Origin: a virus
Reading direction: 5' to 3' (one strand)
Virus record (IMG/VR): IMGVR_UViG_3300042542_004418
Location: 1 to 37,641 of that record
Length of the DNA: 37,641 bases
Both the position numbers and the translations under genes were made by a program. Below the pieces are notes generated by a model, which ran no database searches, had not been told where the DNA came from, and was given only the letters and a program-made list of their open reading frames with translations. How positions within the stretch are numbered: position 1 is the stretch's first letter; each line of letters opens with the position of its first letter. Below, one piece after another: positions 1 to 37,641 of the stretch.

Positions 1-3
1 TTC

Positions 4-12
4 TGCTATACT
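4..12 (+). promoter_or_regulatory. Extended -10 promoter
   Basis: TGC followed by TATACT matches an extended -10 box of a sigma70/SigA-type promoter. Transcription would begin near base 19, giving a leader of about 14 bases that contains the AAAGGA ribosome-binding site of the Cas4-like gene at 33. The -35 region lies outside the window. Confidence 0.5.
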
Positions 13-32
13 TATACAAACAAAGGAATATA

Positions 33-854
33 ATGACAAGCAATTTATTAAAACAAGTTATGATAAAAAAGCCAGAATTGGCAAAGCAAGAGCCATTTTT
101 AAATGCACGAGATTTAATTGAAAAAATAGAATCTGGGTATACTGTAAATAATTTACCAAAACATACTCAGAAAAAAACATTTGCTCCATCTACTATTGCA
201 TATAATCATGGAGAATGTCCAAGATATTGGTATTTGGCTTTTAATGGTGTTGAGTTTGAAGACAATTCAGATTCAAAAGGTGTTGCTAATAGAACAAACG
301 GAAGTCACTCTCATTCAAGAATTCAAGAGGCAATGATGAATTCTGGCACTGTTCATATCTTTAAAGATGAAAATAATCAACCCACAACTGAATTTAAAAT
401 TATGAATCAAGACCCATCGATATATGGGTACGGAGACGTAATGATTAAATGGAATGGAGAAGATATCCTTGGAGAAATTAAAACAGTTCCTCACGATGGT
501 TTTGAATATAGAAAAAATACTGGTAAGGCAAAGAAAGCGCATTTAATTCAACTATTAATATATATGAAAGTTTTAGGAAAAAAGAAGGCAGTTTTAATTT
601 ATGAAAATAAGAATAATCATGAATTATTAATCATTCCAGTTGAAGTAAATGATGTTTATAGAAAATGGGTAGAAGATGCATTTGAATGGATGCGTACAGT
701 AAAGCAGGCGTGGAAAGATAAAACTATTCCACAAAAAAATTACAGATCAAATTCAAAGATTTGTAAAAACTGTCCAATTCAAAAAGCATGCAGTAATGCC
801 GAGGTGGGTACCATAAAGATACCGTCTCTGGAGGAATTGAGTGAAACCATGTAG
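33..854 (+). CDS. Cas4/RecB-like PD-(D/E)XK nuclease
   Basis: Probable Fe-S exonuclease of the Cas4-like PD-(D/E)XK superfamily, 273 aa. The nuclease core is visible as D135 in GYGDV, E148 and K150 in GEIK, and Q173 in the downstream helix. A cysteine at 62 (GECPR) and a C-terminal cluster C244, C247, C253 form the four-cysteine pattern that binds 4Fe-4S in this family. It is followed by a zinc protein and a RuvC-like resolvase just before the terminase genes, so a role in processing replicated or recombining phage DNA is likely. No cas1, cas2 or repeat array is nearby, so a CRISPR adaptation role is not indicated. The ATG has AAAGGA upstream. Confidence 0.85.
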   Translation: MTSNLLKQVMIKKPELAKQEPFLNARDLIEKIESGYTVNNLPKHTQKKTFAPSTIAYNHGECPRYWYLAFNGVEFEDNSDSKGVANRTNGSHSHSRIQEAMMNSGTVHIFKDENNQPTTEFKIMNQDPSIYGYGDVMIKWNGEDILGEIKTVPHDGFEYRKNTGKAKKAHLIQLLIYMKVLGKKKAVLIYENKNNHELLIIPVEVNDVYRKWVEDAFEWMRTVKQAWKDKTIPQKNYRSNSKICKNCPIQKACSNAEVGTIKIPSLEELSETM

Positions 855-1119
855 TTGGTGTGACAATAGATTTAAACCTAATGTTTCTTATCAAATATAT
901 TGTAGCGCTCATTGCAGATCTGAGGCAACTAAAGAAAAAATTGTTCTTAGATATGAAATGGCAAAGCGCAAAAAAAGAAAAAGCAAAAATAGAAAATGTG
1001 CAGCAGGTTGTGGTACAACTTTATCAATTTATAACGATGATCAAATTTGTTATGATTGCTCAATCAATCCAAAAGAAGTAAACAAAGTTTTAAAAAAAAT
1101 TAAAGGAATGTCTAAGTGA
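841..1119 (+). CDS. Small Cys-rich zinc-finger protein
   Basis: Basic 92-aa protein with a GTG start overlapping the end of the Cas4-like gene. The N-terminus has C4-x2-C7 and, after a short spacer, C21-x3-C25, a treble-clef type zinc site common in small phage proteins. A lysine/arginine-rich stretch (about 41-52) follows, then a second set of cysteines (C53, C57, C69, C72). Likely nucleic-acid binding; specific function unknown. No in-frame ATG exists before the zinc site, so GTG is the only start that keeps it intact. The gene is translationally coupled on both sides. Confidence 0.75.
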   Translation: MKPCSWCDNRFKPNVSYQIYCSAHCRSEATKEKIVLRYEMAKRKKRKSKNRKCAAGCGTTLSIYNDDQICYDCSINPKEVNKVLKKIKGMSK

Positions 1120-1691
1120 TTGTAAAAATATTAAAAGGATTATCGCCAAAAACTATTTGTTCAATAGACGCTAGCACCAATAGTTTGGCTTTTGCTATTT
1201 TTACAGATAAAAAATTAATGGTTAATGGAAAAATTAAATTTGATGGAAATACAATATATCAAAAAGTAGGTGATGCTTATGCAAAAACACGAGCATTATT
1301 TAACATGTATAGTATTGATGGTGTAGTCATTGAGCATACAATATTTATTAATAGTCCAAAAACTGCTGCAGACTTAGCGCTAGTTCAAGGAGCAATTCTT
1401 TCAGCATTATGGGAAAGCGGGGTATCTGAAATAGGATCCGTGTCACCCATAACGTGGCAATCATATATTGGAAATAAAAAGCCAACAAAAGAAGATCGTA
1501 TAGCGTTAAAGGCTCAACATCCAGATAAATCCGATTCTTGGCTAAAAAATTATGAACGTAGTCTACGTAAAGAAAAAACTATAAGGTTTGTTAATATTAA
1601 TTATGACAGAGAGATATCAGATAATGATGTTGCAGACGCTGTAGCAATAGGTCATTGGGCACTAGATAACTGGGGAAAGTTGACAAAATAA
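1116..1691 (+). CDS. RuvC-like Holliday junction resolvase
   Basis: RNase H-fold endonuclease of the RuvC family, 191 aa, which would cut Holliday junctions or branched replication DNA before packaging. The acidic residues are in the expected order: D18 in SIDAST at the end of the first strand, E73 in VVIEH, and D171/D174 in the C-terminal DNDVADA motif. The GTG start overlaps the previous stop in a GTGA arrangement, implying translational coupling. The position just before packaging genes is common for phage resolvases. Family confident; exact substrate inferred. Confidence 0.85.
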   Translation: MIVKILKGLSPKTICSIDASTNSLAFAIFTDKKLMVNGKIKFDGNTIYQKVGDAYAKTRALFNMYSIDGVVIEHTIFINSPKTAADLALVQGAILSALWESGVSEIGSVSPITWQSYIGNKKPTKEDRIALKAQHPDKSDSWLKNYERSLRKEKTIRFVNINYDREISDNDVADAVAIGHWALDNWGKLTK

Positions 1692-1850
1692 ATGATGGCT
1701 GGTAAACTATATACAAGCGAGGCTTGGCTCCGTAAAAGGTTTGTTATGGATAAAAAGTCTCCACAAGATATTGCTAAGGAGTGTGGAACTAGTGTTGAAA
1801 CTATTTACGTATACCTGGCAAAATTTGGATTAAGGAAGTCAAAAAGATGA
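1692..1850 (+). CDS. Small helix-turn-helix protein
   Basis: A 52-aa ORF starting directly after the resolvase stop with two consecutive ATG codons. The middle reads KKSPQDIAKECGTSVETIYV, a typical helix-turn-helix of the kind used to bind DNA, and the tail is basic. It ends in an ATGA overlap with the next gene, which supports its being translated. It may be a small regulator, or a DNA-binding partner of the neighbouring recombination and packaging proteins. Function not established. Confidence 0.7.
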   Translation: MMAGKLYTSEAWLRKRFVMDKKSPQDIAKECGTSVETIYVYLAKFGLRKSKR

Positions 1851-2182
1851 GACCAGTTCCAGTATATAAAGATATGAATCGCTTTGAGTATGATGATTTA
1901 TATATGCATTCATTATCTGCTCCATCTGGCAATGCAATATTAATGAACTGTATGGGGATTGCACAAATGTTAATTGAAAAAAATATTTCATATGGAGATT
2001 CCGCATTAGATCCAGTAAGAATTTTTAGTAAGGCTAATCCAATAGAGCAGTTACACGTAAGGATAGATGACAAGTTAAGTCGTCTAATGAAAGGAACTGA
2101 ACATGTTGGAGATAACGATATTGATGATTTAATTGGATATTTAATTTTATTAAAGGTAGCAAAAGAAAAAAATGACAACTGA
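1847..2182 (+). CDS. Nmad1-like (DUF1599-type) protein
   Basis: 111-aa protein resembling the nucleotide modification associated domain 1 (DUF1599) family found in phages. The recognisable part is KNISYGDSALDPVRIFSK, then a helix with RIDDKLSRL and a C-terminal DNDIDDLIGYLILLK; the paired acidic residues fit an all-alpha MazG-like metal site. Members are thought to act on nucleotides, but the reaction is not known from sequence. The ATG overlaps the previous TGA. The match is by motif recall, so the name is tentative while the reading frame is secure. Confidence 0.65.
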   Translation: MRPVPVYKDMNRFEYDDLYMHSLSAPSGNAILMNCMGIAQMLIEKNISYGDSALDPVRIFSKANPIEQLHVRIDDKLSRLMKGTEHVGDNDIDDLIGYLILLKVAKEKNDN

Positions 2183-2708
2183 AACAGATATTGTAGAACA
2201 TTTAGATGAAGTCAATAAAGTTGTTGAGCATTATTTAAAAGGTAATGATGCAACTAAAATCTCTAAAGATTTATCAATTCCAAGGACTCGTGTTGTTGCA
2301 TTAATAAATGAATGGAAAGTCATGGCTTCTGCTAATGATGCAATTCGTGCTAGAGCAAAAGAAGCATTGGCATCAATGGATGCACATTATGGAAAGTTAA
2401 TTTCTAAAGCATATGAGGTAATTGACGAAGCAACATTAAACAATAATCTTAGTGCAAAAACTCAAGGAATTAAATTAGTTGTTGATATTGAAAAGGCTAG
2501 AATTGAAATGTTACAAAAGGCTGGATTGTTAGAAAATAAAGAACTTGCTGAAGAAATGGTAGAAATAGAAAAACGTCAAGAAGTTTTAATGGAAATACTA
2601 AAAGATATTGCAAGTGAGCATCCAGAAGTAAGAGATAAAATTATGAAAAGATTATCTGATATTGCCAAGGAAAATGAGGTAATAACTATTGTCCACGATG
2701 TTCAATGA
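2172..2708 (+). CDS. Probable small terminase subunit
   Basis: 178-aa, helix-rich protein immediately upstream of and overlapping the large terminase gene. Residues about 20-50 look like a helix-turn-helix (NDATKISKDLSIPRTRVVAL); the rest is charged helix, including a coiled-coil-like stretch around 105-150. Small terminases combine an N-terminal DNA-binding helix bundle with oligomerising helices and recognise the packaging site. The assignment rests on position and architecture, not on a strong family motif. Confidence 0.65.
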   Translation: MTTETDIVEHLDEVNKVVEHYLKGNDATKISKDLSIPRTRVVALINEWKVMASANDAIRARAKEALASMDAHYGKLISKAYEVIDEATLNNNLSAKTQGIKLVVDIEKARIEMLQKAGLLENKELAEEMVEIEKRQEVLMEILKDIASEHPEVRDKIMKRLSDIAKENEVITIVHDVQ

Positions 2709-4470
2709 TTTTCTTGAAGCATTACAGGATAATCCTTTTGAAGAAAATCCTGTAGATACAAAAACATTTGTTGAATCAGCAGACTATTTAGGTCAGCCTG
2801 GCTTGTCAGAAATACAGTATGACATTGTTGAGGCTATGAGCCAGGTATATAAAAAAGAAGATTTACAAAGATTAATGGGAGAACAAGAAGGAGCAAGATA
2901 TTATGAAAAATACACGAAAAACGAAATCATCTTACAGTTGGGCAAAGGCTCTGGTAAAGATTTCACCTCTACTGTTGCTTGTGCTTATATTGTATATAAG
3001 TTATTATGTCTCAAAGACCCTGCAAGATATTTCGGAAAACCAAGTGGAGATGCAATAGATTTAATTAACGTTGCTATTAACGCACAACAAGCAAAAAATG
3101 TTTTCTTTAAAGGATTTAAAACTAAAATCGAAAAATCCCCTTGGTTTGCTGGTAAGTATAATGCAAAAGTAGATTCTATTGAGTTTGATAAATCTATTAC
3201 TGTTTACTCAGGACATTCAGAAAGAGAGTCTCATGAGGGTTTAAATATTATGTTGGCAGTATTAGATGAGATATCTGGTTTTGCAACAGAAGTAGGTACT
3301 GGAAATGATCAAGGAAAAACTGCAGATAATATTTATAAAGCATTTCGTGGAACAGTTGATTCTCGTTTTCCAGATTTAGGTAAAGTTGTTTTATTGTCAT
3401 TTCCACGTTTTCCAGGAGATTTTATTTCACAACACTATGAAGATGTTATTGCTGATAAAGAAGTTATATCTAAAAAACATACCTTTGTTATCAATCCTCT
3501 ATTAGATAGTGAAGACAAAGATAATCAATTTAGTATTGAGTGGGATGAAGACCATATTAAATCTTATAAATATCCAGGAGTGTTTGCTTTAAAACGTTGT
3601 ACTTGGGATGTAAATCCTACTAGAAAAATTGATGATTTTAAGGTTGCTTTTATGAATGATCTTGGCGATGCAATGATGCGATTTGCTTGTGTTCCAACCT
3701 TTTCTTCTGACGCCTTTTTTAAACAATCAGAAAAAGTTAGATCATGCATGACATTAAGAAATCCAATAGATCAATTTAAAAGATTTGATGAATCATTTAA
3801 ACCAGATCCAGAAAAAATTTATTTTGTTCACGCAGACTTGGCTCAAAAACATGACAAATGTGCAGTTGCTATTGCTCATGTTGATAAGTGGGTAAATGTA
3901 CAAGTAATTAAAGATTATGAGCAAATATCTCCAGTTGTTGTTGTAGACGCAGTTGCTTGGTGGGAACCAAAAGTAGAAGGTCCAGTAAACCTATCTGAAG
4001 TAAAACAATGGATTCAAAATTTAAGAAGAGTTGGTTTTAATATAGGTTTAGTTTCTTTTGATAGATGGCAATCATTTGATATTCAAAATGAGTTGCAGGC
4101 TGTTGGAATAAAAACAGAAACAGTTTCAGTAGCAAAAAAACATTATGAAGATATGGCTATGCTTGTCTATGAAGAGAGGCTAGCAATGCCAGCGGTAGAG
4201 TTATTGTTTGAAGAATTAACAGAATTAAAAATTATGAAAAATGATAGAGTTGACCATCCACGAAAAAAATCTAAAGACTTAGCAGATGCCGTGTGTGGTG
4301 CAGTTTTTGGGGCAATATCACATACTCCAAAAGACAAAAACCTTGAAGTTGAGGTTCATACCTTTAGAGATAGACCTAAAGATTTTGACAAACTTCCTGA
4401 CAACGTGATACAATATAAACCTATCCCAGATGATGTAAAAGATTATCTAGATAGATTTAATCTAATATAA
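2689..4470 (+). CDS. terL: Large terminase subunit (packaging ATPase-nuclease)
   Basis: 593-aa motor that cuts concatemeric DNA and pumps it into proheads. The ATPase domain shows a Walker A loop GKGSGKD (85-91), Walker B ending D193-E194 (MLAVLDE), and a coupling motif LLSFPR near 235. The C-terminal RNase H-like nuclease has D383 (HADLAQ), D458 (SFDRW) and D530/D533 (KDLADAV). Start: TTG at 2689 lies 9 bases after GAGG; ATG at 2698 is an alternative with poorer spacing. Both overlap the small subunit gene. No portal gene follows, which is unusual. Confidence 0.95.
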   Translation: MSTMFNDFLEALQDNPFEENPVDTKTFVESADYLGQPGLSEIQYDIVEAMSQVYKKEDLQRLMGEQEGARYYEKYTKNEIILQLGKGSGKDFTSTVACAYIVYKLLCLKDPARYFGKPSGDAIDLINVAINAQQAKNVFFKGFKTKIEKSPWFAGKYNAKVDSIEFDKSITVYSGHSERESHEGLNIMLAVLDEISGFATEVGTGNDQGKTADNIYKAFRGTVDSRFPDLGKVVLLSFPRFPGDFISQHYEDVIADKEVISKKHTFVINPLLDSEDKDNQFSIEWDEDHIKSYKYPGVFALKRCTWDVNPTRKIDDFKVAFMNDLGDAMMRFACVPTFSSDAFFKQSEKVRSCMTLRNPIDQFKRFDESFKPDPEKIYFVHADLAQKHDKCAVAIAHVDKWVNVQVIKDYEQISPVVVVDAVAWWEPKVEGPVNLSEVKQWIQNLRRVGFNIGLVSFDRWQSFDIQNELQAVGIKTETVSVAKKHYEDMAMLVYEERLAMPAVELLFEELTELKIMKNDRVDHPRKKSKDLADAVCGAVFGAISHTPKDKNLEVEVHTFRDRPKDFDKLPDNVIQYKPIPDDVKDYLDRFNLI

Positions 4471-4487
4471 AAGAAAATAGGAGAAAA

Positions 4488-6107
4488 ATGAATTCATTAA
4501 AGAAAATCGCACTTGTTACCGCTGCAGCGATGGCAAGCACATTCTTTGTTGCAATTCCACAGGCTTCTGCAGCAATTAGTGGCGGATACGAACTATCTGC
4601 TTCTCTTGCTAATGGTGCTCGTGGTGTAACAGTATTATCATCTGATGCTGACAAAGCAGAGGCTGGTGTTAATTCAGTTATTGCATTAACAACATCTGAT
4701 ACTCTTGCTTCAACAGCAGATGATTATGTATCGTTAGAGATTGCTGGACCTGCTATCTTTGGTGCTTATACAGCAGCAAGTAGCAATGCAGCAACACTAG
4801 CACTTACCAATCTTGGTAAGACATTTACATTTACCGCAGCAACATCAACTGCAGTAAATTTACCTTCACCAGTATTGGTTAACGTTACTGGAGCAGGTAC
4901 AGTTACAATTACGCAAAAGAAAAAGGTTGGATCAACCATTTCTGTAATTGATATCAAAACAATTTATGCAGGAACAACTGCTAAGACAGATATTTTTTCT
5001 GTAGCAGACTCTTTGGGTCGTGTACAAGATGACGCAACTCAAGGAACTTTAACATCATCAGCAGATGTTGCTAACTCAACAACTGTTGTTAATGGTGGCA
5101 CAGGATATGTAAATGTTTTGGCACGAGATGGTTGGGCACAAACTATGGCAACAAACGGCGTATTGCAAGCAAATGCAACTAACGGCGCAATTGTTGCATG
5201 GGATGCAGCCCCATCAGTTCAGGCTTCATTTGCTGTAAAGACAGGAACTGGTGGAGTTCTTCAAATTAAGCAGGGTACTGCTAATGAAAACAAGCCAGTA
5301 ACTACAACCATTACAGTTTCATATAATGGAGTTACTTTTGCTACAAAGACAATTACTTTCACAGGTCGTGCAGCATCAATTGCCGTAACAGGTGTTGACA
5401 TTGCACAAGCAGGTGGAGCACGTACAGGAACCTATGACTTTGTTGTTAAAGATTCTGCTGGTAATCAGTTATCTGGAATTACTCCAACTGCTGATACAAC
5501 CAAGTACACATCACAAGTTACAGCAGTTTCAGTTGGTGGAGCATCTTCATCTACTGCAGTTGCAACTGGTGGCTGGACATGTGCTTCAACTTCAGGATCT
5601 GCAACTGTACGTTTACAATACACACACACAGATGCAACAGTAATCTACTCAAATGATTTTGTTGCAGCATGTGCTAGTGGTGTAAATAAGTACACAGCAA
5701 CCCTTGACAAGAAAGAATATAAAGCAGGAGAAATTGCAACCCTAACAATTTCAGCAACAGATGTAAATGGTGCTAAGGTTCACGGTGGAGCAACTCTCGG
5801 TGCTGGCGTAGCAATTTCAGGTGGTCAATTAACACCAGTTACTGCACCAACATCTTCAGATGTATTTGATACAGCAGGAACAAGAGCAATTAAGTTTACT
5901 GTTGGAAATACAACTGGTTCCTTTAACATGATCGTAGATCTTCCAGCATACGTATCGACAGATTCTGCAAAGACTGTTGCATACTCAATTGTTGATGCAT
6001 CTGGATCTGTTACAAATGCTGAAATTTTAAAGTCAATCGTTGCACTTATTGCAACAATTAACAAACAAATTGCAGCATTACAGAAGTTAATTCTTTCAAG
6101 AAGATAA
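4488..6107 (+). CDS. Secreted S-layer-like surface protein
   Basis: 539-aa exported protein with a clear signal peptide (KK, hydrophobic core, cleavage after ASA at residue 28). The mature part is rich in T, S, A, G and V and looks like serial Ig-like beta-sandwich domains, followed by a C-terminal amphipathic helix (SIVALIATINKQIAALQ) ending in basic residues. This architecture resembles abundant surface proteins of freshwater low-GC actinobacteria, by recall. Base composition is visibly more GC-rich and more uniform in codon choice than in flanking phage genes. AGGAG precedes the ATG, and a strong terminator follows. Function unknown: receptor masking, envelope coating or a virion decoration are all possible. 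Confidence 0.75.
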   Translation: MNSLKKIALVTAAAMASTFFVAIPQASAAISGGYELSASLANGARGVTVLSSDADKAEAGVNSVIALTTSDTLASTADDYVSLEIAGPAIFGAYTAASSNAATLALTNLGKTFTFTAATSTAVNLPSPVLVNVTGAGTVTITQKKKVGSTISVIDIKTIYAGTTAKTDIFSVADSLGRVQDDATQGTLTSSADVANSTTVVNGGTGYVNVLARDGWAQTMATNGVLQANATNGAIVAWDAAPSVQASFAVKTGTGGVLQIKQGTANENKPVTTTITVSYNGVTFATKTITFTGRAASIAVTGVDIAQAGGARTGTYDFVVKDSAGNQLSGITPTADTTKYTSQVTAVSVGGASSSTAVATGGWTCASTSGSATVRLQYTHTDATVIYSNDFVAACASGVNKYTATLDKKEYKAGEIATLTISATDVNGAKVHGGATLGAGVAISGGQLTPVTAPTSSDVFDTAGTRAIKFTVGNTTGSFNMIVDLPAYVSTDSAKTVAYSIVDASGSVTNAEILKSIVALIATINKQIAALQKLILSRR

Positions 6108-6122
6108 TTTCTTTTTAAAATT

Positions 6123-6154
6123 AGAGGGTAGATTAATTTCTACCCTCTTTTTTT
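6123..6154 (+). terminator. Intrinsic terminator after the S-layer-like gene
   Basis: A perfect 10-bp stem, AGAGGGTAGA (6123-6132) against TCTACCCTCT (6139-6148), with a 6-base loop and a run of six T directly after. It sits 15 bases after the stop codon at 6107 and isolates this gene from the next, which has its own promoter. Confidence 0.92.
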
Positions 6155-6174
6155 ATTTAATAATTAAATAAAAA

Positions 6175-6183
6175 TGTTATAAT
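6175..6183 (+). promoter_or_regulatory. Extended -10 promoter of the 836-aa surface protein
   Basis: TGT followed by TATAAT. The ATG at 6193 begins 9 bases after the -10 box, so the transcript would have a leader of at most two or three bases. No purine-rich ribosome site is present between the two. Confidence 0.7.
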
Positions 6184-6192
6184 AGTCCTATA

Positions 6193-8703
6193 ATGAAGAG
6201 AGGATCATTTAAAAAACGTTTATTTTTGTCTATTTCTGGAGCCATATTGGTTACAGTTTTATCTTTATTTATATCGTCAGATAGGGTGCATGCGACAGAA
6301 GGTAGTTCTTCAGAACAGGTAATAGTAAGTCCAGCCCAACAAGCAGTTAATACAGCCCTTTCTACGGCTAATACAGAGGTCCAGGAGGCTATTACAGCCA
6401 CAAACAATGCCTTGGTAGAGGTAACACAAGCACAAACCGAATATTCCCAAGCCCAAGGTGTTACGGCAGAAGTAGCCACAAAAATATCTCTGGCTAATAC
6501 AGAAGTAAATAATGTTCAAACCGCTATTAATACTATTAGCAGTGTTGATTTATCTGTTACCCCAATAGATCAAAGTTCTCAGGTAGTTCAAGATGCAAAG
6601 GCTACAGTAACTACTGCAACTACCGCCATAAATAATATAACAACACAAATAGCAGAGGCTCAGACAGCAATATCTGAAGCCGTAGTTGCAAAAACAGAAG
6701 CGTCTACAGCACAAGCAACTGCACAAACAGAATTAACACAGGCAAACCTTGCTATTGATGCTGCTCAAACAGCAGTCAATAATTTACAAGCCACTATTGG
6801 AACAACTGTTAACGTTTTGGCTGGAGTAGACGATGCTGGTGTTCAAATGAATCTTCCATTCGGCATGCAAATGGGAGGAACTGTTTACAACAATGTGTTT
6901 GTTGGATCAAATGCAACAATAACATTTGGAAATAATGAGGGTCATGTATATTGGGATACACCAGGAGCACCTTCTATATCTATTGCTGGCTGGGACTGGA
7001 CTACTTGGAGCACAGGAACTGGAATTACATATTCAACTACTGGAACAAGCCTAGATGTTGCTTGGGACTTAAGGCCTTTCCCGCAACAAGATGCTTCTAC
7101 ACAAATGGTTCAAATTAGATTTAATGCTGATGTTAATCCAAATGACGGTGCATGGATGGCAAACGTAACCGCAGTTGGACCAATACCAGGCGGAGCAAGA
7201 TTTAATTATAGAGAAACAACAAATGGCGCTATTACACCAATTACAGATACAAATTCTGGTACTGGATTTGCTGGACAAATAAGTCAAGGCTCCGCATTTA
7301 CTCCATATGTAGATCCAAATACTTCAACAATTCAGGCAGCAGTAGACTCAGCAAATGCAACAATTACTCAACTAAATCAAAGCCTTTCTCCAGTTGTTGC
7401 ACAAAATACAACAAACACTTCTAATATAAATGCAATCAACACAACATCTTTAACCAATACCGTAAACTCAGCGGTATCAACAAAGACTTCTTTGCAATCA
7501 ACATTAAACACTAAAGCAGGTCAATTAACATCTGCCATCAATAATAACATTCCTACTCCCGCTCCAGTACTTGCGGAACCAATTATTGCTGGTACTACTG
7601 TAACAATTACACCTGAGTTACCAGCAGGATACACAGCAAACACTTGGTTTTATCAAGTAGTAACAGATGATCCAGATGCAGAAAACCCATATGAAGGTGG
7701 AACATATAATACAGATGGTGCGCCAGAGTCTATTCAATTAACTGGTTTGACAGAGGGTGCTACTTATACTATTAGAGTTGCTAACTGGTCTGGACCTGTA
7801 AGTCAATATACTGAGACTGTTATTTCTATACCCGCACAACAAAGTTCAAATATAACTACTGGTGGAGGTTCTGCTCCTTCTTATGACCCTGTTGATAACA
7901 ACGAACAAACTCAACCAGACGAGACCACTCCAGATGAAGGGGATAGTACAGAGCCAGAGCCATCTCCTGATGAGAATAATGAATCTTCTGAAGGTGATGA
8001 ATCTCAAGATACGGATACACCTGAATCTGATGACTCTTCATCCAACGACGAACAAGATAATACTCCTGAAGAAAATGAGGGTACTGATGAAGAAGAGTCA
8101 CAAGATAATGATACCCTATCAGTAGAAGAAATACAGGAAGCAGTTAGCGAATTAATTGAAGATGGAAATATAACTGCTGCAGATGCTGAAGCAGTTCTTG
8201 ATGCGCTATCTGCAGATGGAGAAATTACTACTAATGAAGTAGTTAATTTATCAGAAGTTTTATCTGAAGATGGTGTACTTACTTCAGCAGAAAAAGATTT
8301 AGTTGCAGATGCTTTAGTTGAGTCTACTGATGGTGCTCCAGTTGCAGCGTCAGACATAGCAGCAGCGGGACTTGAATATCGTGATCTTCCACCACAAATA
8401 CCAGTAGAAGTTAGAGAAGATGCTAATGGCAATCCTGTAGTTATTACAGCAGAGGTTGCTTCAGCGTTATTAACATTAGAATCACCTGCTGCATTAGCAG
8501 GAGCCATAATTGGATGCTTTAATCCAGATGAGGCTATTGAAGGTTTGACAGAAGAGCAAAAATGTGAAGTATTTAAGGCACTTGCAAATATAGGTGCTGA
8601 TATGTCACCACAAGAAAGGCAAGACGCCAAGGAAGTTCTTGTAGCAGCCATTTTGGTTGGACAAGTAATTCTTGGTAGTTCAATAATAAGAATAAGGGGG
8701 TAA
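6193..8703 (+). CDS. Large secreted, membrane-anchored coiled-coil surface protein
   Basis: 836 aa. Order of parts: signal peptide with cleavage after VHA at 34; long Ala/Thr/Gln-rich coiled coil about 40-210; a globular beta-rich domain about 210-372 with many Trp and Gly; a second coiled coil about 375-450; a fibronectin-III-like domain about 455-548; an acidic disordered linker about 560-640; three helical repeats with EF-hand-like cores (EDGNIT, ADGEIT, EDGVLT) about 645-710; and a C-terminal hydrophobic segment about 814-832 ending RIRG. A signal peptide plus C-terminal anchor suggests display on the infected cell rather than a virion part. Function unknown. Confidence 0.75.
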   Translation: MKRGSFKKRLFLSISGAILVTVLSLFISSDRVHATEGSSSEQVIVSPAQQAVNTALSTANTEVQEAITATNNALVEVTQAQTEYSQAQGVTAEVATKISLANTEVNNVQTAINTISSVDLSVTPIDQSSQVVQDAKATVTTATTAINNITTQIAEAQTAISEAVVAKTEASTAQATAQTELTQANLAIDAAQTAVNNLQATIGTTVNVLAGVDDAGVQMNLPFGMQMGGTVYNNVFVGSNATITFGNNEGHVYWDTPGAPSISIAGWDWTTWSTGTGITYSTTGTSLDVAWDLRPFPQQDASTQMVQIRFNADVNPNDGAWMANVTAVGPIPGGARFNYRETTNGAITPITDTNSGTGFAGQISQGSAFTPYVDPNTSTIQAAVDSANATITQLNQSLSPVVAQNTTNTSNINAINTTSLTNTVNSAVSTKTSLQSTLNTKAGQLTSAINNNIPTPAPVLAEPIIAGTTVTITPELPAGYTANTWFYQVVTDDPDAENPYEGGTYNTDGAPESIQLTGLTEGATYTIRVANWSGPVSQYTETVISIPAQQSSNITTGGGSAPSYDPVDNNEQTQPDETTPDEGDSTEPEPSPDENNESSEGDESQDTDTPESDDSSSNDEQDNTPEENEGTDEEESQDNDTLSVEEIQEAVSELIEDGNITAADAEAVLDALSADGEITTNEVVNLSEVLSEDGVLTSAEKDLVADALVESTDGAPVAASDIAAAGLEYRDLPPQIPVEVREDANGNPVVITAEVASALLTLESPAALAGAIIGCFNPDEAIEGLTEEQKCEVFKALANIGADMSPQERQDAKEVLVAAILVGQVILGSSIIRIRG

Positions 8704-8712
8704 AATAAGCAC

Positions 8713-8898
8713 ATGGCATGGATTAAGAAGAGGATAATGGCTATTTTAAGTGAAAACTTTACATTTCTTGGATTTTTCGTAGCATGGGTTGTTCTTGAAG
8801 GCAGCGCAAAAACGGTAGTCGGATATGTAACCCTAGCCTCAGTAGCCTTATGGTTTTTGACTATAGGTATTAGAGAAAAAGCAGAAAAAGAAGAATAA
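8713..8898 (+). CDS. Small two-helix membrane protein
   Basis: 61-aa protein with two hydrophobic segments (about 17-32 and 37-53) and charged ends, finishing in a lysine/glutamate tail. It lies between the surface protein and the lysis-type genes, so it could be a holin, an antiholin or an accessory envelope protein. The start is uncertain: ATG at 8713 has a purine tract 12 bases upstream, whereas ATG at 8737 has AGAGG just before it and keeps both membrane segments. Confidence 0.65.
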   Translation: MAWIKKRIMAILSENFTFLGFFVAWVVLEGSAKTVVGYVTLASVALWFLTIGIREKAEKEE

Positions 8899-8920
8899 AT
8901 AATATTTTCTTAAAATATAG

Positions 8921-8926
8921 TATAAT
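8921..8926 (+). promoter_or_regulatory. -10 box for a leaderless lipoprotein mRNA
   Basis: TATAAT followed by six bases (GGGGAT) and the ATG at 8933, so the transcript starts at or next to the start codon. No clear -35 hexamer is seen at the expected distance. Confidence 0.65.
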
Positions 8927-8932
8927 GGGGAT

Positions 8933-9118
8933 ATGAAAAAATTGACATCCCTCTTACTTTGCGGTATACTTGTAGTAGGCCTTTCAGGATGCTCAAGTCG
9001 ATATAGATATGAATGTCAAGACCCAGAGAATTGGAAGGAAGCAAGGTGCAACCCACCAGCATGTGAATCATCTGGTACATGCACAAAAGACTTAGTAAGG
9101 GAAACTGAAAATGGCTAA
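8933..9118 (+). CDS. Small phage lipoprotein
   Basis: 61-aa lipoprotein precursor: KK start, hydrophobic core and a lipobox LSGC, so the cysteine at about 20 would be lipidated. The mature part is only about 40 residues, with four more cysteines in a pattern YECQDPENW...CNPPAC...GTC that recurs in short virion- or envelope-associated phage proteins (recalled family; function not defined). It is followed by, and overlaps, a membrane protein and the lysin, which suggests an envelope role in lysis or exclusion. Confidence 0.75.
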   Translation: MKKLTSLLLCGILVVGLSGCSSRYRYECQDPENWKEARCNPPACESSGTCTKDLVRETENG

Positions 9119-9515
9119 ACGAAGAACACAAGCAGAACTAGATGGTTTACTTAAATTTCTTTTAGGTCTTACTCTAGGATCAATATTATTTTTTACAACA
9201 ATGGGTATTTTATATGCCTTGATTTTTGTTGAACAACCATTAACTGGACAATCAGAAAACGATAAAATGTTTTTTAATGTTCTTGGTAGCGTTGCAACAT
9301 TTATTACAGGAACGCTGGCTGGTATTTTAATTGGTCAATCAGGCGCTAAAGACGTAATGGAAGCACAATTAGCAAATAAAGAAATGGATGCTAAAAATAC
9401 TCAAGCAGATAAAAAGTTAGAAGCAGAAATTGATGAAGCAAAAGCACGTAGGCTAGCAAAGCCAGATGGCGCAATGCCAGAAGAACAACCAGTAGATACT
9501 GATTGGGATAAATAA
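9111..9515 (+). CDS. Membrane protein upstream of the lysin (possible holin)
   Basis: 134 aa. Two transmembrane segments (about 13-40 and 56-76) precede a charged coiled-coil tail with an AKARR motif and an acidic, proline-containing end. The start overlaps the lipoprotein stop, and the stop lies one base before the lysin start, so the three are co-translated. The position directly before the endolysin makes holin or lysis-control protein the leading guess, but the long cytoplasmic tail is atypical. Confidence 0.6.
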   Translation: MAKRRTQAELDGLLKFLLGLTLGSILFFTTMGILYALIFVEQPLTGQSENDKMFFNVLGSVATFITGTLAGILIGQSGAKDVMEAQLANKEMDAKNTQADKKLEAEIDEAKARRLAKPDGAMPEEQPVDTDWDK

Positions 9516-9516
9516 A

Positions 9517-10125
9517 ATGGCAGAGCAGGGTACAGCAGAAAGATTTGTTGAAGTAGCCAAAGGTGAAATCGGAACTATTGAAGGTCCAAAAGATAACGAA
9601 ACAAAATATGGTGCTTTTACAAAAGCAAATTTTCAACCTTGGTGTGGATCGTTTGTGATGTGGTGCGCTAACGAAGCAGGAGTCAAAGTTCCAAACACTG
9701 TCTACACCCCAAGTGGAGCAGCAGCCTTTAAGAAAAAGAATTCATGGATTGATGGTGATGTCGCTGATCCTGAGCCAGGAGATGTTGCTTATTTTGATTT
9801 CCCCTCAGATGGCGTTGATCGTATATCTCATGTCGGAATTGTCATTAAAGATAATGAAGATGGCACAGTTTGGTGCATTGAGGGTAACACTTCTAGTGAT
9901 GCAAAAGGAAGTCAAAGAAATGGTGGAGAGGTTTGTAAAAAACTTCGTGCCTATAAGAAAAATAAGAAAAATATTATGGTTTCAATTGTAGGATTTGGTA
10001 GACCTAAGTTTGGTTCTTCGCCAAAATCATCACCATCTACTTCATCAAAATCTTCCAAAGTAGATCCAAGTATTCAGGCTGCTATTGATCTTTTAAAGTC
10101 TAAAGGCTATAAAGTTACTAAATAG
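9517..10125 (+). CDS. CHAP-domain endolysin
   Basis: 202-aa peptidoglycan hydrolase (amidase or endopeptidase) for host lysis. The CHAP catalytic residues are visible: C43 in PWCGSFV, H105 in SHVGIV and E122/N124 in IEGNT. A serine/lysine-rich linker (about 166-182) leads to a short C-terminal segment, IQAAIDLLKSKGYKV, typical of small helical cell-wall binding or helper motifs. There is no signal peptide, so release depends on a holin such as the upstream membrane proteins or the holin-like protein at 28579. Confidence 0.9.
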   Translation: MAEQGTAERFVEVAKGEIGTIEGPKDNETKYGAFTKANFQPWCGSFVMWCANEAGVKVPNTVYTPSGAAAFKKKNSWIDGDVADPEPGDVAYFDFPSDGVDRISHVGIVIKDNEDGTVWCIEGNTSSDAKGSQRNGGEVCKKLRAYKKNKKNIMVSIVGFGRPKFGSSPKSSPSTSSKSSKVDPSIQAAIDLLKSKGYKVTK

Positions 10126-10153
10126 TTTTATATTGCTATAGGAAGGTTATACA

Positions 10154-10675
10154 ATGACATGTATTGCTGTTGTTAAACAGGATGGCAGAATTTTTATGGC
10201 AGGAGATCGTGGTGCTTCTGATGAAGATAATATAATGTCTATTGTTGCTCCTAAGGTTTGGAAAACAGGTCCATATCTTTTTGGTTATGCTGGAACAATG
10301 GATGGTGAAAGAATAAGACATAACTTTAAGCCACCAATGCCAGAAGGAAATTTAGATAAATTTATGTATACTAAATTTATTAAATCTCTTAGAACATTTT
10401 ATGAAAATTGGTGGGTAGATACAAGCAAAGATGCAGATTTTGGAATGATTATTTGTGTGCGTGGAAGAATATTTGAACACAATGCGGTTGATATGTCATT
10501 AACAGAATATCAACAGCCTTTCTTATGCATGGGATCTGGATCACAATATGCTTATGGATCTTTATATTCAACACAAAAACAAAAAAATCCAAGAAATAGA
10601 GTTAGAAATGCAGTTGCAGCAGCCATTGAGTATTCACCATCTTGTAAAGGTCCAATTGACACGGTAAGCGCTTAA
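10154..10675 (+). CDS. Proteasome beta-like Ntn-hydrolase
   Basis: 173-aa protein of the 20S proteasome/HslV fold. If the initiator Met is removed, Thr2 becomes Thr1 and two key residues fall at canonical proteasome numbers: D18 (AGDR) becomes Asp17 and K34 (APKVW) becomes Lys33. A glycine/serine loop, GSGSQYAYG, corresponds to the Ser129 region, and the C-terminal PIDTVSA fits Asp166...Ser169. It should be an active threonine peptidase. AGGAAGG precedes the ATG. It could mature proheads, or process host proteins in a host lineage that commonly has proteasomes. Confidence 0.85.
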   Translation: MTCIAVVKQDGRIFMAGDRGASDEDNIMSIVAPKVWKTGPYLFGYAGTMDGERIRHNFKPPMPEGNLDKFMYTKFIKSLRTFYENWWVDTSKDADFGMIICVRGRIFEHNAVDMSLTEYQQPFLCMGSGSQYAYGSLYSTQKQKNPRNRVRNAVAAAIEYSPSCKGPIDTVSA

Positions 10676-11331
10676 TGGTTGATACAAAAAAATATTTTAA
10701 TGTTTGGTATAAATCACAAACAGAATCTTTTCTTGATATTAATAAAAATTCTAACATAAGGCCAGCCTGGCTAGAGTATTCCTATATATTAAATGGAGAG
10801 TATGGCAATTCTATCATTAAACCTATAAATCATTATGTAGAAAAGTTATATGTTAAACCAGATTTAATAAGTATTAATAATAATAAAGTAGTTTTACAAC
10901 AAACAAATCATGCTGAAATTTTTTTATTAAAAATGAGTTTTGAAAATAAATTAAAAGCACTAGATAGACCACATATGCGTCAATTTTATATGTCAAATAA
11001 AAATAAAATAATTGAAGGTAATAAATTTAATGCAATGTATAGATTCTATATCCCTTGGTTTTTAGATATTGATAATGTATTAATTAATGTGAAGCAACCA
11101 GACAACTCTCCTTTTATTATTGAAGAAAAACAATACTTAACTAAAAAATATAATAAAGATAATAACTATGTGGATCCAGAAATGATATTTTTTAATTTTT
11201 TAAGTTATGGACCACATATGATAGATGAAGAATATGGTCGTATAAAACGATTGTCCCCAATGTTTAACTTAGAATTTGAAGTAGATGATATAATTATAAA
11301 TAAAATTAAGGAGTTTTATGGCAAAAATTAA
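10675..11331 (+). CDS. Unknown phage protein
   Basis: 218 aa, AT-rich and lysine/asparagine-rich, with no recognised domain. The middle has an aromatic stretch (YRFYIPWFLDIDNVLI). The start is coupled to the previous stop (TAATG), and the end overlaps the next gene, which has an AAGGAG site. It heads a run of related-looking proteins at 11318 and 12034, so a shared role is likely. No signal peptide or membrane segment. Confidence 0.7.
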   Translation: MVDTKKYFNVWYKSQTESFLDINKNSNIRPAWLEYSYILNGEYGNSIIKPINHYVEKLYVKPDLISINNNKVVLQQTNHAEIFLLKMSFENKLKALDRPHMRQFYMSNKNKIIEGNKFNAMYRFYIPWFLDIDNVLINVKQPDNSPFIIEEKQYLTKKYNKDNNYVDPEMIFFNFLSYGPHMIDEEYGRIKRLSPMFNLEFEVDDIIINKIKEFYGKN

Positions 11332-12037
11332 ATTTTATCCATTTAGCAAAGACACTGATTTTGCGCCAATTCCAGAACCTGCATCAAAAATTGTGCCTGA
11401 ATGGTATAAAAAACAACCAGCATATATTAATGAAGATGAAGCATTAAAAAAAGGATTTTCAGCGTCTACAGTTAAAAGATGTATGCCAGTATTTGATTCA
11501 ATGACGGCTGGGTATATTATTAAAATGCCATGCGATGTTTATATTGATGCAACAAATCCAGAAAAATTAGATATATCTCTACCGCAGCAAATTCGATTTA
11601 TGACTAAAGATATTATTTCTACTCATAGCCCTGAACAAGTAAGTCATTATCCTATAGATAAAAATAAATATCATTCTCAATTGTTTAGAGTTCTACCTCT
11701 TTATTCTGTAGGAACTGAAAAAGGATATAGTTGTTTATTTGTTCATCCAATGCATAGAGATGATATGCCATTTAAAGCAGTTCCTGGCTTAATTGATACA
11801 GATGGTTTTATTTCTGATGGACATTTTTCTTTTCATATTGAAAAAAATTTTAAAGGAATTATTGAAAAGGGTACTCCAATTATTCAAGTTATTCCATTTA
11901 AAAGAGATTCTTATAAAATGGAAATGATTGCTGCAGAAGAATCTTCTAAAATGTTACAAAAACAAAGAATGTGGTTAAGAACATTTTTTAAAAATGGATA
12001 TAGAAATTATATGAGGTCTCAAAAGGAATTTAAATGA
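11318..12037 (+). CDS. Unknown phage protein, paralogue A
   Basis: 239 aa. It shares an ordered series of motifs with the next gene: PEWYKK near the N-terminus, KRCMPVFDSMTAGYI, GYSCLFVHPMHRDDMPF, IIEKGTPIIQVIPFKRD and a basic C-terminal helix. I recall similar proteins in cyanophages and bacteria next to oxygenases and glycosyltransferases, but no function is established. The conserved acidic, His and Arg residues around HPMHRDD suggest an enzyme or a sugar-binding fold. AAGGAG lies before the ATG. Confidence 0.75.
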   Translation: MAKIKFYPFSKDTDFAPIPEPASKIVPEWYKKQPAYINEDEALKKGFSASTVKRCMPVFDSMTAGYIIKMPCDVYIDATNPEKLDISLPQQIRFMTKDIISTHSPEQVSHYPIDKNKYHSQLFRVLPLYSVGTEKGYSCLFVHPMHRDDMPFKAVPGLIDTDGFISDGHFSFHIEKNFKGIIEKGTPIIQVIPFKRDSYKMEMIAAEESSKMLQKQRMWLRTFFKNGYRNYMRSQKEFK

Positions 12038-12810
12038 AAAACAATGATGAGCCATTAGAAATTGTTTTTACACCAACCTTAACTCCATATGAAGGAAGAT
12101 TAACTCCGCCAGAGCCTGCAATAAAACATTTACCAGAGTGGTATAGAACTCTTGCTAAATTTGGAACCACAAATGATGAAAAAAACTTAAACCCAGTAAA
12201 CCATATAGGATCAGATGGTGCATTAGTTGCTACTAAAATGTGTATGCCATATTTCGATGCACTAACAGCGGGATATATGTATGTGCTTGAAGATGATCTT
12301 TTGGTAGAATTAGATGAAAATGGTTTTCCTACTCTTTCTTGGCAAGGAGATGTACTTTTATTAGATAAAAGGCCAACTCTTGAAATTGTTTTACCAAATA
12401 ATACACATCCTTTACATTTTGGTTTTAGAATGAATTGGTTTTATGAAACTCCTCCAGGATATTCTGTATTAATTACACACCCAATGAACAGATTTGATTT
12501 GCCATTTTATACAATGTCTGGTATAGTAGAATCCGATATCTGGGGTCTGCCAGTATTTATTGCATTCTTTTTACAAAAAGGATTTCAAGGCATAATTCCA
12601 AAAGGCACACCAATAATGCAAATTATTCCATTTAAAAGAGATAATTGGAACATGAAGGTTGATGATTCAAACAAAACATTGGATAGACATGAAATGGCTG
12701 CAGAAAACCGTAGATCATTATTATATGGATATTATAAAAAACATGCATGGAGAAGAAAAATTTTTAATAAAAATGGAGAAAATAAGGTTGTAAATCATGA
12801 CGATGAATAG
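12034..12810 (+). CDS. Unknown phage protein, paralogue B
   Basis: 258 aa, overlapping paralogue A by 4 bases (ATGA). The same motif order is kept: LPEWYRT, TKMCMPYFDALTAGYM, GYSVLITHPMNRFDLPF and IIPKGTPIMQIIPFKRDNW, followed by a basic C-terminal region. The copies have diverged well beyond the core motifs, so the duplication is old. Function unknown. Confidence 0.75.
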   Translation: MKNNDEPLEIVFTPTLTPYEGRLTPPEPAIKHLPEWYRTLAKFGTTNDEKNLNPVNHIGSDGALVATKMCMPYFDALTAGYMYVLEDDLLVELDENGFPTLSWQGDVLLLDKRPTLEIVLPNNTHPLHFGFRMNWFYETPPGYSVLITHPMNRFDLPFYTMSGIVESDIWGLPVFIAFFLQKGFQGIIPKGTPIMQIIPFKRDNWNMKVDDSNKTLDRHEMAAENRRSLLYGYYKKHAWRRKIFNKNGENKVVNHDDE

Positions 12811-13678
12811 TATTGGGATTGGTATTTATTCTTATAAAGGTAAAAAAATTTTTGATGTTATTGATAATTTATTAAAAAATAAAAATGAAAATACTATTAT
12901 TACAATTAATTTAAAAGATCAACATCCAATGGATAGATCAGAACAGTTTAAAAGTATAATTAAAAAATATAAAAACGTTAATGGTTCTTATCATCATGTA
13001 TTTTGGGACTGGATTACTAGTCCAATAACACATAAACAGGAAATTTTAAGAATTACAAAAAATGAATATTATTTATTTTTATCTGATAATATTTTATTAT
13101 CAAAAAATTGGGATCTTGAGTTAATTAATTTTATTAATAATAAAAATATAATTTTATCTGGTAATAAAAATATAAAATTAATAAATAAAAATTTATTTTA
13201 CATAGATAAAATTGAAAATGATATTGATATTTTTACTAAAACTCAATACATAAATAGAGATTTTATTTTTGGTAGAACTAGTATTATTAAAACTATTGAT
13301 TTACCAAAATATATAAAATATGATGGAGAAGAAGAAACTCTATCAATAAAATATTTTATAAGTGGATTTGATATTTATGCTGTTCCAACTAATCTTTACA
13401 GTTATTGCTGTGAAACATCAATTAAAAATATATATACACCATTTCAAACTGGACATAATTATAACGAAGTTGTATCTCTTATGAAAAATGGGCATAATTT
13501 ATTTGAATCGTATGATATAAATAAAATAAAAGAATTTTGGCAATATCATAATTTTAACATAAATAAAATTAAAAAAATTCCATTTGAAACCAATGATGTT
13601 GACTATGATCCAAATTCAGCAAAGTATGATAAAATTGATGGAAGAAGATTTATAGATAAACAAAATGCTATTAATTAG
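12797..13678 (+). CDS. Glycosyltransferase-like protein
   Basis: 293 aa, very rich in N, K and I. The layout is like the GlcNAc-transferase (GT60-like) family also present at 19371: an N-terminal nucleotide-sugar type segment, then YYLFLSDNILLSKNWD, where the substrate-binding DxD/DxH-type motif is expected, then KYDGEEETLSIKYFISGFDI, resembling the E-E-...-GYD segment late in these enzymes. The acidic motif is only SDN, so metal binding is uncertain. ATG at 12797 overlaps the previous gene; ATG at 12803 is an alternative. Confidence 0.6.
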   Translation: MTMNSIGIGIYSYKGKKIFDVIDNLLKNKNENTIITINLKDQHPMDRSEQFKSIIKKYKNVNGSYHHVFWDWITSPITHKQEILRITKNEYYLFLSDNILLSKNWDLELINFINNKNIILSGNKNIKLINKNLFYIDKIENDIDIFTKTQYINRDFIFGRTSIIKTIDLPKYIKYDGEEETLSIKYFISGFDIYAVPTNLYSYCCETSIKNIYTPFQTGHNYNEVVSLMKNGHNLFESYDINKIKEFWQYHNFNINKIKKIPFETNDVDYDPNSAKYDKIDGRRFIDKQNAIN

Positions 13679-13686
13679 GAGAAAAA

Positions 13687-14235
13687 ATGCATAGAATATC
13701 AGTAGTCGATAACTTCATAACACCAGAAGATGCATCGGTATTAATTAATGAAATGAACTCGCCTTCAGAAATCAATCCATATCCAGAATATTATAAAGAA
13801 AGGTTTGGCGGGACAGCATTTCCATATAATAAAAATGTAATGGATTTATTAATTAAATATGGAAAGAAATCTAATGAAATGCATCAAGGTTTAAATGGAT
13901 TTGAAGCACCAATATATGTATTTAAAGCATTTGGTTCGCATTGGACAGAAGGAACTGAGGGAAGTTTACATATAGACGCACAAGGGCCAGAGCCATTTAT
14001 TGAGTGGAGCACAATTATGTATTTAAATCCTGCTGCTGATTATAATGGTGGAGAAATATATTTTCCAAATCAAAAATTTGTTTATAAACCAAGACAATAT
14101 TCTGCAGTATTTTTCCCAAGTGCTGGTACAGAATATATTCATGGAATTTATAAAATAAGATCTGGACATAGATATACTGCGCTATATATGCATACAAGTC
14201 AATCCGATCATGCAGATCCAGATTTTTTAAAATAA
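13687..14235 (+). CDS. 2OG-Fe(II) oxygenase (prolyl-4-hydroxylase type) 1
   Basis: 182 aa, single-domain dioxygenase. The iron ligands are H95, D97 (LHIDAQ) and H152 (YIHGI); R162 in GHRY would bind 2-oxoglutarate. NGGEIYFP between them is the family's usual loop. It would hydroxylate a protein side chain or a small molecule. AGGAG precedes the ATG. Two further P4H-type enzymes (14487, 24190) and two cupin-type relatives lie in this window. Confidence 0.88.
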   Translation: MHRISVVDNFITPEDASVLINEMNSPSEINPYPEYYKERFGGTAFPYNKNVMDLLIKYGKKSNEMHQGLNGFEAPIYVFKAFGSHWTEGTEGSLHIDAQGPEPFIEWSTIMYLNPAADYNGGEIYFPNQKFVYKPRQYSAVFFPSAGTEYIHGIYKIRSGHRYTALYMHTSQSDHADPDFLK

Positions 14236-14239
14236 AAAT

Positions 14240-14312
14240 TGGCCCATAACTCAGACGGTAGAGTGCCGAACTGTTAATTCGGATGTCCCAGGATCGAAAC
14301 CTGGTGGGCCAG
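14240..14312 (+). tRNA. tRNA-Asn (GTT)
   Basis: Complete cloverleaf: acceptor arms TGGCCCA and TGGGCCA, anticodon loop CTGTTAA with GTT at 14273-14275, and T loop region GGATCGAAACC. The 3' CCA is not encoded. First of three tRNAs in tandem. Confidence 0.93.
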
Positions 14313-14316
14313 CAAA

Positions 14317-14390
14317 GGTCCTGTAGTTCAGTTGGTTAGAACGCTACCCTGTCACGGTAGAGGTCGACGGTTCAAGTCCGTTCAGGATCG
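14317..14390 (+). tRNA. tRNA-Asp (GTC)
   Basis: Acceptor arms GGTCCTG and CAGGATC with one G-U pair, anticodon loop CTGTCAC with GTC at 14351-14353, and T arm with GGTTCAAGTCC. CCA not encoded. It starts four bases after tRNA-Asn. Confidence 0.93.
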
Positions 14391-14393
14391 CAT

Positions 14394-14466
14394 GGCATCA
14401 TCGTCTAGTGGCCTAGGACATTGCCCTTTCACGGCAAGAACACGGGTTCAAATCCCGTTGGTGTCA
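14394..14466 (+). tRNA. tRNA-Glu (TTC)
   Basis: Acceptor arms GGCATCA and TGGTGTC with G-U pairs, anticodon loop CTTTCAC with TTC at 14428-14430, and T arm GGGTTCAAATCCC. CCA not encoded. The next gene's ribosome site begins eight bases later. Confidence 0.93.
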
Positions 14467-14486
14467 CAATAGTAAGGAGTGATATA

Positions 14487-15137
14487 ATGAATAATATGGA
14501 ATATGAAATATTAGCACCAGGTATGGTTTATTATCATAAAGCAATATCTGATCCAAATCATACAATTTTAACTATTGAAAATATGCAAAAAAATTTAAGT
14601 CTTGGTATAAAATCTGCAGCACAGCCATGGCATGAATGGAATGGTGCCAATCCAGATATTGAAAAATTTTGTATTAGACATTTTATAGTAGATCCAAATA
14701 AAGTAAATCAACAAGATCCTTTATACAAAGAAATTTGTTTAGTGTATGATAATATTTTTAATGGAATTAATAATGCCTTTAAACATTATTCAACTCAACT
14801 ATATCCAGCATCTTCAAAAAATATAAAGTCTACAGAAGGAATGTTGAGTATTTTAAAATACTTTAAGTCTGGTTATTTGCCACCACATCAAGATCAAGGT
14901 GTAAGCAGCAGGGTACTCTCTACAGTTGGATATTTAAATGATAATTATGATGGAGGAGAGATATACTTTCCATATATCGACATAACAGTTAAGCCTGAAG
15001 CGGGAAGTGTTATTTTTTTTCCATCTAACTTTGTATATGTTCATGAGGTGAAGCCTATGATTAGTGGAATTAGATATGCTGTTCCGCAATGGTATCATAG
15101 TCTTCCAACACCAAGGATGTCTACTGGTGAAGAATAA
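14487..15137 (+). CDS. 2OG-Fe(II) oxygenase (prolyl-4-hydroxylase type) 2
   Basis: 216 aa. Iron ligands H134 and D136 (PPHQDQG) and H186 (YVHEV), with R196 (GIRY) for 2-oxoglutarate and DGGEIYFP between. The reading frame is open further upstream, but that part overlaps tRNA-Glu; ATG at 14487 has AAGGAG seven bases before it and is preferred. The last 11 bases overlap the SGNH gene. Confidence 0.88.
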   Translation: MNNMEYEILAPGMVYYHKAISDPNHTILTIENMQKNLSLGIKSAAQPWHEWNGANPDIEKFCIRHFIVDPNKVNQQDPLYKEICLVYDNIFNGINNAFKHYSTQLYPASSKNIKSTEGMLSILKYFKSGYLPPHQDQGVSSRVLSTVGYLNDNYDGGEIYFPYIDITVKPEAGSVIFFPSNFVYVHEVKPMISGIRYAVPQWYHSLPTPRMSTGEE

Positions 15138-16062
15138 AGATTTTACTGTAGTTTCAAAAGATCAAATATCTGCCAAATTTTATACTTGGGATCCATACTC
15201 TCCTGAAAATCAAACATTAAAACAAAATCCTAATCAATCAATGAGATATTATTTTCAAAACAATAAAACATTGATATACGAGTTAATTCCAGAAAATATG
15301 AAAGATAGTTTTAAATTAAACAATACAAACTATACCGAACATGCTCTTAACCCTTATGGTTTTAGGTGTCCAGAATTTAAACCTAATTCTGCAGAATATA
15401 TTTTTACTGGATGTTCAGAAACTTTTGGTTCAGGAGGACCAATAGAAGAATCTTGGGCTCATATTCTTTATACAAGATTAGGTAAAAATAAAAATTTTGT
15501 TAATCTAGGCACTCCAGGGGCAGGCTGGAACGAAATTATATATAATGTTGTTTCTTATATTAACGAATACGGTGCCCCAAAATACATATTTGCTTTATTG
15601 CCAAATATTGAAAGAGAGCCCGCTTTCAGTAATAATCATCCAAGAACTGGGTTTTTTGAATTTTTATTTACAAGGCAAAATAATTCAAATTTTCATTTTT
15701 ATAATTGGCATATTAAAGATAATTTTTTTAAACCAAAATTTTTTTATTTTAAATTTAATCAAAAAAAATATAATAATTATTCAAATCTCATAAAAAGAAG
15801 ATACGATCAAATGTTTATTTTACAAAATATTTGTAATTCGTTACAAATAAAATTAATTTGGGGATCATGGCAAAATAATTGGACGCCTCTTTATAGAACT
15901 TTTTGCAGCAAAAAAGAAATTTTTCCTGGATTTATTGACGATATACATTTCATTGGTTACGATGAAAGTAGATATATTGATAAATATGATGGTCATAGAC
16001 CTTTTGAATGGCATTTGCAGGTATCTAATAAAATGTTTAATAAAATGAACGAGTTGCTATAA
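15127..16062 (+). CDS. SGNH/GDSL-like hydrolase or acyltransferase 1
   Basis: 311 aa. The SGNH blocks can be placed: nucleophile S97 in TGCSETFG, block II glycine in NLGTPGAGW (about 126-134), block III Asn in LLPN (N160), and a C-terminal D-x-H (YDGH) for the catalytic Asp/His. This D-x-H form is closer to polysaccharide O-acetyltransferase-type SGNH proteins than to lipases. GTG at 15127 with AAGGA nine bases upstream is chosen; an upstream ATG would lie deep inside the oxygenase gene. Paralogues at 17498 and 27542. Confidence 0.75.
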   Translation: MKNKDFTVVSKDQISAKFYTWDPYSPENQTLKQNPNQSMRYYFQNNKTLIYELIPENMKDSFKLNNTNYTEHALNPYGFRCPEFKPNSAEYIFTGCSETFGSGGPIEESWAHILYTRLGKNKNFVNLGTPGAGWNEIIYNVVSYINEYGAPKYIFALLPNIEREPAFSNNHPRTGFFEFLFTRQNNSNFHFYNWHIKDNFFKPKFFYFKFNQKKYNNYSNLIKRRYDQMFILQNICNSLQIKLIWGSWQNNWTPLYRTFCSKKEIFPGFIDDIHFIGYDESRYIDKYDGHRPFEWHLQVSNKMFNKMNELL

Positions 16063-16065
16063 TAT

Positions 16066-17505
16066 ATGATAATTTTAGGAATTAATGAAACATCTCATGA
16101 TGCATCCGTATCTTTAATTGAAAATGAAAAAATACTTTTTGCAGCCCACGCTGAAAGATATAGTAAGCAAAAAAATGATTGGTATGTAAGCCAAAAGTTA
16201 GTTAACGATGCTTTATTATATGGAAAGCCAGACTACATAGCATATTATGAAAAACCTTTATTAAAAAAAACTAGATTATTATTAAAAGGTGGTGCTGGAG
16301 ATTGGAAACCTAAATTTAATTTAGAAAAAATTCCAAGAGTATCCTTTAAGCATCACTATTCTCATGCAGCAGCAGGATATTACACAAGCAAATTTAATGA
16401 TGCCGTAATAGTTGTATTAGATTCAATTGGAGAGTTCAATACTTCTACAATTTGGATAGGAGAAGGAGAATCAATAGTATTAAAAGAAAAAAGAAATTAT
16501 CCTTTTAGTTTTGGATTATTTTATTCTGCTTTTACAGATTTAATTGGATTAATGCCAAACCAAGAAGAATATATAATGATGGGTATGGCTGCATATGGAG
16601 ATTGGTTAAAATATTATAAAAAAGTTCTTGAATACTTTCCTTCAATCAATCATCAAAAATATAACTTTCATAAAGGTATTGTTGATTGGAATGAACCAAT
16701 TACAGAACAAGATAAATTTGATATAGCAGCAGCGGTACAAAAAGTATACGAACTAAGATTATTTGATTTTATGATACATGCAAAAAAAATAACAAATAAA
16801 CATGAATTAGTTTTTATGGGTGGATGTGCGTTAAATTGTTCTGCCAACACAATGTTATGGGAAATTTTTGATGACGTTTGGATTATGCCTAATCCAGGAG
16901 ATGCTGGATCTTCTTTGGGTGCAGCAGCAGCCCTATATGGAAAACATTTAAATTGGGAAACTCCATATCTTGGATATGATTTGGGCGGTAGTTATGCTGT
17001 AGAAAAAATTGTAAAAGAGTTACTAGAAAATAAAATAGCAGCGGTAGCAATAGGAAAAGCAGAATATGGACCAAGAGCATTAGGCAATAGAAGTATATTG
17101 GCAGATCCTAGAGATCCTGATATAAAAAATAAAGTTAATCAAATTAAAAAACGTGAATTATTTAGACCATTTGCGCCAGTTGTTATGTCAGAATATGCGG
17201 ATAAATGGTTTGATATGGATTTTGATTCTCCATATATGCAATATGCAGTAAAATGTTTAAAGCCAGAACTCATTCCTTCTGTTGTTCATGCTGACGGAAC
17301 ATCAAGAGTTCAAACAGTAACAAAAGATCAACATGTAGGATTATACAATGTTTTAGAAAAATTTTATATAAATACTGGAGTCCCAGTTCTTTTAAATACT
17401 AGTTTAAATATTAAAGGACAGCCATTATTAAATGATGAATCTGATATAATTGATTGGCAATTAACATATAATGCTAAAATCATTAAAGGGGAAAAAAATG
17501 AGTAA
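16066..17505 (+). CDS. O-carbamoyltransferase (NodU/CmcH/TobZ family)
   Basis: 479 aa. The N-terminal ASKHA/TsaD-like domain starts ILGINETSHDASV and has HHYSHAAAGYY (metal/His motif) and GGCALNCSANT. The C-terminal YrdC-like domain has EYGPRALGNRSILADPRDP and NTSLNIKGQPLLN. The family moves a carbamoyl group from carbamoyl phosphate, through carbamoyl-AMP, onto a hydroxyl of a sugar or antibiotic. Shorter than many members (about 550-600) but all main motifs are present. Flanked on both sides by SGNH proteins, so the three may tailor the same glycan. Confidence 0.92.
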   Translation: MIILGINETSHDASVSLIENEKILFAAHAERYSKQKNDWYVSQKLVNDALLYGKPDYIAYYEKPLLKKTRLLLKGGAGDWKPKFNLEKIPRVSFKHHYSHAAAGYYTSKFNDAVIVVLDSIGEFNTSTIWIGEGESIVLKEKRNYPFSFGLFYSAFTDLIGLMPNQEEYIMMGMAAYGDWLKYYKKVLEYFPSINHQKYNFHKGIVDWNEPITEQDKFDIAAAVQKVYELRLFDFMIHAKKITNKHELVFMGGCALNCSANTMLWEIFDDVWIMPNPGDAGSSLGAAAALYGKHLNWETPYLGYDLGGSYAVEKIVKELLENKIAAVAIGKAEYGPRALGNRSILADPRDPDIKNKVNQIKKRELFRPFAPVVMSEYADKWFDMDFDSPYMQYAVKCLKPELIPSVVHADGTSRVQTVTKDQHVGLYNVLEKFYINTGVPVLLNTSLNIKGQPLLNDESDIIDWQLTYNAKIIKGEKNE

Positions 17506-18382
17506 TGAATCTTTAAAGGTTCAACATTACGATATATCCCATATATTCAATAATCAAAATACTAAAAATGTTGCAAACTCCATATTTAGTTTAGGATTAG
17601 AAAAAAATGTTAATTTAATTGAAGATAAAAAACAATTTAGTATTCATTCTACAGAAATTAAAAAAAATGTTAAAGATGATAAAAGTATTTCATATTTATA
17701 TAATAATGATGGATACAGGTGTGACAACTTTGTTGTTAAAAATAAAAAATCTAGAGCAATTTTTTCTGGATGTTCTGAAACAGAAGGAGTCGGCAATAAC
17801 ATAGAAGACACTTGGTCTTTTTTAACATATCAACAATTATTAAAAAGTAACGATCTTGATGGCTATTTTAATTTAGGTTTGTCTGGATCAGGGCATAATA
17901 GAATTATTAGTAATATCATCAATCATATTAAAATATATGGAAACCCAAATTATATTTTTATTTTATTTCCAAACATTGCAAGGTGGACTGAATGGATTGA
18001 TGATGAAATTGAATATATGAATATTGGTTTAGGTCCTTACCAAACAGATATACTTGATAAAGATTTTACAAGTATTAAAAAACAAAGAGATCTTATGATT
18101 CATTTTATTTCAATTATGAAAATATTTGAATTATTTTGTTATCAAAATAAAATTAAATTATTCTGGTCTACTTGGGAGGCTGCTGACGAAGAAAATTATA
18201 AATTTTTATCAGATCAAAATATTTTTAATAATTTTATTTATATAAATAATTTAAATATAAGGCATTTTATTAAAGGTGAAATTAAAAATAATCAAAATGA
18301 TAGATATTTTTTAGCAAGAGATAACCACCTTGGAACAGGTTTTCATAAATATTTTGCAAATGGATTTATATCAAAAATATAA
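17498..18382 (+). CDS. SGNH/GDSL-like hydrolase or acyltransferase 2
   Basis: 294 aa, paralogue of the proteins at 15127 and 27542. Nucleophile S93 in SGCSETEGVG, then NIEDTWSF, a glycine block NLGLSGSGHN, block III FPN and a C-terminal RDNH. It is closer to the 27542 copy, sharing DGYRCDNF-like and NIEDTW segments. ATG at 17498 overlaps the carbamoyltransferase stop (ATGAGTAA) and has AAAGGGG upstream; an upstream in-frame ATG at 17471 lacks such a site. Confidence 0.75.
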   Translation: MSNESLKVQHYDISHIFNNQNTKNVANSIFSLGLEKNVNLIEDKKQFSIHSTEIKKNVKDDKSISYLYNNDGYRCDNFVVKNKKSRAIFSGCSETEGVGNNIEDTWSFLTYQQLLKSNDLDGYFNLGLSGSGHNRIISNIINHIKIYGNPNYIFILFPNIARWTEWIDDEIEYMNIGLGPYQTDILDKDFTSIKKQRDLMIHFISIMKIFELFCYQNKIKLFWSTWEAADEENYKFLSDQNIFNNFIYINNLNIRHFIKGEIKNNQNDRYFLARDNHLGTGFHKYFANGFISKI

Positions 18383-18407
18383 ACTATAGTAGATAGGGAT
18401 TTATATA

Positions 18408-18590
18408 ATGCCAAGATATGATTTTAAATGTGACAACTGCAATACTATTATTGAACTATTCCTTAATATTAACGATGATCATGATTTAAAATGTAAAAAA
18501 TGTAATTATAAATTAAATAAAATTTATACACCAACATCAATAATATTTAATGGTGGTGGATTTTATAAAACAGAAAATAGGAACAAATAA
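18408..18590 (+). CDS. FmdB-like zinc-ribbon protein
   Basis: 60 aa. Starts MPRYDFKCDNC like the FmdB family, with a second CxxC (CKKC) about 20 residues later, completing a zinc ribbon, and ends in a glycine-rich GGGFYKTE typical of the family. Such small proteins are common in phages and bacteria, with a proposed regulatory role that is not established. Confidence 0.85.
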   Translation: MPRYDFKCDNCNTIIELFLNINDDHDLKCKKCNYKLNKIYTPTSIIFNGGGFYKTENRNK

Positions 18591-18592
18591 AT

Positions 18593-19135
18593 ATGCTTAA
18601 TGAAACATGTCAATTTTTTGATCCCATGATGATTTTACCTGTAAAAGAAAAAGATTTTGAATCCTATGAAGAGTATAAAGGGTCATTAAATACTGCTTGT
18701 GTAGCAAAAGCATATGTTTATATAGAAGGCGTTCATGGAAAAATATTTTTATGCGATTTTCATTATTTTTATAAAAAAGATATAATAACAAAAAGAAATC
18801 CAAAATTATGGCCAGAAGTTATAAAAATTTTAATAGAAAATTTAGAAGATATTAAAAGTGAATTTGCACCCACTGACGGAATACAAGAAATACCTAATGA
18901 TAAAAAATGTTGGTGTAGCAAGCAAGCCTATGTATCAATAATGGATAAAAGGGTGATGGATGAAATCATAAGAAAAAAATATACTATCTACATGTGTAAT
19001 TTTCATTATAGAAAGTCATATTATAGGCATTTATCTAATAATATTCCGCTAGAAAAATACTATATTATTCGTGATGAAAGGCATAGGTCTAATTTAGGAA
19101 TTAACGAAGAATTTGAACAGTTGACAATTTTGTAA
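18593..19135 (+). CDS. Cys/His-rich protein with two DUF7455-like halves
   Basis: 180 aa. Two segments resemble the small zinc protein that follows at 19156: residues about 35-60 (ACVAKAYVYIEG...LCDFHY) and about 103-140 (CWCSKQAYVSIM...MCNFHY). Each has an N-terminal cysteine or CxC, a beta hairpin and a Cys-x-x-His, as in the zinc fold of DUF7455. The first half has lost one cysteine. Probably arose by duplication and divergence of that gene; function unknown. Confidence 0.7.
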   Translation: MLNETCQFFDPMMILPVKEKDFESYEEYKGSLNTACVAKAYVYIEGVHGKIFLCDFHYFYKKDIITKRNPKLWPEVIKILIENLEDIKSEFAPTDGIQEIPNDKKCWCSKQAYVSIMDKRVMDEIIRKKYTIYMCNFHYRKSYYRHLSNNIPLEKYYIIRDERHRSNLGINEEFEQLTIL

Positions 19136-19149
19136 TAACTGTGTATAAT
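19121..19149 (+). promoter_or_regulatory. Consensus sigma70 promoter
   Basis: TTGACA (19121-19126), a 17-base spacer and TATAAT (19144-19149): a full match to the consensus. Six bases separate the -10 box from ATG at 19156, so the message is leaderless. The -35 lies inside the end of the upstream gene. Confidence 0.9.
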
Positions 19150-19155
19150 TATGAT

Positions 19156-19374
19156 ATGAATCAAACAATTGCGTTATCAAATTCTCAAGATATTTTAACA
19201 GTTCAAGACAGATGTGATACATGTGGCGCTAGAGCGCTAGTTTTGGTTAAGGGAGTAAGCGGTTCACTCATGTTTTGTGGTCATCATTATAATAAAATTA
19301 TGGATAATGCTGTTGGGTATGACAAAATGATGAAATTTGCTTATGAAATAATAGACAATAGAGAAAAAAAATGA
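19156..19374 (+). CDS. DUF7455-type zinc protein
   Basis: 72 aa. CDTCGARALVLV...SGSLMFCGHHYN is the signature of the small actinobacterial/actinophage DUF7455 family: CxxC and CxHH zinc ligands around a beta hairpin. The frame is open to a GTG 15 bases further upstream, but that codon overlaps the -10 box, so ATG at 19156 is the real start. The promoter matches the consensus exactly, so this should be among the most highly transcribed genes here. Overlaps the next gene by ATGA. Confidence 0.88.
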   Translation: MNQTIALSNSQDILTVQDRCDTCGARALVLVKGVSGSLMFCGHHYNKIMDNAVGYDKMMKFAYEIIDNREKK

Positions 19375-20435
19375 GTCATAACGATAAAATTTTTGTTTCT
19401 ATTGCTGCTCTAGAAGACCCTGGGATAATAGATACAATTAAAGATTGTTTAAAAAAAGCAAAAAAACCAGAAAATATTATTTTTGGAATTGCTTTAACTT
19501 ATGAAACAGAACCAAATTTAGATTTTATTCAAAATCAGTCTAGAATTATAAGAACTCCTATGCCAGATTATAATAATCAAATTGGAATGGGAATTATTGA
19601 AATTAGAAATGCTATTAAAAGGTTGCATAAAGATGAAACATATTTTTTACAAATTGACGCTCATGCAAATTTTGAAAAAAACTGGGATGATATTTTAATT
19701 CATGATATTAATGAGATGGATGATAAGACTGTAATTTCAAAACAAATATCAGAATTAGAAAATAAAGAAAATCATATTACTCAGTTTAGATTAATTCCTG
19801 AAACTCCCGTATTAACTGGTAGCACTGTCGTTAATTTAGATAAAATACAAAAAAAACTAATTAATGAAAATTATTTTTTAAACCATTATATTTCTTGTAA
19901 TTTTATTTTTGCCAAAGCAAAATGGTTATATGAAGTCCCAATGGTTACTTATCATAGATATCCGTACGAAGAACAAGAGCATACCATTATTTCATATTGT
20001 TATGGATATAATGCAGTTTCTCCTCTTAGAAAAAGACAGGTAGTTTTTGCAGGAACCGATCCAAAATATCATTTTCCAAGAAGTGAAAAATGGTGGAGAA
20101 TTAATAAGATAAATCCAGATGACGAATCAACTTGGCAATATGATAGGCTTTGGATTTCTGATAACGACGAAATGAGAACAGAGGTAGAACAACTAATGCT
20201 AACTGGTAAAAATAAATATATGAGTATTGAAAATACTGCTCGTAATATTATAGATTTTTATACTGATATAGGATTAGCAGAAGAATATAAACAAATGTTC
20301 TCTTTGCTTAAAGGAGGAAATACGCCATCACACTTTAGGGTAAGAGGAGATCACACTAAAGATGAACTAGTGGCGTATAGATTAAAAAAAATAGATAAAT
20401 ACCATGGAGGAGATTTACAAAATGAAGGATTCTAA
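19371..20435 (+). CDS. GlcNAc-transferase-like glycosyltransferase (GT60 type)
   Basis: 354 aa. KIFVSIAALEDPGIIDTI and a Lys/Asn spacer before FGIALTYE match the start of the bacterial relatives of Skp1 GlcNAc-transferases. YFLQIDAHANFEKNWD is the donor/metal site (DxH form), and FIFAKAKWLYEVPM with YPYEEQEHTIISY is the conserved late segment. It would add a sugar to a protein or glycan in the cytoplasm. The start overlaps the DUF7455 stop and the end overlaps the DUF2061 gene. Confidence 0.85.
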   Translation: MSHNDKIFVSIAALEDPGIIDTIKDCLKKAKKPENIIFGIALTYETEPNLDFIQNQSRIIRTPMPDYNNQIGMGIIEIRNAIKRLHKDETYFLQIDAHANFEKNWDDILIHDINEMDDKTVISKQISELENKENHITQFRLIPETPVLTGSTVVNLDKIQKKLINENYFLNHYISCNFIFAKAKWLYEVPMVTYHRYPYEEQEHTIISYCYGYNAVSPLRKRQVVFAGTDPKYHFPRSEKWWRINKINPDDESTWQYDRLWISDNDEMRTEVEQLMLTGKNKYMSIENTARNIIDFYTDIGLAEEYKQMFSLLKGGNTPSHFRVRGDHTKDELVAYRLKKIDKYHGGDLQNEGF

Positions 20436-20643
20436 TAAAAAAAGTTTAATAAAAACACTAAGTTGGGAAACATTTCACCTTGTAGGTGTTGCTGGAATTA
20501 TATCTTTGGTAACATGGAGATTAACTGGTGAGGTAGATTATGAGTATGCAAGTTTAGGAGCGCTTGCTTATATAGTTTGGGAAGCAATTGGATATTATGC
20601 TCATGAAAGAGTTTGGGCTAAATTTGGAAGGAAGGTAAAATAA
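20422..20643 (+). CDS. DUF2061-like membrane protein
   Basis: 73 codons. KTLSWETFHLVGVAGIISL begins the first membrane helix, and a second spans the YASLGALAYIVWEAIGYYAHERVW region; this combination is typical of DUF2061 proteins. GGAGGAG lies upstream of ATG 20422, which is preferred over an in-frame ATG at 20404. Function unknown. It overlaps the genes on both sides. Confidence 0.8.
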   Translation: MKDSNKKSLIKTLSWETFHLVGVAGIISLVTWRLTGEVDYEYASLGALAYIVWEAIGYYAHERVWAKFGRKVK

Positions 20644-21029
20644 TGTATGAATATTATACAAAAATTGATAAGGTTGTTGATGGCGATACCGTTGACGTTT
20701 TTATTGATCTTGGATTCAGCGTTTGGCACAAAGAGCGCATTCGTCTTGCAGGAATTGATACAGCAGAAAAAAATACTCCATTAGGCAAAGCGCTTAAAAC
20801 ATTTTTAATTGCTAACCTTGAGGGCAAAACAATTAAATTACAAGTCAGCAAACCAGATAAATATGGCAGATATCTTGGTAAAATATTTTTAACCAAAACC
20901 TCTGTTGAAAGCGTCAATGATCAACTTATCAAAAATGGTTTGGCAAAATCATATGATGGACAGTCTAAAGTAGGACTTTGGACAGAACAAGAATTATCAA
21001 AAACAACTATTGATTTAAAACTAGTATAG
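20643..21029 (+). CDS. Staphylococcal nuclease-like endonuclease
   Basis: 128-aa SNase (thermonuclease) domain with no signal peptide. VVDGDTVDV, RIRLAGIDTAE (R34, D39, E42) and KYGRYLGK (R76) give the calcium and phosphate site residues in order. Intracellular location suggests a role in phage or host DNA/RNA metabolism rather than secretion. The ATG overlaps the previous stop (TAATG). Confidence 0.9.
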   Translation: MYEYYTKIDKVVDGDTVDVFIDLGFSVWHKERIRLAGIDTAEKNTPLGKALKTFLIANLEGKTIKLQVSKPDKYGRYLGKIFLTKTSVESVNDQLIKNGLAKSYDGQSKVGLWTEQELSKTTIDLKLV

Positions 21030-21037
21030 GAGAAATA

Positions 21038-21367
21038 GTGGAAATCGAAGATCAGATTATTCTTGAATTAGTTGAAAAGGGTGCCTTAGAAATCATGGGC
21101 ACAGACAAAGAAACTGGTGAGATTATTTATAAGGTTACAGATAAAATGAAAGAAGTTAACCCTTTGTTATTTGAAGAGCATCAAAACCATGTTCATGATG
21201 AAACTATGTTTTTATGGGAAACAGGATTTTTAAATATAGACGTTACAGAAGCCAATCCAATAGTTAAACTAACCCCAAAAGCATTTAATCCAGAGGCAGT
21301 TGCTGGGCTTCCTCTTTTAAAACGCCTAGCCCTAGAAGATATTAAGTCAATACTTATTAAAAAGTGA
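21038..21367 (+). CDS. Unknown phage protein
   Basis: 109 aa, acidic, GTG start after AGGAG. The N-terminus (IILELVEKGALEIMGTDKETGEIIYKVT) reads like a winged-helix or small beta segment; the rest, around HNHVHDETMFLWETGFLNID, is a pattern I associate with phage structural-region proteins. It is followed by a conserved phage protein with its own promoter. No firm function. Confidence 0.7.
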   Translation: MEIEDQIILELVEKGALEIMGTDKETGEIIYKVTDKMKEVNPLLFEEHQNHVHDETMFLWETGFLNIDVTEANPIVKLTPKAFNPEAVAGLPLLKRLALEDIKSILIKK

Positions 21368-21373
21368 TATACT
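21365..21373 (+). promoter_or_regulatory. Extended -10 promoter, leaderless
   Basis: TGA followed by TATACT, then six bases and the ATG at 21380. It overlaps the stop codon of the upstream gene. No convincing -35 is present, as expected for an extended -10. Confidence 0.75.
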
Positions 21374-21379
21374 ATTAAT

Positions 21380-22396
21380 ATGCCATATCATGTAGGTGCT
21401 AAAGGTTCGTATGGGTGTTCAGGATACCCTGCTTTAAAAGACACAGGTGAGGTTATGGGGTGCCATAAAACTCGTGCTAAGGCTTCTGCTCAGATTTACG
21501 CTATTAACGTCTCTGAAGGCAATATAGGCAAGGCTATGCCAGATTTAAAAGAAGGCGACTGGGCTCTTACTTCACATGGCAAAGAAGATGAATTTCATAT
21601 TGGTCAAGTTGTACATGTAATGAGAGAAGGAATGCTTGGCGTTCCTGGTGGTGAATATACATTAGAAGCAAGTGCAGAAAATCCAGCAGTGTTGATTCAA
21701 TTATATGAGCAAGATGAAGAAGGATATTGGGAAGCAACAAGAGAATATTCTGCATGTATGATGTCTTTAATGATTCAAATTGAACCATTGCCACAAGAGC
21801 CAAAATTAGAAGATATGGATAAAGTTGATGGCTGCTGTCCAGAAGAAAACATTGAAAAGAAAGCACCATGTTGGGATGGATACGTTCAGCGTGGAATGAA
21901 AACTAAGAATGGTAAAAAAGTTCCAAATTGTGTTCCAGCACAAAAAGCAGAAGACCTTTGGGAAGATGATGATACTGTTACATATGAAACAGATGATGTG
22001 TCAAAAGCAGAAGGATATTCTCCTCCAGCAGGAGCAAGAGCAGCAGCACGTAAAGCAATTAAATTTAAGGAAGATGGAAAAGCAAAAGGCGCTGGAACAT
22101 CGGTTGGTTGGACTAGAGCAGGACAGTTAGCAAGAGGAGAAACTCTTTCTTTAGATACTGTTAAAAGAATGTATTCTTATTTTTCTCGTCATGAAGTTGA
22201 TAAAAAGGGTAAAGATTGGGGAAATCAGGCAAATCCATCTAATGGTTATATTATGTGGCTTGCTTGGGGAGGAGACGCAGGATTTTCCTGGTCTCGTAGA
22301 ATTGTAAATGCAGAAAAAGATAAAGCATTATTTGCAGATTTTGGTAAAAAAGTAACACAATCTGAAAGACTTACAGAAATTTTTAATTGGAGATAA
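21380..22396 (+). CDS. Conserved multidomain phage protein
   Basis: 338 aa, at least three segments. Residues 1-45: small fold with GSYGCSGYPALKDTGEVMGCHKT. Residues about 54-130: a beta-rich domain. About 150-195: acidic linker with CWDGYVQRGMKTKNGKKVPNC, a motif common in phage virion-associated proteins. About 212-338: a conserved domain ARAAARKAIKFKEDGKAKG, GWTRAGQLARGETLS and WLAWGGDAGFSWSRR, known from phage structural or prohead-protease-associated proteins. Likely virion-associated or maturation factor; no catalytic residues assigned. Confidence 0.75.
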   Translation: MPYHVGAKGSYGCSGYPALKDTGEVMGCHKTRAKASAQIYAINVSEGNIGKAMPDLKEGDWALTSHGKEDEFHIGQVVHVMREGMLGVPGGEYTLEASAENPAVLIQLYEQDEEGYWEATREYSACMMSLMIQIEPLPQEPKLEDMDKVDGCCPEENIEKKAPCWDGYVQRGMKTKNGKKVPNCVPAQKAEDLWEDDDTVTYETDDVSKAEGYSPPAGARAAARKAIKFKEDGKAKGAGTSVGWTRAGQLARGETLSLDTVKRMYSYFSRHEVDKKGKDWGNQANPSNGYIMWLAWGGDAGFSWSRRIVNAEKDKALFADFGKKVTQSERLTEIFNWR

Positions 22397-22397
22397 A

Positions 22398-22562
22398 ATG
22401 TCGTCTGGTCAATATAAAAGGCATGATGGTTTTAATCAAATGCAAATAAAAAATGGATATATTGCACATGTTAGAAAAGATGGAACTATTAAACAATACT
22501 ATAATAGAAAAACAATGGCTCCAGTTTCAAAAGCAATCGCAGAACAATTAAATAGTAAATAG
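22398..22562 (+). CDS. Small basic unknown protein
   Basis: 54 aa: contains NGYIAHVRKDGTIKQYYNR, a short beta-hairpin-like segment seen in small phage proteins, and an overall positive charge. GGAG precedes the ATG and overlaps the previous stop region. Function unknown. Confidence 0.65.
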   Translation: MSSGQYKRHDGFNQMQIKNGYIAHVRKDGTIKQYYNRKTMAPVSKAIAEQLNSK

Positions 22563-22571
22563 GGGTTAAAG

Positions 22572-23159
22572 ATGACTCCAATTAATTTAGACAGCATAGT
22601 TAATGCAAAAAAAAATAATATTATTTATTTACATAAAAATGCTTTTAAAAATATATTAACCTGGAAAGATTTTTATAATATTTTTAAAGAATCCTATAGT
22701 CATAATCAAACTAATTTTGGCTCTTTTGCAACTGTTACCATAGATACTTCTGAAAGATATACCAATCTTTATGATAGTTTTATTGATTATATTTCTACAA
22801 TTCATCCAGGTAAAAAAATAGGGGCCATGTCAATTATTCATTTTATTACCAGAAATGATAACAGTTTATTAGATGAAGATGGTCAAAAATTTATGAATGA
22901 TTTTTTAAAATTAAATCCAAATAAAGTTCCAAGCCCTTTGCCACCAAAAGAAGATTTTGCTCCTACTATTCACTCAGATCCAGTTGATGGATTTTTTATT
23001 CAATTTCAAGGCTCTACATTATGGAAAATATATTATGATTCCATTACAGAAGAATATATATTAAATTCAGGAGACATGATTTTTATACCAAAAAAAATAA
23101 ATCATAGTGTAGAATCTTTATGTCCACGTAATGCTGTTTCTATTTCTTTTACAGATTAA
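22572..23159 (+). CDS. Cupin/JmjC-like 2OG-Fe(II) oxygenase 1
   Basis: 195 aa. Iron ligands H134 and D136 (IHSDPVDG) and H178 (KINHSVES), with QFQGSTLWKIYY and LNSGDMIFIP between, which is the cupin_8/JmjC core. It may hydroxylate a protein or metabolite. The start has a purine-rich tract (AGGGG) upstream. Related in design to the protein at 32487. Confidence 0.75.
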   Translation: MTPINLDSIVNAKKNNIIYLHKNAFKNILTWKDFYNIFKESYSHNQTNFGSFATVTIDTSERYTNLYDSFIDYISTIHPGKKIGAMSIIHFITRNDNSLLDEDGQKFMNDFLKLNPNKVPSPLPPKEDFAPTIHSDPVDGFFIQFQGSTLWKIYYDSITEEYILNSGDMIFIPKKINHSVESLCPRNAVSISFTD

Positions 23160-23168
23160 GGAGAAATT

Positions 23169-23645
23169 ATGGATATTCTTATAATTCCTTTAATAATTCT
23201 TAATATTGGCTTGACATTAATCTTAGGTTGTTATATACTATATATGTTGTCAAAAATACTTAAAAAAGGCAAGAGTAGTAAAATGTCTAAATATATGTTG
23301 AAATATAGACAGAGTACGCTACATTTGAATTTAAAAGAATTTTTGCCAACAAATGAACAACTAAAAAGATTTGCTAAGGCTATGAGAAATCATCCAGCAC
23401 AGTCGAGGCAAACTTATAGTCAAGAACGAATTAAAGTTGTAGTTGTTGATCAAACTGCTTATTGGGTACAAGATAATAAGTTTTATCAAACAAATATAAC
23501 TGAAGACGGAGAAATTGATTCTGCAAATGCAACTGTTGTTGATACAACTAATTTGTCTTCGGAAGGTCTTGACAAACTTTTAAAAATATTGGATGACTTA
23601 AAGAGCGGAGAAGGCTATGATGATAGCAATTCAGGGAACTCCTGA
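23169..23645 (+). CDS. Single-span membrane protein
   Basis: 158 aa with one N-terminal membrane helix (about 3-27), then a basic cytoplasmic part with a beta-type segment RIKVVVVDQTAYWVQDNKFY, and an acidic, Ser/Asn-rich tail. I recall similar unnamed proteins in other phages. Its end overlaps the next gene by 29 bases. AAGGAG precedes the ATG. Confidence 0.7.
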   Translation: MDILIIPLIILNIGLTLILGCYILYMLSKILKKGKSSKMSKYMLKYRQSTLHLNLKEFLPTNEQLKRFAKAMRNHPAQSRQTYSQERIKVVVVDQTAYWVQDNKFYQTNITEDGEIDSANATVVDTTNLSSEGLDKLLKILDDLKSGEGYDDSNSGNS

Positions 23646-23967
23646 CTTTAAAGATTATAATATCTTTTTACGTGCTATGGGTGTTGCTCTTTCTGCTATT
23701 AAAGAAGAAGACCCATACTTTTATTTATATACAGCAGGACCAGCAAATATAAATAATTTTGTGTTAGAGTTTTCTAATTTGTCTGAACGTGGCATGAAAT
23801 CTAGAGGTAAAAAAATTAAATTTTATAAGGTTGCTCCAAAATGGATTGAAGAAAACTTAAATGAATTTAATTATTTTGCTTTTTTATGCTCCCCAGATCA
23901 ACATGCATCACCCTTGGCAAAAAAAGCAGAATCTTTTGGAATAGAATTGGGCATATTTAAATATTAG
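23617..23967 (+). CDS. Unknown Rossmann-like protein (possible SLOG-type)
   Basis: 116 aa. Alternating strands and helices with AIQGTPDFKDYNIFLRAM at the N-terminus and YTAGPANINNF in the middle, suggestive of a small nucleotide-binding SLOG/YspA-type fold; the C-terminus has AFLCSPDQHASPLAKKAESF. Two consecutive ATG codons (23617, 23620) could start it. The family assignment is a guess from the pattern. Confidence 0.6.
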   Translation: MMIAIQGTPDFKDYNIFLRAMGVALSAIKEEDPYFYLYTAGPANINNFVLEFSNLSERGMKSRGKKIKFYKVAPKWIEENLNEFNYFAFLCSPDQHASPLAKKAESFGIELGIFKY

Positions 23968-23974
23968 GAGAAAT

Positions 23975-24190
23975 ATGTTAATAACAAAATTAAAAGAAGC
24001 AGAAAAAATTGTAGATCAATTTAAAGATTTACATTGGGAAGGTTGGGATATAGTTTCTATAGAATATAATCCTGATGGATATACCAATAAATTTGGAGTA
24101 TTTGTAAATAATAAATGGGCAATTAAAAAAATATATTCTGTCAATCGAGATGGATGGAAAATTCCAAACAAATATAAGGTGGTGCAATAA
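23975..24190 (+). CDS. Small unknown protein
   Basis: 71 aa, with an N-terminal helix then a beta-rich, aromatic part (WEGWDIVSIEYNPDGYTNKF). AGGAG precedes the ATG, and the stop overlaps the next start (TAATG). No recognised family. Confidence 0.65.
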   Translation: MLITKLKEAEKIVDQFKDLHWEGWDIVSIEYNPDGYTNKFGVFVNNKWAIKKIYSVNRDGWKIPNKYKVVQ

Positions 24191-24930
24191 TGGAAGAAAT
24201 AAATTGGTCTGAATATAAAAAATATTTTGCTAGATTAGGATCAAATAAAAATAATATAGTATTGATTAATAATTTTATTGAAGAAAAAGATTTAAAAATT
24301 ATTAATGAATATTTAAAAACTCATGAAAATGATGAAGAATTTATGGGAGGAAAAGACATCAGAGAAGATCAAGTAAAACAAGAAAACTCTGAAGTATATG
24401 ATTTATTAGTTAAATATGAAGAAAAAGTCTTTCAAGAGGCAAAAAAATTATTTACTGATACCTATGGAATTCCTCTTAAAAGAAAAGCAGTAAATTCGAC
24501 ACATTTTGTAAAATGGGTTCCAGGAATGAAATCTAAACTTCATTGTGACTGTGAAAAACCAGACGGCAGTCCAGCGCTTGCTGCAGAATTTTTTAGATAT
24601 AATGTTTCAGTTTTAATGTATCCAAATGAAGATTATACTGGTGGAGAAATTACATTTCCTGATTACGATATAGTAATTAAACCAAAATCAGGAGATATGA
24701 TATTATTTCCAGGAAATGGAGAATATAAACATACCGTAGAACTTGTTACCGAGGGCACTAGATATACAATGCCAAGTTGGTATACCTATGACATAGAAAC
24801 AAAAGTGGAGCATAAAGAGTGGTCATATAAAGATTCAGTTCAATTATGGCCAGAAGAACAAAATCAAGATCCCGTCGGCAACTTAAGTAGAGATAGGTTT
24901 TTAAATGAAAAATCAAAAATGGAAAACTGA
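24190..24930 (+). CDS. 2OG-Fe(II) oxygenase (prolyl-4-hydroxylase type) 3
   Basis: 246 aa. H118 and D120 (LHCDCE), H181 (YKHTV) and R191 (TRYTMP) form the iron and 2-oxoglutarate sites; TGGEITFP lies between. Its last 26 bases overlap the WhiB-like gene. Same family as 13687 and 14487 but with a longer N-terminal helical part (about 1-100). Confidence 0.88.
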   Translation: MEEINWSEYKKYFARLGSNKNNIVLINNFIEEKDLKIINEYLKTHENDEEFMGGKDIREDQVKQENSEVYDLLVKYEEKVFQEAKKLFTDTYGIPLKRKAVNSTHFVKWVPGMKSKLHCDCEKPDGSPALAAEFFRYNVSVLMYPNEDYTGGEITFPDYDIVIKPKSGDMILFPGNGEYKHTVELVTEGTRYTMPSWYTYDIETKVEHKEWSYKDSVQLWPEEQNQDPVGNLSRDRFLNEKSKMEN

Positions 24931-25204
24931 AGGTTTATGCATAGATTATGACACTGACTTTTTCTTTGATAAATACGAAGAAGGTAGTGTTGACTTTAAA
25001 ACAAATATAGATCAATTTTGTTTAAAATGTCCAGTAATGAAAACATGTTTTGCTAATGGAGTTTCTGGAAAAGAGTTTGGTGTTTGGGGTGGAATTTATT
25101 TAGAGTTTGGTGAACCTTCTAAAGAATTTAATTCTCATAAATCTAAAGAAAATTGGGCTGTTCACTGGAAGGCTTTAACATTAGATAATGAAAACGTTAT
25201 TTAA
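24905..25204 (+). CDS. WhiB-like Fe-S transcription factor
   Basis: 99 aa. The four WhiB cysteines are C12, C39, C42 and C48 (LCIDYDTDFFF; CLKCPVMKTC), followed by the FGVWGG turn that contacts sigma factor. WhiB proteins are confined to actinobacteria and their phages and bind the primary sigma factor region 4 to change transcription or, in phages, superinfection behaviour. The acidic second half and weakly basic tail differ from host WhiBs, which usually end with a basic DNA-binding segment. Overlaps the upstream oxygenase. Confidence 0.92.
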   Translation: MKNQKWKTEGLCIDYDTDFFFDKYEEGSVDFKTNIDQFCLKCPVMKTCFANGVSGKEFGVWGGIYLEFGEPSKEFNSHKSKENWAVHWKALTLDNENVI

Positions 25205-25216
25205 TTTAAAAAAATA

Positions 25217-25447
25217 ATGTATACAGAATCAATGCGTAGGGCTTTTAAATCAATACATGCTCCAAAAAATTTTAGCGTAGAGTTAATAGATAATGATAGT
25301 TTTATTACTATTCGTGCAGATGAAATAGCCTTTACAAAATTAGGCCATGATGATAAAATAGAAGCAGTGAAATATATGATAAAAGTAAAAAAAGCATTAG
25401 AGGATCAGGGAGCAATCGTGTTATTAACAAGAAAGGCTATAAAATAA
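25217..25447 (+). CDS. Small unknown protein
   Basis: 76 aa. A beta-type N-terminal half (FSVELIDNDSFITIRADE) and a C-terminal helix with an EAVKYMIKVKKALEDQGAIV segment. The ATG is only 12 bases after the WhiB stop, without a clear ribosome site. The stop overlaps the next start. Function unknown. Confidence 0.65.
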   Translation: MYTESMRRAFKSIHAPKNFSVELIDNDSFITIRADEIAFTKLGHDDKIEAVKYMIKVKKALEDQGAIVLLTRKAIK

Positions 25448-25923
25448 TGCAAACATTTTTACCATCTACAAATTTTACTTGGGCTGCACAAATGTTAGAT
25501 TCTAAAAGATTAAACAAGCAAATTCTTGAAGGATATCAAATATTAAATGTCTTATCTGGCCAGTCACCTACTGGTGGTTGGAAAAATCATCCTGCCGTAT
25601 TGATGTGGAAAAATCATGAAGGATATTTGCTAACTTATTTAAAGTATATGATTAAAGAAGCCAAAGTTCGTGGAATTAAAACAGATAAAAATGAAGCCAA
25701 TATTAATAATTTAGTTAAAAAAGTTGGAAGCAGTTGGAATTATAGAGCACCTAAATGGTTCTATGATGACCTATCTTCAATGCGTATAGTAACTACACAT
25801 AGGGCAAATCTGTTTAATAAAGATCCACTCTATTATGCAAAATTTCAATATGCAACTACAAGTCCATATAATAATCCATGTTGTTCAACTTGTAAATATT
25901 ATTGGGTAACCCATACAAATTAA
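25447..25923 (+). CDS. Pyrimidine-dimer DNA glycosylase-like protein
   Basis: 158 aa. MQTFLPSTNF, LDSKRLNKQILEGYQIL and GWKNHPAVLMWKNHEGYL match the MSMEG_6728-type branch of the T4 endonuclease V-related (Pyr_excise) family. Enzymes of this type cut DNA at UV-induced dimers. A Cys-rich C-terminus (NPCCSTCKYYW) could bind zinc. UV repair would suit a phage of sunlit water, which is inference. Convergent with the next gene. Confidence 0.8.
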   Translation: MQTFLPSTNFTWAAQMLDSKRLNKQILEGYQILNVLSGQSPTGGWKNHPAVLMWKNHEGYLLTYLKYMIKEAKVRGIKTDKNEANINNLVKKVGSSWNYRAPKWFYDDLSSMRIVTTHRANLFNKDPLYYAKFQYATTSPYNNPCCSTCKYYWVTHTN

Positions 25924-25927
25924 TAAA

Positions 25928-26608
25928 TTATTTTTCTAAAGGGCTTTTATCTGCAAACTCATTTTTTAAAACATCATCAAACAATTTAATAAAAGATTTA
26001 TCATTAGTTGATAAAAAATTACTATTTTTATTATAATCAAATGATTCTGCCCATGGTCTATCTAAATGTACTTTTACATCATTTATTTCTTCCCCACCCA
26101 CTTCATATAAATTCCCATACATTGTTCGTACTGAAAGGGATGGATAGATAACTGTAGATAATTTTTCTTTATTCATTTTTATTGGAACATGTATAGCATA
26201 ATCTAATGGATTTTTTATTTGTTTTTTTATTAAAAGATTATATGTATCTGATAACATTTTGGTATAAGAAGATGCAGGAGCATGAGTTTTAAATTTTTTT
26301 ATTTTATCTAATAAGGTTCCACCGTGCATGTATGGAATATCGATCATTGGCTTCATAATAAAAAAATCATCATTCATTAAAATAAAATCATTTGGTATAT
26401 TATTAGAAGTAACAAGTTTATTAAGATTATTTCTAACATTGACATGTTTGGTTCTGTTTTGATTAACCTCAATATAATTTCCGCTATACCATACAGGTTT
26501 TCCACCAATAATCCAAATATTAGGGTTATTTATATTTTTATATAAAGACCGAATAGAATATCTTAGTTCTTCGTTATCGCCATTTCTGCAGATATACACA
26601 AAATTCAT
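25928..26608 (-). CDS. Stealth-like sugar-phosphate transferase
   Basis: 226 aa from the chosen start. GDNEELRYSIRSLYKN, WIIGGKPVW and NDFILMNDDFFIMKP follow the conserved order of Stealth-type hexose-1-phosphate transferases used in capsule synthesis: the ELRYSLRS-like helix and the NDD metal motif. It would transfer a sugar phosphate to a glycan. An ATG three codons upstream (26617) overlaps the -10 box, so the downstream ATG at 26608 is preferred. An isolated minus-strand gene within a plus-strand block. Confidence 0.75.
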   Translation of the reverse strand: MNFVYICRNGDNEELRYSIRSLYKNINNPNIWIIGGKPVWYSGNYIEVNQNRTKHVNVRNNLNKLVTSNNIPNDFILMNDDFFIMKPMIDIPYMHGGTLLDKIKKFKTHAPASSYTKMLSDTYNLLIKKQIKNPLDYAIHVPIKMNKEKLSTVIYPSLSVRTMYGNLYEVGGEEINDVKVHLDRPWAESFDYNKNSNFLSTNDKSFIKLFDDVLKNEFADKSPLEK

Positions 26609-26615
26609 ATTATTC

Positions 26616-26624
26616 ATTATAACA
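26616..26624 (-). promoter_or_regulatory. Extended -10 promoter, leaderless, minus strand
   Basis: On the minus strand TGT precedes TATAAT (26621-26616), and seven bases later comes the ATG at 26608. No ribosome site lies between. Confidence 0.72.
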
Positions 26625-26645
26625 TAGCCAATATATTTTTTAAGT

Positions 26646-26673
26646 TTGACAATATTTTTATTTCTGATATACT
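26646..26673 (+). promoter_or_regulatory. Sigma70 promoter, leaderless GTG gene
   Basis: TTGACA (26646-26651), a 16-base spacer ending in TGA, and TATACT (26668-26673). Six bases later a GTG (26680) opens the small zinc protein. It is back to back with the minus-strand promoter at 26616. Confidence 0.82.
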
Positions 26674-26679
26674 GTTAAG

Positions 26680-26853
26680 GTGATAGATTTAAGAGGAGCC
26701 CCTACCCATATTTGTGTATGTGGATCTAAAATATGGAACATTAAAGCAATGTTTGAAGATGGCGCTATTGCATTATATTTTTTAGATATGAAGTGTGCAG
26801 AATGTGGTGCATTAGCAACAGCCCCAACAGAAGTTGATGCAGGTGGAGTGTAA
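26680..26853 (+). CDS. Small CxC/CxxC zinc-ribbon phage protein
   Basis: 57 aa starting with GTG: DLRGAPTHICVCGSK, then FLDMKCAECGALATAPT, which is a zinc ribbon with CxC and CxxC knuckles. I recall very similar short proteins in actinophages; function unknown. The GTG is supported by the promoter exactly six bases upstream, and the stop overlaps the methyltransferase ATG (TAATG). Confidence 0.8.
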   Translation: MIDLRGAPTHICVCGSKIWNIKAMFEDGAIALYFLDMKCAECGALATAPTEVDAGGV

Positions 26854-27545
26854 TGTCATTAATACCAGTGATGCCATTAAATGGTGAACAAGTGTTGGAT
26901 CCAGGACAAATTGATTGTGCGTATCCAATTTCAGCGGAACAATTAAAAAATACAAAAGTAGTGGCATCTAGAGAAGACTACATACATACTTTATCTAAAA
27001 ATATAAAATATATGGAGGTTGGAGTCGCATGGGGATATTATTCTTTAATGGTTGCAGATAGATTATCCCCTGATTCTATTACACTGGTTGACTGGTTTAA
27101 TCAAGAGTTTAAGTGTTGGTCATGGAGAAAATTTGGTGAGTGTAAGTGTACCCCAAAACATGAAATGAAATATAATGAGTCAAACCACATGGAATATATT
27201 GCAGATCAATTTAGTAAATTTAAAAATGTAGAATTAATAAAAGGACATAGTGAAGATATTTTATCAAAATTAAATAAAAAATTTGATTATATATATATAG
27301 ATATTACAAATGATAGAAAGCCAGTAAGACAAACACTGCATGCTGCAGAAAAGTTGGTTGCAGTAAATGGGATTATTGGTCTTAATGATTATTTAATTTA
27401 CGATGGAATTATAGAAGACAAGCCATATGCAACATATCAAGTTGTTAATGAATTTTTACATTTTAATAAAAATTGGGAAGTTGATGCAATTGCTCTTCAT
27501 GTTTTAGGATTTTACGATATCTATTTAAAGAAAGTATCTGAATGA
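26853..27545 (+). CDS. Class I SAM-dependent methyltransferase
   Basis: 230 aa. KYMEVGVAWGYYSLMVADRL is the SAM-binding motif I, TLVDW ends strand 2, and FDYIYIDITNDRKPV with a downstream GIIGLNDYLIYDG matches the Methyltransf_24-type family, which often methylates sugars or small molecules. A Cys/His-containing insertion (CWSWRKFGECKCTPKHE) is unusual. Overlaps the SGNH gene by four bases, suggesting joint action on a glycan. Confidence 0.85.
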   Translation: MSLIPVMPLNGEQVLDPGQIDCAYPISAEQLKNTKVVASREDYIHTLSKNIKYMEVGVAWGYYSLMVADRLSPDSITLVDWFNQEFKCWSWRKFGECKCTPKHEMKYNESNHMEYIADQFSKFKNVELIKGHSEDILSKLNKKFDYIYIDITNDRKPVRQTLHAAEKLVAVNGIIGLNDYLIYDGIIEDKPYATYQVVNEFLHFNKNWEVDAIALHVLGFYDIYLKKVSE

Positions 27546-28429
27546 GTTTAAATTTTTTTATTAATCACGAAGCAATAGGTCATAATACAAAAGATATTTT
27601 TTTAAATGACTTTGATATTACTTGGGCTGAAGGCAAAACTAACAATAAAATTTTAACTAAGTTGCCTATTGAAAAAATTAAAGATGATCAAGACGATGGT
27701 AGCATTAAATATGTATACAATGATGATTTTTTTAGATGTGATAATTTTAAAAAAGATCATGATGGCATTCATATACTTTTTGCTGGATGCTCACAGACTG
27801 AAGGTGTTGGCGGTAATATAGAAGATACTTGGGCTTATTCTTTATATAATAATTTAAAAAATAATAATAATGTTTCTGGTTTTTATAGTATAGCAAAAGC
27901 AGGCTATGGTTGGCAAAAGGTAATATCTAATTTTTTAATATATTGCAATAAATATAAAAAACCAGATTTTTTATTTATATTATTGCCAAACGTTGGCAGA
28001 TTTTATGAATGGGATATTAAATATAGTCAATGGTTTTATAAACAGAAATATCCAGAAATACTATTTAATGATGATGAAAAAACAGAAAACAATTTTATAA
28101 ATAAAAAACAATATTTTGAATTATTAATAAATTTTAAAATTAGTTGGAATTTATTTGAAAATTTTTGTAAAGATAATAACATAAAAATGTTGTGGTCAAC
28201 TTGGGACGAATTAGATCATATAAATTATTTAACTATGGGAATTGAAGATAACTATATACCAATGGCTGATAAAAATAAAATAGAACTTTATGTTAAAGAT
28301 TATATAAAAACAAATAAAATTAAACCTGGAGATACAGAAAAACGAGATGGTCACTATGGAAATATATATCATAAATATTGGTATAATGGTTTTAATAAAG
28401 AAATCAAAAGGAGATGGGAACTAAAATGA
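27542..28429 (+). CDS. SGNH/GDSL-like hydrolase or acyltransferase 3
   Basis: 295 aa. Nucleophile S84 in AGCSQTEGVG, then NIEDTWAYSL, a glycine block (IAKAGYGW), block III LLPN and a C-terminal KRDGHYG with Asp and His. The closest paralogue in the window is at 17498. It follows a methyltransferase and overlaps it by ATGA. No signal peptide, so it acts in the cytoplasm. Confidence 0.75.
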   Translation: MSLNFFINHEAIGHNTKDIFLNDFDITWAEGKTNNKILTKLPIEKIKDDQDDGSIKYVYNDDFFRCDNFKKDHDGIHILFAGCSQTEGVGGNIEDTWAYSLYNNLKNNNNVSGFYSIAKAGYGWQKVISNFLIYCNKYKKPDFLFILLPNVGRFYEWDIKYSQWFYKQKYPEILFNDDEKTENNFINKKQYFELLINFKISWNLFENFCKDNNIKMLWSTWDELDHINYLTMGIEDNYIPMADKNKIELYVKDYIKTNKIKPGDTEKRDGHYGNIYHKYWYNGFNKEIKRRWELK

Positions 28430-28515
28430 TTAAATTTATTAAAAAAATGCTAGAAAAGCGTAGAATAAAAAAAATAGTAAAAGAACTTAACAAACCTAGA
28501 AAATATATTTACTAG
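28426..28515 (+). CDS. Tiny basic peptide
   Basis: 29 aa, about a dozen Lys/Arg, one amphipathic helix (FIKKMLEKRRIKKIVKELNK). It overlaps the SGNH stop by ATGA and has GGAGATGGGA upstream, so translation is plausible. Could be a leader peptide for the structured region that follows. Confidence 0.45.
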   Translation: MIKFIKKMLEKRRIKKIVKELNKPRKYIY

Positions 28516-28573
28516 GGTGTATACTATATATACCCCCTCAAAAGGCGGGGTAAGACAATTGTCAAACAAAGGA
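28515..28573 (+). promoter_or_regulatory. Structured leader of the holin-like gene
   Basis: A 9-bp hairpin (28515-28523 with 28527-28535, loop CTA) shares its CCC arm with a second possible hairpin, CCCC 28534-28537 with GGGG 28547-28550, so only one can form at a time. A perfect 10-bp palindrome GACAATTGTC (28554-28563) follows, then AAAGGAG (28567-28573). This looks like a regulatory leader, possibly attenuator or operator. Confidence 0.45.
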
Positions 28574-28578
28574 GAAAC

Positions 28579-28860
28579 ATGGCAAAAGAACTAGATACAA
28601 ATCAATTAAAGGCAATGGGTGCATCATACGGACGTTCTGTCCTTGGTGCTGGAATTGCCCTTTATATGGCTGGAGTAACCGATCCTAAGGATCTTTGGAC
28701 TGCTCTGGTGGCTGCACTAGCCCCCGTTTTATTAAGAGCCGTCAATCCTAATGATAAGGCTTTTGGAGTATTGCCAACTGTAGATGCAGTTGAAGCAGCA
28801 TTAAAAAATGTAAAGGCTCCAGTAAAAAGAATAGTTAAGCCAAAGCCTAAAAAGAAGTAA
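28579..28860 (+). CDS. Holin-like phage protein
   Basis: 93 aa. LKAMGASYGRSVLGAGIALYMAGVTDPKDLW and the following hydrophobic ALVAALAPVLLRAVNPNDKAFG match a short actinophage family annotated as holin or holin-like (recalled). One or two membrane helices (about 17-32 and 40-55) and a very basic C-terminal tail (KPKPKKK) fit. It lies far from the CHAP lysin but has a strong ribosome site and a strong terminator, pointing to tight, high-level expression. Confidence 0.75.
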   Translation: MAKELDTNQLKAMGASYGRSVLGAGIALYMAGVTDPKDLWTALVAALAPVLLRAVNPNDKAFGVLPTVDAVEAALKNVKAPVKRIVKPKPKKK

Positions 28861-28874
28861 AAATAAAAATAAAT

Positions 28875-28903
28875 AGGCCATACAGAAATGTGTGGCCTTT
28901 TTT
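28875..28903 (+). terminator. Intrinsic terminator with GAAA loop
   Basis: A 10-bp stem (AGGCCATACA with TGTGTGGCCT, one G-U pair) is capped by the stable GAAA tetraloop and followed by TTTTT. The -35 of the next gene begins two bases after it. Confidence 0.93.
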
Positions 28904-28904
28904 A

Positions 28905-28933
28905 TTGACAAAAGAAAGTAAACACGATATACT
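28905..28933 (+). promoter_or_regulatory. Sigma70 promoter of the secreted protease
   Basis: TTGACA (28905-28910), exactly 17 bases, TATACT (28928-28933), then six bases to ATG 28940: a near-consensus promoter giving a leaderless mRNA. Confidence 0.9.
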
Positions 28934-28939
28934 TAATTT

Positions 28940-29857
28940 ATGAAAAAAATAATATTATCTACAATATCTTTTTTAATTATTTCTATTGTGCCAGCAAACG
29001 CACTTCAAAATGGAGAATTAATTACTAAAGACCCCAACGCTGTTGCCGTTGGATTTGATAATCATGGTGGATGCGGGGGATTTATGATCTCATCAAGAAT
29101 TTTGCTTACCGCTGCACATTGTACTTATGGAGTTAAGTTACCTAGTTTTGAAATATACGAATTAAAAGACACAGAAGTCTATGCCTGGTCTGTAGATAAA
29201 ATGTATAAAGAATCAGTTAAATCAGTTAAAATTTATAGGCCAAAAAATTTTAAATGGCAACAGACAAATGGATCCTGGGCATATAATGAAGACTTTGCTG
29301 CTGTAGTTCTTTCAAAACCTTTACCTTTTAATAATAAAGTTAAGATTGCAACTCAAGAAGATATTGAAGGTTTTAAGAAAAGTAAAACCAAGGCAACTTT
29401 AATTGGTTTTGGCTTACAGTCTTCAAATAGAAGTATTGCTGCTCAGTTTCCTAGTAAAGCAACTTTTGAATTAATAGATCAAGCAGAAGCAGACCTAACA
29501 ATTAACGAATATAGAGGCAAATGGGGTCGTAGCGGAACATATGAATATCCAGTACATTTAAGAATTGTAAAAAATGGCTCAACCCCCTGCGATGGAGATT
29601 CTGGTTCTCCAGTCTTTATTGAACAAAATGAAACTAGATTTTATGTAGGTCCTGCTTCTTATATTCTAGGTTCAACAAATTGTGGCAACGAACAAACTTG
29701 GGGCACTTATGATGGAATTCAATCTATAAGTCCTGCATATATATATTTGCCTTTAATTGCAGAAGCCGAAAAATATGTTCAAGAATATATTAAAACGGAA
29801 ATTAAAGAGCCTGTAAAGTCAATTACTAAAAAGAAAAACAAAAAGGTTAAAAAATGA
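28940..29857 (+). CDS. Secreted trypsin-fold (S1) serine protease
   Basis: 305 aa. Signal peptide with cleavage after NA (about residue 21). Catalytic triad H60 (LLTAAHC), D118 (NEDFAAVVL) and S221 (CDGDSGSP); C45-C61 matches the classic disulfide beside the histidine, and C217 and C248 could form another. The residue six before the serine is Thr215, so trypsin-like Lys/Arg specificity is not predicted by simple alignment. The tail is basic (KKKNKKVKK). It would act outside the host membrane. Driven by a near-consensus promoter. Confidence 0.9.
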   Translation: MKKIILSTISFLIISIVPANALQNGELITKDPNAVAVGFDNHGGCGGFMISSRILLTAAHCTYGVKLPSFEIYELKDTEVYAWSVDKMYKESVKSVKIYRPKNFKWQQTNGSWAYNEDFAAVVLSKPLPFNNKVKIATQEDIEGFKKSKTKATLIGFGLQSSNRSIAAQFPSKATFELIDQAEADLTINEYRGKWGRSGTYEYPVHLRIVKNGSTPCDGDSGSPVFIEQNETRFYVGPASYILGSTNCGNEQTWGTYDGIQSISPAYIYLPLIAEAEKYVQEYIKTEIKEPVKSITKKKNKKVKK

Positions 29858-30567
29858 AAATATTGCTAAACTCTAGCCCTAGAACTGGTATGGCCAGATT
29901 GTTGCAATATTTAAGAATAGTTTATCAAAGAACAGATTTTATAAATAATGGCGAATATGGAGAATATTCTAATAGAAAAGATTTTATACTTTGGGCCCAC
30001 TCTCCAATTACAACTTTAGCAATATTTAAAGATATACTGCAAATAACAATAATTAGAAATCCAGATGAAGTAATTCCTTCTATTTGTGATAAAATTTATT
30101 CTGGAGTTGGTCTTGATGTATATGATAATATACCATCAAAAAGTAAAATAAATTTTGATTTATATGAAGATACAACTGAATACATGAATCAATCTGTTTA
30201 TTCTACATCTTTAGAATATATGTCATATTTAGATAATACTATAAATAATTTTGAGAATTTGCTTGTTTTTTCTTTCTATGATACAGTAAATAATGTAGAT
30301 CTTGTAATTGATACAATATGTTCAAAAATTGATGAAAAATATTTACCAATTAATAAAAATATAATAGAAGAAATAGATAAAGTAATACATGAAAGATGGC
30401 AATTAGAAGAAAAAGACAGGTATGAACGTGCCAATAGAGGACCTGTTAAAACAAAATCAGAAGAATATTATAAGTTTAAAGATATATTTTTAAATAGTGA
30501 TTTAAGACCTCAACTTTTAGAAAAATATAATTTTTTAATTAATAAAATAAATAAAAAAAATATTTAG
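29854..30567 (+). CDS. Sulfotransferase-like P-loop protein
   Basis: 237 aa. LLNSSPRTGMARLLQYL fits the 5'-phosphosulfate loop of sulfotransferases, and ITIIRNPDEVIPSICDKIYSG fits the 3'-phosphate motif (RxP...S). The rest is helical. It may transfer sulfate from PAPS to a glycan or protein. The lysine usually found in the first loop is replaced (Arg only), so activity is uncertain. It overlaps the protease gene at ATGA and the convergent HNH gene at its end. Confidence 0.65.
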   Translation: MKILLNSSPRTGMARLLQYLRIVYQRTDFINNGEYGEYSNRKDFILWAHSPITTLAIFKDILQITIIRNPDEVIPSICDKIYSGVGLDVYDNIPSKSKINFDLYEDTTEYMNQSVYSTSLEYMSYLDNTINNFENLLVFSFYDTVNNVDLVIDTICSKIDEKYLPINKNIIEEIDKVIHERWQLEEKDRYERANRGPVKTKSEEYYKFKDIFLNSDLRPQLLEKYNFLINKINKKNI

Positions 30568-30833
30568 TTATTATGCCTTCTATTATAAGTTCTAATTCTA
30601 TGACAATTAGAGCAAACCACTTCACACTTTTCTATTTCTTTGGCAATTGCTTTCCATGAAAATCCATCTCTAATCATTTGAGAAATATTATATTTTTTAT
30701 CTTTAATATGATCAAAATCTAATATTATAGGATTATTGATTCCACAATCCATGCAACCAGCCATTTCTTTAATTTTGGCAAGTTTATCTCTAAACTCTTT
30801 CTTTCGTCTATGTTCCAATTCTTTTTTAGTCAT
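30564..30833 (-). CDS. HNH endonuclease
   Basis: 89 aa. CMDC, then DFDHIKDKK, then CSNCHRIRTYNRR: a zinc-bound HNH core with the catalytic His in DFDH. The basic N-terminus may bind DNA. Such small freestanding HNH proteins are often mobile homing enzymes or packaging helpers. It is convergent with, and overlaps by four bases, the sulfotransferase-like gene. Confidence 0.88.
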   Translation of the reverse strand: MTKKELEHRRKKEFRDKLAKIKEMAGCMDCGINNPIILDFDHIKDKKYNISQMIRDGFSWKAIAKEIEKCEVVCSNCHRIRTYNRRHNN

Positions 30834-30843
30834 AGATAAATAT

Positions 30844-30852
30844 ATTATATCA
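30844..30852 (-). promoter_or_regulatory. Extended -10 promoter of the HNH gene
   Basis: On the minus strand TGA then TATAAT, with ten bases before the ATG at 30833, leaving a leader of about three or four bases and no ribosome site. Confidence 0.6.
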
Positions 30853-30863
30853 ATAAATTATAA

Positions 30864-30942
30864 GAGCCTCACGCAGAATTCAAGCACTTTGGCCCAATAT
30901 GAGAGAGGTAACTAATCCATCCCAAGGTCCTACGTGAGGCTC
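30864..30942. ncRNA. Long structured intergenic hairpin (possible RNA)
   Basis: A perfect 10-bp stem, GAGCCTCACG (30864-30873) and CGTGAGGCTC (30933-30942), encloses a second 7-bp stem (30886-30892 with 30922-30928, one G-U) and a large terminal loop. It is much more GC-rich than its surroundings and lies between the HNH and Hsp20 genes. No U-run follows on either strand, so it is not a simple terminator. It could be an RNA gene, an RNA leader of the HNH gene, or a DNA site. The strand is not determined. Confidence 0.5.
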
Positions 30943-30986
30943 GCCAGATATTTAATGTCGCTGTCTCCCCCGACACTTATATTGTA

Positions 30987-31403
30987 TTACTTTATTTTAA
31001 TTGTTTTAGGTTTTTTCTCCTCTGGCACAATACGATCAATGCTAACATGAAGCATTCCATCTTTCATTTCTGCACCAGTAACCTCCATGTATTCACCAAG
31101 AGCAAATGATCGTGTAAATTTACGACCAGCAATTCCTTTATGAACAACTTCAGCATCATAAACTTCGGTAATCTCACCTTTAACAATTAATGTTCCATTA
31201 TCTACAGAAACATCAATATTGTCTTTTGAAAAACCAGCGACAGCAATAGAAAGTCTATATGTATCCTCATCTAGTTTTAAAAGATCATAAGGTGGGTATG
31301 ACTGACTATTTACCTTATGCAGATTACCAAAACGCTCCAATTCACGATTGAAGCCAATAAAAAATGGATCTTTAAAAAGATCCAAAGCGAATGTACTTAC
31401 CAT
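30987..31403 (-). CDS. Hsp20/alpha-crystallin small heat-shock protein
   Basis: 138 aa from the chosen start. The alpha-crystallin domain is clear: YPPYDLLKLDEDTYRLSIAV, GFSKDNIDVSVDNGTLIVKG, then RKFTRSFALGEYMEV and the MKDGMLHVSI strand, ending KTIKIK like an I-x-I tail. It holds unfolded proteins, possibly virion proteins during assembly, as phage Hsp20s in cyanophages are thought to. ATG 31403 has AAGGAG six bases upstream; the frame extends 11 codons further but without such a site. Confidence 0.93.
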   Translation of the reverse strand: MVSTFALDLFKDPFFIGFNRELERFGNLHKVNSQSYPPYDLLKLDEDTYRLSIAVAGFSKDNIDVSVDNGTLIVKGEITEVYDAEVVHKGIAGRKFTRSFALGEYMEVTGAEMKDGMLHVSIDRIVPEEKKPKTIKIK

Positions 31404-31461
31404 TTTTTTCTCCTTTTTAAGCAAGTTGTTTTGCACCCCTCATTCGAGCAGGTACATAAAT

Positions 31462-31470
31462 ATTATATCA
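31462..31470 (-). promoter_or_regulatory. Extended -10 promoter of the Hsp20 gene
   Basis: Minus-strand TGA then TATAAT. Transcription should start near 31455, giving a leader of about 50 bases with the AAGGAG site. Unlike its neighbours, this gene is not leaderless. Confidence 0.6.
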
Positions 31471-31473
31471 TAA

Positions 31474-32265
31474 CTAATCTATAGATGTCCAATAAGTAGT
31501 AGGGCCAGGACTAAAGGGAGTATTATGAATACATCCTACTATCCATATAAACCCATCATTTTTTAAAATATTAATCATTTCATTTTTTACGTATTCTGGA
31601 TTACCATAAATTAACGTTTCGTTATGCATAGTCATATTGACTCCAATAAAAATCCAAGAATCAGATCCAAAAATATTTTCAATAGATTCTATTGTTTCTA
31701 TTATTCGAGTTTTAGAATCCAAAAAAACTACAGTCGAGTATAAGGTTTTTGAACTATTTAAAATATTGTTTTTATCTGAAATGTTTTTAGGCAAATATCC
31801 GTAATAATGAAAATTTCCTGTAGGAAAACCAGATAGGGCTAATGCTGTTATGGCTACATTGGGCCCAGGAATTGATGTTACAACTATATCATTTTCTATT
31901 GCTAGTTCTACAATTTCTCTTCCAGGATCTGTTATTGTAGGCATCCCACAATCACTTATCATTAAAACTTTTTTATTATTTTTAAGATGTTCTAAAGTCT
32001 TGTCAAAAGTTTCTATATGGCTTCCATCGTATTGTAATAAAATTATATCTTTTGTATGGTTTAAATTATAGTTATTACAAAGTTCTATAAAAATTTCTAT
32101 ATTTTCAGTTACAACAACATCTGCCTGAGGAATTACTTCAAGCATTCTAATGGGAAGATCTTGCTTATTTCCTATTGGCATTCCCCCAAGAATAAGACAG
32201 CCCTTTTGATAATCTTTTAAATTTTTAAATGTATTTATATTTTTAAAAGTAGTTTGTTTAAACAC
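31474..32265 (-). CDS. rsmI: RsmI-like 16S rRNA 2'-O-ribose methyltransferase
   Basis: 263 aa, tetrapyrrole-methylase fold. GGMPIGNKQDLPIRMLEVI corresponds to the family's TPIGNL segment, SDCGMPTITDPGREIVE to the DAGxPxISDPG motif, and SIPGPNVAITALALSGFPTGNF to the PGPSA...SGLPT motif. Cellular RsmI methylates C1402 of 16S rRNA at the decoding centre. Domain order is complete and length near normal (about 280). Whether the phage enzyme has the same target or another ribose is unknown. It overlaps the small gene upstream by eight bases. Confidence 0.85.
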   Translation of the reverse strand: MFKQTTFKNINTFKNLKDYQKGCLILGGMPIGNKQDLPIRMLEVIPQADVVVTENIEIFIELCNNYNLNHTKDIILLQYDGSHIETFDKTLEHLKNNKKVLMISDCGMPTITDPGREIVELAIENDIVVTSIPGPNVAITALALSGFPTGNFHYYGYLPKNISDKNNILNSSKTLYSTVVFLDSKTRIIETIESIENIFGSDSWIFIGVNMTMHNETLIYGNPEYVKNEMINILKNDGFIWIVGCIHNTPFSPGPTTYWTSID

Positions 32266-32449
32266 TTGTATTCACATTGCTTTCTTTTTCACTAATGGTA
32301 TCAATTATTTTTGCTATATATTCACTATAGGGTACGTCTAAAATAATATTTTGATTATCTATTCTTAAAATTTTGATTTCTTTGCCAAGATCAAACAATA
32401 TCTCTTCTAGTTGACCCTTTATTATTTGCACTTCTTCTTTATTTAACAT
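32258..32449 (-). CDS. Small unknown protein coupled to the RsmI homologue
   Basis: 63 aa, with a helix (EEVQIIKGQLEEILFDLGK), a strand pair (IKILRIDNQNIILDV) and an acidic helix. It starts six bases after an extended -10 and runs into the RsmI gene with an 8-base overlap, so the two are one transcript. No recognised family. Confidence 0.7.
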   Translation of the reverse strand: MLNKEEVQIIKGQLEEILFDLGKEIKILRIDNQNIILDVPYSEYIAKIIDTISEKESNVNTSV

Positions 32450-32455
32450 ATTATC

Positions 32456-32480
32456 ATTATAGCATGAATTATGATATAAT
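32456..32480. promoter_or_regulatory. Divergent pair of leaderless promoters
   Basis: Minus strand: TGC-TATAAT with -10 at 32456-32461 and ATG at 32449 six bases on. Plus strand: TGA-TATAAT with -10 at 32475-32480 and ATG at 32487 six bases on. The two start codons are only 37 bases apart, and both transcripts start at the first codon. Confidence 0.85.
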
Positions 32481-32486
32481 TAAAAT

Positions 32487-33179
32487 ATGAGTGATTATAT
32501 TAATAAAGAAATTATACAGAATTCTATAATTAATAAAATACCTATTTTTATACCAGACTATGAGACGGATTTAAATAAATTGGCAAATTGGGCAGATGTT
32601 GCTAGACAATTTAGAATTAATTTGGAAAAGCCAGATTCTGGAGAAAATAATAAATTTCATAGCACCAAAGGTCATGCTCATTTTATGGATAAAAATAATT
32701 TTTATCTTGACCATATTCATCTTATTGAAACTAAGATTAGACATTTAGCAAAAAAAATACAAGAGGTTCATCCTAAAAAAAGAATAACAACAGCCACAAC
32801 AATTGCAACGTTAGATGATGTTGTTGTTGATAAAGATTATAGCGATATACAAAAAATCATGTATGATAATTATATATCTATAAATGAATTTTCTTTAAAG
32901 GCTCATCACGAACCAAGTTTACATAACGATGAAACCGATAACCTATATCTTCAATGTTACGGAGAAGTAGAATGGGTCGTACATAACAAAAAATATTTAA
33001 TAAAACCAGGTCAAGCAATATTTGTTCCTGCCTTTACGGATCATATTGTTCATTTTAAAAAAGTTCCAAGAATGGCTATTATTATGAATTTTTTAAGTGA
33101 TACAGTTAATAAACCTAGTTTACCTCAGTTTGACGAAACAACTGGCAAAACTTATTACGAATATAATAAAAATATTTAA
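32487..33179 (+). CDS. Cupin/JmjC-like 2OG-Fe(II) oxygenase 2
   Basis: 230 aa. H146 and D148 (SLHNDETD) and H186 (FTDHIVHF), with LQCYGEVEWVV and IKPGQAIFVP between, form the cupin_8/JmjC-like core. An N-terminal helical part (1-135) is separate. The substrate is unknown. The leaderless start is supported by the promoter, and the end overlaps the convergent thioredoxin gene by four bases. Confidence 0.75.
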   Translation: MSDYINKEIIQNSIINKIPIFIPDYETDLNKLANWADVARQFRINLEKPDSGENNKFHSTKGHAHFMDKNNFYLDHIHLIETKIRHLAKKIQEVHPKKRITTATTIATLDDVVVDKDYSDIQKIMYDNYISINEFSLKAHHEPSLHNDETDNLYLQCYGEVEWVVHNKKYLIKPGQAIFVPAFTDHIVHFKKVPRMAIIMNFLSDTVNKPSLPQFDETTGKTYYEYNKNI

Positions 33180-33427
33180 CTGGTATATTCTATTAATTGC
33201 TCATTGGTTATTAGTCCTACGTGTCTATGTGAAACTACCATATTTTCTTTAACAAATAATAAAGTAGGAACGGAAAGAACTGAATATTCTCTTGCTTTTT
33301 CAATATGAGCATCAACATCTACTAAAATATAGTTAATGTCTGATCTATTTTCTAAAAATGAATCTATAATTGGTTTTATTTTTTTACAAGGGTTGCACCA
33401 TTCAGCGGTAAAGTGTATTATAGTCAT
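33176..33427 (-). CDS. Thioredoxin-like protein
   Basis: 83 aa, minimal thioredoxin fold with the redox motif W10-C-N-P-C14, the cis-proline region SVPTLLFV, and no signal peptide. NPC in place of GPC may shift its redox potential toward a glutaredoxin-like value. Phage thioredoxins reduce ribonucleotide reductase or act as polymerase partners; neither partner is in this window. Own leaderless promoter. Confidence 0.92.
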   Translation of the reverse strand: MTIIHFTAEWCNPCKKIKPIIDSFLENRSDINYILVDVDAHIEKAREYSVLSVPTLLFVKENMVVSHRHVGLITNEQLIEYTS

Positions 33428-33433
33428 CTAGTT

Positions 33434-33442
33434 ATTATATCA
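33434..33442 (-). promoter_or_regulatory. Extended -10 promoter of thioredoxin, leaderless
   Basis: Minus strand TGA then TATAAT (33439-33434), six bases, ATG 33427. Confidence 0.8.
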
Positions 33443-33450
33443 TAATAATG

Positions 33451-33537
33451 TTAGAATAGTAGTGTAGTCACAATAGCAAATGAAACTATTAGATATAATA
33501 AAAATAGGACACTTTTAGTAGCCTTTTTATTATCCAT
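33451..33537 (-). CDS. 28-aa single-span membrane peptide
   Basis: Charged start MDNKKATK then a continuous hydrophobic helix to the C-terminus (LFLLYLIVSFAIVTTLLF). AAGGAG lies before the ATG, and the ATG overlaps the stop of the preceding gene (ATGGATAA). Tail-anchored topology; it may target the host membrane. Function unknown. Confidence 0.65.
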   Translation of the reverse strand: MDNKKATKSVLFLLYLIVSFAIVTTLLF

Positions 33538-33709
33538 TGTTATTCTCCTTTTCTGCAAAAGCGTTATAAACGACAGTTCGTAATGATTGTTTTATAAACT
33601 CTTGCTGTCTTTCAAATTTGCTATACTGAGGTTTATTCTTTAGCCTAGTTTTATTCTTTAGATACCTTTTTTGTTTTCTTTGAGATATCTTTTTATTATT
33701 TTTTTTCAT
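33530..33709 (-). CDS. 59-aa highly basic protein
   Basis: The N-terminal half is almost all Lys/Arg/Asn (KKNNKKISQRKQKRYLKNK), followed by a polar helix. It overlaps the zinc-finger peptide upstream (ATGA) and the membrane peptide downstream, so the three form one operon. Probable nucleic-acid binder; unknown. Confidence 0.65.
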   Translation of the reverse strand: MKKNNKKISQRKQKRYLKNKTRLKNKPQYSKFERQQEFIKQSLRTVVYNAFAEKENNNG

Positions 33710-33813
33710 TTATGTTCCTTTAAATGTGCTTGTAATGTATAAAAAGCAAAAGAAGATCTAACTTGAATTTCTTTTTTACACAAATCACATATGACCATTC
33801 TATTTGCTGACAT
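33706..33813 (-). CDS. 35-aa C2H2-type zinc-finger peptide
   Basis: MVICDLCKKEIQVRS then LQAHLKEH: CxxC, twelve or more residues, HxxxH, the spacing of a classical C2H2 finger, rare in bacteria but found in phages. A TATAAT nine bases before the ATG gives a near-leaderless start. First gene of a three-gene minus-strand operon. Confidence 0.7.
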   Translation of the reverse strand: MSANRMVICDLCKKEIQVRSSFAFYTLQAHLKEHK

Positions 33814-33839
33814 TATATATCCATTATACTATACTGAAT

Positions 33840-33870
33840 AAAAATAAGCAAGTTAAAACTAGCCAACTTG
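33840..33870 (-). terminator. Probable terminator of the fibre operon
   Basis: On the minus strand CAAGTT (33870-33865) and AACTTG (33854-33849) form a 6-bp stem starting at the last codons of the fibre gene, followed by CTTATTTTTATT. Moderate strength. Confidence 0.5.
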
Positions 33871-34656
33871 ATTAACAGTAATAATTGCGGACGGTATTGC
33901 TGGACCACCCATAGCACCAGTATTATACTTCATTCTAATATGATGATTATCTGTGGCCCAATAAATTTGAATAAAATCATTTGCATTTAATTTTTGGAAA
34001 AAATTCCATGCAGCAACAACATATGGGCTATTAGTGTTTACTGCAATACGTGTGTTAGAGTCTGAAATTGCTGTACCATTTTTAGTAAACCAGATTTCAA
34101 CGGTTTGACCATTTCCCCCACCACCATCATTATGAAACTGAAATGAAAATGCAAAGTTGTATGTGCCAGCATTTTGTGCTTTTATTTTACTATTATCTAA
34201 TACAGTAAACCCACCTGTTGCATCATTATCTATTTGTCTAATTAAAACTGGAATTCCAATAGATTCTTGTCCTTGTATAATTTCTTGAGTTTGAATATCA
34301 TAAAAAGATCCACGAGATCCAAAGCCCCCTGTTGCACCAGTTTCACCTTGTGGTCCCTGAGCACCATCAATACCCTTTTGTGCAATTAAAGTCCAGAACG
34401 TTCCTTCTGCTGGAGTATCTCCAGTGTTACCTCCGTTTGAATTAATACGGTACCAAGTTTCTCCATTATAAGTTGCAACATCACCTACGGCATAAGATGC
34501 GCCAAGATTATAGGCACCAGTAAAATTCCAAAGAGCATCTGTTCCATCAGCACCTGCTGGGCCTGTCTCGCCTGGTATTCCTTGTTCACCCTGAGGACCT
34601 TGTGGCCCAGGGATTCCAGATCCATCACCAGTTCCAGGATGAGTAAATCGTGCCAT
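33859..34656 (-). CDS. Collagen-like fibre with C1q-like tip
   Basis: 265 aa. Gly-X-Y repeats (IPGPQGPQGEQGIPGETGP, about 14-38), a small carbohydrate-binding-like domain (WNFTGAYNLGASYAVGDVAT ... TFWTLIAQKG, about 42-94), a second short collagen run (about 95-113), and a beta-sandwich head about 115-265 of the C1q/TNF type. Such trimeric proteins form phage tail or capsid fibres that bind host glycans. It overlaps its partner gene upstream by one base. Confidence 0.88.
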   Translation of the reverse strand: MARFTHPGTGDGSGIPGPQGPQGEQGIPGETGPAGADGTDALWNFTGAYNLGASYAVGDVATYNGETWYRINSNGGNTGDTPAEGTFWTLIAQKGIDGAQGPQGETGATGGFGSRGSFYDIQTQEIIQGQESIGIPVLIRQIDNDATGGFTVLDNSKIKAQNAGTYNFAFSFQFHNDGGGGNGQTVEIWFTKNGTAISDSNTRIAVNTNSPYVVAAWNFFQKLNANDFIQIYWATDNHHIRMKYNTGAMGGPAIPSAIITVNQVG

Positions 34657-34940
34657 TATGAACCTTGCTCTAGGTTTGTTATCATTACTGCTACATTCAT
34701 TCCATTATTAGAAGCAATAGCGTATAAAGAATCTGTTCCTGGAAGTTCAAAAGAGATAGCATGGTTTGGTAATATTCTATATCCATAATCTGATGAGGCA
34801 ACAGAACTGTTTGAGCCTATATAAATATATCCAGAGTCGTTAACATTTTGAATCGTAATGTCTACTCCGCCATGAACACCATTTGGGCTTAGGCGGGTTG
34901 TAGATGAATTGCTTAAAGTAATTAAATTATGTAACGCCAT
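34656..34940 (-). CDS. Conserved small phage structural protein
   Basis: 94 aa, all beta: LSPNGVHGGVDITIQNVNDSG, YIYIGSNSSVASSDYGYRI and ISFELPGTDSLYAIAS. A family I recall beside fibre genes in many phages; likely part of the tail or adhesion complex. Leaderless promoter six bases upstream. Confidence 0.78.
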   Translation of the reverse strand: MALHNLITLSNSSTTRLSPNGVHGGVDITIQNVNDSGYIYIGSNSSVASSDYGYRILPNHAISFELPGTDSLYAIASNNGMNVAVMITNLEQGS

Positions 34941-34946
34941 TAGATT

Positions 34947-34955
34947 AGTATATCA
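34947..34955 (-). promoter_or_regulatory. Extended -10 promoter of the fibre operon, leaderless
   Basis: Minus strand TGA then TATACT (34952-34947), six bases, ATG 34940. Confidence 0.8.
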
Positions 34956-34975
34956 TTGTATTTCGGCGATATAGA

Positions 34976-35039
34976 GTTCGGCGACAAATAGAAATAGCAA
35001 ACCCTCCTATGCACCTAACGGTGCACTATTGGTTAGTAT
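34976..35039 (+). repeat. Structured repeat, copy 1
   Basis: 64 bases nearly identical to 35440-35502. Its core is a 6-bp hairpin, TGCACC-TAAC-GGTGCA. The second copy has a different but equally perfect hairpin, so paired bases changed together, which points to a conserved RNA or DNA structure. An outer pairing AACC/GGTT is kept in both. Confidence 0.75.
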
Positions 35040-35107
35040 TTCTTAATAATGCTGATAATCCCTATTGAGATACATATTGCAAGAACAATATTTAAGAGAT
35101 TACTCAT
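35033..35107 (-). CDS. 24-aa membrane peptide
   Basis: MSNLLNIVLAICISIGIISIIKKY: one hydrophobic helix with a basic end. Its ATG overlaps the stop of the 42-aa gene (ATGAGTAA). Its stop lies inside structured repeat copy 1. Small and of uncertain function. Confidence 0.5.
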   Translation of the reverse strand: MSNLLNIVLAICISIGIISIIKKY

Positions 35108-35228
35108 CATCTTCAGGGCCTTCAATTGATATCCAAACCCCATCTTGATCAAGACCCCATGTCATGAAAACATAACAGGCAATATAGCCAAGAATAAAGG
35201 CGGGAATTAAGAATAATAAATTTACCAT
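35100..35228 (-). CDS. 42-aa membrane protein
   Basis: MVNLLFLIPAFILGYIACYV forms one membrane helix, followed by FMTWGLDQDGVWISIEGPEDDE, an acidic tail. There is no clear ribosome site; a TTGACA (35257-35252) lies upstream on the minus strand, but the 17-base spacing puts the -10 (TGTTAT) right against the ATG. Coupled to the next tiny gene. Function unknown. Confidence 0.6.
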   Translation of the reverse strand: MVNLLFLIPAFILGYIACYVFMTWGLDQDGVWISIEGPEDDE

Positions 35229-35261
35229 ATAACAATGATATCAAACCTTTATGTCAAAATA

Positions 35262-35360
35262 AAGAGAGGGGACAGTTTTAAGACTTGTCCAGGTCCTATC
35301 CTGATCAGTAATTTATAGACGCTGTCAGGCTCTCATATTGCGTCTTGGCTTTGGTTAAGC
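35262..35360 (-). ncRNA. Candidate small structured RNA or leader
   Basis: Downstream of the strong minus-strand promoter at 35367-35395 the transcript would contain AGACGC (35345-35340) pairing with GCGTCT (35322-35317), a palindrome CTGATCAG, and a hairpin GGACA/TGTCC ending in CCTCTCTTTATTTT. No ORF fits, so it is either a short RNA of about 95 bases or the leader of the 42-aa gene. Confidence 0.4.
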
Positions 35361-35366
35361 ATTATA

Positions 35367-35395
35367 AGTATACAAAGGTTTGAAAGGTTTGTCAA
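35367..35395 (-). promoter_or_regulatory. Consensus-like minus-strand promoter with tandem operator
   Basis: TTGACA (35395-35390), 17 bases and TATACT (35372-35367). The spacer and -35 are made up almost wholly of two abutting copies of AAAGGTTTG (35374-35382, 35383-35391), so a protein bound there would block the promoter. Confidence 0.82.
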
Positions 35396-35439
35396 GTCAA
35401 ATTTCGAGAGTAAAGGCAAGGCAAAAATAGAAGTTTAAA

Positions 35440-35502
35440 GTTCGGCGCAAAATAGAAGTAGCAAACCTTCCTATGCCCTAAGAGGGCACTATCGGTTAGT
35501 AT
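35440..35502 (+). repeat. Structured repeat, copy 2
   Basis: 63 bases matching 34976-35039. The hairpin is TGCCCT-AAG-AGGGCA, perfect like copy 1 but with two base pairs replaced (A-T to C-G, C-G to T-A). It lies just upstream of the -10 box at 35516. Confidence 0.75.
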
Positions 35503-35515
35503 CCTACCTATGCGA

Positions 35516-35521
35516 TATAAT
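35516..35521 (+). promoter_or_regulatory. -10 box of the 45-aa membrane protein
   Basis: TATAAT, 26 bases before the ATG at 35548, which has its own AAGGAG. A leadered mRNA of about 20 bases is expected. No clear -35. Confidence 0.55.
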
Positions 35522-35547
35522 GGATTGATATAGATTAAGGAGTAAAC

Positions 35548-35685
35548 ATGGGAGTGCTTTGGTTTTTTGTTGGATTGGTTGTGGGCTTAGCCCTAGATTT
35601 TGTTTTAGTATTGCATATGCTCAAACCTCTTAAGAAACGTATTGTGGAATTAGAAAATCGGTGGGTAGACAAACAAAGACCGTAA
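35548..35685 (+). CDS. 45-aa membrane protein
   Basis: One N-terminal membrane helix (VLWFFVGLVVGLALDFVLVL), then a basic amphipathic helix (LKPLKKRIVELENRW). TTAAGGAG before the ATG is a strong ribosome site. Function unknown; the layout is like small phage spanin or inhibitor-type peptides, without further support. Confidence 0.7.
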   Translation: MGVLWFFVGLVVGLALDFVLVLHMLKPLKKRIVELENRWVDKQRP

Positions 35686-35702
35686 TCTTCCAGTGTAATA
35701 AC

Positions 35703-35735
35703 AAGCCTATCCGCAATATGGGCGGGGACAGGCTT
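35703..35735 (+). other. Intergenic hairpin
   Basis: AAGCCT (35703-35708) with AGGCTT (35730-35735), and inside it CCGC with GCGG. It follows the 45-aa gene by 17 bases and may end its transcript, though no T-run follows. Confidence 0.5.
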
Positions 35736-35768
35736 AAACCTTCAATAATGCTATAATAAGATATACCC

Positions 35769-35963
35769 ATGTGCCCTATATGTAATAACCACCTGATACC
35801 AATCGTATATGGTTTTGTAGGGAAGAAATATCTGGATGCCCACGAGAAAGGTTTGATATTTCTGGTTAGCAGGACATATCACCGAAAGTCTGATCCATTG
35901 TCATATTGCCCAGTATGCCATGAATCGTATGATGAGGATATTGCCTTACCCCCGCTTTTTTAG
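35769..35963 (+). CDS. Small two-knuckle zinc-ribbon protein
   Basis: 64 aa. MCPICNNHLIPIVYGFVG at the N-terminus and CPVCHE near the C-terminus form a zinc ribbon; similar short proteins are widespread in actinobacteria (recalled), function unknown. TGC-TATAAT (35749-35757) lies 11 bases upstream, giving a very short leader. Confidence 0.78.
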   Translation: MCPICNNHLIPIVYGFVGKKYLDAHEKGLIFLVSRTYHRKSDPLSYCPVCHESYDEDIALPPLF

Positions 35964-36039
35964 TCTCTCTAATAGGCTAATATGGCCTGATATGAAGGTT
36001 TTAGGGTTTGTCAACAAACTCTTAGTATAATAAGTTATA

Positions 36040-36690
36040 ATGAAAACAGTCTTTATACTGGCAGCAGGTGATGGAACTAGATGGGAAAACTATAGAGGTA
36101 GCCCTAAGCATAAAGTCCTAGTTGAAGGTGAAGTCCTGATTGAAAGGACATATAGGCAGTTTTCTAAGTATGCTGATAAAGTTATAATAGTCGCAGATGA
36201 AGAACAAGGTTTTGCCGAAACTTATATCCCCGCTAAAAATAAAGATTGGAAAGATATAGCCAAGTTCTGGTCAAGCAAAGATATTTGGTCAGAAGGTAAA
36301 AATATTATGGTTTTTGCAGATGTATATTTTACAGATGAAGCCGTTGAGTCGATAATGAATGATCCTTATGGCCTATCATTTTATTTAAGAAGTAGGCGTT
36401 CTGAAATTACACAAAAACCATGGAGAGAGATATGGGGCATAGGGTTTGATGGTTTGTCTATTGATATTTTAAAGTCTTCAATATTAAGCATTATAGAATC
36501 TAAAGAAAATTATAATACTGGTGGTTGGCGTTTGCTTGATCAATTGAATAAAGATAATCAAAGGGTGAACTTAGTAGAAATAGATGATTGGACTGAAGAT
36601 TTTGATTTTCCTAAAGATATAAGAAGATGGGAAAAGCAAAGAAATGAATTTTTATCTAAAATAAATCTTACTGACAATAACAAGATCTGA
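36040..36690 (+). CDS. Sugar nucleotidyltransferase-like protein
   Basis: 216 aa. FILAAGDGTRW (G10-D-G-T-R14) is the nucleotide-binding signature, K25 in SPKHKVLV the expected substrate lysine, and MVFADVYFTDE the DxD-like metal region. Such enzymes make NDP-sugars for glycosyltransferases, linking it with those at 12797 and 19371. TATAAT lies eight bases before the ATG, so it is probably near-leaderless. Confidence 0.78.
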   Translation: MKTVFILAAGDGTRWENYRGSPKHKVLVEGEVLIERTYRQFSKYADKVIIVADEEQGFAETYIPAKNKDWKDIAKFWSSKDIWSEGKNIMVFADVYFTDEAVESIMNDPYGLSFYLRSRRSEITQKPWREIWGIGFDGLSIDILKSSILSIIESKENYNTGGWRLLDQLNKDNQRVNLVEIDDWTEDFDFPKDIRRWEKQRNEFLSKINLTDNNKI

Positions 36691-36982
36691 CTGTGGTGAG
36701 TAGTGGAGAATAGTGGTGGGTAATGGAGCGTTTATATCGTAGGGCTCGTAATGTCGTAACGGGCCAAACCTCATATCCTCCAAACCTTCAAACCTTTATA
36801 TCCTGCATATAGGACCTGCATTATATACCAGATATGATGGTTTGTCAAGTAATTTCAAACCTTTATACCCCAAATATCCCGTATAAAAAACCACAAAAAA
36901 TCCAGGAAAAATTTAAATAAATCGTAAAAAGGTTTTAAAAAGTTTAAAAACCAGATAAAAAGGTTTGTTATTTATATAGGGA
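36691..36982. other. AT-rich non-coding regulatory stretch
   Basis: Holds a purine-rich run with repeated TAGTGG-like units (about 36695-36725), a hairpin GGCTCGT (36743-36749)/ACGGGCC (36759-36765), five copies of the AAAGGTTTG motif, a strong minus-strand promoter and a very A/T-rich tract (36880-36960). No convincing gene. It could be a replication origin or a control region. Confidence 0.5.
36820..36848 (-). promoter_or_regulatory. Consensus minus-strand promoter
   Basis: TTGACA (36848-36843), exactly 17 bases, TATAAT (36825-36820): a perfect consensus. The -35 merges with a CAAACC motif. Transcription runs left from about 36813 into the end of the nucleotidyltransferase gene, so its product is an antisense or small RNA, or a tiny ORF. 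Confidence 0.82.
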
Positions 36983-37177
36983 TTATTTGGTGTCGCTTTG
37001 TCTTCCCCGCCTGAAAAAACGGCGGGATCTAGCGATGTGTTTATAAGTCCTAGTAATAGGAGAGAAGGCAAATTGGATAGCATGTTCTATTTTTAATTCC
37101 AACTCTTCTTCTCTCTGGTTTACAGGTTGACCATGAGATTGTCTTCTATATCTTTCTGCAAAATGTCTTGGACTCAT
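36983..37177 (-). CDS. Small basic unknown protein
   Basis: 64 aa, rich in Arg: MSPRHFAERYRRQSHGQ, an acidic middle helix (REEELELKIEHAI) and a basic end (ARSRRFFRRGR). A leaderless promoter exactly upstream supports it as real. Probable nucleic-acid binder. Confidence 0.68.
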   Translation of the reverse strand: MSPRHFAERYRRQSHGQPVNQREEELELKIEHAIQFAFSPITRTYKHIARSRRFFRRGRQSDTK

Positions 37178-37184
37178 ATTTCAA

Positions 37185-37193
37185 ATTATATCA
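37185..37193 (-). promoter_or_regulatory. Extended -10 promoter, leaderless
   Basis: Minus strand TGA then TATAAT (37190-37185), seven bases, ATG 37177. Confidence 0.75.
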
Positions 37194-37235
37194 TCATATT
37201 AAGATACAAAGGTTTGGGCGCAAAAAAGCGGGGGA

Positions 37236-37364
37236 TCAACCAGAATACATATATCTAAAATGCTTCCTACAAGTATCTATAACAAACCCTTCTTCATTGG
37301 TAGAAGAAAAGATAGAGTCATTATCACAGTAATAACACTTTGTTGGGCATTTAAGGTTTGACAT
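37236..37364 (-). CDS. 42-aa Cys/His zinc-type protein
   Basis: MSNLKCPTKCYYCDND then CRKH: C6, C10, C13 and C32/H35 could hold zinc, much like a minimal version of the DUF7455-type zinc fold at 19156. Found because a perfect TGA-TATAAT box sits six bases before the ATG. Codon use is like its neighbours. Confidence 0.65.
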   Translation of the reverse strand: MSNLKCPTKCYYCDNDSIFSSTNEEGFVIDTCRKHFRYMYSG

Positions 37365-37370
37365 ATTTTA

Positions 37371-37379
37371 ATTATATCA
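37371..37379 (-). promoter_or_regulatory. Extended -10 promoter, leaderless
   Basis: Minus strand TGA then TATAAT (37376-37371), six bases, ATG 37364. Confidence 0.78.
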
Positions 37380-37482
37380 GATAGGAAGGTTTGGGATAGA
37401 AAGGTTTGATATCGTAATAAAGTTCAGGGATTTTTTAAACAATCTTCTTAATGTCTAAAAATGTTAAGGTTTGTCGGCCCCT

Positions 37483-37641
37483 TTACTCGTCCCCACCTTT
37501 ATCAAAAATTTCTTCTAAAGTATTAAATCCAGTGTCTTCTAATTCTAATGAGGCCAAAAATAAATGCCATGTTTCATCAATGTATACTTCAGCCTTAGGG
37601 CTCATATCAACTATATCAGTAGAGATAAGATAAGCAAGAGG
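37483..37641 (-). CDS. Partial gene at the right edge
   Basis: The C-terminal 52 aa of a minus-strand protein whose start lies beyond the window: ends ETWHLFLASLELEDTGFN then LEEIFDKGGDE. Acidic and helical, with codon use like neighbouring genes. An overlapping plus-strand frame is its shadow. Family unknown. Confidence 0.65.
   Translation of the reverse strand, partial: PLAYLISTDIVDMSPKAEVYIDETWHLFLASLELEDTGFNTLEEIFDKGGDE

Follow-up and report, generated by a model that had tools for sequence, protein, structure and literature searches.

Start modules and genes of the window

The DNA analysed here, called the window throughout, is a 37,641-base IMG/VR record with 31.5% GC and three tRNA genes, beyond which an Rfam scan of the window found nothing, and it may be a fragment of a longer genome. 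Its large terminase is common to many environmental viral contigs, and the nearest terminases from cultured phages are those of Streptomyces phages (Stanwilliamsviridae), with 54% identity over 100% of the length; phage homologues of its DUF7455 gene occur in Microbacterium, Curtobacterium and Mycobacterium phages, both markers being closest to phages of Actinobacteria. Since these relatives of the terminase and DUF7455 genes are actinophage genes, the host of the phage is likely an actinobacterium. A scan of the DUF7455 protein against bacterial genomes returned one match, to a MAG that carries a cyanobacterial label.

A preliminary description of this DNA had listed twelve starts at which TATAAT or TATACT (TATAMT) lies 6-7 bases before the start codon, none with a ribosome site, and all twelve read as described: the box is followed by six bases (ten sites) or seven (two sites) and then by ATG or GTG, and a Shine-Dalgarno (SD) site is found at 0/12 of these starts in the curated window list. 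Spacing is 6 at 8933, 19156, 21380, 26680 (GTG), 28940 and 32487 on the plus strand and at 32449, 33427, 34940 and 37364 on the minus strand, and 7 at 26608 and 37177, both on the minus strand. The box is preceded by TGn in nine of the twelve, being bare at 8933, 19156 and 28940, and the last two of these carry TTGACA at a 17-bp spacer. The modules are the following.

8921 to 8935, plus strand: TATAAT-6-ATG, 61-aa gene 8933-9118; 7/7 distinct orthologues (52-58% identical) keep TATAAT-6-ATG
19121 to 19158, plus strand: TTGACA-17-TATAAT-6-ATG, DUF7455 gene 19156-19374; the -35 element lies inside the last codons of the preceding gene
21365 to 21382, plus strand: TGA-TATACT-6-ATG, 338-aa gene 21380-22396; from the sequence and orthologue comparison
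26646 to 26682, plus strand: TTGACA-16-TATACT-6-GTG, 57-aa gene 26680-26853; weakly conserved, with a related box in 1/3 orthologues
28905 to 28942, plus strand: TTGACA-17-TATACT-6-ATG, trypsin-like gene 28940-29857; the L210 and L211 orthologues have TTGACA-17-TATAAT-6-ATG
32472 to 32489, plus strand: TGA-TATAAT-6-ATG, cupin-like gene 32487-33179; L307 and L308 have TGATATAAT six bases 5' of an in-frame ATG further upstream
26606 to 26624, minus strand: TGT-TATAAT-7-ATG, 226-aa gene 25928-26608; start corrected from 26617, and the L090 orthologue has TATAAT-6-ATG
32447 to 32464, minus strand: TGC-TATAAT-6-ATG, 63-aa gene 32258-32449, divergent to 32487; spacing 6 kept in the L308 orthologue
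33425 to 33442, minus strand: TGA-TATAAT-6-ATG, thioredoxin gene 33176-33427; kept in L308
34938 to 34955, minus strand: TGA-TATACT-6-ATG, 94-aa gene 34656-34940; the L104 homologue is SD-led instead
37175 to 37193, minus strand: TGA-TATAAT-7-ATG, 64-aa gene 36983-37177; from the sequence
37362 to 37379, minus strand: TGA-TATAAT-6-ATG, 42-aa gene 37236-37364; spacing 6 kept in the L105 homologue

These units mostly serve genes that stand alone or are newly placed (thioredoxin, trypsin-like, cupin, DUF7455, HNH and others), and the long structural run is served by SD sites and overlapping starts; most genes of the window outside the modules have an SD or overlap the preceding gene, as had been stated. 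The gene starts that the modules were said to correct come to two, 19156 in place of GTG 19141 and 26608 in place of ATG 26617, and not to the "several" of the preliminary description. The three looser sites that it named are present, and a fourth, at the HNH gene, had been missed; they are given here with two leadered units for contrast.

6178 to 6195, plus strand: TATAAT-9-ATG, 836-aa gene 6193-8703; candidate near-leaderless start, with the same arrangement in L003
36026 to 36042, plus strand: TATAAT-8-ATG, nucleotidyltransferase-like gene 36040-36690; no TGn
33811 to 33828, minus strand: TATAAT-9-ATG, 35-aa ORF at 33813; box at 6 in 3/4 homologues
30831 to 30852, minus strand: TGA-TATAAT-10-ATG, HNH gene 30564-30833
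35516 to 35550, plus strand (contrast): TATAAT, then a leader with AAGGAG and ATG 35548 (spacing 26)
31401 to 31470, minus strand (contrast): TGATATAAT, then a leader of about 55 nt with AAGGAG, Hsp20 gene (about 31403)

Among the orthologues of the HNH gene at 30833, the box lies at 7 in 15/23 and in most of the others at about 10, the latter without an obvious SD. Across the phages, TGn accompanies 6/7 of the spacing-8 sites and 5/18 of the spacing-9 sites. Spacing class or conservation makes near-leaderless starts plausible at 36040 and 30833; the case is weaker for 6193 and 33813, despite the conservation in L003 and the spacing of 6 in homologues, because spacing 9 is only slightly raised in the counts and rarely comes with TGn. 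SD leaders occur in the window at 14487, 28579, the Hsp20 gene and 35548, the last two with TATAAT further upstream. A TATAAT at 14483 that scores as a module was set aside as belonging to an SD-led start (AAGGAG), as were the apparent modules of G004 and G018, which have a good SD (AAGGAGG...); a few spacing-6 sites elsewhere combine a good SD with an alternative ATG and were not taken as leaderless.

Spacing, promoter anatomy and SD depletion

TATAMT alone occurs about 150 times in the window, and because the hexamer is so common only its phase relative to the start codon counts as evidence. Window starts were taken from a hand-curated list (n=64, of which entries 2701, 20423, 28428 and 33541 are miscoordinated without effect on the counts), since greedy calling of open reading frames misses small genes such as 8933 and 37364. 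In these 64 starts the box is found ten times at spacing 6, twice at 7 and at most twice at any other spacing, and the automated count for the window gives 11 at spacing 6-7, where the other spacings would predict 0.83 (Poisson p=1.6e-9, on a background that assumes independent spacings and to which non-actinobacterial phages are the stronger control). The enrichment of spacing 6 over 5, 8 and 10 that the preliminary description had proposed to test is seen in 12 related contigs, with 81 sites at 6 and 20 at 7 vs 7 at 5, 4 at 8 and 5 at 10, that is, 101 at spacing 6-7 vs about 14 expected, or 103 vs 14.4 with ATG and GTG starts; these contigs share ancestry and counts over them are not independent, which was handled by a tree and by de-duplicated upstream sequences. 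As a control, the reversed pattern matches these contigs far less often. The broader box TANNNT about 10-12 bases before the start, which characterizes TA-led genes, is found above chance.

The anatomy of 114 such units points to promoters. TGn precedes the box in 61/114, TTGAC upstream lies at exactly 17 bp in 21/25 of its occurrences, and the two elements largely replace each other, with 59 units having TGn only, 25 the -35 only, 2 both and 28 neither, so that about three quarters of the units show either TTGACA at 17±1 bp or an extended -10, as expected of sigma70 (SigA-type) promoters. Sigma70 promoters typically divide in this way between extended -10 and -35, and a translation signal would not bring such a split about. 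An SD is present in 8/114 units vs 276/891 other genes. Outside genes, TGnTATAMT has a start codon at 6 in 58/331 cases, vs 8/118 inside genes, the arrangement being the commoner outside them.

When sites were chosen blind to starts, only as TTGACA-16..18-TATAMT outside long genes (n=74), the first start codon was found at spacing 6 in 30 and at 7-16 in none, the rest lying mostly at 17 or more, often behind an SD leader. Promoters fall in two discrete forms, fused to the start or with a leader. The statement that the module marks nearly every transcription unit was too strong: the box lies at 6-7 before roughly half of the unit-first genes of the window, with a few more at 8-10, and about 40% of the consensus promoters of the relatives are leaderless by the start-blind set.

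Orthologues in the two forms

Gene 21380 offers the richest comparison, its start being fixed by alignment at residue 1 across 48 distinct upstream sequences. TATAMT lies at 6-7 in 32/48, none of these with an SD; at 23-26 in 9/48, all nine with an SD; and is missing in 6/48, five of those with an SD, while the remaining 1/48 has TACAAT at 6 and another box at spacing 1. The form changes nine times on a tree built from 49 proteins, the window's and its orthologues, and well-supported branches require at least six of these changes. Spacing 6 is kept in 10/12 distinct DUF7455 orthologues whose alignment likewise begins at residue 1. The more distant thioredoxin homologues appear embedded in operons without the module.

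A gene start may have two interchangeable forms, the fused promoter or the same promoter some 17-20 bases higher with an SD leader, hardly any intermediates being seen; genes would flip repeatedly from one to the other, leaving an operon may bring a gene the fused form, and the choice may be under selection, for example by a pool of ribosomes that favours leaderless mRNA at a certain stage of infection; this proposal is speculative, and we consider it rather unlikely. The many orthologues of gene 21380 in both forms amount to a natural experiment on the interconversion of leaderless and leadered starts. In uncultivated actinophages, TATAMT at 6-7 bases is a usable start signal, small leaderless genes may be misplaced or missed by automatic gene finders that rely on the SD, and the module may hint at an actinobacterial host for phage contigs that lack a host assignment.

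Mechanism, alternatives and known systems

The central proposal of the preliminary description, that promoter and start codon are fused and the mRNA is hence leaderless, draws strong support from spacing, anatomy, SD depletion and conservation. With a probability of about 0.9, the units would be host sigma70-type promoters whose transcript starts at the A of the ATG or a few bases away and is leaderless. According to this mechanism, a host sigma70-type (SigA/HrdB-like) promoter would end its -10 box six or seven bases short of the start codon, and RNA polymerase, presumably that of the host, would be anchored in one of two ways that are rarely combined, by a -35 TTGACA with a 17-bp spacer or by the TGn of an extended -10; the -35/-10 geometry predicts initiation at the A of the ATG, and ribosomes would begin on the 5'-terminal AUG of the leaderless mRNA with no SD pairing, the usual mode in actinobacteria.

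The abundance of the hexamer in a window of such low GC makes it conceivable that TATAAT simply falls near ATG often in an AT-rich phage and that favourable cases were selected, but a coincidence of this kind is hardly credible: it is already refuted by the way spacings 6-7 stand out from all others, the counts exceed expectation in both the window and its relatives, and -35 and TGn are conserved at the right distance. Moreover, the peak is absent from T4, P-SSM2, Staphylococcus phage K and SPO1, three of which are about as AT-rich as the window, the spacing 6-7 sites numbering 0 in T4, 0 in Staphylococcus K and 1 in P-SSM2. Equally negligible is a translational role for TATAAT in place of a promoter role, in the manner of an AT-rich ribosome standby or S1-like element. 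The box does sit where an SD would be, and in other bacteria translation can benefit from AT-rich stretches 5' of starts; however, the box is accompanied by a -35 at 17 bp or by TGn, which only promoters need, and where there is an SD leader the same promoter lies 23-26 bases upstream.

The promoter could also be real and its transcript start further up or down, giving an mRNA that has a short leader or is read from an internal start codon, in line with the sites at 8-10, some of which are conserved; this appears improbable, since with TTGACA-17-TATAMT transcription is expected to begin 6-7 bases past the box, at the ATG itself, consensus promoters outside genes with a first start codon at 7-16 number zero, and the SD is missing. 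A similarly small, if marginally larger, chance is given to leaderless units read by a phage-encoded sigma factor and not by the main sigma of the host: isolated Nanopelagicales phages do encode a sigma-70 gene (PMC10202952), but the boxes of the window and its relatives are of the ordinary sigma70 consensus.

For host sigma70-type promoters fused to start codons there are ample precedents, although a literature search in an incomplete library returned no paper on leaderless starts in uncultivated aquatic actinophages. More than 20% of actinobacterial genes are TA-led, with SD-led and TA-led forms replacing each other among orthologues (Zheng et al. 2011, PMC3160421); the units described here share with them the lack of an SD and a TANNNT whose first T lies about 12 bases ahead of the start (PMC3160421), and differ in belonging to phages and in having near-perfect TATAMT with TGn or TTGACA, a perfection probably due to the low GC. 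In Mycobacterium tuberculosis, leaderless transcripts were mapped by RNA sequencing (Cortes et al. 2013, PMC3898074), with transcription starting at the start codon, as is predicted here, and a -10 TANNNT, but with no conserved -35 and TGN in only 7% (PMC3898074), whereas about three quarters of the present units have a -35 or TGn. The spacing of 6-7 and the optional -35 at 17 bp recur in Deinococcus-Thermus, a different phylum, where the -10 motif 6-7 bp upstream was tested by mutation and reporters (Zhong et al. 2025, PMC12340547) and changing the box led to loss of RNA (PMC12340547); the units described here are predicted from the sequence.

Among phages, leaderless promoters have been predicted in cluster O mycobacteriophages (PMC4351075), a few promoters in five phages, compared with more than 100 units in uncultivated phages here, with conservation and switching. 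The cultured Streptomyces phage LukeCage (Stanwilliamsviridae), among the closest cultured terminase relatives, shares the spacing peak, with TANRNT found 17 times at 6 and 9 times at 7, for instance before the genes at 22443, 29437, 43588 and 109136; its GC is 49% and its boxes are weaker. Leaderless starts are a known habit of actinobacteria, and the published cases leave little room for a new mechanism.

A repeat cluster and a putative origin

In the whole window, the heptamer AGGTTTG is found 26 times against 5.6 expected, and the CAAACC/AGGTTTG heptamers are strongly clustered, with the majority at 35240-37475, a partly non-coding stretch, and the peak density at 36765-37565. Comparable clusters, with 8-15 CAAACC per 800 bp, are found in six related phage contigs (G003, G004, G005, G007, G010, and G018). 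A consensus promoter leading into the repeat-rich stretch, TTGACAAA..TATAATG, is common to the seven phages:

36826-36854 (-), window copy
G003:9867, G005:19254, G007:9577, G010 near 47216, G004:40835, G018 near 5886, copies in the relatives

Two or three DnaA-box-like TGTGGATAA lie within ~250 bases after the promoter in all six relatives, whereas such boxes are absent from the window copy of this region. The promoter and repeat stretch could be an origin of phage replication that includes a primer or non-coding RNA.

A block is also duplicated at 34972-35039 and 35436-35502 (TAGAGTTCGGCGACAAATAG...CAAACCCTCCTATGC and CCTAACGGTGCACTATTGGTTAGTAT), the copies being 85-88% alike and ~464 bases apart; it had zero matches in Rfam.

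The trypsin-like gene and other cargo-like genes

The phage record includes several cargo-like genes:

28940-29857 (+), trypsin-like protease
30987-32265 (-), Hsp20 chaperone and tetrapyrrole-methylase-family protein
33176-33427 (-), thioredoxin

A terminator-like inverted repeat, GGCCATACAG..TGTGGCCTTTTTT (28873-28905), is located immediately 5′ of the trypsin-like gene's predicted leaderless promoter. The repeat is also present in L210/L211, which carry orthologues of this gene; with this arrangement retained, the gene appears to form a unit complete in itself.

The DUF7455 homologue of a cyanobacterial bin

One DUF7455 homologue is carried by L122 (CAINGU010000031.1), a contig of 110 kb that binning placed in a MAG labelled cyanobacterial. 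Since the homologues found elsewhere in this analysis are in actinophages, this contig may be a misbinned phage.

Follow-up and report, generated by a model that had tools for sequence, protein, structure and literature searches.

The window, a 37,641-base virus record (IMGVR_UViG_3300042542_004418, positions 1 to 37,641), contains two copies of a conserved structured element of about 70 nt. The element is best read, from sequence comparison, as a cis-acting, usually single-copy, origin-region part of freshwater relatives of the Stanwilliamsviridae. The clade is a large group of freshwater (lake) actinobacterial phages. In minus-strand order the element consists of an outer stem (P1), an asymmetric internal loop, a hairpin (P2), 3 to 10 nt, and the tail TCTATTTnCGCCGAACTTTA. 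P1 has 4 bp (AACC/GGTT). P2 has 5 to 6 bp (TGCCC/GGGCA) and is capped by a G...A loop or a triloop. The tail is nearly invariant and is the most conserved part.

The copies in the window align in two blocks. The first (34972-35012 and 35436-35476) is 41 nt long and 88% identical at a spacing of 464. The second (35014-35039 and 35477-35502) is 26 nt long and 85% identical at a spacing of 463. Exactly two stem pairs differ between the copies, each altered on both sides, as the initial annotation had observed. The outer AACC (35000-35003; 35464-35467) and GGTT (35031-35034; 35494-35497) are retained in both. That annotation had proposed a selected structure of no known class, and this part of its interpretation stands. 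Its strand is probably the wrong one, its loop pseudoknot lacks support, and the element is not riboswitch-like. Its extent was incomplete, as the element continues beyond the hairpin into the tail and lies within the putative replication-origin region. In RNA folding against shuffles, copy 1 had a z score of -2.64 and copy 2 a z score of -0.28. Copy 2 thus folds no better than its own shuffles, so thermodynamics alone is insufficient to reveal the structure.

Table 1. Features of the element and its surroundings in the window
Feature	Position	Strand	Remark
Element copy 2, whole	35436..35506	-	Match to covariance model R2, 90.1 bits
Element copy 1, whole	34972..35043	-	Match to covariance model R2, 74.5 bits
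Copy 2 outer stem P1 (AACC/GGTT) plus enclosed part	35464..35497	-	
Copy 2 inner hairpin P2 (TGCCCT/AGGGCA)	35474..35488	-	
Copy 2 stem, plus-strand reading	35474-35479; 35483-35488	+	TGCCCT, loop AAG, AGGGCA
Copy 1 outer stem P1 plus enclosed part	35000..35034	-	
Copy 1 inner hairpin P2 (TGCACC/GGTGCA)	35010..35025	-	Minus-strand loop GTTA
Copy 1 stem, plus-strand reading	35010-35015; 35020-35025	+	TGCACC, loop TAAC, GGTGCA
Copy 2 conserved 3' tail	35436..35456	-	TCTATTTTGCGCCGAACTTTA
Copy 1 conserved 3' tail	34972..34992	-	TCTATTTGTCGCCGAACTCTA
Promoter-like TTGACA-N17-TATACT, downstream of copy 2	35367..35395	-	By eye
Candidate small ORF, 25 codons	35033..35110	-	By eye; stop TAA is the TAA of copy 1 TAACC
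Gene downstream of copy 1, 94 aa	34656..34940	-	TATACT-like box before it; apparently leaderless
Putative origin core	36651..36981	-	Homologous to sequence upstream of the element in relatives; promoter TTGACA-N17-TATAAT at 36848-36820, AAGGTTTG repeats, ATTACGA
End of homologue of conserved gene c0	37501..37641	-	Origin-flanking in relatives

Relatives were collected with three pattern searches. Search 1 returned 31 stretches, with the element in L004, L005, L006, L013, L014, L022, L026, L027, and L029. Search 2, in which the flanks and part of the hairpin stems were fixed, returned 98 stretches, almost all of which contained the element, with a wide variety of inner stems. Because a hairpin-flank pattern fixes part of the structure, search 3 used the 3' tail alone and ignored the hairpin. 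It returned at least 120 stretches. Among the matches listed, 105 of 109 distinct sequences had a hairpin of 5 bp or more, compared with 25% in shuffles; a few of the 105 are best stems lying out of place. The stem is conserved in these further copies, which bears out the selected RNA or DNA structure proposed at first. Row set A1 left out duplicates and two chance matches (L046 and L107). Row set A2 left out the four of the 109 sequences that lacked a proper hairpin (L014, L262, L274, and L286) and added the second copy of the window (from L026).

The element has a conserved nucleic-acid secondary structure, with compensatory changes in excess of chance. In a sequence-only alignment of 106 sequences, 85.9% of the stem cells were paired, compared with 75.3 in shuffles, and 106 were double-changed, compared with 22.8. 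The covariation score was 0.273, against 0.076 for shuffles and at most 0.096 for slid versions. None of 500 shuffles reached it; relatedness remains in that control, but the slid versions fall far short. Covariation is seen at several pairs of the inner stem and at one of the four outer-stem pairs (C-G 89, A-U 8, U-A 3). A third, outermost helix (AGGATA/TATTTT), taken from single-sequence folds, was rejected, with a mean helix score of 4.95 for true pairs and 4.98 for permuted ones. Also rejected was the proposed pseudoknot between loop CTAA and a downstream TTAG. The loop sequence varies without a matching change in the partner, and the plus-strand loops of relatives (TACAC, TAAAC, AAA, TTGC, and others) fail to keep the pairing.

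There were 18 different inner 5-bp stem readings in 212 distinct relatives. Pairs were counted in 208 of these, excluding 4 with fewer than four paired inner positions. Of 1,040 inner-stem cells, 1,032 were Watson-Crick; the rest were G-U (1), A-C (5), or other (2). The G-U share in tRNAs from the same loci was 6.0% (294/4917). Over the 18 distinct stems the scarcity of G-U has a p of about 0.03, and these stems are short and related. The near-absence of G-U argues for a DNA or two-strand constraint rather than an ordinary RNA helix. The minus-strand loops are mostly G...A (GTGTA, GTTTA, GTATA, GCAA, GTTA, GAAA, and GCAAA). G...A pentaloops and tetraloops are stable in RNA, and GNNA loops are also stable in DNA.

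A further set was anchored on c3, a protein encoded upstream, so that loci were not chosen by the element. The search yielded 573 relatives among 600 candidates, and the best 80 of at least 573 were kept (about 55 distinct loci). R2 matched in 72 of these 80, once each and always on the c3 strand, 2,286 to 5,310 bases behind c3. The contigs of the other 8 end 814 to 3,318 bases past c3, too near to be informative. Where a locus has several copies (e.g., the window, L026, L045, L072, and L128), they share one strand. There is one element locus per genome, and CGCCGAAC is unique or nearly unique in records of 90 to 119 kb. The element was present in 50 of 50 records, a count that is not a frequency, since all but the window were picked for having it.

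The window TerL shares about 54% identity with the TerL of Streptomyces phages, among them LukeCage and Karimac. G047, a relative of 118,809 bases, has matches of about 55% to Kenrey and Gilson; both are placed in the Stanwilliamsviridae by their records. The phage encodes Pol III alpha, a DnaG-like primase, and a DnaB-like helicase. The window also contains three adjacent tRNA genes (Asn, Asp, and Glu; 14240-14467), a carbamoyltransferase gene (16066-17505), and a GlcNAc-type glycosyltransferase gene (19371-20435).

No Rfam 15 family reached its gathering cut-off in the window except tRNAs, and at E values up to 10 nothing meaningful appeared for the window region or L111, in keeping with the view that the structure belongs to no known class. 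Isolates gave no blastn match to the element, only short chance matches. Model R1 had no match in Kenrey or Gilson, and R2 had none in Kenrey, Jay2Jay, DSL-LC01, or NTR1. A further pattern gave 36 bacterial genome stretches, and the strict element pattern matched 0 of the 36, so bacterial copies were rejected. Among the papers listed in literature searches, no title or abstract opening described the element or these phages' origins. Within that literature the conserved signal of about 70 letters is previously undescribed.

Upstream of the element is a concentration of DnaA boxes (TGTGGATAA). The bin from -1.5 to -1.0 kb contained 50 boxes over 56 loci, and the bin from -1.0 to -0.5 kb contained 39 over 69 loci. 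From 1 to 6 kb downstream and from -6 to -2.5 kb upstream, no 500-base bin contained more than 1 box. In 68 of the 72 c3-anchored loci such a cluster, in fixed orientation, separates c3 from the element. Its last box lies 0.8 to 4.0 kb ahead of the element in this set; in other loci the gap can be as short as about 0.2 kb. Before the boxes, the 14 loci inspected have a promoter, AAGGTTTG repeats, ATTACGA, and CTCCACT repeats. The origin core of the window is similar to 59 of 86 loci. The window has no exact DnaA box, and neither do 4 of the 72 c3-anchored loci. A plus-strand ORF (36040-36690), nucleotidyltransferase-like by eye, occupies the expected place of the boxes in the window. The motif AGGTTTG/CAAACCT is frequent at 35242-37467 and forms tandem repeats at the origin in relatives; these are perhaps iterons for an initiator.

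Three Streptomyces relatives have DnaA boxes about 70 bases beyond the end of the terminal repeat, with TTTACGA repeats on the other side. The Streptomyces Stanwilliamsviridae (Riptide, Jay2Jay, and Braelyn) share with the lake phages the order of a DUF932 gene (about 52% identical), TTTACGA-type repeats, and DnaA boxes. They differ in that the element had no match by R1 or R2 in Kenrey or by R2 in Jay2Jay. Because of the DnaA-box clusters, the homology of the window core, and this shared arrangement, the assignment of the region upstream of the element as a replication origin is well supported, though short of proof. The left end of Riptide (L441) has a palindrome, TATGTTCC(GCGCC)GGAACATA, 7 nt from the genome end. 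A weaker form was seen by eye in Jay2Jay and none in Braelyn.

The functional strand is probably the window minus strand, opposite to the one read initially, judging from the flanking genes, stop codons, and G...A loops. Genes on both sides of the element lie mostly on this strand. Among 180 contexts, ORFs of at least 100 aa within 120 nt upstream comprised 77 in sense orientation (22 families) and 9 in antisense (5 families). Those within 120 nt downstream were 52 sense and 27 antisense (18 and 15 families). The difference in sense bias has a Fisher p of 0.03 by family and 0.0003 by ORF. Stops of 61 of the 77 sense ORFs fall between 32 nt inside the outer stem and 10 nt before it. A looser count of neighbors within 250 nt (170 contexts) gave 109 sense and 11 antisense upstream and 70 and 48 downstream. 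A rank test of ORFs of at least 90 aa in 55 distinct c3-anchored loci found no difference (44/55 sense upstream, 40/55 downstream).

The flanking genes are interchangeable, with unrelated families on both sides, so the element is not a gene-specific riboswitch, which would require the 5' leader of one gene family. Some downstream genes appear by eye to be leaderless, with a -10 box 6 to 7 nt before the ATG. Many small genes appear to have their own promoter and the same spacing (e.g., in L040, L101, and L106), like leaderless actinobacterial genes, and CGCCGAA recurs in the promoter spacers of some of them in these loci. A role of the tail as an upstream promoter element was rejected, as several downstream stretches have no promoter by eye and still keep the tail. 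Genes read from their sequence as HNH-like and GIY-YIG-like endonucleases (clusters c32, c48, and c14; e.g., in L106, L072, and L096) often adjoin the element or lie near it, which suggests a hot spot of gene exchange.

From the observed conservation, structure, location, and orientation we infer candidate mechanisms at the level of RNA and of DNA. Near-universal presence, fixed orientation, origin adjacency, few copies, and interchangeable neighbors point to a cis function in the origin region. Both levels are kept in view, with a lean to RNA because of the gene context. The element may, with a chance approaching even, control transcription elongation through the nascent RNA, as a boxB/nut-like signal or a factor-dependent terminator. 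The element would be carried on RNA transcribed from the origin promoter through the small genes that follow. The hairpin would form in the nascent transcript immediately after the last small gene's stop codon, and hairpin and tail would act on the passing RNA polymerase, either by loading an elongation or antitermination factor in the manner of boxB/boxA or by a factor-assisted stop. This would set the end of the origin-proximal transcription unit, or what enters the next genes.

We prefer elongation control because of the position behind a stop codon and the boxB-like hairpin with its conserved unpaired partner. Also in its favor are the covariation, the near-universal presence, the agreement in orientation with the surrounding genes, the many unrelated sense families that end beside the element, and the shared strand of multiple copies. 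The common form, TGCCC-GTGTA-GGGCA, has a 5-bp stem and a GNRA-like pentaloop; tetraloops and triloops also occur. The loops match lambda-type boxB pentaloops in size and shape, and the placement resembles that of lambda nutR behind cro. Lambda-type nut sites (boxA/boxB) and rrn boxB-boxA antiterminators likewise have a 5-bp stem, a G...A pentaloop, and an adjacent conserved single-stranded stretch behind a stop. The element differs in its extra outer stem, its tail of about 20 nt without a recognized boxA, and its place at the far end of the origin-proximal genes. No canonical boxA is recognizable in the element, and CTCTATTTT resembles one only loosely. In copy 2 of the window the upstream-side gene appears to lie on the other strand, which counts against a transcript reading, as do the near-absence of G-U pairs, the lack of a U-run directly after the hairpin, the missing boxA, and the rank test of neighboring ORFs. 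Sense T-run hairpins are concentrated 1 to 3 kb before the element and are rare just after it. Like a bacterial intrinsic terminator, the element is a hairpin at gene ends. Unlike one, it has no immediate U-run, its tail is invariant, and there is usually one per genome. An intrinsic terminator was rejected, given the 3 to 10 variable nucleotides between the outer stem and TCTATTTT; the extra outer helix that would bring a U-run directly after the hairpin fails a permutation test.

The main rival, because of the Watson-Crick-only stems and the origin location, is a single-stranded DNA hairpin used in replication, which we regard as a serious but rather doubtful possibility. A fork leaving the origin toward the element would make the window minus strand the lagging-strand template, on which the hairpin would fold, and a primase, helicase loader, or nicking enzyme would recognize the tail. 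This would fit the upstream DnaA-box cluster in one orientation (density peak 0.5 to 1.5 kb upstream), the single locus per genome, the interchangeable neighbors, the replication proteins encoded by the phage, and the loops GTTA and GCTA, which are G..A yet not GNRA. It fits less well with the varying distance to the last DnaA box, the tendency of genes to end at the element, and the lack of a GC-skew turn there. Single-strand initiation sites (the G4-type origin and plasmid ssi) and HUH nick sites (oriT) also combine a DNA hairpin with conserved unpaired sequence on one strand near an origin. Here, however, the distance to the origin varies and no cognate enzyme was found (relaxase PF03432, the one family tested, was above cut-off in 0 of 9 records).

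The other alternatives are improbable. A trans-acting small RNA, processed from a transcript 3' end with the tail as its seed, would account for the conservation of the tail and the 3'-UTR-like position; it is unlikely, as the next promoter often follows closely after the tail, no sRNA terminator is recognizable, and no target is known. Still less probable is a packaging or genome-end site recognized by terminase. The element is usually single copy, cis, and gene independent, and long terminal repeats occur in related Streptomyces phages, where the DUF932 gene and TTTACGA repeats are near one end. In the three Streptomyces relatives, however, the terminus precedes the DnaA boxes, so the homologous genome end would lie upstream of the element and not at it. 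Nor is there any clustering at the element of record ends among the eight longest records. Chance similarity or a recent functionless duplication could be entertained for the window copies alone, which offer only two double changes; it is refuted by the diversity of stems among the relatives and by the presence in the c3-anchored loci, and its probability is negligible.

The element very probably performs an essential job, as its near-universal strong conservation beside the origin suggests. It may belong, though this is less likely than not, to a new class of origin-linked signals in which a strand-specific hairpin and an invariant tail tie the origin to departing transcription or prime the displaced strand, kept across the clade while genes swap. 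The host phages are a large, mostly uncultured lake group. For them the element provides a sequence marker of the clade and of its origin. If it acts as RNA, boxB-like elongation signals would extend beyond the lambdoid phages. If it acts as DNA, it would be a new origin-associated hairpin signal. In either case it points to a step that is probably indispensable to the phage and offers a precise experimental handle on it.

Follow-up and report, generated by a model that had tools for sequence, protein, structure and literature searches.

Short sequence units repeated over promoters are known from the MetJ met-box operators, where tandem units are read by a ribbon-helix-helix repressor. Short repeats also adjoin the terminal repeats of T7 and may mark the terminal repeat. 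The omega/parS heptads of pSM19035 form short direct and inverted tandem units over promoters (PMC9499535). The stoperators of cluster A phages (L5, Bxb1) are asymmetric sites, some of them on promoters, and their sequence varies with the cognate repressors (PMC6550527). They are 13 bp long, are spread over temperate genomes in one main orientation to transcription, and go with a two-domain repressor (PMC9283540, PMC6550527), the cluster A phages being temperate and carrying an immunity repressor (PMC9283540).

In the Streptomyces BE phages LukeCage, Samisti12 and Coruscant (Boydwoodruffvirinae), the left end of the direct terminal repeat is the one place where a short motif is enriched. All three carry TTCGTAA repeats there, LukeCage and Samisti12 show DnaA boxes just outside, and the variable repeat differs (GTCTTATAT, CTATATACA, TATATATAG). 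In LukeCage, GTCTTATAT occurs 7 times around the phage's own terminal-repeat start and 0 times in the other 130 kb. We found no published function for the variable repeat and no account of the array locus in the BE-phage literature.

The window analysed here is a 37,641-nucleotide DNA of a lake-water phage. It is an entire IMG/VR contig, and the counts given for this phage cover the contig. A blastn search of the window against known phages gave no direct match. The sequence-only reading had proposed an array of AAAGGTTTG sites, and this array is real, with 9 exact copies in 34941–37641 versus 0.06 expected from dinucleotide shuffles (Table 1). Shorter forms are enriched in the same region by the same measure, AGGTTTG with 16 copies versus 0.38 and GGTTTG with 23 versus 1.24. 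The other 35 kb of the window are near background for AAAGGTTTG (2 versus 0.88 expected), with AGGTTTG at 10 versus 5.25 and GGTTTG at 22 versus 15.75 in dinucleotide shuffles. If up to one mismatch is allowed, AAAGGTTTG has 40 matches across the window versus 18 expected. Thus the motif is not equally dense elsewhere, and the sites are also kept in relatives. Two details of that reading need correction: it counted five near-exact copies, but eight one-mismatch copies lie in 35242–37473, and of its two exact tandem pairs only 35374/35383 is exact (9 bp apart), the pair at 36781/36789 (8 bp apart) having one inexact unit. The copies at 35847 and 35622 need not be operators because they are situated inside coding sequence.

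Table 1. Positions of the array sites, promoters, genes and other elements. Positions are those of the window unless a relative is named.
Feature	Position	Strand	Remark
Exact AAAGGTTTG copies	35242(-), 35374(+), 35383(+), 35847(+), 36789(-), 36856(-), 36959(+), 37208(+), 37400(+)	see positions	
Exact copy left of P3	35242..35250	-	
Probably non-coding transcript region below P3	35262..35357	-	95 nt; conserved, 7 distinct sequences
P3	35367..35395	-	TTGACA-17-TATACT, 11/12; outside predicted terminal repeat
GTGGAG element	36702..36724	+	conserved; predicted start of direct terminal repeat (left genome end)
Three GGTTTG sites (36765, 36781, 36789)	36765..36797	-	8-bp register, pointing at genome end
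P1	36820..36848	-	TTGACA-17-TATAAT, 12/12 sigma70; fires leftward to genome end
Exact copy directly upstream of P1 -35	36856..36864	-	
Sites 36928 (inexact) and 36959 (exact)	36928..36967	+	
Small gene within array	36983..37177	-	64 aa, MSPRHF family
P2, small-gene promoter region	37178..37216	-	TATAAT ~10 nt before ATG; exact site 37208-37216
More sites: 37283(-), 37352, 37385, 37400, 37465	37283..37473	+	
WhiB-like regulator	24905..25204	+	phrog_472, E 1e-11; conserved in relatives
Second DnaA-box group, relatives	G018 31484-32103; G022 5659-7944; G024 3657-3669; G002 16307-18408		

The conserved unit is a core of 6–8 bp rather than the 9-mer, with GGTTTG as its form in this phage; the core consensus was built from 60 sequences. 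The unit is shorter than the 13-bp asymmetric stoperator ending in TGTCAAG. Short tandem units overlapping promoters are found here as in the ribbon-helix-helix operator arrays, and the omega/parS heptad array of pSM19035 is the nearest structural parallel. In contrast to omega/parS and MetJ, the units of this array leave gaps and mostly recur at 8 or 16 bp.

The array probably lies just inside the left genome end, which is predicted at about 36724 with a cut near GGGTAATG/GAGC (the bar stands before GAGC). The end position is deduced from gene order, from BE-phage end sequences and from contig ends. A Cas4-like nuclease, the terminase and a tRNA region are followed by leftward small genes (in relatives, for example, DUF932 and GP88), and by this order the array corresponds to a gap in LukeCage that lies where a 12.3-kb direct terminal repeat begins. 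Sequence identity of the large terminase to its counterparts in Streptomyces BE phages is 54%. Around the start of their terminal repeats, BE-type phages have sequences such as GTGTAATG/GTGC of LukeCage. The GTGGAG element of the window, at 36702, resembles them, has GTGGGTAATGGAGC beside it, and is conserved in the 82 listed non-redundant loci. Of 61 true contig ends in relatives, 4 lie 7–33 nt rightward of the element pattern, and 0 of 40 lie within 200 nt on its left side.

The element pattern was found in at least 120 loci, of which at least 107 belong to the family, a large group of uncultured relatives of the Streptomyces BE phages, and at least 82 are non-redundant (window included); the loci are related by descent, so that these counts overstate independence, and many contigs are partial. 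Each genome examined has one array, a cluster of 2–3 kb, as opposed to the 20 or more genome-wide sites of the cluster A stoperators. The core is NNTTTG. Most arrays are of GGTTTG, some of TGTTTG and a few of an AATTTG type. Within each phage the sites of array and promoter shift in concert: the promoter site reads AACC in 44 loci and AACA in 5 where the array is GG, and AACA in 10 and AACC in none where it is TG. Concerted variation of this kind is shared with the cluster A stoperators. Orientation is also ordered. Up to 120 bp from the element there are 241 minus and 2 plus sites, and between 120 and 350 bp there are 187 plus and 52 minus sites, whereas stoperators keep one main orientation to transcription. 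Annotated and predicted transcription is leftward on both sides of this flip. Spacing between same-strand sites peaks at 8 and at 15–16 bp. A second motif, TCGTAAT, flanks the arrays in 76 of 82 listed loci and is the counterpart of the BE-phage TTCGTAA repeats. Thus comparison of the loci, as read from their sequences, shows an array with a conserved place, a polarity, an overlap with promoters and a concerted change of sites.

Several further elements were seen near these loci. The window contains two copies of an element at 34972–35039 and 35436–35503 (88% identical over 41 nt) with a hairpin and GGTTAGTAT; neither copy has an Rfam match. At 36040–36690 an NTP-transferase-like gene takes the place that DnaA boxes hold in most relatives. 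In relatives, exact DnaA boxes also form a second group, ~8–13 kb from the array, near the divergence of gene direction (Table 1). Arrays of relatives (e.g. L229, G003) display a third recurring motif, approximately TTCTGGGAAAAATTT, beside TCGTAAT. In relative G001, GP88, DUF932 and DUF1281_C proteins (33146–33865, 36087–37190, 37753–38487) are in the early block of the predicted terminal repeat and are possibly host-takeover or anti-defence genes.

Sites appear on or just upstream of the -35 box in three kinds of promoter. The two promoters named by the sequence-only reading, P1 and P3, both exist, but the site fused to P1 is GATGGTTTG, so that at P1 only the core GGTTTG is shared. The P1 -35 box is itself fused to a GGTTTG site (TTGACAAACC). 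At the P1 place, 78 of 82 listed loci have a leftward sigma70 promoter scoring 11/12 or better, and in 62 it is a perfect 12/12; no perfect promoter arose in shuffles. Most of these 62 carry a site over the -35 box, which runs into it as TTGACA-AACC in 44 loci, and the spacer often contains a dyad, CAAACA-CTAA-TGTTTG. The small in-array gene has sites no more than 70 bp upstream in 43 of the 51 loci having it. At P3, which is 1.3 kb outside the predicted genome end, the tandem exact sites 35374 and 35383 cover the -35 box and spacer. The TTGACAAACC sequence is kept there in 7 of 7 distinct sequences with the element (window counted), and the spacer varies. The transcript region below P3 showed no RNA covariation among its 7 distinct sequences and no Rfam match, the Rfam matches of the window being tRNAs only. 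Outside the arrays a site is near a strong promoter in just 7 of 95 cases.

In our judgement the array probably, though far from certainly, consists of operator-type sites for one sequence-specific and probably phage-encoded regulator that acts on the promoters of the terminus; the genome would be linear, with long direct terminal repeats and the array at its left end. The idea of an operator-type network over promoters, already present in the sequence-only reading, is supported by the -35 overlap and by the joint change of array and promoter sites. This joint change points to a single binding protein in each phage. The host strain of isolation is the same for LukeCage and Samisti12, but their motifs at the same place differ, which makes the binder likelier to be phage- than host-encoded. 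Overlap with the -35 box, spacer and start suggests repression. We infer that one protein reads all the sites and represses. Such a regulator would bind the 6–8 bp core cooperatively, in 8-bp steps, and would cover the -35 box, spacer and start region of the perfect sigma70 promoter that fires outward to the genome end. It would also cover two further promoters, that of the small gene in the array and that of a nearby non-coding RNA outside the array, and would shut or time all three. Against this, several sites (e.g. 36959, 37400) have no clear promoter, and in so dense an array some overlap with promoters is partly to be expected.

Apart from the WhiB-like gene, no clear gene for a transcription factor was found in the window. 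WhiB proteins work together with sigma at -35 boxes. Most sites here are away from -35 boxes, which speaks against WhiB as the sole binder, and WhiB binding at sites away from promoters is unlikely. Low G+C together with a WhiB gene is compatible with an actinobacterial host, and cultured Nanopelagicales phages carry whiB (PMC10202952). The ribbon-helix-helix family RHH_1 (PF01402), a protein of the kind encoded with the parallel arrays above, had no match in 14 related records, where diverged members could be missed. The HTH repressor that the sequence-only reading proposed to look for did not appear: HTH_3 (PF01381) gave no convincing Cro/CI-type repressor in the 14 records, only one weak hit across stop codons. 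Tyrosine integrase and resolvase were likewise not found in these records, several of which are incomplete. A candidate small terminase (2172–2708) was rejected as binder, its HTH being nearly identical in GG- and TG-array phages. The in-array proteins of relatives are hypervariable, 55–94 aa long, start with MSPRHF or alike and have a short-leader promoter; they were rejected as well, being of no known family and not seen in L229. A 140-aa protein whose N-terminus is ISVKI seemed divergent in a single TG phage, but it did not vary with the motif. A G-quadruplex or telomere-like role was rejected because TGTTTG and AATTTG arrays are without GG tracts.

A link of the array to replication or packaging is possible: no target gene of the outward promoter is conserved, which would suit either function as well. 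The repeats could be iteron-like and act with host DnaA boxes at a replication origin, the outward promoter giving transcriptional activation or a primer across joined ends. We consider this unlikely, but the DnaA boxes give it a real share of the probability. In 62 of 81 listed loci the element has at least two exact TTATCCACA boxes no more than 150 bp away, and boxes adjoin the terminal repeat in LukeCage and Samisti12 too. The conservation of the TCGTAAT repeats and the constant output of the terminus promoter, non-coding sequence leading to the DnaA boxes, would suit an origin. Direct repeats beside DnaA boxes are thus seen in most relatives as in iteron origins. However, array and promoter persist in the window and its clade, where the array has no DnaA boxes beside it. 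Several promoters carry sites, one of them 1.3 kb off, and a 6–8 bp core spaced at 8 and 15–16 bp is unlike helix-phased iterons of 17–22 bp. No initiator was found. The LukeCage locus is a GC-skew maximum, which is terminus-like, but skew is confounded by gene direction and does not separate replication from it. Also rather doubtful is a genome-end switch, in which the perfect promoter just inside the terminus would fire out of the linear genome until the ends are joined in a circle or concatemer; transcription would then cross into the DnaA boxes and start replication dependent on host DnaA, with the phage-specific operator array setting the timing.

Packaging or terminus processing, in which the small terminase or some other end-processing protein would bind the sites to mark the terminal repeat, is improbable but keeps some weight because of the array position. 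The sites are at the predicted start of the terminal repeat with strict polarity relative to the end, and a repeat array next to a terminal repeat is known from T7. For the T7 repeats, neither an overlap with promoters nor a concerted change of motif is known. The near-identity of the candidate small terminase HTH across GG and TG arrays argues against it, as does the occurrence of the same sites at the promoter of the small gene and at P3, 1.3 kb beyond the end. An origin or packaging role appears to explain the second promoter and the loss of DnaA boxes in the clade less simply than operators do.

That the sites are stoperators of a temperate phage repressor, the half of the sequence-only interpretation that did not hold up beside its promoter-overlapping operators, is very improbable: they lie over promoters, vary among relatives and are sense-oriented downstream of P1, but they are clustered instead of scattered, their polarity flips while transcription stays leftward, and the 14 records gave no integrase, resolvase or HTH_3 repressor. 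The likeness to TGTCAAG stems from the -35 box, since TTGACA and its flanking C give this sequence when read on the opposite strand; only 3 of 23 regional GGTTTG sites run into TCAA, and two of these are -35 boxes. A BE1 relative is described as lytic (PMC12509530).

Read as operators for a phage regulator, the array points to a control locus that is conserved at the genome ends of the cultured Streptomyces BE phages and of a large group of metagenomic actinophages, most of them uncultured. That the sites change in concert implies a regulator specific to each phage, and array DNA offers a bait with which to find it. Should replication or packaging be under the control of the array, it would connect host DnaA with transcription and the ends of the genome in phages that have no known lysogeny genes.
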